Below the pieces are notes generated by a model. It worked only from the letters and a program-made list of their open reading frames with translations. It searched no databases and was not told the origin of the DNA. Positions 1 through 64,000 of a stretch of DNA of 64,000 nt are shown here, in pieces. Position numbers and translations under genes: made by a program. The DNA lies in NCBI GenBank assembly GCA_963669155.1, contig OZ022581.1, forward strand, positions 18,927,480 through 18,991,479. The letters run 5' to 3'. Positions within the stretch are counted from its first letter, which is position 1. Every line of letters starts with the position of its first letter. The stretch comes from Arbacia lixula (taxonomy: Eukaryota; Echinodermata; Echinoidea; Arbacioida; Arbaciidae).

Positions 1-947
1 GAAGGGGAGATGATGGGCACGCTGTGACAGGGATTTTCAAGTCCAGTGACCGGCGTCACTCTATTTTGTAAGCACTTTGACCTCTGTCGTTAAGCCCCAT
101 GTAAAGAGCAAAGACGTGTACAAGATAAGTGCGCCGTTATATGGAACAATAACGTACATTACGGTACACTTTGCCTCATCCGTGGCTCCACACACCTTAA
201 ATTGCAATGGTATCCCCTTTCATACTTTGCTGTTCATCTAACGAGCTTACACGAAATTTGACGGAAATAATTGGCTACGAAGCCGATTCACATTCTTGGT
301 CTATCGATTAATGCCATTTGATCCGGGCGAGGAGTGATGAGCCGATGTGCCTATTGTACTTTGGAGTCACCCTCGCTATTGTTCTTTATAACAGGAGAAA
401 GCAGGGAATGAGGTAGAGGAAGGGTGTGGCTTGTGTTTGCCCGTGCCAGTTTCATTGACCCACAAATAAGATGTGTCAGGGCAGCACATGCATTGTTCAG
501 TCGAAAGTGTCATTTAGCGTGAGCGAACGAAAAAACAACAATGTTTGTTTTTTAGTGAAAGGGCTTTCTGGGGTAATTTCAATTTTACAGGGAAGTTAGG
601 CATACACACAGTAGTGCAATTCGCTGCTTACCCTCCAGCGACTTAACCATGCAAGCTATTTCTAGTTCATGCATGACGACACAATAGCATGAAAACAAAT
701 TCGCAAGAGTCTCATTCAATCTGATCATTAGTATTCATGAGTAGTCCGACGCAAGGACCATATCGTTAGATTTTATTTGTTTGCCTAGCTTGTGCAAATC
801 TAAAAAACTTTACCGCAAATTGGGTAGTGCTATCTAGTAAGTCATCAAGTTATGTAGCACGTGACATCCTGTCCGTTATCTTGTATTAAGTTGTTTAAAG
901 GTGCTATGACATGAAAATGTATGTTGACTTTGCTTGATGCAACTTAA
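1..947. other. Non-coding flank, nothing recognised
   Basis: No open frame with HYR, EGF or other recognisable domain was found on either strand. This could be an upstream intron of the large gene or intergenic DNA. Confidence 0.5.
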
Positions 948-1509
948 TATGTATATAACAAAGTCACTAACTGTTCAGTGGAATCATGTAGAGTAACCTG
1001 TATTTTAAAATAAATTTTCTTTATTTTTTCTCAGTACTGATAAGCCCCGCCTCCAGAATACCCTCCACCTCAGTTTCTTCTTGTTACATCAAATCTATGC
1101 ATGAGCAAATAACAGAATTTATGCACAAACTACACATTGCAATGACTACCTGCAAGTGCTTATAATAGCATCACGTGTTTATACAATGCAAATTTATTTT
1201 TTCCTTGGCATAAGCTAGCACATTTCTGACATAAGATTATTCCCACATGAAAGGTTGTTAGATGGTATTGTGTGAAGACATGTGATTCTTTTGTGGGCAG
1301 GTGGAGGTAGTCATTGCAATGTTAAGTTTGTGTATCAATTCTATTATCCTGCTAGGTTCTACCTTTGATGACGTCACAAGCGAAATCTTCAGTTAGAGGA
1401 TATTCTGGAGGCGGGGATTATCAGTGCTAAGTAAAAATAAAGAAAAAATATTTTCAAATAGAGGACACATAATTCCATTGAACAGTTAGTGATTTTGTTA
1501 TATACATAC
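948..1509. repeat. Foldback (inverted-repeat) element, about 0.56 kb
   Basis: The left arm begins at about 949 (tatgtatataacaaagtcac) and its near-perfect reverse complement ends at about 1509. Inner blocks also pair: the gccccgcctccagaata block near 1044 pairs with the block near 1403, and the block near 1138 (gcaatgactacctgcaagtg) pairs with one near 1310. The whole element is therefore an imperfect palindrome centred near 1229. It has no coding capacity, so it looks like a non-autonomous foldback or MITE-like element. Its inner motif recurs at 33964-34162. Confidence 0.65.
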
Positions 1510-1739
1510 CTACATAGATATCCATCCCTTTGAACAAGGTTTGATTCCGCCACTTAATTTTTATGACTAGCAGCTGCTCTCAACATATTTGTCATATTGT
1601 AACAATATTCCTTGATTGAACCTTTATAGATACATCGTAGGTATTACATGGCTCAACTGGGCAAGCATATGGTGTGAGGATATTTCCCCAAATTCTGCGC
1701 ATCCGATTTTGTTTGTATTGTCAAATCAAAACAAAAATC

Positions 1740-2050
1740 ATCAAGAGAATCGGCGGAATTGAACATCGACATCAAAGAGAAAACATTTGTAAAGCATTCT
1801 TGTGTGAGAAGGAGCGTACAATTAATGAATCTGCATTAATTAATCGGCTGATCGATATCCATAAATCTAAAACATCCTTGGTTGTGCACAAGGATGGGGG
1901 CATGCCTGCAACAAACGTCTCGATCATGATGGGAAAGTCAATGTCTCTAAATATCGGCATGACTTTATCGGACCACTGAAGCTTGAAACATGGCTTTCCG
2001 AAGCCATTGATCAAAATTCCCTCAATGAGATTACTATGTATTCAAATAAG
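1740..2050 (+). other. Possible exon or pseudogene fragment of unknown type
   Basis: Reading frames here look protein-like. One frame is open to about 1900. A second frame, from the poly-G stretch near 1896, runs WGHACNKRLDHDGKV and continues to MYSNK at 2050, immediately followed by the donor-like gtaagc. A one-base shift at the G run would join the two frames. The opposite strand is also open over much of this interval, so the direction is not certain. I do not recognise a family. It could be a decayed exon of another gene or a transposon relic. Confidence 0.25.
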
Positions 2051-4097
2051 GTAAGCATGCAGGATAATATGTCAGATCGGGCATCAGTTTATTTGTATAA
2101 AACGTTAATACGAATTTGCGATATGAGATGGGTACTGATTTATAGACCTATTAAATTCTAGGGAGGTACATGTATGATGTAAACTGTGGGTCACAAGCGG
2201 CTTGCTAGCTGTTTTTCTTTAATGTTTGTTATATTTCTTCATCTACCTTCAGACGTACAAACACCGCAATACATGTCTGGATGTCTCTCTATGTCGCCCC
2301 TATATATCTGCCATAGAAGTTTTAAAAGTTCCCAGAGTAGAAAAGTACAACTCAAGTTTGTCGTACTCATGCAAAACTGCATAATTTATGTTACGTGGCG
2401 TCGCGTTGCATATGCTTCGATCACGTGGTCTTCCTGGTCACGTGACCTATATCAACACGGTACGCTGGTTTGAAAAAAAGGGTGTGCGCGGCGCCAAAAA
2501 TCAGCACCGGCGGAATTAAGCGTTTGTATACTGCACACATGCCTCTATGATTATGATACGCATAATGAATCCACTCGTGTGTACGTCCTATATGCCTATG
2601 CCAGACGTGTTATAAAACAAAATATTAGTACTACATGTATACAGCACAATCAAATACCTCTAATCATGGACCTATCATGGATGGACTGTGCTCGGATAGA
2701 TTTCCTTTGATCTATGATGACCGCCGCCTCATAAAAATTCAAGACATTCAGGTGTTTTAAACAATTAGTTGTATTTCTAATTAGGTAGTGCCTTCCTCTG
2801 AATAACAAAAGAAAATCTGTTTTGAGAAATATGTCAACCGTTCAGCCTTCGCTGGGAGCTCGTAGGTGATTTTTTTACACACACTGTGAATTAATTTTGG
2901 GGTGAGCGAAGGTAAATTTTGGAAAAATGGGAGAAAGAATTTGGTCCGTAACTTTTTCGGACACCTCCGGACACGAAATTGAGCGTGTTTCCATGGAAGA
3001 TAAAACACTCAATAAACGATTTACAAGATATTTTTAATGAACTATCATTGCTTAATGTGCGATATGGAGGCATTTCTCTGGCATGTTTTCTACAGTATTC
3101 TCCTTTTATCCCCAAAACGAAGCAACAATATAATCTGAAATACACAGAATCGTATCTTTATAAGATGTACTACTACTGCACATGCACTTCAGTTCATGAA
3201 GTGGTTCTGAAATTTTCTGCGCATACAAAATATATAATCCTCTAAATGCATCCAAAATTCGCTTTGCATATTTGGCGGTGGTCGTCACTGGATCAAAGAA
3301 CCAAATGCGTCAAATATTCTATTGTGTTATCAGTGAACGCGACTGGTGTAGGAATAAATTATGCTTCGTGCTGACTCCAGTTCTAACATCTACCTGCTCT
3401 AATTAATCAGACTATATATCCGGTCCTTTCTGTGCCAGAAAAAAAATGCCGCGCAATGGGATTTTTGGTTATTAATTGTGAACAAACGCAATTGAACACA
3501 GATCACTGGTCACTCCCGAGTCGGGCATCTATCTTGTACCGTGAACGTAAACTTTCAGAGATGTGGATCGAAGTTACATAGCGATACCGATATCTGTCGT
3601 CTGCCTCCGACTCTAGCGCTAGCGACTTCAGTGCATGCTGCATGCATGCATGCAGTGCATAATAATGTGCAGGGCCTCCATCCAGTTTGGATTACCCAGA
3701 GATCCGGGCCGGAGCTAACAGACTAGGCACATTCTCATATTGGTACAAATTGAGACTGTACTGAGCGACAGAAATGTACCGAACAGTTACAGCTCGGGTT
3801 CGGTTAATACAGATATGCCCAGAGGGAAATGATATCGCTTGATATTGGACGCTAGCAAGTTTGATACTTCCATCCCGTTAACAATAACATGGTCCCCGCC
3901 GCGTCCGGCCCATCCAGTCGGTCCGAGTGCTGTATGCGCTTGCCGGTGTGCTGCGAGTGAGCAGTAATTTTCATGCGTCGACTGCCAGTACGAGATACCA
4001 AGATGCATTTTATTTTAAACTCTACTTTTGTGTGTCTGTTGGCAAGTATGGCCTCATTATGAAGTTGAAGGGTACAAAAGACACACATTTTATTTCA
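2051..4097. other. Non-coding stretch with short palindromes
   Basis: No supported gene. Two CACGTG E-box hexamers lie at 2422-2427 and 2439-2444. A GCATGC-rich palindromic tract lies at about 3631-3659. Open frames here are short and show no domain. Confidence 0.4.
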
Positions 4098-4245
4098 TGG
4101 ACCATGTTTTTGTAATTATGCTCGGGCAATTTCCCCTACGCCTACCTACCAGTACCATATGTGTATACTTTATAGACTTATAGTGGTAGTGGTGGTTAAG
4201 GTGCCGGTATAGATGCCCGAGCACAATTACAAAACCATATGGTCC
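4098..4245. repeat. Small inverted repeat, about 30-bp arms
   Basis: The sequence ending in tgctcgggca at about 4098-4127 is matched, inverted and with few mismatches, by the sequence starting tgcccgagca at about 4213-4245. The spacing suggests a small foldback element. Confidence 0.55.
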
Positions 4246-4288
4246 GTATAAAGACGCAATTGGTGGGTACTATTTACAAGGCAGTACA

Positions 4289-4327
4289 ATAATGCGCCAT
4301 TGCACTGTACGTGCAATGGCGCATTAT
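4289..4327. repeat. Perfect 17-bp hairpin with 5-nt loop
   Basis: ATAATGCGCCATTGCAC at 4289-4305 is followed by loop TGTAC and then the exact reverse complement at 4311-4327. The stem is perfect. No function is assigned; it is not in a coding exon. Confidence 0.8.
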
Positions 4328-4680
4328 CACTCAGAGTTAAAAAACAAGTTTGTCTCTGCATCTAGGCCTACTCTGATCCCAGCTCTTAATTGCAGGAGTT
4401 CATGTAAATTAAGAGTGAGTTATTTTAGAGTTTGGGGCTGAACAGAGGGAAATGTTCAATATTATTCAGAGAATTTGGCCAATTATTTCTTGAATACGAG
4501 CTCTAACAAATTGGAAGTCTGCATGGTTATGCTCCATTTGACAAAATTAAATCACATTGTTTGACTTCATATTTTGTATAATAAAGACAAGTTTCATTCC
4601 CCCTATGTAACCAACTCACTTTACTGAACTCGGTTTTCATTTTTGTAATGCATACAATACTACTTTCTCCACATCTACAG

Positions 4681-4905
4681 CTGTCACCTGCCCTGAAGAT
4701 GTCCGGCAGTTTATTGCTTCTACTGCCAGTACCGCGGCGGTCACGTGGACAGAGCCCACAACAGCAGACCCAACTGATATCCTTGTTGCCCAGACCGCAA
4801 GCTCGGGAGATGTGTTTGGTTTTGGATTCACATCAGTGACGTACACCTACCAGGATGCTGACACCGGGAGCCAAGGTTCTTGCAGCTTCACTGTCATTTT
4901 GGCTG
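4681..4905 (+). CDS. Exon 1: HYR domain, short variant
   Basis: 75 codons, phase 1-1, acceptor ctacag, donor gtgagt. It opens directly at AVTCPEDV, so about nine residues that normally precede the first cysteine are missing. The usual TDNSG is replaced by TADPTD. VTWTEP, VTYTYQD and the closing CSFTVILA are present. It is the most divergent HYR unit and the first recognisable exon in the window. Confidence 0.8.
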
Positions 4906-7900
4906 GTGAGTGTATTTATGTACATGCCCATACTAAAATAAGTTCAAATAGTTGAAGGCAATGACCATCAATACTCCCTTGTATTGAGAGTTGAAGTGAG
5001 ATGTGTATAGACTAGATCCATTCATTTAAAAAGAGTCTCCTAAACATACTGCAGTTTTCAACAAAGAGTGAAGTCAAGTAGAGTAAAGCATGAAACAAAC
5101 ATTTTATAGGTCTACCTATTGTACCAACTATCTTATTTGCTGGTTACAGAAGAAGCTTGGTGAAAGCAGTGACACTCTCCTTCAGGAAAAATAAAGTTAT
5201 TGCTTTGTCAATACAGATTATTGTGTCGTCTTAATCACTCCAACAAATGTAATCTGAGTAGACTGTTTTCGTAATGTATTCACAACTTTCCCCCTAAATT
5301 CTTAGTAACACGTTATTGCATTCACCTATACCTAGTCATTCAGATTCAATGGATGGAATGCATTTTGAATCTACTAGTTGTTGCTACTCTGACAAACCTC
5401 AGACAAGATTTGGGGTTCCCATTAGTAATGTATTGTTTGAACTACGTGAATAAAATTTGCGTACATAGCAAAAATGGTCGATTAATCAACATGTGCATTA
5501 GTACAATATTTTCTTCATGCATATAGTTGAATTTCAGTTGAAGTTACTTGTGTGCTATGCTTAATTGTGTTTTTCTCCCGGTTCTCCTCAGTCGCTTCTG
5601 ATACCACTGACCCCACTGTATTCAACTGCCCGGGTAACCAGGTTGCCTATGTGGCAAATGGCGTCGGCAGTACTCAGGTGACGTACACGGAGCCTGGTGC
5701 AACAGATAACCTTGGCACTGTCAGGGTCTTCCAGACCAACAATCCTGGTGATTTCTTTCCTGTTGGCACGACAACCGTCACATACACCTTTGAGGACACT
5801 GTGCCCAATGAGGCCCTCTGTGTCTTCACTGTGACAGTGACAGGTAACCTACCATCTACAATATCTTCAATTTAAATAAATTTATTTCATGGGTTTTTTT
5901 TTTTCTCTTAGAAGACTTTCAAAAATGAACATAGCAAAATAAACCTGCATGATGGAGTGGAGCCTAACAACATGATCAATTACATAAGAACATTAGATAA
6001 TGTTTTTTTCTTTTATTAACAAATGGATGTGTGGGTAAACCAGGAGACCACAAAGAGCTTATAAACCTTGGTCTCCAAAATAATCCATTGTTATGATTGT
6101 GCTTGGAGTCTAAACATTCCAGCTCCAAACTTGACACCTGACTCGATTCCTACAGTTTTCTATCTGTACATGAATACAATTGTTGGATAAACTTTAGCTC
6201 GCATTGAAAGATTCTGCTTTAGACGATACTCATACAGGGGATGAAATTAGCTGTATGCTGCTGGTGAAATGTGACTTTGCTCTCAACATCCATTTACTTT
6301 GATCTTTAGTCTGTGCCATTGCTTCATTGTTGATTCCTTGAAAGATATAAAGAGAAGGAGAATAATGATGTTGTATTAGTGTCTAAGAAATGAATGACCC
6401 ATGAAACAATCTCAGAATATAGAATGAGCTCTGTTAATATGATTTATGACATTTGTGTACATGTATACAGGTAGAGAACAAATTTCCTACTTGGTAATGT
6501 TGGCAGTGGTGCTCTAAGAGCAGAAGATCCAGCTCTTGTCGAATCACATTGGCCTTTGTTCTCAGAGTTGGCATTATTTCCATATTCCTTTTCCTCTACC
6601 ATGCAGTTGACACAACAGCGCCAGACATTTTCAATTGCCCAACTGGTGTTACCCAGCTGGTCGACAATCTTGGAGATACTGCTGTAGTCACATGGACCGA
6701 GCCAAGCGCAGTGGACAACAGCGGTCTGGCAGTGACCACGATCCAGTCTCACACCCAGGCGAGCTCTTTCCCCATCGGCTTTACGGGAGTCACCTACGTC
6801 TTCAGTGATCCCTTCAACAACATCAATGTCTGCAGCTTTGTGGTCACCATTGGATGTGAGTATAGGACAAACAAATTCATGAGTTGGGCCATATTCATTA
6901 AACCTTACTAGCCTTAGTTGGTTACTAAAAATACATGCAGCTGAATGCATTTGAGTAATTAACTAGGCTTATTAAGGGATGAGTATGGCCCCTGGACACT
7001 TATGGCATACACTAGATGGAAGAGATGGACAATGCAAGCCATGGAAGATGATATTAAGGGAGCATGGGAGTGTGACATGGCTAAGAACAGTACAACATAA
7101 AGTAAGATTGAAAATTGGAGAAAAGGCCTTCATTCAATAGTTAATAGGATCATTTAGATTAGTTAAAAGTTGTAGTTTCATGTCCATGGATTATTTGAGA
7201 CAATAGAATAGAATTTAGCTCTATGAAAATTGACCGTAGCGCGAGTTGTTCATGTATGTGGTTGCGTAATATTACAGCTGTGTCAACATTTGGGCATAAT
7301 CATATGCCTCTTTCAATTTCCTAGGCGAGTCTACAGGGGAGTAGTGATCAGTCCTCAAATGGAAATGGGGTGTCCTGTCTAAAGGTTGCCTTTTCGTGAT
7401 TTTCCGGTGAAAACATTCAAACATTTGTGTCTCTCTATACAGTGGTCGGGGACAACACTGATCCCGTAATCAGCAACTGTCCGGCAGACTTCACCATCTT
7501 TGTGGAAAACGGTAATGTGGGCACCCCCACCTGGACTGCTCCCACTGCCAGCGATGCGGCCACAGGGGTGACTCGCTTCACCACCACACGCAGCCCGCTC
7601 TCCAGCCTGTCCGTGGGAACCACCACCGTGGTCTACACCTTCGAGGACCCTTCTGGAAACTCTGCCACCTGCAGCTTTGATATCACAGTCGCAGGTATGG
7701 CAAATCAATCATCCCCCCCCCCCCCATGCAGCGGTAATCCTTTGGGGTGTTTTCGTCCCAACAGGGCCCCATCTTATTAAGAGTTGCAATTTGACCTGCG
7801 AGTTGTGTCAATCGTAACATGATAAAAAGTGCTGTACGTGTAAGGGAGAGTCCTTTTTGAAAATGTATGTATCACACAGAGTTGGTTGGAGAGGGAAATG

Positions 7901-10900
7901 TGATGACTACTATTCCACTTCATAAAAGCTTTCACATTGGTTTGGGATCAAAATGTTTCCATGTCGCAAATATCACACTATCAGTCATGCACCTATAATG
8001 AAATACATGTATATTAATTCCACAGTCCTATATTCATTTTATCAATTAGGATGCCAGATACTATATAATTTAAATGAATTGTCCTGTTTTTCACTCCAAC
8101 GTTACAGTTGGGACGCCAGATACAGTCTCTCCAGTGCTCGTCTCCTGTCCTTCAAACATCGTTGTCGACAGTGGCGGCCAGAACTTTGCCAGTGTAAGCT
8201 GGACCACACCTTCGGCCGTGGATAACTCTGGGGTCGTCAACCAGCTGTCTGGCCCTGCTACCAGCTCTGGATTCTACCAGGCTGGTACCACCAACACGAT
8301 CACCTACATGCTGTACGATCCCTCCGGGAATTTCGTGGAGTGCTCCTTCACAGTTACAGTGACGGGTCAGTGAAACTTGCTTTATGGTCTGTAGGGTACC
8401 CGTAGATTTGGGCTAACCCGTGGACTCATAGTGACTTCCAGGCTGTTGGACATTTCTGATTCAAAGTGATAAATAGAGACTTGTGCATTCAGATTTGTCA
8501 CTGTATCATTCTCCTCTTCTCCTATCTAGAATGCCATGACTTTATGATGTTTAGATTTCAGCGTCCTTGGAGTTCCCACTGTTTTTAGAATGATTTTCGA
8601 CAAGACATGTCAAATGTTTGTTGAATGCCTAGTACTAAGCAAACCCAAATGTCTCTATCAATGCATTTCTTTTTCTTTTCCTTCCAGCGGTGGGTGATAC
8701 CACAGACCCTGTCATCAGTGGCTGCCCTGCCAACATCGTCACCGTCATTCCCTTCGGTCAGACGAGCACTGCGGTCACCTGGACCGAGCCTACAGCCACA
8801 GATGACTCCGGCCCGGTCACCACCAGCAGGACCAACGTTCCTGGCCAGTCATTCTCTGTGGGGACAACCACGGTGACCTACACCTTCTCCGATGCATCCG
8901 GGAACTTCGCTCAGTGCAGCTTTACCGTCACTGTGTCTGGTGAGTCTTGTTTGTCTTACTTCCTATGGCACTCATAAAGTACCAAGCCATTATAAGCCCT
9001 GTGAACTTGTTGTTCTATTCATATTGTACTATCCATACCATTCATATTATCATACTATTCATGCACTATAGTACAGAGAGTGTACAGAGAGTGGCTTGGA
9101 CGACCACACCTGTAAAGTTAACAGCTCACTACAAGGGGTTGGCATCATGCACCTGTTCTCCAGTGTAGGCCCTGCTCCGACATCCTATCCGAGAGCTGTG
9201 CTTTGTATTTGTTTTATCCTTGTGGTTGTACTTCAATGTCCATAAACTATAGCCTGGTATTGTGTGTTGATAGTCCCTCATTATTTTGTGTCATGTATAT
9301 TTTTTGAATATTATCTGTCATTGTTCTTGTATATTCATATCATTACCGTTGCATCCCCATTCCATTCCATAGCCACCACTGACAACACAGACCCAGTTAT
9401 CACTGGCTGTCCCGCAAACATCAATGTAGTCATCCCCTTTGGATCCACTAGTACCTCTGTCACCTGGACAGAGCCCACTGCTACTGATAACTCTGGTGTA
9501 GTTACTTCTACATCTACTGCTGTTCCTGGAGCTTCCTTCAATGTTGGCACGACTACTGTTACCTATGTGTTCACTGATGGTGCTGGAAATGATGCCATAT
9601 GCCAGTTCAATGTCATTGTGTCTGGTATGTATTATTCAACAACTTGTGGTTGTCTAAAAACCAATTGTCACAATGTTAACATACTATTGGTAATGTGATA
9701 TTTCTTAAATACTAATTGTGTATGTGTTCTTTTGCGTGGTTTAATGTAATCAAGTACTTCTTCTATCAACTTCTGCCTTTATCTGTAAAAGAGCATATAT
9801 TTCCAATCATAACTCTGTGAATCTTAACATATATTTGTTTAATCATAACCGTATTAATGTATGATGCCATACCTTTACTTCTTTTCCATCTGTCACTCTA
9901 TTTCTCTGTTGTGCCATCTTTGTCCAGTCCTTCATCCTTTATGCTACTACTTGCTTTATTTTATAATTTATCCATTGACTTCCACCTAGTTCACCTAGTT
10001 GTGTCAAAGTTTACAAACAGACTGGAAGATCTCTTACACCCATGTCTTATAAAGTACATTTCCATGTTCATCTTCTGGCTATATCACTACTCTGTTCGTC
10101 TGTAATTTTGCTGGAGTAATTTCTGTACCATCACGTTTCTCATAGCTGTTTCCTCTGACACTACACCTCCGGTCATTATCGACTGCCCATCTGATGTGGA
10201 GATTGTTGTTCCGCAAGGCCTGACCGACCTTTCGGTCACTTGGATTGAGCCAACGGCTACAGATGACACAGATGGCTTAGTCTCTGTCGTCCAAACGGCC
10301 AACCCTGGGGATGTGTTCTCGATAGGGTCCACGTTGGTTGTCTATACCTTCACCGATTCAGCTGGAAACCCTGCTATGTGTTCCTTTAATGTTGTCATCA
10401 TATCTCTTGGTATGTCTTTTCTATGTGATCATACCTAATCCATATTTCATGCAGGATTGAATGTTGCCACTCTTGTCATTTTTCATGTACGTAACCATTC
10501 TTCATATGCAGTTTGAAAAATCTATCTTCATCTCTACCTCTATAACTCACAATAAGTATAAACTAAAAGTATTTCATTTCATAGAGGAACAGCTTTTTCA
10601 AATATTTTATACAGATGTTTCTATTTGAAACTTCAAAATTCATCATACCAGATATTCTTTAATATAATAAAAAAATTCAGTCAAAGTACCTAATCTCTTT
10701 CATAGCTCTAAACTATTCTGCCATTTCTATATTGCTGCCCCAACTAATGTTCATCTCCACACTGACACCACTAACACACCCAGACGGGGGTGATAACACC
10801 CCTCCAGTCATCACTGGTTGCCCAGACGACGTCAGTCTCAATATCCCATCCGATGCCATCAGCTTCATCTCCATCACGTGGGTGGAACCCACGGCAACGG

Positions 10901-13900
10901 ATGACTCTGGTTCTGTCACATTTGTCTCCACTCACCAACCCGGAGATGCCTTCCCCGTTGGTGAATCCACTACTGTGACTTACACTTTCAGCGACACTGC
11001 TGGCAATATGGATGTCTGTTCTTTCAATGTTGCTTTAACATCCTCTGGTATGTTTAGTCTGTCTTCTCTTCTCTGTCATGTAGTAATATTACTTTTCTTA
11101 ACATTGATGGATCTCTTATATGTATTTTATTGTGAATTATTGTTTGTTAAAAAACATTTTTATAGCATATTACAGCAAGTATTGTCTACTAAACTCATAT
11201 CAAACTGGTAAATTGTTTTGCCTCATCTGTCATGCTAATCTTTATATTCTGCATTCTCGGCATTCTTTGTATAACTGCAAATCAACAAAGGCCCTTTCGA
11301 AAATGTGTGCAATAATTCTGCCATTGCTCATCAGAACCCTGTCTCTTGTATCAGTCCATTTAAACAATGTTCATGTGTTGTGTTGTCCTGTGGTTATGTA
11401 TCATGTGTATCTGTGTACCTCACGTACTTGCCTATAGTGTCTGGGGACAACACAGATCCTGTGGTTGCTGGTTGCCCCTCTGACATTGTGGTGGAGGCCA
11501 TTGTAGGATCAGGCGATGTCTCGGTCACATGGACGGAGCCTACCGCATCGGACGATTCGGGATCCGTGTCGAGGAGTCAAACATCCAGTCCTGGCGATGC
11601 TTTCCCATTTGGGTCGACAGAAGTGACATACACTTTCACTGACCCATCCGCGAACTTTGCCACTTGCTCTTTCAATGTCATTGTGTCTGGTATGTGTTTT
11701 GATCGTTTCTAACCTTAATCCTGTATCTTAGGCAGGCTAACTACTACCTTTTGTTCATAATCTCTGTTACTGTGGAATTTGTGGGGAACTGCACACCTGA
11801 AAAGCAATCCACCTTCAGTCACATTCAATCCCTAATCTCACCCCAAAACACTGCCCATCCCCTTGCACACTTGAAAGCCCTCCAAACCACTCCAAAATGC
11901 CCCCACTCTGCACCTAAATGTGCCATCTTACTGATTCTTAGGACCAGCTGTATACAAGCTTGGTAGATAGAACTTGCCAAAGTGTGCATGCTAGTAAACT
12001 CCAATATCTTTGATATAAATGGAGATAAATGCAGGTAACATCTGCCTCCCTTGATAAACTAAACAGAAGAATATGCCAGTTTTTGTTACTGATATGGTTC
12101 ATTCTAGTCACGTTACTTGTGTTGTGCATGCTGAAGTAAGAACATTATCACACCGAGATGGTTGATGAAAAAAACATACTTAATTCTGTTCCTTGACCAT
12201 ATCCATGTTTGTAGGTAACAAAAGATTGTATCATTGTGTTTGTCTTGTTTTCATTTGCAGTATATTGCATATACATGTAAACCACTCAATATGGTCAATA
12301 TATGTTTGTGTCTCCAATAACCTACTACCACCCCCTACCATCACGTGCTATCATCACCTCCTGCCACCACCTCCACCCACTGCCACCACCAACATCACCA
12401 CACCCAATTACCACCTAAAACTACCACGGCCACTTCCTCCCACCACTACCATTACCACCTCCCAACACCACCACCTCCCCACACCACCATCTCCCCACAC
12501 CACCACCTCCCCACACCACCACCTCCCCACACCACCACCTCCCCACACCACCACCTCCCCACACCACCACCTCCCCACACCACCACCTCCTCACACCACC
12601 ACCTCCCCACACCACCACCTCCCCACACCACCACCTCCCCACACCACCACCTCCCCACACCCTTATTTCTCATCTCTCCTTGTCACCCCCATCACCATTA
12701 CTACCACCTTCCTGCACCCCAACCTCCCACACCACCACCTCCCCACACTCCAACCTCCCCACACTCCAACCTCCCCACACCCCAACCTCCCCACACTCCA
12801 ACCTCCCCACACTCCAACCTCCCCACACTCCAACCTCCCCACACTCCAACCTCCCATCACTTCTATCACCCCCATTACCCACACCCCCACCTCCACCACC
12901 ATCCACAGCCATCCCTGATGAGTCTGCACCCCAGGTCACTGGCTGTCCCTCTGACATTGAGGTGGAGGCTGTGGTGGGTTCTGCTGATGTACCCGTCTCT
13001 TGGATGGAGCCGCAAGCCACCGATAACTCTGGCTCCGTCAACTTCACTCAGACCGCCTCCCCTGGGGACCCTTTCCCATTTGGCTCCACTAACATTGTCT
13101 ACACTTTCACTGATGTGTCGGGAAACTCTGCTACTTGTTCATTTTCTGTGGTTATTATTGGTATGTTTGTCTTGTCTTTCTGTTTGTGTGTAATGAAATC
13201 TCACATGTGCACTATTATGTACACATATATATGCACACCCATTTTGCTTTCAAGATTTTGGAATTTTGTAATAGGGAACAATGAAACAAAGTTTGACTAA
13301 GATGTATGTTAAAGATACTTTTTAAGGTCCATGTATATATATATCTCTCATTAAAAATAAAAACATGTTTTAGACACATTTGTGTACACAATACATTTGC
13401 AATTGTCCATGTTTTCTGACGACTGTTAAAAAATAATAAATTATGGGTCAGCTTGGGAATTTGGGAATAGTTTATATAGGACTATACAGAAGTGTGTTCA
13501 GACATTTTAACAGATGTTCGTTAATGTACTTTTTTATGTTGTATCGTGTTCTTTTGTCAACTGTTTACATTTTGTATTGTATGTGTCATTTCTCTAACCC
13601 ACTATTCGTCCATGAATGTGTTACTGTAACTTGTCATGTGACCTCACCCAGCCATTCCCGACGAAGAGGATCCAGTCGTTGTTAACTGTCCGTCTGACGT
13701 TACCTTGACGGCTCCCTCTGGTGTTGGTGCTGTCAGTGTCACATGGGTGGAGCCCACGGCCACTGATAACTCTGGATCGGTGTTCACCTCTGCGTCACAT
13801 GTCCCCGGAGATGTCTTCCCCGTAGGCTCGACTGAAGTCACTTACACTTTCACGGATACCTCTCTCAACACTGTTGTGTGTTCCTTTAATGTGATTGTCT

Positions 13901-16900
13901 CTGTTGGTATGTTAACAACTGTTTGATCCTTTCCACTCATTTCCTACTACATATAAATTGTTGGGCTTTCCAATGTAAAACAAAGGACTTAATCTGCCGA
14001 TATGTTTCAAGATTATCTAGCTCATGATTTCTGGGCATGTTGCTATATCGTTTCATTCTCATCAAACTTCATTTAAGATAGTAACGTTAATCATTCATAC
14101 ATCTTGTATGTTTATACATGTATGTTGGCTCTTCTCCATTTGTGTGTGATTTCATGTTCTACTGTATAAATTCTTTGTATTCCTTGTATAAGTACAGAAC
14201 TTGTAACTGTTGATATCTGTGAAATGTATTCATGTTGTACTCTGTCCCATGAGGTTCTGTATTAATCCTACCATCTTGTATCAATTCCATTCTGTATCCA
14301 CGGTTACATCACTAACCCAACCCAGCAAGTGGCGACAATACACGCCCTGTCATTGCTGACTGTCCTGAAGACATCTCCATCCAGCTCCCCGATAACATTC
14401 CCATAACGACCATCTCTGTCACGTGGGCGGAGCCTACCGCTACGGATGACTCGGGCTCTGTTTCGTTCGTGACCACTCACGAGCCTGGCGACGCCTTCCC
14501 TGTGGATTCCTCGACTACAGTTACTTACACATTTAGTGATGAGGCTGGGAATTTGGCGACCTGTTCATTCAATGTAGAGGTGTCTTCTGGTATGTTTACT
14601 AACACAATAACATCTGGCATGGTTAATGTATTTATGTATTGCATCTGTGTTTATTGTGCTTACCAATGATGTGTAGAATTTGTCTCAACTCAATTATGAT
14701 TTTGTTCCTTCTTTCAGAACATAAGTCTTGATTCAAATCTCTGAAAAAAGTACAAGTGGATTGCAAAATGTTAAATTATCCAAATCTACCATATTGTTTT
14801 CTTTGCTTTTACTTTTCTTTTGTTTTCAGTTTGTGAATTTATGTTTATTGATTCTCTGCAAATTTTCTGAAACTTTGCTTTCTATATGTTCTGTGTACCT
14901 CAACAATACTAAATAGGCATACATTATATCATTTTCTGCACGTGCCATTAGTTTCTCTAAAGCTCACTTCTATTGTTTGTAACTGTCAGTCCTGCAAGCT
15001 CGGAATTGTTACCGGTAGCTATTCAATTCTTGAGAGTATTGTCATACTTTTTGTTCAGTCCAAGGAGTTTGCGTTTTCCCATTTCTTTCTGTTTGAGTGT
15101 GCCATGCTAACCGTTAACACAACCGTTCCGTCTGCAGCCACTACTGACAACGTTGACCCCGTGATCAGTGGATGTCCCTCTGACATCACTGTCTCGGCAG
15201 CCCTTGGCTCTAACGGCGCCACTGTAACCTGGAACGAGCCCACGGCAACCGACAACTCTGGCTCTGCCCCCGTTGTTACCTCCTCTGCCTCTCCCGGTGA
15301 TGCGTTCAGTGTTGGCACTACCTCTGTGTTGTATACTTTCACAGATGCTTCCGGAAACTTTGCTCAGTGTGCTTTTGATGTAACTGTGGTTGGTACGTCA
15401 TTGCTGTAACATTCTCACTAGCATGTTAGGCCTGCTGCCTTTGATGTTTTCCCCACAAATTAACATTCATGACTTTGCTATTCATTGTTTTAAGTGTGAC
15501 CATTGTGTCATTGTAACATTTGATGTGTGATAGTTCTGTTTTTCTGTTTTTGTTCTTTTTTTGCTGCTAAAATTTGCTGACATACCTGTGCATACAACCA
15601 CATACAAGGAAAAGTCATTTGATGTACTGCATAGCTGGATCCAGGTATTTTTTTGTGGTCATGTCTGCTTCTGGTCTAGTGTACCAGTGTAAGAGACAGA
15701 AGCTGACATAATGGTAACAAAAATCTGGTCGTTGCTGTGCAGTGCATTATTGGACGACATTCTCCAATATATGTACATACATACATTATATAGTTATTAA
15801 TTGTTGTTGTTCTGTGAAATGAACTATGTAGTATGTTCATGAATTGTATTCGCAAGTCTGTTATGCATTATATTGTTATGTATGTTTGTTTGTACTCTTA
15901 TACCCCGAGAGGGGGTCTCTAGAGTCAATAAAATTCTACAAAATTCTAAAAATTCTATGTTTATGATATCCATCATTTATCTCTGTATTCAATCATGTAA
16001 GTTGTTCTATCATTACCCAGAGAGCATCAAACAATGTATGTGCATTAATATTGCATTGCATTTTGTATTTGTGTTCATCATGCCTCATATACTAGTGATA
16101 TGACATATATAATTCTTGCTAAAAACTCAGAATTCCTTCAAATCTTAAAAGCATGTGATTTCTTCCCCCCCCCCCTGCCTTGAAACCTATTAAGCAAGCA
16201 ACTTTTGCTAGTAAAATTGTATTATTTTGCTCTTCATGCAGCCACTACTGACAACACAGACCCAGTTATCACTGGCTGTCCCTCAAACATCAATGTAGTC
16301 ATCCCCTTTGGATCCACTAGTACCTCTGTCACCTGGACAGAGCCCACTGCTACCGATAACTCTGGTGGTGTAGTTACTTCTACATCTACTGCTGTTCCTG
16401 GAGCTTCCTTCAATGTTGGCACGACCACTGTTACCTATGTGTTCACCGATGGTGCTGGAAACAACGCCATCTGCCAATTTACTGTCACTGTCTCAGGTAC
16501 GCTCACACACCCTTTGAAAGAATTTTCTTGTAATCTTTTTATCCCTGTCACAGTACTTCTTCAATGTCTATGAAGTTTTTATTCTTCTTCCGAGCTGGTA
16601 CTTTTGTGTAATGTTCTGTTTTTGTTCATATGTTCTGGAGAAAGTGACTGTCTGCACCATCCTTTTCAAAGAACTTTCACCAAATTATTAAGGACACGTG
16701 TGTTTGTAATGATTTGTTCCCGTTTTATACTCCTTCAAAGTCCATAAACTAAAGCCAATTATTCCACATAGAGGCCTCTTTCTTCAGAAAAAAAACTGTG
16801 TATTTCCCCACTAGGATTTGGTTTGATTGCATACAATATTAACGCATGTGCATATTATTTGTCACTCTTCTCAATGCAGAGTATAGGGGTGTAATATTGT

Positions 16901-19900
16901 TGCGATATGATACACTGGTGGAAATATTCAAATGCAATTCTTTCCTTGGCACATGCACAGTCTCGTAGAAGCACATTGAGATAAGGGCACCAAATGCAAT
17001 AAGGTACACTGATGGCATTGTCATTGTCAGTGTCATGACGTCATATTAACTTGATCTTCATGGAACACCACCCCAGATAAATTGCATTCACAAAACATAA
17101 ATAATTTTTTTTTTTTTGTATACCAGTTAAATTGCATTCAGTTAGCATGAATATATCTGGTATACCACTGGAGGGCATCCAATATTGTAACGAATGTATG
17201 CTGTTGTTCCCTTGTACCTTTGTGTAATGTTTAATCTTTGGGTATATCATGTGGCATTATATATATATTTATATCAACACCGTTGCATCCCCATTCTATT
17301 CTATAGCTACTACTGACAACACAGACCCAGTTATCACTGGCTGTCCCTCAAACATCAATGTAGTCATCCCCTTTGGATCCACTAGTACCTCTGTCACGTG
17401 GACAGAGCCCACTGCTACCGATAACTCTGGTGTAGTTACTTCTACATCTACTGCTGTTCCTGGAGCTTCCTTCAATGTTGGCACGACCACTGTTACCTAT
17501 GTGTTCACCGATGGTGCTGGAAATGATGCTACTTGCCAGTTCAATGTCATTGTCTCTGGTATGCACTCACCCTTTCTAAGATTTTTTCATGAAGTGCACG
17601 CCTTTTGTAGACATTCTATCTTGTGTTGTGTTGTCCTGTGGTTATGTTTCATGTGTATCTGTGTACCTCACATACTTGCCTATAGTGTCTGGGGACAACA
17701 CAGATCCTGTGGTTGCTGGTTGCCCCTCTGACATTGTGGTGGAGGCCATTGTAGGATCAGGCGATGTCTCGGTCACATGGACGGAGCCTACCGCATCGGA
17801 CGATTCGGGATCCGTGTCGAGGAGTCAAACATCCAGTCCTGGCGATGCTTTCCCATTTGGGTCGACAGAAGTGACATACACTTTTACTGACCCATCAGCG
17901 AACTTTGCCACTTGCTCTTTCAATGTCATTGTGTCTGGTATGTGTTTTGATAGTTTCTAACCTTAATACTGTATCTTAGGCAGGCTAACTACTACCTTTT
18001 GTTTATAATCTCTGTTACTGTGGAATTTGTGGGGAACTGCACACATGAAAAACAATCCACCTTCAGTCACATTCAATCCCTAATCTCACCCCAAAACACT
18101 GCCCATCCCCTTCCATACCTGAAAGCCCCCCAAACCACTCCGAAATGCCCCCACTCTGCACCTAAATGTGCCATCTTACTGATTCTTAGGCCCACCTATA
18201 TACAAGCTTGGTAGATATAACTTCCCAAAGTGTGCATGCTAGTAAACTCCAATATCTTTGATATAAATGGAGATAAATGCAGGTCATATCTGCCTCCCTT
18301 GATAAACTAAACAGAAGAATATGCCAGTTTTTGTTACTGATATATTACATTCTAGTCACGTTACTTGTGTTGTGCATGCTGAAGTAAGAACATTATCACA
18401 CCGAGATGGTTGATGGACAAAACATGCTTAATTCTGTTCCTTGACCATATCCATGTTTGTAGCTAACAAAAGATTGTATCCATGTGTTTGTCTTGTTTTC
18501 ATTTGCAGTATATTGCATATACATATAAACCACTCACTATGTTAGCATATTATGTTTGTGTCTCCAATAACCTACTACCACCCCCTACCATCACCTGCCA
18601 TCATCACCTGCCACCACCTCCACCCACTGCCACCACCAACATCACCACACCCAATTACCACCTACCACTACCACCATCACTTACTCCCACCGCTACCATT
18701 ACCACCTCCCAACACCACCACGTCCCCACACCTACACCTCCCCACACCACCACCTCCCCACACCACCATCTCCCCACACCACCACCTCCCCACACCACCA
18801 CCTCCCCACACCTACACCTCCCCACACCACCACCTCCCCACACCACCACCTCCCCACACACCACCTTCCCACACCACCCCCTCCCCACACCACCACCTCC
18901 CCACACCACCACCTCCCCACACCACCACCTCCCCACACCACCACCTCCCTACATCACCACCTCCCCACACCACCACATCCCCACACCCTTACCTCTCATC
19001 TCTCCTTGTCACCCCTATCACCACCACTACCACCTCCCTGCACCCCAACCTCCCACACCACCATCTCCCCACACCCCAACCTCCCCACACTCCAACCTCC
19101 CCACACTCCAACCTCCCCACACTCCAACCTCCCCACACTCCAACCTCCCCACACTCCAACCTCCCATCACTTCTATCACCCCCATTACCCACACCCCCAC
19201 CTCCACCACCACCACCCACAGCCATCCCTGATGAGTCTGCACCCCAGGTCACTGGCTGTCCCTCTGACATTGAGGTGGAGGCTGTGGTGGGTTCTGCTGA
19301 TGTACCCGTCTCTTGGATGGAGCCGCAAGCCACCGATAACTCTGGCTCCCTCAACTCCACTCAGACCGCCTACCCTGGGGACCCTTTCCCATTTGGCTCC
19401 ACTAACATTGTCTACACTTTCACTGATGTGTCGGGAAACTCTGCTACTTGTTCATTTTCTGTGGTTATTATTGGTATGTTTGTCTTGTCTTTCTGTTTGT
19501 GTGTAATGAAATCTCACATGTGCACTATTATGTACACATATATATGCACACCCATTTTGCTTTCAAGATTTTGGAATTTTGTAATAGGGAACAATGAAAC
19601 AAAGTTTGACTAAGATGTATGTTACAGATACTTTTTAAGGTCCATGTATATATATATCTCTCATTAAAAATGAAAACATGTTTTAGACACATTTGTGTAC
19701 ACAATACATTTGCAATTGTCCATGTTTTCTGACGACTGTTAAAAAATGATAAATTATGGGTCAGCTTGGGAATTTGGGAATGGTTTATATAGGACTATAC
19801 AGAAGTGTGTTCAGACATTTTAACAGATGTTCGTTAATGTACTTTTTTTATGTTGTATCGTGTTTACATTTTGTATTGTATGTGTCATTTCTCTAACCCA

Positions 19901-22900
19901 CTATTCGTCCATGAATGTGTTACTGTAACTTGTCATGTGACCTCACCCAGCCATTCCCGACGAAGAGGATCCAGTCGTTGTTAACTGTCCGTCTGACGTT
20001 ACCTTGACGGTTCCCTCTGGTGTTGGTGCTGTCAGTGTCACATGGGTGGAGCCCACGGCCACTGATAACTCTGGATCGGTTTTCACCTCTGCGTCACATG
20101 TCCCCGGAGATGTCTTCCCCATGGGCTCGACTGAAGTCACTTACACTTTCACGGATACCTCTCTCAACACTGTTGCGTGTTCCTTTAATGTGATTGTCTC
20201 TGTTGGTATGTTAACAACTGTTTGATCCTTTCCACTCATTTCCTACTACATATAAATTGTTGGGCTTTCCAATGTAAAACAAAGGACTTAATCTGCCGAT
20301 ATGTTTCAAGATTATCTACCGGGTAGCTCAAGATTTCTGGGCATGTTGCTATATCGTTTCACTCTCATCAATCTTCATTTAAGATAGTAACGTTAATCAT
20401 TCATACATCTTGTATGTTTATACATGTATGTTGGCTCTTCTCCATTTGTGTGTGATTTCATGTTCTACTGTATAAATTCTTTGTATTCCTTGTATAAGTA
20501 CAGAACTTGTAACTGTTGATATCTGTGAAATGTATTCATGTTGTACTCTGTCCCATGAGGTTCTGTATTAATCCTACCGTCTTGTATCAATTCCATTCTG
20601 TATCCACGGTTACATCACTAACCCCACCCAGCAAGTGGCGACAATACACGCCCAGTCATTGCTGACTGTCCTGAAGACATCTCCATCCAGCTCCCCGATA
20701 ACATTCCCATAACGACCATCTCTGTCACGTGGGTGGAGCCTACCGCTACGGATGACTCGGGCTCTGTTTCGTTCGTGACCACTCACGAGCCTGGCGACGC
20801 CTTCCCTGTGGATTCCTCGACTACAGTTACTTACACATTTAGTGATGAGGCTGGGAATTTGGCGACCTGTTCATTCAATGTAGAGGTGTCTTCTGGTATG
20901 TTTACTAACACAATAACATCTGGCATGGTTAATGTATTTATGTATTGCATCTGTGTTTATTGTGCTTACCAATGATGTGTAGAATTTGTCTCAACTCAAT
21001 TATGATTTTGTTCCTTCTTTCAGAACATAAGTCTTGATTCAAATCTCTGAAAAAAGTACAAGTGGATTGCAAAATGTTAAATTATCCAAATCTACCATAT
21101 TGTTTTCTTTGCTTTTACTTTTCTTTTGTTTTCAGTTTGTGAATTTATGTTTATTGATTCTCTGCAAATTTTCTGAAACTTTGCTTTCTATATGTTCTGT
21201 GTACCTCAACAATACTAAATAGGCATACATTATATCATTTTCTGCACGTGCCATTAGTTTCTCTAAAGCTCACTTCTATTGTTTGTAACTGTCAGTCCTG
21301 CAAGCTCGGAATTGTTACCGGTAGCTATTCAATTCTTGAGAGTATTGTCATACTTTTTGTTCAGTCCAAGGAGTTTGCGTTTTCCCATTTCTTTCTGTTT
21401 GAGTGTGCCATGCTAACCGTTAACACAACCGTTCCGTCTGCAGCCACTACTGACAACGTTGACCCCGTGATCAGCGGATGTCCCTCTGACATCACTGTCT
21501 CGGCAGCCCTTGGCTCTAACGGCGCCACTGTAACCTGGAACGAGCCCACGGCAACCGACAACTCTGGCTCTGCCCCCGTTGTTACCTCCTCTGCCTCTCC
21601 CGGTGATGCGTTCAGTGTTGGCACTACCTCTGTGTTGTATACTTTCACAGATGCTTCCGGAAACTTTGCTCAGTGTGCTTTTGATGTAACTGTGGTTGGT
21701 ACGTCATTGCTGTAACATTCTCACTAGCATGTTAGGCCTGCTGCCTTTGATGTTTCCCCCACAAATTAACGTCCATAACTTTGCTATTTGTTGTTTTAAG
21801 TGTGACCATTGTGTCATTGTAACATTTTATGTGTGACAGTTCTTTTTTCTTTTTTTTTGCTGCTAAAATTTGCTGACATACCTGTGCATACAACCACATA
21901 CAAGGAAAAGTCATATGATGTACTGCATAGCTGGATCCAGGTATTTTTTTGTGGTCATGTCTGCTTCTGGTCTAGTGTACCAGTGTAAGAGACAGAAGCT
22001 GACATGATGGTAACAAAAATCTGGTCGTTGCTGTGCAGTGCATTACTGGACGACATCCTCCGATATATGTTTAGGATATACATCATTTATCTCTGTATTC
22101 AATCATGTAAGTTGTTCTGTCATTACCCAGAGAGCATCGAACAATGTATGTGCATTAATATTGCATTGCATTTTGCAGTTGTGTTAATCATGCCTCATAT
22201 ACTAGTAATATGACATAAATAATTCTTGCTAAAAACTCAGAATTCCTTCAAATCCCCCCCCCCCCCCCCCCCCGCCTTGAAGCCTATTAAGCAAGCAACT
22301 TTTGCTAGTAAAATTGTATTATTTTGCTCTTTATGCAGCTACTACTGACAACACAGACCCAGTTATCACTGGCTGTCCCTCAAACATCAATGTAGTCATC
22401 CCCTTTGGATCCACTAGTACCTCTGTCACCTGGACAGAGCCCACTGCTACCGATAACTCTGGTGGTGTAGTTACTTCTACATCTACTGCTGTTCCTGGAG
22501 CTTCCTTCAATGTTGGCACGACCACTGTTACCTATGTGTTCACTGATGGTGCTGGAAACAACGCCATATGCCAGTTTACTGTCACTGTCTCTGGTACGCT
22601 CACACACCCTTTGAAAGAATTTTCTTGTAACTTTTTATCCCTGTCACAGTACTTCTTTAATGTCTTTGAAGTTTTTATTCTGCTTCTTCCAAGCTGGTAC
22701 TTTTGTGTAATGTTTTGTCTTTGTTCATAATTTTTTATGTTCTGGAGAAAGTGACTGTCTGCACCAACCTTTTCAAAGAACTTTCACCAAATTATTAAGG
22801 ACACATGTGTTTGTAATGATTTGTTCCCGTTTTATACTCCTTCAAAGTCCATAAACTAAAGCCCATCATTCCACATAGAGGCCTCTTTCTTCAGAAAATA

Positions 22901-25900
22901 AAACTGTGCATTTCCACACTAGGATTTGGTTTGATTGCATACAATAATGTTAACGCATGTGCATATTATTTATCACTCTTCTCAATGCAGAGTATAGGGG
23001 TGTAATATTGTTGCGATATGATACACTGGAGGAAATATTCAAATGCAATTCTTTCCATGGCACATGCACAGTCTCGTAGAAGCACATTGAGATAAGGGCA
23101 CCAAATGCAATAAAGTACGCTGATGGCATTGTCATTGTCAGTGTCATGACGTCACATTAACTTGATCATCTTGGAACACCACCCCAGATAAATTGCATTC
23201 ACAAAACATGAATAATTTTTTTTTTTTTGTATACCAGTTAAATCGCATTCAGTTAGCATGAATATATCTGGTATACCACTGGAGGGCATCCAATATTGTA
23301 AATAATGTATGCTGTTGTTCCCTTGTACCTTTGTGTAATGTTTAATCTTTGGGTATATCATGTGGCATTATATATATATTTATATCAACACCGTTGCATC
23401 CCCATTCCATTCTATAGCTACTACTGACAACACAGACCCAGTTATCACTGGCTGTCCCTCAAACATCAATGTAGTCATCCCCTTTGGATCCACTAGTACC
23501 TCTGTCACATGGACAGAGCCCACTGCTACCGATAACTCTGGTGTAGTTACTTCTACATCTACTGCTGTTCCTGGATCTTCCTTCAATGTTGGCACGACCA
23601 CTGTTACCTATGTGTTCACTGATGGTGCTGGAAATGATGCTACTTGCCAGTTCAATGTCATTGTCTCTGGTATGCACTCACCCTTTCTAAGATTTTTTCA
23701 TGAAGTGCATGCCTTTTGTAGACATTCTATCTTTGTACTTCCTAAATGCCCATGACTGCAAAGTGATTATTCTTCTATTTCCTAGCTTGCTCTTTTGTGT
23801 AATGTTTTGTCTTTGTTCATATCATCTGGAGAAAGTGACTGTCCGCACCAACCCTCTCAAAGAATTTTCACCATTTGTAATGATTTGGTCCTGTTATCCA
23901 TCAATGTCCATAAACTATATCCATTTATTACACATAGAGGCCTCTTTCTGGAGAATAAAATATTGGTATTTCCCTGCTAGGTCTTGGTTTGATTGCATAC
24001 AACAGTATGAGCATATTGTGTGCATTTTTGTTATTCTTAATGTTGAATATATGGGCCCAATATTGTTACAATATTATATATCGACTTAAATATTAATTGC
24101 CTTTTTGCCTTGGCGCATATGTGGAGGTTGGAGAAGCACTTTGGGACAAATGCACCAAAATTCAATAAGGCACACTGATGGACATAATACACATTGTCAT
24201 TGTCAGTGTGATGACATCACACCATCATCTTGATCATCTCAGAATACTACTCCAGATATATTGCATTCAAGTAGCAGGAATATATCTGGTATACCACTGG
24301 AGGGCATCCAATATTGTAACTATTGTATGTGGCTGTTCCCTTGTACCTTTGTGTAATGTTTTGTCTTTGGGTATATCATGCGGCATTTTATATATATTTA
24401 TATCATCACCGTTGCATCCCCATTCCATTCTGTAGCTACTACTGACAACACAGACCCAGTTATCACTGGCTGTCCCTCAAACATCAATGTAGTCATCCCC
24501 TTTGGATCCACTAGTACCTCTGTCACGTGGACAGAGCCCACTGCTACCGATAACTCTGGTGGTGTCGTTACTTCTACATCTACTGCTGTTCCTGGATCTT
24601 CCTTCAATGTTGGCACGACCACTGTTACCTATGTGTTCACTGATGGTGCTGGAAACAACGCCATATGCCAGTTTACTGTCACGGTCTCTGGTACGCACTC
24701 ACCCTTTCAAAGAACTTCCACAAAGTGCATGCTTTTGTAATCATTCTCTTCTTGTACTTTTGAAATGTCCATGAAGTATAAAGTCTTATTCTGCTTTTCC
24801 CTAGCTTGTACTTTTGTGTTATATTTTGTCTTTGTTCCTATGTGAAAGAAGCAACTGTCTACACCAACCCTTTCAAAGAACTTTCACCAAATTAAGACAC
24901 ATCCATTGGTAATGACTTTGTTCTTCTTCCACTTCATCAATGTCCCAAAAATCAGAGCTTAATGTTTTGTTATGGTATTCCCCTGTTTTTTGTTATGTTG
25001 TGTCTGTGGGTATATTGTCTTTAACTGTCGCATGTTTTCGTATCACCTCACTTCCATTCTATAGCTACTACTGACAACACAGACCCAGTTATCACTGGCT
25101 GTCCCTCAAACATCAATGTAGTCATCCCCTTTGGATCCACTAGTACCTCTGTCACCTGGACAGAGCCCACTGCTACCGATAACTCTGGTGGTGTAGTTAC
25201 TTCTACATCTACTGCTGTTCCTGGATCTTCCTTCAATGTTGGCACGACCACTGTTACCTATGTGTTCACCGATGGTGCTGGAAATGATGCTACTTGCCAG
25301 TTCAATGTCATTGTCTCTGGTATGCACTCACCCTTTCAAAGATTTTTCATGTAGTGCATGATTTTTTGTAGTCATTCTATCCTTGTTGTACTTTCTAAAT
25401 GTCCATGAACTATAAAATCTTTATTCTTCTATTCCCTAGCTTGTACGTCTATGTAATGTTTTGGCTTTGTTCATATTATTTGGAAGAAGTGACTTTCCGC
25501 ACCAACCCTCTCAAAGAATTTTCATCATTTGTAATGATTTGGTCCTGTTATCCATCAATGTCCATTAACTATATCCATTTATTACACATAGAGGCCTCTT
25601 TCTGGAGAATAAAATGTTGGTATTTCCCTGCTAGGTCTTGGTTTGATTGCATACAACAGTATGAGCATATTGTGTGCATTTTTGTTATTCTTGATGTTGA
25701 ATATATGGGTCCAATATTGTTACAATATTATATATCGACTTAAATATCAATTGCCTTTTTGCCTTGGCGCATATGTGGAGGTTGGAGAAGCACTTTGGGA
25801 CAAATGCACCAAAATTCAATAAGGCACACTGATGGACGTAATACACATTGTCATTGTCAGTGTGATGACATCACACCATCATCTTGATCATCTCAGAATA

Positions 25901-28900
25901 CTACTCCAGATATATTGCATTCAAGTATCAGGAATATATGTGGTATACTACTGGAGGGCATCCAATATTATAACTATTGTATGCGGCTGTTCCCTTGCAC
26001 CTTTGTGTAATGCTTTATCTTTGGGTATATCATGCCGCATTATATATATATATATTGATATCATCACCGTTGCATCCCCATTCCATTCCATAGCTACTAC
26101 TGACAACACAGACCCAGTTATCACTGGTTGTCCCTCAAACATCAATGTAGTCATCCCCTTTGGATCCACTAGTACCTCTGTCACGTGGACAGAGCCCACT
26201 GCTACCGATAACTCTGGTGTAGTTACTTCTACATCTACTGCTGTTCCTGGATCTTCCTTCAATGTTGGCACAACCACTGTTACCTATGTGTTCACTGATG
26301 GTGCTGGAAATGATGCTACTTGCCAGTTCAATGTCATTGTCTCTGGTATGCACTCACACTTTCAAAGATTTTTCACGAAGTGCATGATTTTTTGTAGTCA
26401 TTCTATCCTTGTTGTACTCTCTAAATGTCCATGAATAAAGTCTTTATTCTTCTATTCCCTAGCTTGTACGTCTATGTAATGTTTTGGCTTTGTTCATATT
26501 ATTTGGAAGAAGTGACTGTCCGCACCAACCCTCTCAAAGAATTTTCACCATTTGTAATGATTTAGTCCTGTTATCCATCAATGTCCATAAACTATATCCA
26601 TTTATTACACATAGAGGCCTCTTTCTGGAGAATAAAATGTATTTCCCTTCTAGGTCTTGGTTTGATTGCATACAATATTATGAGCATATTGTGTGCACAT
26701 TTGTTATTCTTAATGTTGAATATATGGGTCCAATATTGTTACAATATTATACATCGACTTAAATATTAATTGCCTTTGCGCCTTGGCGCCTATGCGGAGC
26801 TTGGAGAAGCACTTTGGGACATATGCACCAAAATTCAATAAGGCACACTGATGGACATAATACACACTGTCATTGTCAGTGTGATGATATCACACGATCA
26901 TCTTGATCATCTCAGAATACTACTCCAGATATATTGCATTCAAGTAGCAGGAATATATCTGGTATACCACTCGAGGGCATCCAATATTGTAACTATTGTA
27001 TGCGGCTGTTCCCTTGTACCTTTGTGTAATGTTTTATCTTTGGGTATATCATGCCGCATTATATATATATATATTTATGTCATCACCATTGCATCCCCAT
27101 TCCATTCCATAGCTTCTACTGACAACACAGACCCAGTTATCACTGGCTGTCCCTCAAACATCAATGTAGTCATCCCCTTTGGATCCACTAGTACCTCTGT
27201 CACATGGACAGAGCCCACTGCTACCGATAACTCTGGTGGTGTAGTTACTTCTACATCTACTGCTGTTCCTGGAGCTTCCTTCAATGTTGGCACGACCACT
27301 GTTACCTATGTGTTCACTGATGGTGCTGGAAACAACGCCATATGCCAGTTTACTGTCACGGTCTCTGGTACGCACTCACCCTTTCAAAGAACTTCCACAA
27401 AGTGCATGCTTTTGTAATCACTCTCTTCTTGTTGTACTTTTTATATGTACATGAACTATAAAGTCTTATTCTGCTTTTCCCTAGCTTGTACTTGTGTGTT
27501 ATGTTTTGTCTTTGTTCCTATGTGAAAGAAGCGACTGTCTACACCAACCCTTTCAAAGAACTTTCACCAATTTAAGACACATCCACTGGTAATGATTTTG
27601 TTCTTCTACCTCTTCATCAATGTCCCAAAAATCAGAGCTAAATGTTTTGTTATGGTATTCCCCTGTTTTTTGTTATGTTGTGTCTGTGGGTATATTGTCT
27701 TTAACTGTCGCATGTTTTCGTATCACCCCACTCCCATTCCATAGCCACCACTGACAACACAGACCCAGTTATCACTGGCTGTCCCTCAAACATCAATGTA
27801 GTCATCCCCTTTGGATCCACTAGTACCTCTGTTACCTGGACAGAGCCCACTGCTACCGATAACTCTGGTGGTGTAGTTACTTCTACATCTACTGCTGTTC
27901 CTGGAGCTTCCTTCAATGTTGGCACGACCACTGTTACCTATGTGTTCACTGATGGTGCTGGAAATGATGCTACTTGCCAGTTCAATGTCATTGTCTCTGG
28001 TATGCACTCACCCTTTCAAAGATTTTTCACGAAGTGCATGATTTTTTGTAGTCATTCTATCCTTGTTGTACTCTCTAAATGTCCATGAATAAAGTCTTTA
28101 TTCTTCTATTCCCTAGCTTGTATGTCTATGTAATGTTTTGGCTTTGTTCATATTATTTGGAAGAAGTGACTGTCCGCACCAACCCTCTCAAAGAATTTTC
28201 ACCATTTGTAATGATTTAGTCCTGTTATCCATCAATGTCCATAAACTATATCCATTTATTACACATAGAGACCTCTTTCTGGAGAATAAAATATATTTCC
28301 CTTCTAGGTCTTGGTTTGATTGCATACAATATTATGAGTATATTGTGTGCACATTTGTTATTCTTAATGTTGAATATATGGGTCCAATATTGTTACAATA
28401 TTATACATCGACTTAAATATTAATTGCCTTTGCGCCTTGGCGCCTATGCGGAGCTTGGAGAAGCACTTTGGGACATATGCACCAAAATTCAATAAGGCAC
28501 ACTGATGGACATAATACACATTGTCATTGTCAGTGTGATGATATCACACGATCATCTTGATCATCTCAGAAAACTACTCCAGATATATTGCATTCAAGTA
28601 GCAGGAATATATCTGGTATACCACTCGAGGGCATCCAATATTGTAACTATTGTATGCGGCTGTTCCCTTGTACCTTTGTGTAATGTTTTATCTTTGGGTA
28701 TATCATGCGGCATTATATATATATTTATGTCATCACCATTGCATCCCCATTCCATTCCGTAGCTTCTACTGACAACACAGACCCAGTTATCACTGGCTGT
28801 CCCTCAAACATCAATGTAGTCATCCCCTTTGGATCCACTAGTACCTCTGTCACGTGGACAGAGCCCACTGCTACCGATAACTCTGGTGGTGTAGTTACTT

Positions 28901-31900
28901 CTACATCTACTGCTGTTCCTGGAGCTTCCTTCAATGTTGGCACGACCACTGTTACCTATGTGTTCACTGATGGTGCTGGAAACAACGCCATATGCCAGTT
29001 TACTGTCACGGTCTCTGGTACGCACTCACCCTTTCAAAGAACTTCCACAAAGTGCATGCTTTTGTAATCACTCTCTTCTTGTTGTACTTTTTATCTGTAC
29101 ATGAACTATAAAGTCTTATTCTGCTTTTCCCTAGCTTGTACTTGTGTGTTATGTTTTGTCTTTGTTCCTATGTGAAAGAAGCGACTGTCTACACCAACCC
29201 TTTCAAAGAACTTTCACCAATTTAAGACACATCCACTGGTAATGATTTTGTTCTTCTTCCTCTTCATCAATGTCCCAAAAATCAGAGCTAAATGTTTTGT
29301 TATGGTATTCCCCTGTTTTTTTTATGTTGCGTCTGTGGGTATATTGTCTTTAACTGTCGCATGTTTTCGTATCACCCCACTCCCATTCCATAGCCACCAC
29401 TGACAACACAGACCCAGTTATCACTGGCTGTCCCTCAAACATCAATGTAGTCATCCCCTTTGGATCCACTAGTACCTCTGTCACCTGGACAGAGCCCACT
29501 GCTACCGATAACTCTGGTGGTGCAGTTACTTCTACATCTACTGCTGTTCCTGGAGCTTCCTTCAATGTTGGCACGACCACTGTTACCTATGTGTTCACTG
29601 ATGGTGCTGGAAATGATGCTACTTGCCAGTTCAATGTCATTGTCTCTGGTATGCACTCACCCTTTCAAAGATTTTTCACGAAGTGCATGATTTTTTGTAG
29701 TCATTCTATCCTTGTTGTACTCTCTAAATGTCCATGAATAAAGTCTTTATTCTTCTATTCCCTAGCTTGTACGTCTATGTAATGTTTTGGCTTTGTTCAT
29801 ATTATTTGGAAGAAGTGACTGTCCGCACCAACCCTCTCAAAGAATTTTCACCATTTGTAATGATTTAGTCCTGTTATCCATCAATGTCCATAAACTATAT
29901 CCATTTATTACACATAGAGACCTCTTTCTGGAGAATAAAATGTATTTCCCTTCTAGGTCTTGGTTTGATTGCATACAATATTATGAGTATATTGTGTGCA
30001 CATTTGTTATTCTTAATGTTGAATATATGGGTCCAATATTGTTACAATATTATACATCGACTTAAATATTAATTGCCTTTGCGCCTTGGCGCCTATGCGG
30101 AGCTTGGAGAAGCACTTTGGGACATATGCACCAAAATTCAATAAGGCACACTGATGGACATAATACACATTGTCATTGTCAGTGTGATGATATCACACGA
30201 TCATCTTGATCATCTCAGAATACTACTCCAGATATATTGCATTCAAGTAGCAGGAATATATCTGGTATACCACTCGAGGGCATCCAATATTGTAACTATT
30301 GTATGCGGCTGTTCCCTTGTACCTTTGTGTAATGTTTTATCTTTGGGTATATTATGCCGCATTATATATATATATATATTGATATCATCACCATTGCATC
30401 CCCATTCCATTCCATAGCTACTACTGACAACACAGACCCAGTTATCACTGGCTGTCCCTCTAACATCAATGTAGTCATCCCCTTTGGATCCACTAGTACC
30501 TCTGTCACGTGGACAGAGCCCACTGCTACCGATAACTCTGGTGGTGTAGTTACTTCTACATCTACTGCTGTTCCTGGAGCTTCCTTCAATGTTGGCACGA
30601 CCACTGTTACCTATGTGTTCACTGATGGTGCTGGAAACAACGCCATATGCCAGTTTACTGTCACGGTCTCTGGTACGCACTCACCCTTTCAAAGAACTTC
30701 CACAAAGTGCATGCTTTTGTAATCACTCTCTTCTTGTTGTACTTTTTATATGTACATGAACTATAAAGTCTTATTCTGCTTTTCCCTAGCTTGTACTTGT
30801 GTGCTATGTTTTGTCTTTGTTCCTATGTGAAAGAAGCGACTGTCTACACCAACCCTTTCAAAGAACTTTCACCAATTTAAGACACATCCATTGGTGAAAA
30901 TTTTGTTCTTCTTACACTTCATCAATGTACAAAAAATCAGCGCTAATTGTTTTGTTATGCTATTCCCCTGTTTTTTGTTATGTTGTGTCTGTGGGTATAT
31001 TGTCTTTAACTGTCCGTGTTTTCATATCACCCCACTTCCATTCCATAGCCACCACTGACAACACAGACCCAGTTATCACTGGCTGTCCCTCAAACATCAA
31101 TGTAGTCATCCCCTTTGGATCCACTAGTACCTCTGTCACGTGGACAGAGCCCACTGCTACCGATAACTCTGGTGGTGCAGTTACTTCTACATCTACTGCT
31201 GTTCCTGGAGCTTCCTTCAATGTTGGCACGACCACTGTTACCTATGTGTTCACTGATGGTGCTGGAAATGATGCTACTTGCCAGTTCAATGTCATCGTCT
31301 CTGGTACGCACTCACCCTTTCAAAGAACTTTTACCAAACTGAGTGTCTCTGTAATCATTTTATCCCTGTCACTTTACTTCTTAAATGTCCATAAACTATA
31401 GCCAAGTTTCATATTCATATGCTTCACTGTTGGTTTCATTGTCAATAAATATTCATTAATATATTATATAGATTCTCTGTGGATTTTATGTGTTACCTAA
31501 TTTTTTTTTTTTATTGTGCAGTTAATCTGACCTCATCCTGGATGAATATATGTATACATCAGGATGTTTCATAATATATGTTGCGTTACATGCTTTATAA
31601 TTCACGTGTGTTATACCATTCTTTATCAAATAGAAGATGTACACATCAGAAACTTGAGGTATACCTTGTTCATCCAAATCTATTTTCTTGCAATGTGTTT
31701 GATTCGAAACTAGTTCAGCAGTGTATATGTCGTACATCATAATGTTTTCTTTGAGCTAACATTGAGTTTATGACCTTGTGTCTTAAGTACGCCCCTCCTT
31801 GTACGTACCCCATATGTTCCTCATATCTCTCTGTGTCCTTCATGCACGCTGTGTCATTTCATTGTTTGTTCGTCTCTATGTGTCTCCTGTTATGTCGCAT

Positions 31901-34900
31901 CTGGCAGCCACTAGCGATGGGACAGATCCAGTGATTTCAGGTTGCCCGTCTAATATTGCCGTCCAGGCCCCTAGTGGCTCCAGCAGCGTCTCGGTCACGT
32001 GGACTGAGCCCACTGCTACCGATAACTCTGGCTCGGTCGCTTCTTCTTCTACTGCCTCGCCTGGAGATTCCTTCAATATTGGCAGTACCACCGTCACCTA
32101 CACGTTTACTGACGGAGCAGGCAACTTTGCTACATGTTCCTTCTCTGTCACTGTCACTGGTATGGACATAGCGATTTCCCCCTTCGCGTACTGTCTCCCT
32201 CTCACCTCCTTTTAAGTGTATTTAATTATATCCATTTTTTTGATCATTATGTGTAAAACTTTGTGTCAAACCTTATGTGTGCTGTATGCATGTCCACATT
32301 TTTACAAACCATTATATCTCCTGCATTATACAAGACTGGCAACTTTGAATATCCACTTGTTATTTCTGATTGTGCATTGTTATGTCCATAGTATGTTCTA
32401 TGTATGTATCTTATTTGTTTTGCTATGAATCTTTCAATACATATATTTATTCAATTTAATTTCATCTTTATTCACGTAAAACATGCACAAATTTTATACA
32501 AAACTCAAAACATACGTTTCACAGTTTACACAACAAACAAGTAAAAGAAAAGAAACAGAATCATACTCATTATATTTATGTGTACTCAGGTTATTATTCA
32601 TTCTTCAGCAGGCTTGAGCAAAGATTGGGAAATGAAAAAAACTCCATGTTTGTGTTTGATGGCAGGATATTTCTTATTTTGTCCCATGGAAAATGGAGGT
32701 GGAGTACTATCTTATGTATTCACTGCTCAAGTAGTAGGTGGGATTCAAATGCTGTAAAAGAAGATATTTATGATTTGAATTAAAAAAAATAAAAACAAAG
32801 TGTGTTAATTCACGATCAAGAACAATAATGGATGGTTCAGTTAATAGTTTTTAATTTCTGAGGTTTTTGCTTGTCACCAATGATACAAAAACAAGGCAAT
32901 TTGGGGCAAATACCATGCTTATATAAAGTTGGTATAAAGCTTCTCTCCCACTTTGCCAAGTTGGGCAAGTTTGGTCTGAGCTTAAAATCTGATGCGACTC
33001 CTGGAAAATCAGCTGCTTATTTTTGTTTTCTTCAAGCTAAAAAATGAACCAAAAGCTCATTAGGAGCAATGTAAGGAAATTATGAGTTAAAAAAAAAACA
33101 CATTCCAATGTTTTTATGCAAGTTGTGTAGAGTTATGCTGAGTTATACAAGTTACCATACAAGCCCTCCATGATATGTCAGGGTTTTTTGGAGTCAGCTC
33201 AGAGAGCTACATGAAAACCTCAAAGGAAACCCAGTACCATGTGTAAGCCTTTCTGGCATTATAATACAACAAATATCAAACGATAGCCCATCCAAAATGA
33301 GTCTGGATGTCACATGGAAGTTACACTTCAAGCCTGAATATACCATATACATGTAGAACAGATCAAACCCAATACATGTATGTAGAGTCCATCCTGAAAA
33401 AAAGATGTCCTGTGGCATATAATGACATCAGCTTTGAAAGAAATTGATAAACTGGAGGGCAGACAGAAATTCATTCATACTCTTCATTGTACAACACAGC
33501 TGGCACCGATGGAACAGACCCTGTCATCACCAACTGCCCCTCGAGCTTCTCTGTCGACGCTGGCAACAACGCGTTTGTCTTTGTCTTCTGGAATGAGCCA
33601 ACGGCCACTGATGACTCTGGGACTGTCACTCAGGTCTCTGGACCTTCTTCCAACAACGGCTTCTACCAGGCTGGCACGGTCAACACTGTCACATACGTGT
33701 TTGAAGATGGCAGTGGCAACCAGGCTGTATGCTCCTTTGACGTGACCGTCACTGGTATGTATACTGTCAGTCACAATCAATGTAATCTATCTAGTGTTTG
33801 CTTGAATCCATGCCGACATTGTTTAATATATGTTTATGTATGTCCATCTCAACAAATGTTTGAGGTAAATATGTATCATGCATTAGTATTTTCTGCTCAG
33901 TCTCATTTCCAATATATGCTACAGATCATGATTCTTGTGACAATGGACAAAGTTGTGTGCATAGGTTGTTAATGCAATGAGCACCTGCACTTGCTGAAAA
34001 TAGCATCTCATGATTTCACACAATACCAACTAAAGTCCTTTATAATTTGAATGATCATTGCTTGTCAGAAGCCCCCAGCAATGCCATGAAAGAAAAGTTG
34101 GCATTGTGTACAAACATGGTGATGCGATAGTGAGCAAGTGCAGGTGGTTATTGCAAAACAACGGTCAGCTGCTTTCTTGATTTGATATTAGTTTGTGAGT
34201 CAAATTATTCCTCATTTTTAGTAAATGCAAAAGTTATAAACACACTGTGTTCTTTCTGGAAGTGGATGTGAGGAAGTTTAACTGTACATTTTGTTTTTTG
34301 CTCAGCTGCTTCTGACACCACTGATCCAGTAATCTCTGGTTGTCCGAATGACATCACCGTTGCGACCGATCTGGCCGGTACACCCGTCGCGGTCACCTGG
34401 ACCGAGCCTACCGCCGTCGATGAGACTAGCGGGGTGACGACCACAAAGACCGCGAGTCCTGGGGACTCCTTTAATGTTGGCGGGACCACCGTGGTCTACA
34501 CCTTTGTTGATGATGCAGGCAATGACGCCATCTGCTCCTTCAACATCTTTGTGACTGGTGAGTGAGGGATGCAGGCGTATCATAACTAAAAAACAACTTA
34601 TTTCAAATAACGATGTAGCGTGATTGAATTTGAGCATTGACATCTTTGGTGATTGGGTTAACTTGCTGTGTGTGCCCAGACTGCAAATGTGTCTGGGGTG
34701 TTATATTATCTTGTTTATTTTGATGTCCATGTGCCAATGTCACACTAATTCACAATGTTGACACATTTGTCCCAATGTTTATGTTGCACGGTGCAGAATG
34801 AGTGTTAGGTTTTGCAATAATCTTATGTTAAGTGCCCTTATATAATCACTTAAAGTATTCATATATTGGCAAGTCTACACAACCTTACTGTTTACTCTTT

Positions 34901-37900
34901 GTGTATGAGTGTCTAACTCATATTGTCATGTTTTTGAAAGTCTGTCATTTTTGCACTTAAATTGTTTGAATATCATATAACAGGCTATAATAATATTAGT
35001 ATTATCAATAACTAGATAACATACATTATTTGTATTGAATACAGTGCAGGAAATACATTGAGGTATAAAGGAATGAACTAGAAGCATTTAACATGAATTT
35101 TGAAAAAAAAATGTATCAACATTTGAATACTTTGCTCTGTAAAATTATCATGCATAGCATACTCCCTTTACAATACTCAAACACAGATCAACAAAGTCAA
35201 TTGTTTCAAAGTTTGGTAAAAGTGTGAGCTGATAATACAAGTCAAACATATTAATTGCGATCATGATGACCATGTGTTTGCACCTCTTTTCCTTGTTTTT
35301 ATGAAAGGCCAATTGTAAAAACCACTTTAGTAATCAATTGTGTGAATTTCAGCTCATAATGCAGGGCTCTACACTCAATTAGTTTTTCTGGCTCGCTGAA
35401 AATATATATTTTTTTTAGCTCATAACCTGCCAACCTATGAGAGCATTCATGAAAATATACTTCAACATAAATACTCTTAGATGAATGGTTCATTAAGCCT
35501 TTATTTTGCTCAGAGATCGAATCAAAAATTCAATTTGGTAACAAAAACAAATCAACTGGAAGTACTTAAATTGAGCTTGTGATGTTTCACGTTCGATTTG
35601 GTAGATAAATATACCATTTATCTTGAACAGTGAGCCTAAGGTGCCAAGATTGATACACACACTGTAGGCGTCTAGGCTCAGTGTCCTTGACACCTGGCAT
35701 TTATATTATTTAGGGATCCAGGGATACAGTATTGTAGTCTAGGCTTCCTGGATCTATACCAGGTTTTAAGCCCAGGATGATAAGTGTACATTGAAATTAT
35801 ATTCTCAATATCATGGATGCATGCTGATATCACTAACAGCCACCATAGACAACACTGGACCTTCAATCAGCGGATGTCCTAGCGACATTACCGTTCAGAC
35901 AGCGCTGGGAGTGAAGAAAAGAAATGAATGGCACTCAATGAGTGAAGTCCATACTTCTTTTTACTAACAGCCACCATTGATAACACCAGTCCAGTTGTAA
36001 GCAACTGCCCAACTGACATCACAGTCCAAACTGCGCTAGATGGAACTGCTGTATCGGTCACTTGGACTGAACCTACTGCAACTGATGACTCCGGCTTAGC
36101 GGTAGACTCGACTTCGACTGCTAATCCTGGAGATTCTTTTGATGTTGGAACTACGACTGTTGTGTACACTTTCACTGATAATGCTGGCAATCCTGCCCTG
36201 TGTTCTTTCACCATTACTGTGGAGGGTATGTTGTTTAATGCACAATCGACTTTGTCCTTTAAGATTCTGTCTCATCTTGGCGGTGATAACTGACACGTTC
36301 CAGAATGCTAAGTGCTTTTAAGCATTAATTATTAGAACTCACAATTCCTTGCTATAAGTGGCAATATATAGATACAGCACTTGATGATTTGGCATTAATG
36401 TAATCTATGTGTGTACTCTAACAGTATAGTATATGACCATGCTGATGTGTATTTCTGTCTATTTTTGTATGTGCAAATATTAATCCTCTTCTGCTCCCCC
36501 AAATCCTTGCTAATCTCACTAACAGCCACCATTGACTTCACTGCACCTATTGTAAGCAACTGTCCCAGCGATATCACAGTCCAAACCACACTGGATGGAA
36601 CAGCTGTAGGAGTGACATGGACTGAACCCACTGCTATTGATGATTCTGGCTTACCAGTTACTACCACGCCCTCTGCCAATCCTGGGGATTCTTTCCCTGT
36701 GGGTACCACTAGTGTGGTGTACACATTTACTGATAATTCTGGGAACACGGCTGTGTGTGCTTTCACCATAACTGTCACTGGTATGTTGGGCTTCTTTTCT
36801 GCCAGGTGTAATAGCTATTCCAAACTGATCCTTCTCTGCGGCCATTTCCCTGTAGTTGTATACTGACCCTTTAACTTGTGTCTGTCTTTAAATCTAAAGT
36901 ATTGATTGCTCAAAATCCAAGGCATCCCTGCAATCATGGGTGACGTATTAACAAAATTGTTGTGTTGCTGCATATGTACATTCATGCATCATATTAATGT
37001 ATGCACTGAATTCTCCAGCAATCGGACATGAAAGCTGTGAATTTTTCTCAAGTTTTACCAGGAATTTTATTCAATTTTTATATCAAATATTTGGGACCAG
37101 CAAAGTAAACCTTGCACCTCAACGCTGCACTAATATTAACAATATCCTAAAACCATGTTGATGTGTATTTCTGTCGATATCTTGGTATCATACAAGCAAA
37201 TATTAACCCCTTTCCCTCCAACAAAATCCTTGCTAATCTCACTAACAGCCAGCATTGACATCACTGCACCTATTGTAAGCGACTGTCCCAGCGATATCAC
37301 AGTCCAAACCACACTGGATGGAACAGCTGTAGGAGTGACATGGACTGAACCCACTGCTATTGATGATTCTGGCTTACCAGTTACTACCACGCCCTCTGCC
37401 AATCCTGGGGATTCTTTCCCTGTGGGTACCACTAGTGTGGTGTACACATTTACTGATAATTCTGGGAACACGGCTGTGTGTGCTTTCACCATAACTGTCA
37501 CTGGTATGTTGGGCGTCTTTTCTGCCAGGTGTAATAACTATTCCAAACTGATCCTACTCTGCGGCCATTTCCCTATAATTGTATACCGATTCTCTAACTT
37601 GTGTCTGTCTTTAAACCTAATGTATTGATTGAACAAAATCCAAGGCATCCCTGCAATGATGGGTGACGTATTAACAAATTTGTGTTGCTGCATGTGTACA
37701 TTTATGCATTACTTTGATGTTTGCAATGAATTCTCCTGCAAGCTGTGAATTTTTGTCAAGTTCTACCAGGAATTTTTATTCAAATTTCTTTCGAACAATT
37801 GGGACCATAAAAGTAAAAACTTGCACCTCAAACCTGCACTAATGTTAACACTTTATAATCATGGTTTGCAATTTCTGCCTGCCCCTTTTTATTTTCAAAA

Positions 37901-40900
37901 CATTAACCTTTCCTTCCTCCAAAATCCTTGGTAATCTCACTAACAGCCAGCATTGACATCACTGCACCTATTGTAAGCGACTGTCCCAGCGATATCACAG
38001 TCCAAACCACACTGGATGGAACAGCTGTAGGAGTGACATGGACTGAACCCACTGCTATTGATGATTCTGGCTTACCAGTTACTACCACGCCCTCTGCCAA
38101 TCCTGGGGATTCTTTCCCTGTGGGTACCACTAGTGTGGTGTACACATTTACTGATAATTCTGGGAACACGGCTGTGTGTGCTTTCACCATAACTGTCACT
38201 GGTATGTTGGTCTTCTTTTCTGCCAGGTGTAATAACTATTCCAAACTGATCCTACTCTGCGGCCATTTCCCTATAATTGTATACCGATTCTCTAACTTGT
38301 GTCTGTCTTTAAACCTAATGTATTGATTAAACAAAATCCAAGGCATCCCTGCAATGATGGGTGACGTATTAACAAATTTGTGTTGCTGCATGTGTACATT
38401 TATGCATTACCTTAATGTTTGCAATGAATTCTCCTGCAAGCTGTGAAATTTTCTCAAGTTTTACCAGGAAATCGTATTCAAATATTTTATCAAATATTTG
38501 GGACCATCAAAGTAAACCTTGCACCTCAAACCTGCACTAATATTGATATGCTAAAACAAATTTGTGTATTTCTGTCTATCTTGGTACCATACATGCAAAT
38601 ATTAACCCCTTTCCACCCAACAAAATCCTTGGTAATCTCACTAACAGCGAGCATTGACATCACTGCACCTATTGTAAGCGACTGTCCTAGCGATATCACA
38701 GTCCAAACCACACTGGATGGAACAGCTGTAGGAGTGACATGGACTGAACCCACTGCTATTGATGATTCTGGCTTACCAGTTACTACCACGCCCTCTGCCA
38801 ATCCTGGGGATTCTTTCCCTGTGGGTACCACTAGTGTGGTGTATACATTTACTGATAACTCTGGGAACACGGCTGTGTGTGCTTTCACCATAACTGTCAC
38901 TGGTATGTTGGGACAATTTCCCTCAAGAGCTAATATTTTTTTAATCTGATCATACTATATTCAATTTTCTAAACCTGTAACCTGCTCGTATACTTATCCT
39001 TGAGGCTCTGTTTATCTCATTTCTATTGAATCAAATATATGTCAATATGTCAGGCATCCCTGCAATCATGTGTGACATATTAATAACACTTGTTTTGATG
39101 AATTACATCACAGTAATGTATTCAGTTCTCTGGTATTGTGCAGTTATTTGATAGCTTCTCTGTATATATGCATATTATCATAATCAAATGTTTGTGCTAA
39201 AGATTTTGATACATTATTTATACCCCCACACCTGCACTAATATCACTAACAGCCACCATTGACATCACTGCACCTGTGGTGCTCGACTGTCCCAATGACA
39301 TCACAGTTCAAACCACACTGGACGGCACACCAGTAGGAGTCACATGGGCAGAACCCACTGCCTCGGATAATAGTATGCTTGAGGTTACTACGACTTATAC
39401 TGCAAGTCCCTTGGACCCGTTCTCTGTTGGTTCCACTACTGTCGTGTACACATTTACTGATAACGCTGGCAACACGGCCCTGTGTGCTTTTGATGTTACT
39501 GTTGAGGGTATGCCAGTTGCATGTGTTGCCTTGTTGGTAGTTGCCTTGTTTTTTTCATATCTAGGAGCTAGCTCATTGACAACAAACTTGTGGATTGTCA
39601 TGTTATAGATCCATGTTTCATGTAGCGCATACATATTCAGCAATATGTAGAGACAGATGGCAATACCAGTTGCATTTGTAGCTGATTGATGCATACATAA
39701 GTATTTCCCATGCACAGAATATATGTGGTACTAACATACTAACTTTCAAAGCTACTCCTAAAAGAAAGCTGGTATCACATTTTATACTTTGACACGATAT
39801 GTGGTTGCGCAGTGTATTCTCATTTTCAGGATTGTCTAATTTTAAAAAAATTTGTCTGCATGATTTGGGACTATGGTGACCAGGCAACTTTTAGACAGAA
39901 CATTAATTGTTGACCTTTTGTATTACAGCATTTCACCATCATCCATTGCAGTTTGATATACCTGTATTGTAGTTGGCATGTACAGATGTATAGTTCGTTT
40001 CCTTTCATCATTTGACATCTTGTTTGGGAGTGTATAACAAAATACAATGGTATACGTCTTTTCAATTTTAGACCCAAGCTTCTCCAAATTCACCAAAAAA
40101 AAAAAACGTATGTGTTAATATTTGGTACAGACAGCATCGTGACGAGTGATGACAAACACGAAGGTCAAACTGATAAGACATAGAAATGGTGTCCATTTTT
40201 TCAGGTAGAAAGGTTTGACACAATTTATGATTGTGAACTAACATGTGAGAATGCTCTACAATTACAAGATTTCCAAGTCCTAACATGAAATATAGCATGG
40301 AGATGCCGGTAGTTATCAAACTATACTGCCTCTTCACATTCCTGATGTAGTTTCTGAATGCAGCGAATGGTGTACCATTATTTATAGTGTACCATTATTT
40401 ATAGAGTCACTAGCAGTTGCACGAAGATAGCCTTTCAAGCAAGTGAAGGAAGTGTATTACATATGTATAGCTTAGCTCTGTGTTGTGATGCCTTGTGGCA
40501 GTAGCTGAAAAGGTGCTTAGTATACTTCCTGTCTGAAGGGCAAACTCATAACCTTGAGTAACAAGATTAAAGATTGGTCTGTTAATCTTGAAGGAATTGA
40601 TGTACTGTCAGTATTTTCTTGGTTACTTGCTCTATCAGCAGAGTGGTATACCATTTTGCTGTTCAGTTTATATAAGTCCACACGTTGTGCATATTTCATA
40701 TATTTATTTACGATGATCATACAAGTTTTTTATGTTTGCATGCCACTTTTCTTAAGATGGACTATGGATAACGCTGCTCCATAAAGAATTAGGCCTGATT
40801 ACCATAATTTTTTTTTCAGATTTATTACTAGAAATTGAGTATTTTGTTCAACAACTGTAAATTGATCATTCCCTTACCTTTTGCATTGCAGCCACCATTG

Positions 40901-43900
40901 ATAATACTGTTCCAGTCATAACTGGTTGTCCCAGTGACATCACCGTCCAAACCACACTTGGCGGCTCAGCTGTAGCAGTCACATGGACAGAACCAACCGC
41001 AGTTGACGATTCTGGCCTTCCGGTTACCACCACTTCGAATGCTTCTCCTGGAGATTTATTCAATCCTGGAACCACCACTGTCCTGTACACGTTCACTGAC
41101 AATGCTGGCAACCCTGCTTTCTGCATCTTTACTGTGACAGTCCTTGGTAGGTGGTCAACTATTTTTGCGCTGTTTCTGTCTGTTTGATATTTTTGTGATC
41201 ACCTGTTATACTTATGAATACATGTAATATGTATCGTCCAATGTAAGTCCGACCTACTCTCACTTTAGAATCCATATAACAATATTTGTGCTAATTTTAT
41301 ACGTTTGTGGTCAATTTATTTCTATTGGAGTGCTGTGATTTATGTTACACGAGTAGAATGAAGTGAGTTTTCAATGTTCATTGCATGCTCATCCTCTTAT
41401 CGTATGCTCATCTGTGTTGTAAATCCCCTTCTGTGTTTAGATGTTACATTCATTGTCACTTGTTTGAAGTGTTCCTACATATATGTCTTCTTCATTTAAT
41501 TGTTTGCAACGGATAACAGCCGATGCAGATAACACTGGCCCAGTTATAAGCAACTGCCCCAGTGACATCACAGTCCAAAACACTCTCGGAGGAACCGCCG
41601 TAGGGGTCACATGGACCGAACCAACGGCAGTTGACGACTCTGGCCTCCCGGTTACTTCAACTTCGACTGCTTCTCCTGGAGATTCTTTTTCTCCTGGGAC
41701 CACCACTGTTCTGTACACATTCACTGACAATGCTGGCAATCCTTCATTTTGTTCTTTCGACATCACCGTACAGGGTAAATTGTTGTACCCACGCTAATTG
41801 TCTTTCATCTTTTTGTACATAATCATTTTATGTATATTAGTCTGTCATGTGTGTGCTCTTCCGGGGTTGTCCAACCACAGTTCATCTTTCTGCCTTATTT
41901 TCAAATCCCATTCAATGTCAAGTACCTTCCACTGTATTAAGGCCTGGTCACATCTAACTGAATGGCATTGTGCTTAACAAATTGAAAACTGGTGAAGTAC
42001 AATTATTCAAAGAGGAACATCATTTCAGTGGCAGCTTATAGGTGTCCTTTGAAGTGATATGCAATGGATCAAATGCTACAGTAAAAGAAATTGATTTACC
42101 AAACAAGAAAAGTACAAAAAACGTATCTTAATGGAGATAAACGGATTGAAAATTCTGGTTTATGTTTGGCATATGTCTTGCAATTCCGTCAGATGTGGCC
42201 AAACAATTAAGCAAAGCTAATCAAAGGACAGTATGTTTTGACTTACCATTTGGAGGTCAAGTAGGCTATCAATAACAACCGAGGTAGGCCCTGACTCCTG
42301 GTAACTGCTATATCATCTGATTGGTAACATACAGTGATCTATTTAAATAGGATTTCTGTTTATATTTCAAATATAGACTAGTAAGCGCCGTTCAGCTTTG
42401 GCCTAAAGAACAGAAGAAAAAATTATCTCATCTGAGCCCATTATGCTGTGTCGTTGTGTTATGTACCCTCAATGTTTCTGTTACGGTGTCCCTCTGTCTG
42501 TGCATGTTTCACCACATTCAACCTCACATATAGCTTCTAGTGAGCACACTGGCCTAGTTACAAGTGACTGCACAACTGCCATCATGGTCTAATCTTGGAG
42601 AAACATCCATAGGGGTCACTTTCCATTACTGCCATTCACCTCTAACTTTGTCACGTTATGGTTCATGTTGTATGTCATTGTTGACACATTGTTGACACAA
42701 TTTTGTTGACACAAAAATGCTGTTTCATATGAAGTTCTGTGTGAATTACACCCTACCTTTAGATTCATATTGTTCATTAATAATCTTAAAGCAGAGGACT
42801 CGTATGAATTTAAATAGAGATTGGGACCAAATTGTTTTGAACTCTTCTGGCCTCTTTGAACACCAAAAATATGTTAATTGTCAAAGATGTAAGAATCTGC
42901 ATTCTCCATTCAATTCAGGAAGAAAAGTGAATTATTCGATTCCTACATAAATATAATAAATTAAGGTAATGTACATTGTATTTCATCATGTTGAATGATT
43001 GTTACTTGTTACTTCTCTGGGTCAGCTCACCACATCAGCCATGAAAGTATGTAATAATTTGTCTTCTTCATCTGGGTGCTGTCCCTCTTTGATATCCATC
43101 AGGGTCTTCAATCAAAAGGTTGTAGATATCTTAAGATACAGAAAGCAAAAGTTAACGAACAAAGTTCTTTCTGGAACAACTTGAGAAAATAACATGTCTC
43201 ATCTGACCCAAACTCCTTCATATCATGTTTATGTTAACACACTGTTAACAGCACACGCTCTGTACACCTGTTTTGATCACATTTAACCTCACCCACAGCC
43301 AACATTGATAACACTGGCCCAGTTATAAGCGACTGCCCCAGTGACATCACAGTCCAAACCACTCTCGGAGGAACCGCTGTAGGGGTCACATGGACCGAAC
43401 CAACTGCGGTTGATGACTCTGGCCTAGCGGTTACCTCAACTTCGTCTGCTTCTCCTGGAGATTCTTTCTCTCCTGGGACCACCACTGTTCTGTACACATT
43501 CACTGACAATGCTGGCAATCCATCGTTTTGCACTTTCACAATTACGGTTCTGGGTATGTGTGGCTAACCATTCACTTCTAAATTTGTCACATGCACTATG
43601 GTTCATGTTGTGTGTTATTACTCAATGATGTTGACAATACATATCTTAAAAAATGGTGTTTTCTAGGATGTTGTGTATGAATTAACCTATACCTTATTCT
43701 TCTCACTTTGGTTTGGCCATTCATTAACTTCTTTAAAAAAGTGGAATTTCAAGAATTAAGAAAGTCATTAGGACCAATTTGTTCTGAATTTTCCTGACTA
43801 CCACATTAATCATGAAATTAGTAATTTTTCCTGTTGATTTTGGTACAGTAATCAAGCAAAAAGTGTTGAAAATGCCAGGAAACAGCAAAAAACAATTAAG

Positions 43901-46900
43901 GAGAGTTTTTTCTGGAACCACTTTAGAAATAACGTGCCTTATCTGAACCTAACCCAACCATCATGTGTATGTATTGTATATATTTGTTAACACACTGTTT
44001 TCAGCAGGCAATCTGTACACCTGTTTTAACCACATTTCACCTCACCTACAGCCAACATTGATAACACTGGCCCAGTTATAAGCGACTGCCCCAGTGACAT
44101 CACAGTCCAAACCACTCTCGGAGGAACCGCCGTAGGGGTCACATGGACCGAACCAACTGCAGTTGACGACTCTGGCCTAGCGGTTACCTCAACTTCGACT
44201 GCTTCTCCTGGAGATTCTTTCTCTCCTGGGACCACCACTGTTCTGTACACATTCACTGACAATGCTGGCAATCCATCGTTTTGCACTTTCACCATTACTG
44301 TGCTTGGTACGTGTGCCTAACCATTCACCCGTGACTTTGTCACATGATCTATGGTTCATGTTGTGTGCCATTCCTCAATAATGTTAACAAGACTGATCTA
44401 AAAAATGTTGTTTGATAGGAAGTTGGGTAATATTTAACCTAAATGTTATTCATATTGTTTGAGTTTGTTCATTAATTAACTTATAGCAGTGGATTCTTAA
44501 AAATTCAGATAGTGATTAGGACCACATCGTTCTGATCTCTTCTGGCTTGTGTTATCAGCAACACTATTTAAAAATGCTAGAATCAGCATTTCCCATTGCA
44601 ATTAGCAAAACAACATAATTTGCTGGATTTCTTTTTAAAATGCGATGACCTTACCTGATTGAAAATGCTTTTGTGCATTTTGTTATTGATTATGTGATTT
44701 GTCTGAATTCAGGGCCAAACTCATTGAACCACATCAGCCATGAAAGTATTTAGTAATTTTTCCTTTGTATCCAGGCACAATCTTTTTTCAATATCCATGA
44801 GGGTCTCCAATCAAAACATGATTGCAATACAGGAAAACAGAATGCAAAATTAAAATAAGACTGTTCTTTCTGGAATAACTTGAACAAAGCTGCCATATCT
44901 GAACCCAACCCTCCATGACATGTTTGTAGTGTATTTATTTGTTAATACACTGTTTTCAGCACACACTTTGTACACCTGTTTTGATCACATTTAACCTCAC
45001 CCACAGCCAACATTGATAACACTGGCCCAGTTATAAGCAACTGCCCCAGTGACATCACAGTCCAAACCGCTCTTGGAGGAACCGCCGTAGGGGTCACATG
45101 GACCGAACCAACTGCGGTTGACGACTCTGGCCTAGCGGTTACCTCAACTTCGACTGCTTCTCCTGGAGATTCTTTTTCTCCTGGGACCACCACTGTTCTG
45201 TACACATTCACTGACAATGCTGGCAATCCATCGTTTTGTACTTTTACCATCACTGTGCTTGGTACGTGTGCCTACCCACTCCCCCATTCACCTCTAACTT
45301 TGTCACATTCACATAGGTTCATGTTGTGTTCAGTCGGAATGTTTGAAAATGTTGTACTCTGTCCTTCTTTTGTGAGTAATGTCCTTTAATTGGTTTCAAA
45401 TTATCAAATTTTTATAACTTTGAAGCTCCGAGGTACAATGTTTTATTTCATACATCTATGACTAATATCATATAAACTAAAATTAAAAGTATGGTAAAAA
45501 TGTAAACTTGCATCATGAATAAAAACGGTTGAATGAATGAAAAGGAGATTTGCCACACTGAGTATCTTTGGTATTAACGTAAATTCCTTGCATCTATTAC
45601 AAGCACGATTCCATGATGACTGAAAAGATGGTTGCTGTCTGTATATAAAGGATGTTAATGTTTTACTAAATATTCTGTCTCATCAGGACACTTTCCTTTA
45701 TCAGAGGGTCCTTTTTAATCAAATTGCTTCGTTAAAAAAAGATCCAGGATGAGTGCCAGGCAAGCTGCTGATCCTAGCGATATGCATGCAGCATTTACAT
45801 GGTGGAAGAAGTGAAAGGTCTGCTGATTGCATCATTTGCACACATCACTTTGCAATGCCACCCTCAATGCATGATTCGTGCACTAATCTTTGGCCATGTA
45901 CCACCCCTTTCTCTCATCGTGCCAACTCTCCCAATCACAGCCAACATTGACAACACCGGCCCCGAGGTCTTTAACTGCCCCAGTGACATCAACGTGGCAA
46001 CCAGCATCGGTGGCTCTGCTGTCGCCGTCACGTGGACTGTTCCCACGGCAGTCGACGACTCTGGTAGCGCAGTGACGACGACGAGCACAGCTGACCCTGG
46101 AGACACATTCAATGTCGGAAGCACCACCGTCATCTACACCTTCACTGACGCCGCTGGCAATCCATCCATCTGTGCTTTTGTAGTCACGGTCACAGGTAGA
46201 GCACCTTGCACAAAATTGATTAAAGCTATTTAAGTCACTTCTTTCAGGCAGTATTTTTTACTGCACCTTTGAAATTTCACTGAACAGCAATAAGCCATGC
46301 TCATAATGTACTCACAACTTCCCTGTAATACATTCACTTGCATCTAGTGGCTCAGTTTCAACAACAGGAATGCACTCAGAATCCATAAGTTGTTGTAAGT
46401 CGGACAAACCTCCGACAATCGCTTTTGGGTTACCATTGGTAATGTATTGTAAAATGAAAATGGTCTATTTGTGACAAATATCACAAGATATTCGCCTGGG
46501 TAGTCAAATCAAAGGGATTGATCTCATGCAAACTACCCAAGTTGTTTGCTTGATTTATCAAGTGCATATGGCAAATATGAGATGTGAAAATATGCAATTG
46601 GATGTTACACCAGATAAATGAATTGAGATAAGACTTATATGGAAGGAAAATGGAGAAGAAATAGAACTGAATGTGTTGTACATCAGAAAAGACTTGAATA
46701 GATGGAAAATAGACAATTGTGCATGTTACATAAGGCGTCTTGTCACAAGTTCAAGACACAAAAGACTGCGGTTATATCTGGGATTCATGTGTGAGATCTT
46801 TTCTATGAAAGGCTCGAGATAATCCCCCGTTCCCTTCAATATACGGCCATAAGCGTGCTTTTGATCCAAAAGGCTTGTGCGGTCCTTTCCTCACTGCAAC

Positions 46901-49900
46901 GCGCTTGGTTACCTATGATTAGCAAATACGATGTGGCAGAATGGAACAAAAGACCGGACGGACTATTATTGGAACGCTGGCCTTTCCGGTCCAACCGTCG
47001 GACCGCTATTCAGGAAAGTTAAAGGCCCATCCATTCTTTTGTCTAAAAGACACAGTGAAGACGGTCAACATGTTTTGACAAGGCACCTAAGATCTCTCCC
47101 ACTATGCCTCCCTCCTCAGCAACAACTGACCAGACCCCACCGGTCATCAGCGGCTGCCCAGACCCTATCACGGTGAACAGCGTGTCAGACAACAACCAGG
47201 TGACAGTGACCTGGCTGGAGCCCACTGCCACTGACGACTCTGGCACTGTGCCCCAGGTCCTCAACAACTTCAACCCTGGAGACCTGTTCACCATCGGCAC
47301 CACCATCGTGACCTACACCTTTGTGGACAACGCCGGAAACCCCTCCACCTGCTCCTTCGAAGTCAATGTCATTGGTAGGTTTGTGCTATTGCTAGCTCCT
47401 ATTACCAATATACACTTATTAAGACCCTTAGCCCCTGACAGCTATTTGCTCCTACACCTTTGTGGACAAAGTGGGGAACCCCTCCATCTGCACCTCCATT
47501 GATTGCTATTGCTAGCTCCTATTTCCACTGTGCACTTATTTAAACCCTTTGCCCCTTAAAGTATGTACACAAGGAAGCAATTTGCTGCTGCTGTAGATTG
47601 CCAAAAATTATACACTGTGGGCCATTTTGGGTTTCTCTAATCTTACCATTTTGTTTCTTTTACTTTTATTACTTTACTAGCCGGCAGATAAGACGCACAC
47701 ACATATAAGACGCAGCCAGATTTTGAGCACTCAATTTGAAAAAAAAGAAGAAAGAAATCGGGTCTCACGTATACACATGTATGGGACTATGCTATACAGT
47801 CAACAGCAAAATAGATGGCTTTGATAGCCTGACACAATTGATGTACTGGTAATACGATCTCAATCACATCACGAGCACAATTACCGGTGTAAGAAAGCAC
47901 CAGGACTAGTATTTGTTCGAGACACCCCAAAGAAACCGCTAGCTAGAAAGCTAAGCCCTAAGGATAACCTCCATTAGATCGGAGCCGCTATTGTTGCTTT
48001 GATCCGGCCATGAGATGGCGCAATACACGGTCTCGGAGATTTTTTTTTTTTTTTTAAATCTCTGAGACGAGGCTGTGAATAGCACCATCTCCCGGTCAGA
48101 TCAAAGCAACAATAGCGGCTCTGATCTAACTGACTTTATCCTTAGGGCTTAGCTTTCTCGCTAGCGGGTTCTTTGAGGTGTCTCGGACAAACACTAGTCC
48201 TGGTGCTTTCTAAGTACTTGTAATTATGCTGATGATGTGATTGAGATCGTATTACCGGTATTGTTGCGGGCTATCAAAGCCATCCATTTTGTTGTTGAAT
48301 GTTGATTGTTGTCACACATTGCATAGTCCCATACATGTGTAAACATGTTGGTTTGAAAGACCCGACCCGCATAAAAGACACATCTGGAGTTTGGCGTTAT
48401 TTTCAAGGGAAAAAACATTCGTCTTATATGCCGGTAAATATCATAAATGAAACTTATTTTGAGGGTATAATTTTTTTGATTCCTTGTATTTACTGAGCCA
48501 TTCATATTTGCAGGCTGGCCTTTTTTCAGTCAGATACTAAGCAGTGCCACTCCCTCTTAATCTGCTGTACGGACAACAGGCAATTAATAAACTTCAAATT
48601 ACTTTTAGACCGCAATTAAGCCATACCCATTTGGTTACTGCAGTTCCATGGCAAATTTTCACATCTTAAGTGAACCAGGGTTCACAAAGCCCAGAAATCT
48701 AACTGAGCAACTGGTTAAATCCACCAACATCTACAACATTTTGTGCTCTGATTGTCTGCAAAGTTTGTTGAATTGTGTATGAAGTACATATCAATGAGCG
48801 GAGAAATAATTATATTCCTTCCTTCTTTGCCACCACAGACAACAACGCACCGGTCATCAGCAACTGCCCGAACAACATTGCCGTCAACATCCCCTTCGGC
48901 ACCACCTCAGCCGCTGTTACGTGGACCGCTCCCACGGCAACGGATAACTCTGGTGGCAACGTAGTGGTGACGTCAACCGCCACGCCGGGCCAGGCCTTCC
49001 CTGTGGGGGTCACGCAGGTCACCTACACCTTCACCGACCAAAACAACAACCCCGCCATCTGCAGCTTCAATGTCATTGTTATTGGTAGGTTCATCCAACC
49101 TCCTAACCCACTTATTACCGACCATTGATAAAAAAAGCACTTATGATAACATTTATTGCCAATGGGACAGAAAGGGATAACCATTCATGTATGGTACAAG
49201 CTCTTCGGTGATTTTTTTTAATTTGACTAAAATATATGCCACATACAATGTATTTGATCATTAATCTTTACAGTACAAGGTCTTGAAAACGCCATTGGCA
49301 TAATACATATATTAATGCCAATAATAACAAGAGAGTTGAAACCCACAAATAGGCTGATTTGGGATGTTAAACTTTACCATTGGATGTCACACTGTATGAT
49401 CACTGAGCACGGTTGCACATCCTTGCACACACCCTTGGACAAGGGTTTTTGCTCATGCTTGTCCCCTCTCAACCTAGGTGAAGTAAATTGATACCTGGTA
49501 CAGTTTAATACTGATCTAATTAGATCAACCAGCTTTCACCCTGCATACAGCTGCTTGGCTAATTATGCGCATAGAGACATATATCCAAGCCTATGTGATC
49601 TGCCATATACAGGAATGTTTATCATGACAACTATATTAAGAGCTATGTACAGGTATATGAACAAAGGTCCATAGATTTTTGACCCCTGACTGTCACCTAT
49701 CTCCTGTATTGTTTCCAGCTGGGGGCGATGTCACCCCTCCTACCATCTTTGGGTGCCCCAATTCAATCACCGTGGACAGCGACAGCACCCTCAATGGTGC
49801 CTTTGTCACCTGGACTGAGCCCACTGCCACCGACAACTCTGGCGCGGCCCCCAACGTGGCCAACACCAACTCCCCCGGCGATTTCTTCTTAATCGGAGAT

Positions 49901-52900
49901 ACTACGGTTACCTACACCTTCACCGATGCTGCCGGCAATCCCGCCATGTGCTCTTTCTCTGTCTTTGTTAATGGTAGGTTGGATAGGGGATGGAAGGTAT
50001 TATATGTGTTTTATAGAGAGGATCAAAACTAGAATGTTTGTTAATAGGTTAAGTTAAGTGTTTGATGAAAAGTTTGAAGGAAATTGGGTGGATTATAGGA
50101 AAACCTCTCCATATGTTCCTGCTCAGTTATTCAAACGGGAGGTTGGAGATGGGATGAAAACAAAACTCATTAGATAATGATCTGAACACATCTCTATCTA
50201 TATATAATGATAACCAAAACATCTTAACCTGTAGATAATCAATGATCACCCAAAACCTCTCAATCTATAGACAACTCTGCGCCGATCATCAGCAACTGCC
50301 CCATGGACATCACTCTGACTGTTCCATTTGGCACCACCTCCACCGCGGTGACATGGACCAGCCCGACCGCCGTGGATAACTCTGGTGGGCCAGTGCAGAC
50401 TACCAACACCGCCTCACCCGGAGACGTCTTCAATGTGGGCGTTACCCAGGTCATCTACACCTTCTCTGACCAGCAGGGCAACCCAGCCATCTGCGCCTTC
50501 AACATCATCATCACGGGTAGGTCGGCACTCTCATGTAGCCTGGCCCAGGCTGTTGTACTGGACATTTCTGATCGAAGCTAAAGTCTGCATGAACATGTCA
50601 TGATCCAGTGTAGTGTGACAGGACCCTCCCTGTTCAATATCCCACACTGATGACCCCCAAACTGGTGACATATCTAACCAACTCAACAATTCTGACTGCT
50701 TTAATTAGTTGACATATAGGATAAATGAAATAAAGAGTCTAAAAAGACTAGTCACATTTGTCATCTTTTCTCGGTCTGCTCTGGAGAAGAAATGTGGAAC
50801 AATTAGTTTATACTGTGGCGAGACTCCTTTATTGAATAGTTTGGTTTAGATATGCCCAACAGACTGGAAGCCAGGCTTCTCTGGGCTGGTTACCATGAAA
50901 CCTAGCCGTGAACAACAGGAGTACTCATTTTAGGTGCTGGCTAGCATGACTTGGTTTGCTAACTGCTGGGAATGGATATACCTGGGGCCATCCATATTCA
51001 TGAAACCTTACTAAGCCTAGTTAGTTACTAAAGTGCACCGAAATGCATACATTGTAGTAACCAACTAGGCTAGTAAGCTTTCATGATTATGCAGTAGCAA
51101 CGCCTTTTTACTGTTTTTAAAGCATTTAGTTATAACAAATCAATTGTACTAACTTGTGTTCAATGTAATAAGCTACCATTCATGCTTGCATTTGAAGCAC
51201 TGCAAGTATTTTACACAATGTGTGTGAGTCTTTGAAAGAAATCAATAACTTTCCTTTTCTCTGGATCTTAGACTTCTTATTGCACAAAGAAGCTTTCAAA
51301 GCAGGGTCATAGGTCGCAATATGGACAAATAATGGAAGAATGGTTTTGTAAGGGTACAGGACCAGTAAGTGAGCTGCTTGGGTGGCAGAGTAGTGATGGT
51401 GCAGTTAACTCTTTTCTGACGTCCATTTCATTTGCCTTCTCAGCCCTTGGAGACACCACTGATCCCGTCGTCCTTGGTTGTCCTAACAACATCGGTGTGA
51501 CAGCAGAACCCACCCTAAATGGGGCTTTTGTCCAGTGGACCGCGCCCACTGCCAATGATGACTCCGGAGCAGTCTTTACCACCCAGACTGCTTCGCCGGG
51601 TGACTTTTTCTCCATCGGAGAGACCACCGTCACCTACACTTTCACTGATGCTGCTGGCAATGAGGCCTTGTGCTCATTCAATGTCTTCGTTTCTGGTAAG
51701 TACTGTCATCAATTAACCCTTAGCTCATGGCAGCAGGGTCTTAAGTCTATGGGATTGAGTTTATCTCGGAGTCAATGTGCTAAGCTTTTTTTTTTAAATT
51801 TTGTCATGACTTTCTGCACTTGAAGCATCTTGTATATTTCTATGATTTGTATTTATACATTTTCTATTGTAACTTGCAACAGCTGCTATTTTAGTGATTG
51901 AAAGTCTTTAAAAGCAACATCATGTTGCTTGGTAATAGACTTTTAATCACTGTAATTCTAAACCAATTCAACAATTCATTCAAAATTAATCCAACATTTC
52001 ATTTAATGAAACAAGTGTTTTCTCTCAGGAAACAAAAGTTTGTATTGATGCTGTCTTTATAAATAAGGTTAAGTGGTCAATCTGTAAGGGGTAGAAGCAA
52101 AGAAAGAGGAGACCATGTGGGGATCACTTAATACCGTTTTTTGTGAGAACTCCTGGTGCATGGTTATGTTCAATATTATTTATAGAGCAATATCAAATAA
52201 CATCCTTCCATCCCTTTGGTCTCTTCACCCCCCCTTTCAGATCAGAGCGACCCACTCATCGACAACTGCCCAGACAACATCGACATTACAGTCCCCTTCG
52301 GAGTCTCCTCTGCCACTGTGACTTGGACTGTTCCCACGGCTACCGATAACTCTGGTTCCGTCTCCCTGACATCCAACACAAATAACCCTGGCGACGCTTT
52401 CCCAGTGGGCAACTCCCAGGTGGTCTATATCTTCTCGGACAACAATGGCAACTCTGCTGTGTGTTCTTTCAGTGTCTTCGTTGTCGGTAAGATGTGTTGT
52501 TGGTTTCTTCTTTTTCCACCTTTCTCCCATTCTTATTCATGATGTCGCTATACTTTTGGTAGATTTCAAATAGTATGGACAAACTGTGCAAAAATAGCCA
52601 CTTGCAACATTCTTAGCAACATTAGTGTGTAAGTATCACACATTAGCTTATGCTTATCAGTGTGCACTGTACCTATCAGTCATTATAGAATCCTGGCTGT
52701 ATGCTGAGAGTATTGTTGTGCACTGCAGCACCAGAGGTGTGCACAATGTCATGTAAAGAATGCAATCCATTTTATGCAAACTTTTTTTTGTTGGAATACA
52801 ATTCTGCTCCTTTGATTATTCATTGTACTAAAACAGTACAAGCATTTGATAAGTAACAACTGATTTTGATTTGATTTATTCAGTGCCTATATTTCACAGA

Positions 52901-55900
52901 AATTCTATTACAACATATTGAACATTACTGTATACAAATGTAATCATTTTCAAAGGTATTACAGTGTATATGAATATAGATATAGTAGGCATATGTTTAA
53001 AGTGCATGCAGCTCTTCAGAATAAAATGTATAGTTCCATAATAAAGCTAAATAGTACAGGTATTAGTAAACTTTAAAGAACAAAAATGATAACATATTGC
53101 CATCCTTGCACCCATCCTCAGCTCAAGGTGACACGACTGACCCCGTGGTCGTTGGATGTCCCAACACCCTTGCTGTGGAGGCTGATGAATTCCTGCCAGG
53201 TGCCACTGTTTCCTGGACAGAACCAACCGCCACTGACAATGACGGCTTCCCTGTCACGGTCGAGGTCAATTTCCCCGTGGGCACCTTCTTCCAGATTGGC
53301 TCCAGCACAGTCTCCTACATTTTCAGGGACACTGCCGGCAACGAAGCTACATGTATCTTTGACATTGTTGTCATTGGTAAGAAATTTTCCCTCCTCTGTC
53401 CCAAATCGTTCCTCGGAACACAGAGCTCATGTCGTCAGATGCCTAGTGTGTTCCCATTACCCTCTAGAGGCTTAAGGCATAAGGCTTCTTCTAGTTGTAT
53501 TGGGTATTGTATTAAGTACCCATCTTGATGTCATTTGGACAAAGATCCAACACTAAAGATTAAACAATTTTACTTTGAATTCATTTCAAACAATTTGGGA
53601 AGTGTACAATTTTGTGACCATTACTTTTCAACTTGTATTTAAAACGAATAAGCATTGTAATTTCAGATACAACCCGTCCAGCTGTCAGCAACTGCCCAGA
53701 GGACATCGACCTCGCCGTCCCCTTTGGCACGACGAGTGCGGCCGTTACATGGCAGGTCCCCACTGCTTCCGACAACTCTGGCACCCTCACCAGCGATAAT
53801 AACTTCAACCCCGGTGATCTGTTCCCTGCCGGTGTGGTCACTCTGGTCACCTACACCTACCAGGATGGATCCAACAACAACAATGTCTGCAGCTTTGAAG
53901 TCTCTATCACCAGTAAGTGTCTTGACCCCTCTCCTCTGATTTGGGGACTGTCAAACAAGTGCTGACATGCAAACCTGGGTTTAAGTTTAAGGTTTTAAAA
54001 TGTTGCGCTCTGATGTGAAGTACGATAATCCACTTATTTTATACTTTATACTTAAGTCTTTGCCAAAATACAACCAGAAGCATTTATGTTTATCGTATAC
54101 TTCTCAACCAAACCCAAACCATCAGTCATCATACACAATCGTGTATCATTATCATTAAATGAGACTAATGTGTTTTTTGGTATTAAAATGTATTTTGAAA
54201 TTGATCATACATGGTATTGCAGACACATTCTTCAGGAAGGTCAAGTTGATAGTCAAAGCTCACCACAAATGTGTGACATTGTTATAATCATTAGTAATCG
54301 TCCATCAAATCTTATGATATTATGGCACATTTCCTCCTATTCCTCTCTCCAGTTGGGCCAGACATGACTCCCCCAGTCATCGTTGACTGTCCAGACAACA
54401 TCGCTGCCGAGCTCCCCGCAGATTCCTCGAGGGTTGTTGTGGACTGGACTGCTCCAACGGCCACCGATAACTCGGGTCTGACCCCCTTCGTGATTGCCAC
54501 AGCAAGCCCAGGCGATCTCTTTCCTCTCGGAGTCACAGAGGTCTCCTACACCTTCACCGATAACACCGGCAATGAAAACATCTGCGCTTTCACTGTTACC
54601 GTCGTGGGTGAGTTTAATCCCTTGTGTGTCGCAGATGCTGTCGAGATATGGAATGTATGTGTCTCACTTGTGAAAAGGCATCAATGGTACATAAAGAGGT
54701 AACTCACTTTTGTACACTATGTGATACTCTTTAAGGACTTTGGGGTTATTCTTTCAGAACTGCTCTCAAATTAGCTGCTCAGAGAGCAAAGGAGAACAGA
54801 AAGAAAGAAGAGTGGGAAGGGTGAGAGCCAGAGTATTCTGTTGAAAGGTAGCTCTGAAAAGAGCAATTACTTTTGGAATGGTTCTGAAAAGAGCTGTTCA
54901 GAGAGCGAGTAAGAAACAAAAGAAAGTTAACAGTTGTAGTATTTTCTCTCGTGGACAAATGGTGCTCAATGGGGTTTGTGTGTATTATTTGTGAATGCAT
55001 TCACATGTGGCACCCAAGAGTTAATCGCTCCTCATTTCTACTTGCCTCTGCAGATAACACCCCACCAACCTTCCTCTTCTGCCCTGCCGACATCACCCTT
55101 GTCGTCTCCTTGGGAACGCCCTCCGCCACGGTAACCTGGACGGAGCCGGTGGTCGGGGACAACTCGGGCGTAGTTGACCTGACCTCTCAGACCAACACTC
55201 CTGGAGATGTCTTCCCCGCTGGGTCATCTACCACGGTCTCGTACCTCTACCAGGACGGCTCGGGCAATCCCAACACCTGCACCTTTGTAGTGACCATCAA
55301 CACAAGTAGGTTTCATCTCAGAAAATGAAGGCCACCGCAGACGACACAATTTTGCCACAATAAGCCAGTTCATAGTTACATCATGGTCAGACCCTCCACT
55401 GAATCAAGAACGACTAGGGATTTGATCATGAAGTTGTGTAGGTGTGTTATTTTACAGCATGCCCTTCCCAACAATAGAAGCAGGTGCACATGGTGGAATG
55501 TTCTTTCACTAACTTCTCAGAGCTGAATTGCTGTTGTCATATCTGAATTATAATGGGTTTAAACGTTGTCCACTATCTATGGAATTTCCATTCTATTCTG
55601 TGAGTGGTAAAATTGGCCCAAGGTCATTCGTACCAGTAATCTGCTCATGCGCACATTGCAACTATGAACTCGCTTATTCTGCAATCGTAAATGCCTATGA
55701 GTGGAAATGTGACAGCACCTTCTTGCACAAATCCAATAACAGGATGCTGCGATTCAATTAGTCACAGAGTCACACAAATGATTGGATTGTCTGGGGTGAC
55801 CTTACAATTTGAAAATCGGATTCAAAGTGTACTTTTAAAAGCTTGTGAACAAATTATACCAGTTGCATTGCATTTCTAAGTTGTCAATGAATATATATGT

Positions 55901-58900
55901 CACAAAAATACATTAAACTCGGTGTCAAATTGTGTATGAAGATTATCACTTTGCATATATTTTTGGCGTGATATGGTAATGGGCAAAGATCAAAAATGTC
56001 CATTGACTTTTGAAAGTTGACTGGACTTGATCATCAATCATATGCAAGAGATTCTATGAATTTCACATCTTTTTTTTCCCTGCACAGTTGACGACCTGGT
56101 ACCAGAGCTTGTTTCCTGTCCAGACAACATTGTTGTCGATGTTGAAATCGGAGTTGGAGGCACACCGGTCACGTGGGAAATCCCTACTGCAACAGACAAC
56201 TCTGGAATTGCACCGACTGTGGAGACCAACTACAACCCTGGTGATTTCTTTGATGTCGGCTCAACTGTGGTGACCTACATCTTCACTGATGCTGGAGGAA
56301 ACGAAGTCCGATGCGTCTTCAATGTGGCTGTCACTGGTGGTAAGTCTCCTTACATCTCAAAAATGCAGTGTTTACAAAGTTTACCCTTTCATTACCAGGC
56401 CTTGAAAGACCCGTTGGTCTAGTATACATCGTTGTGACAATAGTGATAAGAAATTTAAAAACCCTTCTGATTTTCTGTATGCATTTAAGTGTATCACAGT
56501 GTCACATTGGTCTAATGTGTCTTTAGTGTAGAAGTCACTGATGGTAAACTTGTCTTCTTCACTTCATCACTTCATCTATCACTTCATCCTGCATTATTTT
56601 AACAGTGCTAACTGCCCTTTTGAATCTTCTTCATCGCTTTGAGTGTACCAACAGTGTCAAATTACTCTGTAAGAGTGGTGACAAAAGTTTCAGTATATCA
56701 GCTCCAAAACATGGAATAGTCTCCCACGTAATGTAAGAGAATGTGCCTCATTAGAAACTTTTAAGAAACACTTACAAACATACCTTTTTTCTCATCAAAC
56801 TTTTTCAATTCCTTTTTATTTGTTTTGATATTAGTTGAAGATTATAAGAGCTATCATGGTACTTCTAGTGTATAAAATGCTTAAATACCCATATTACTAC
56901 CGTAATTATGAGGAAGGTCTTTCCCGTACAAAAAATGAAGAAATATCTTTGCTTACTGCAGCCCCTTCTGAGGTAAAGGTAACTTCGCTATTTAACCTGT
57001 ATGTGGATGAACAGCGTGACTCAATTGGTAGAGAGTTAGTCTCTCATCATTCGATGAAGAGCAGGATGAAAACCTGGTAGGGTGGACAAAAAGCCCACCC
57101 TGGAAAACAGGTGATTGATGCAGACCTGGTTTACCCCAGAAGGCTGATCAGCCTACGAATGGTATCAAAAAAGAGTTAAAAGTGCCATATGAAATAGTAC
57201 CAATAATACCTGTACATGTCTTTCACCCCCCCACCCCCTACAGTTGACACCACGCCCCCCTTCATCCAGTCCTGCCCTAGCGACATCGTCCTCAACACTG
57301 ACATCACTACCCTTGGTGCTGTGGTTGACTGGGAGAGCCCTGTTGTGGCAGATGCCTCAGGGGACCCCATCAGTATTGTCGTATCCAAGTCCTCCAACAG
57401 CTTCTTTGACATTGGTACCACCAACGTCATGTACACCTTTGTGGATTCCTCAGGGAACAGCATCTCCTGCGACTTTGACGTCACCGTGGTGGCAGGTATG
57501 GCAATTTTTTTCCACAAATTAAATCATACAAGATGGAGTTATGTCATATACTGTGTCCAGTAAAAAATGGTGTGGCAGAAATGATAAAAGCAATATGGCT
57601 ATCTGAGATAAATCCCTTCAGTAACTTCTTTGTGGAGAGTGAGACATGTTCTAGCGTCCACCTTTATAGACACACCACATTTTCTGTTTTCCCCTGAAAA
57701 TATTTCATGTTTAAACATGTGTTGAAGTAACCTGCACATAAGGACCATCTGCTCATAAAGACCACACTTAAAGATCAAGAAGATGCCTCTCTTACTCCAC
57801 ATTGGTGCAGTATGTGGTGCACATAAATCACACACAGAAACATTTCATGAATAGTGAATATTAAGTCAATTGAGTGCCGATAAGTGATACTCTGGTAGTA
57901 CAAGAGTTAATGAATATTTACTTGATTCATCATCCTCAGTTGACGAGGAGGATCCTGTTATCTCTGGCTGTCCCGGCAACCTCGTTAGCACTGTCCTGAC
58001 AGACACCACTGGGGGCAGTGTCTTCTGGCAGGTGCCGACAGCCGTGGATAACTCTGGGGACGAGCCACTCCTCCAGACCACCGCTCCAGAGCCTGGAAGC
58101 TTCTTCCCTGTCGGGGTTTCCACCATCACCTATGTGTTTGTGGACGGCGCTGGCAACGATGCTACCTGCACCTTTACCATCACCATCGACCAAGGTGAGT
58201 GATGAGCCTTCCGGGTTGCGTTGTGAATGCAGTGAAACCTGCTGTAGCGACCACCTGTGTAGAAAGACCACTTTCCTATAGGGACCATATTGTTTGTTTC
58301 TATCATGTTTCTCATTGAATTCTGTTTCAAAGTAACCTGCATTTAAAGACCACCTGCTCATAAAGATAACATTTCTGGTCTCCCTCGAGGGGTTTTTATA
58401 TACAGGTTTCACTGTGATGTAGCAATAACCCTGTACCATGAGGTGTATATTAGTACTGCCAAAGGGCATTATGCACTTTACATCTATCCATATGAAGATT
58501 TAAAAAAAAAAAGAGCTTTGAGAAGAGAGATGCAACGATAAGGACCTGCTCTTGATCAGTATCCCCAGAGAGAAAGAGAGAGAGAGATGGATCTATTCAT
58601 AATGGTGGGAGACATGCAGGTACATGTACATGTAAACCTATTTTTGTGGTAATAGAACAGGCATTCATTTTATGATGTCCTTTATGTAGGCACCCTTATA
58701 TCACAAAAGAACTAAATGTAATAATTGTAAAACAATAGTATCTACGACTAGTGGATATAGAAATGCATTGAAATCGAGATCAAGTTGAAATCCTCTCCTC
58801 TGGGTATACCTTTGCCAACAGACTCTCCATGTGCTGCCAGTCCCTGTGAGAATGGTGGTGTGTGCCTGGCCCAGAGCCTGGTGGACTACGTCTGTGTCTG

Positions 58901-61900
58901 TCCAGGCTGCTTCACGGGAGTCAACTGCCAGATCGGTGCGTACATCAATCGTTAAACCCCCTTCTCTTCCAAATGTTGTTCTCCTCTATGAGATGTCTAT
59001 GTGTTAGGATGACAAATATGTGTCAGAAGCTTCAAAGGGGTTAGAAGAAGTCCAAGCCAATTAACGAAACAATTCATGTGCCAAACATCAAACTCTATGA
59101 GGTTTGTATTTATTACTGATACACAGACTGACAGAAGCACTAAAGTAGTTCAAAGAAGACCATGGTGATTTACATGTATGCAGAAAGAGATTTAATGAAT
59201 GCATCAAATAGGGGGATAAACATAGATATGGTGTTAATGTGAATTGAGGTATTTAATATGCATTATCAAATTGTGATATATAATACCTCGAGGAATGAAT
59301 GTCACTTTTCCTTTTCCACTGACCCCTGTGCTTTAAACTGCGGTTTATTTCAGGCACACCTGATATTGCAGCATAAATAAAAGCAAAGTCTTTTTGCAAC
59401 CTACACTGTAATCAGAGTAATTATGGCCACAATTATTTGAAAAGAAGGATTCAAAAGCAGGTTTAGATAGGAGAAGAGTATAATCTATTCCCTGTTTTCA
59501 CTCTTTTTTTAATAGAGCTGGACCCATGCGCTAACAACAACTGTGTGAATGGTGGTGAATGCCAGGTGTTCCCGAACTCCTGCACACGCTACTCTTGCGA
59601 CTGCCCCGCTTGCTATTATGGAGAATTCTGCGAGAACCGTAAGTGAATGTTTCTTTACAAGTTTCCTTATTCATGCATCTTATTTGTAAGGCAATAAGGG
59701 TTTCACAGGTACTATTGGCTTAAACACAAATTGAAGTACGATTTCTTAATTTGTTTTATTTTGTGTGAATGTTTGTTTTCTGTTTTTAATTGAATTTATT
59801 TCATTTGATAATGACTGTCAAAATTAAATTTTGTGAAAGAATATTACAATATCAATACAAACATGTCATACAATATTATGTACACATCAATATGACAATT
59901 TTAATTCCATACTAATCATTATATGCAGTATTGAGTGAAAGCTTAGCATCATTCATTCCAAAATGTTAGAACTGAACTTTTTCTCTGCCTACTGAGAGCT
60001 CCTCTATGGGTTTCATGTGTTGTGCTAGTTCATAAATGCCTCGTCTATGATATAACTAGACATTTCCTCGCTTGTTTGTTGGTAACAGGTGTGGATGCCT
60101 GTGCCTGCAACAAGTGTGAGAACGGAGGTGTGTGTGTGGGAACTACCGGAGGATCCTGCACAGACTACAGCTGCATCTGCACTGGCTGCTTCGTGGGCCA
60201 GTACTGTGAAAATGGTAAGTCCAGCTCATTTCAAACGACACATTCATATAGTAATCCTGCATTTTTGTCTTGCCTGAATGAAGTTCGGCTGAGACCTAGT
60301 AATCACTTTTCCTGTAAGTCTGTTAGTCTGTTACAAAAATGTTAAAGTGTTGGTTTCACTTGTTCTCATCCACATGTGTGTTGATGAGGATGATGGGGTC
60401 AAAAGGTCAAATAAAGGTCATATTGCATGTTTTATTGATCACGAAAAACGGGCGAGACTTGTGGTTTGCGAAACACTTGTTGTATGGCCCTATCAGGTTT
60501 GGGCAATGCCAAGGGAAGGATATGAGTAAATATTTAAAGCAAACTGCACAGAAAGTTATCCATTACCAAAACAAATCTGTTTAGCTATATGTAAAGAAAT
60601 TTTCTGGGAAGAAAATAGACAATGTTCTCGCCCTCGCAGAAATAAAGAAGATCCGATGCTTGATGTTGTGAATGAATAGAAAACATGATCTTGGAACCAG
60701 TGGGATTCTAGATCATCACCTACAGCCTACTTAGCGGAGACTTGAGTCCAGTTTATTAATTTATTTCTATCATAGAACCATTGGTAAAACCTTATATCAG
60801 TTATTATGTTGCTTTGTCATTGATAAAAAACATAGATACTGATCACGAAGCTTGCTTAAATCCTGTATTTGCCAGGACTATTAGATGAATTGATTAAAAG
60901 GCTGGGCTTTGACATAGGAACATGTAATTGTATGTGTTGTGAATGATCTGATTTTGGAAGCACATGCACACATCTACCTGTTTTTAATTTCTTTTCCAGA
61001 ATATAACCCCTGTGACTTTGGGCCTTGCCAGAATGGTGGTGTGTGCAGCAACATTGCAGACTCGTGCACTGCCTACAGCTGCGAGTGCCAAGGCTGCTTC
61101 ACTGGCTACAGCTGTGATATTGGTGAGTCCATTCCCTTTGACATCTTGCTGCTTCTTCAACATCTTTGTCTGTTTCATATTCTTCTTTATTTTCATCATT
61201 TGTACAGCTCTATCGAGTTTGGGCAATGCTTTAGGAAAGATATGAGTAAATAATTATTAAAGAATAGTGATCAAGAAAGGTCAGACAGAAAGCATTGCGG
61301 GAATCAAACACAATGGAGAAAATGACCGGTAGTATATGTCCAGATTGTCCACCATCCGTGCCTGTGATTAACATCTCGCCTTTGATCTCAGATGCCCGTT
61401 AGAGAATATTGTTTAGAAGTAAAGAAGATGAAATCTTGATGTACATGACACAGAAAATGATATCTAGCGTATGTCCAGTTTGTGTCTAATAAATACCTGT
61501 AATTAACATCTGACCTTTGACCCTGTACCCATGTATCCATCCAGCAATCCCCGACCCGTGTGATGAGGACCCATGCGCTAACGGCGGTGTGTGTAATCGC
61601 ATCGCTGGCAGCTGCTATTCCTACCAGTGTGCCTGCCTGCCCGGCTTTGCAGGACCACTCTGCGAAGATGGTAAGCTATGGTTCTTTCTTCAAGAAGATA
61701 ATGTCCAATAATTTGTTGTTGTTCTTCAGATTGTAAGGTTTTCTTAGACTTCTGACAAATATGAATTTGAAATAAGCAGGGACTACTCTTACAGACTTTG
61801 ATTCAAGACCACATTTTGAATGTTACATTTTTTTGCAGCTTCAGTGATTTATTCTTTGTGTAATTTTTTTTTGGTTTCATGAACAAAAAAAAAATGCCCA

Positions 61901-63706: not shown

Positions 63707-64000
63707 GTAAGTTCTATAAAAGCTATCTACGAAAGTTTGTTAATGCTTACAGTTAGATTCCATTAGGTCTCTCATTTTAATAGCATATTGAAATGACTTA
63801 TTTGACCGTAACATTTGCATCACATATAAAATTGTAATGCACGAATGCATGTATAACAAAACAAAGAACCCAATACAACAAGACCAAACTGCATATCAAA
63901 TTGTGAGAATTTGTGGCTGCTGTAGGTCTTTGTGTCAACATGAAATGGGATGTTACATTCAATTTCATCATGAGAAATATAAGAAAATAAAGTGTTAAAA
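63707..64000. other. Start of intron 68, window end
   Basis: AT-rich sequence without an exon. An aataaa near the end is not evidence of a gene end, because the preceding exon closes with a donor. Confidence 0.5.

Follow-up and report, generated by a model that had tools for sequence, protein, structure and literature searches.

The 60 HYR exons that stand in tandem in the analysed stretch of the Arbacia lixula genome (64,000 nucleotides of contig OZ022581.1, hereafter the window) appear to make up most of one very large gene for a hyalin-like protein, anchored in the membrane and some 7,800 residues long. According to the preferred reading, to which we assign a probability of roughly 0.6, a single gene of ~103.5 kb would encode a type I HYR/EGF membrane protein whose array lengthens and shortens by unequal exchange within introns and whose repeats would form a rod stiffened by Ca2+. 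The kind of gene is already known, as are HYR arrays, exons of class 1-1 and expansion by unequal exchange; the present member is new. Among the literature matches listed, none dealt with this gene or with how HYR domains are divided into exons. Their repeats make HYR arrays difficult to cover with a complete gene model. The model described here predicts a membrane-anchored relative of hyalin and, within HYR, a defined calcium site open to testing by one mutant, and it points to a coding array that may vary in length among individuals of a wild species.

The HYR array and its exon phase

A profile search of the window identified 60 HYR copies of full length, each on the forward strand. The profile was made from 35 window stretches that exceeded the cut-off of the Pfam family PF02494 in a genome search, and the other exons were called by this profile; two weak minus-strand matches and two short, partial plus-strand matches were dropped. 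The array occupies 4681..58194 (+), with one domain per exon. It opens with an acceptor at 4681 and closes with a donor at 58194, exactly the ends proposed in the original prediction of about 60 one-domain exons, and the ~5,070 HYR residues expected there compare with 5,072 computed from an exon sum of 15,216 nt. All six exons scanned against PF02494 (HYR 1, a sequence common to HYR 15, 22 and 31, another common to HYR 38-40, and HYR 60, 61 and 85) scored 55.8-87.6 bits, above the cut-off of 21.7 bits. As in hyalin, the HYR domains stand in tandem and belong to a sea urchin; a sea star was rejected as host, since the mitochondrial contig reads 16S-COX1-ND4L-COX2 with the echinoderm code, a gene order of echinoid type. 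The great length foreseen for the array was confirmed, but the window shows it incompletely: EGF exons begin directly after HYR 60, from 58822, and 25 more HYR copies follow beyond the window, at 65623-90969 in window coordinates. The 60 exons would be the first and largest part of an HYR-EGF-HYR-EGF-membrane gene.

Every HYR exon length is a multiple of three in an exon model to which phase-1 sites alone were offered. Phase was also assessed in a frame-free test that took in every HYR copy of the 154 kb region (85, of which the window holds 60). The best-scoring donor was in phase 1 in 85/85 copies when the search reached 20 nt beyond the domain, and in 83/85 when it reached 40 nt. Of the 84 copies with an AG in range, 80 had their best acceptor in phase 1, and a phase-1 AG was present for all 85. 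At random intronic anchors the best donors showed no preferred frame (513, 521 and 538, with no donor at 397 anchors). A phase-1 intron lies on either side of the HYR exons, as in class 1-1 extracellular modules, and at two other HYR loci of the genome the donor phase is 1 in 54/57 and 16/17 cases. Class 1-1 is described as the norm among shuffled extracellular modules (PMC8001218), and phase 1-1 is for that reason unsurprising by itself. Thus, the uniform symmetric phase to which the original prediction drew attention is real, although less remarkable than suggested.

Gene model and predicted product

Joined as predicted splicing would join them, the parts of the gene read as one open frame of 7,765 residues (~793 kDa unmodified, pI 4.05, charge about -741 at pH 8). 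The product would consist, in order, of a signal peptide, 60 HYR, 9 EGF, 25 HYR, 2 or 3 EGF, one transmembrane helix and a short tail, and would be grouped with the hyalin/HYR proteins of cell surface and matrix. At 7.6 kb upstream of the array lies the signal-peptide exon (-2973 to -2913, window coordinates). EGF 1-8 span 58822..63706 (+), one per exon in phase 1-1 (58822-58935, 59516-59638, 60089-60214, 61000-61122, 61545-61670, 62050-62184, 63052-63207 and 63560-63706). Beyond the window, EGF 9 (64677-64796) precedes HYR 61-85, which are followed by a partial, doubtful EGF 10 (92727-92807), EGF 11 (98436-98540), EGF 12 (99079-99213) and an exon with the transmembrane helix, the short tail and the stop (100338-100558). 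EGF exons 6-9 score above the Pfam cut-off and exons 1-5 below it (19.4 vs 21.5 bits). Hydrophobicity and frame, the two criteria used, suggest a type I membrane protein, in which a signal peptide is joined in frame with a single membrane helix at the C-terminus.

HYR repeats owe their name to hyalin, which is described as a matrix glycoprotein in the hyaline layer, a classic embryonic adhesion layer; hyalin itself carries such repeats in tandem. This naming favours a product that is in effect a secreted matrix protein, the hyalin of the hyaline layer, with the membrane exon skipped or the ectodomain shed. The 21 Strongylocentrotus purpuratus genes listed as hyalin in PMC11212366 point the same way. 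However, the predicted membrane exon speaks against a purely secreted product, which we regard as rather unlikely: a clear membrane helix and a stop fit in frame, and three further HYR clusters of the genome seem to terminate in a similar membrane tail. A genome search with the tail of the window gene gave three matches, namely itself and the loci C8 and C14, both of which were dropped (C8 reads as repeat-rich). With the tail of the C17 locus, five matches were obtained: itself, two at C6, and one each at C12 and C16. The two weak C6 matches (E 0.31 and 1.35) read as membrane tails, while C12 was dropped as repeat-rich and C16 for want of a hydrophobic stretch.

The span might instead hold two or more adjacent HYR genes, for example one with HYR 1-60 and the EGF block and another with HYR 61-85 and the membrane exon. 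HYR 60 and HYR 61 are 7.4 kb apart, with nine EGF exons occupying the interval, long gaps occur downstream of HYR 85, and weaker start-like or end-like phase-1 candidates are found at 15957, 24515 and 91830. Nevertheless, the strongest start candidate in phase 1 (-2973) and the strongest end candidate in phase 1 among those within the gene span (100338) sit at opposite ends of that span, all parts join in frame, and the C17 locus shows the same order of parts on one strand, all of which makes a division into separate genes quite improbable.

The single-gene product is predicted to bind calcium along its length. Two conserved cysteines are a defining feature of HYR, and both occur in 85/85 copies. 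An Ig fold is given as an HYR feature in PMC3340373; the structure model of the HYR domain is all-beta (pLDDT 96), with Ig and cadherin domains among its fold matches. The best structural match is the calcium-binding, cadherin-like module of SraP from Staphylococcus aureus. Asp at profile positions 1, 36 and 66, together with Asp, Asn or Glu at position 37, is jointly present in 75/85 HYR, and this conserved Asp/Asn pattern resembles the Ca2+ ligands of the cadherin-like module (Asp, Asp-Asn and Asp), although D66 alone was placed on an SraP ligand by sequence alignment (by our own residue count, in a weak match of E 0.13 that was the best of 14 PDB sequences at E up to 10). Each HYR may therefore be pictured as an Ig/cadherin-like beta sandwich with a Ca2+ ion near the N-terminal linker, with Asp1, Asp36, Asn/Asp37 and Asp66 as putative ligands. 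If each repeat holds Ca2+, the tandem repeats would form a stiff, highly acidic rod in seawater. The C-terminal helix would anchor this rod, which would link the cell surface to a hyalin-type matrix or to similar proteins, and the number of modules would set its length.

HYR 1-60 contain 2 Lys and 13 Arg in 5,012 residues (0.30%; 0.45% in the non-redundant 35). The proportion is 1.54% in 79 bacterial HYR domains, a set biased by its query, and 0.87-2.08% in other urchin samples; the scarcity was rejected as a novelty, being the extreme of a family trend.

Duplicated blocks and array length

Several parts of the array are duplicated. A block of ~6.2 kb is repeated head to tail at 11371..23733 (+): HYR 10-16 (11371-17622) recur as HYR 17-23 (17619-23733), 94.7-95.2% identical, with the junction within an intron (17619/17622). 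A two-exon unit of 1.65 kb is present in about four copies (HYR 24-32, 24436..31395, +) that are up to 97.5% identical, and one-exon units of ~0.7 kb comprise HYR 37-40 (36419..38911, +). Introns also contain remnants of HYR exons, corresponding to the 5' part at 35836..35913 and 42546..42619 and to the 3' part at 47451..47495 (all +). Because all exons are of class 1-1, blocks of 1, 2 or 7 of them can be added without frame damage, and unequal exchange within introns would both lengthen and shorten the array. The proposal that exons can be gained or lost without harm to the frame is borne out by the duplicated blocks ending in introns and by the exon remnants.

The ~5% difference between the copies of the 6.2 kb block is near the heterozygosity of the species (3.47-4.40%), as would be expected if two haplotypes had been assembled in tandem, mainly in this block. 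Such an artefact is improbable, given that the region is free of N, the assembly is based on HiFi reads and the head-to-tail junction falls inside an intron. Moreover, 35/60 HYR remain after removal of copies at least 75% identical, and most distinct HYR types have diverged far beyond the allele level. The newest units (1.65 kb) are ~1% apart in introns, less than alleles; length variation between individuals is therefore likely, and it is plausible that the number of modules differs between them, as had been proposed. The latter divergence was estimated separately, since the set used for group-wise Ka/Ks includes edge copies whose non-homologous flanks make its intron divergences too high.

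Related loci and known systems

More tentatively, and with some doubt, the gene may belong to a family of membrane-anchored, hyalin-like sea-urchin giants that act as calcium-stiffened rulers. Members would have two HYR arrays separated by 9-10 EGF, short tails related to one another, and between 17 (in an incomplete member) and 85 HYR. Exon copy number, variable between individuals, would set the length of the rod, and exon-sized gene conversion would keep the HYR exons alike.

Like the Strongylocentrotus hyalin genes, a multi-gene group of 21 in S. purpuratus as described in PMC11212366, the gene is from a sea urchin and its product extracellular. Compared with hyalin as described, the gene model has a membrane helix and two blocks of EGF in addition, although the hyalin genes may share this layout. 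In favour of an egg-surface sperm receptor of the EBR1 kind, EBR1 of strongylocentrotid urchins is described with multiple HYR repeats besides CUB and TSP (PMC8403831), and EBR1_5 with SEA, a membrane domain and no more than seven HYR, three of them under positive selection (PMC5521101). Such a receptor is nevertheless very unlikely: a Pfam scan of 8 proteins derived from selected exons found no CUB, TSP or SEA domain, and Ka/Ks averages 0.17-0.35 in four groups of recent HYR copies. Drosophila Uninflatable (Uif) is likewise a membrane protein of large size that combines EGF with HYR, but it is described as having three HYR together with CUB, CCP, C-type lectin-like and FA58C domains (PMC3340373). 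Human LPA kringle IV-2 provides a parallel at the DNA level, as a coding array whose 5.6 kb unit consists of two small exons; its domain is unrelated, and its copy number is described as varying between people (PMC6314250), whereas here such variation is an expectation. Finally, the tandem modules of SraP, the best fold match, bind one Ca2+ each and form a rigid stem; in contrast to the HYR array, SraP has two modules only, its sequence relation to HYR is weak (E 0.13) and the Asp spacing differs.

Exon array and extended gene model

The original prediction placed about 60 one-domain HYR exons, all of phase 1-1 and amounting to about 5,070 residues, at 4681-58194, and this observation holds: a profile search of the window found 60 full-length copies (HYR 1-60; 5,072 residues) on the plus strand between the first acceptor at 4681 and the last donor at 58194. 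The profile was derived from 35 window stretches picked up by the Pfam HYR search. Phase was assessed by a test that is free of any frame assumption and covers all 85 HYR copies in the surrounding 154 kb. Phase 1 gave the best donor in 85/85 copies (83/85 when the search was widened) and the best acceptor in 80/84, while frames were evenly represented at random intronic anchors, which served as the control.

The 60-exon array is part of a larger structure. EGF domains are present in open frames 3' of HYR 60, and a profile built from nine of them matches nine times between HYR 60 and HYR 61 (eight of these within the window) and three times 3' of HYR 85, one match being partial. With the Pfam EGF model, exons 6-9 and 10-12 exceed the cut-off and exons 1-5 fall under it (19.4 vs 21.5 bits). 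Beyond the window, 25 further HYR copies occupy 65623-90969 in window coordinates, followed by a predicted last exon at 100338-100558 that has an acceptor in phase 1 and encodes a transmembrane helix, a tail of approx. 20 residues, and a stop. The candidate first exon lies upstream, at -2973; it encodes MEKITLLLFIASLAAQAYGQ and has a consensus phase-1 donor. Of the five phase-1 first-exon candidates in 34.7 kb, no other matches the donor consensus in full. The end scan also returned weaker phase-1 alternatives, namely, one start (15957) and two ends (24515 and 91830). When joined, the 99 predicted exons form 23,298 nt in a single frame with a single terminal stop, and the predicted product has 7,765 residues, 793 kDa, and a pI of 4.05. 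Because the module exons were selected for openness and phase, the informative part of this joined frame is that the separately found end exons fit it.

Several features lie outside the window around the predicted gene. Long tandem repeats, C/T-rich and other, flank its 3' end (93.7-95.6 kb and 112.4-116 kb in window coordinates). At 123504-123820, a further exon-like frame in phase 1, with both a membrane helix and a stop, possibly belongs to a neighbouring gene. On the minus strand 5' of the predicted start, -15487 to -10346 contains long open frames (of 461, 323, 161, 239, and 315 codons) that may represent a mobile element.

Growth, possible conversion, and decay of the array

Self-comparison revealed a seven-exon tandem duplication of ~6.2 kb (95%), a two-exon unit of 1.65 kb in about four copies (up to 97.5%), and one-exon units of ~0.7 kb. 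Among the 12 segment pairs listed (at least 900 bases and at least 88%), 48/48 ends, which are not independent of one another, fall in introns, exons making up 26% of the span. A 16-bp minisatellite, ACCACCTCCCCACACC, occupies matching introns of both copies of the ~6.2 kb block, at 12454-12855 (24.6 copies) and 18701-19165 (28.6 copies).

The closest four intron pairs differ at 3/376, 7/767, 8/763, and 9/763 sites, and the remaining 12 compared pairs show 4.3-6.9% divergence. The heterozygosity of A. lixula has been reported as 3.47-4.40% (PMC11310861). Since the closest introns diverge less than this, typical allele pairs are older than the most recent units, and individuals would be likely to vary in HYR copy number. 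Modules decay too, as shown by three HYR exon remnants in introns (35836-35913, 42546-42619, and 47451-47495).

HYR exons 38 and 39 (window 36526-38902) are identical across 255 nt, and the introns following HYR 37, 38, and 39 mutually differ at 43-76 of ~443 sites (10-17%). Duplication alone is insufficient to account for identical exons beside such diverged introns. Exon-sized gene conversion would explain them; alternatively, the exons may be under very strong constraint that reaches silent sites.

Related loci in the genome

The genome-wide HYR search scored 150 of 1,343 candidates; the total is thus at least 150, and the true number is higher. On a second contig, C17 (1.68-1.75 Mb), 45 HYR, 10 EGF, 12 HYR, and one EGF precede a membrane exon. 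One or both own phase-1 sites are missing there in 4/68 domains, perhaps because some exons carry more than one domain, so the one-domain-one-exon rule has exceptions in this relative. Domains without their own splice sites, at C17:1721856-1722210 and 1740908-1741423, give the impression of intron loss with exon fusion. On C6, the contig of the window (C6:18,927,480-18,991,479), the central stretch of a locus, at 15-55 kb, reads 13 HYR, 10 EGF, and 4 HYR. When the genome was searched with the tail of C17, two weak matches turned up on C6 close to the HYR clusters at 5.11 and 4.96 Mb; both read as a membrane helix and a tail with the terminus RPDEVVYVN. C, P, R, and DE are common to all four tails, and identity to the window tail is 29-31%. 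The mitochondrial contig of this genome, C590, has the order 16S-COX1-ND4L-COX2 when translated with the echinoderm code.

A tree was built from 171 HYR domains of five loci, and for 145 of them the nearest neighbour came from the same locus. A few domains beside the EGF block form cross-locus pairs (locus and domain number: C6a_13/C17_45, C6a_12/C17_44, and W60, which is HYR 60 of the window gene, with C17_42), with weak support of 0.59-0.85. This pattern is consistent with interior growth and older ends.

Bacteroidota HYR domains (e.g., Saprospiraceae) reach up to 61% identity to urchin HYR 6, a likeness that equals or exceeds that between many HYR within the urchin gene; it may reflect convergence, transfer, or strong constraint.

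Proposed function and known systems

On the best reading, the predicted protein is an acidic linker rod that would be anchored in the membrane, as follows from its sequence, and stiffened by calcium. This highly acidic rod would connect cells with a hyalin-type matrix or with one another; we infer both the HYR calcium site and the adhesion role. HYR 1-60 contain 2 Lys and 13 Arg among 5,012 residues, 46/60 domains have neither, and the longest stretch free of both in the joined exons is 1,605 residues. With so few trypsin sites, the array would withstand trypsin-like proteases.

Hyalin is known for its HYR arrays. HYR has been described as an Ig-fold module with a likely role in adhesion (PMC3340373), one known bacterial protein contains 23 HYR (PMC3723904), and EBR1_5 (PMC5521101) and Uif (PMC3340373) are known membrane proteins with HYR. 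Class 1-1 modules are described as the rule in shuffled extracellular proteins (PMC8001218), and in human LPA a small-exon unit forms a coding array whose copy number differs between people (PMC6314250). What is possibly novel here is the complete layout, the size, and the tail common to the relatives, a layout that the S. purpuratus 'hyalin' genes may share.
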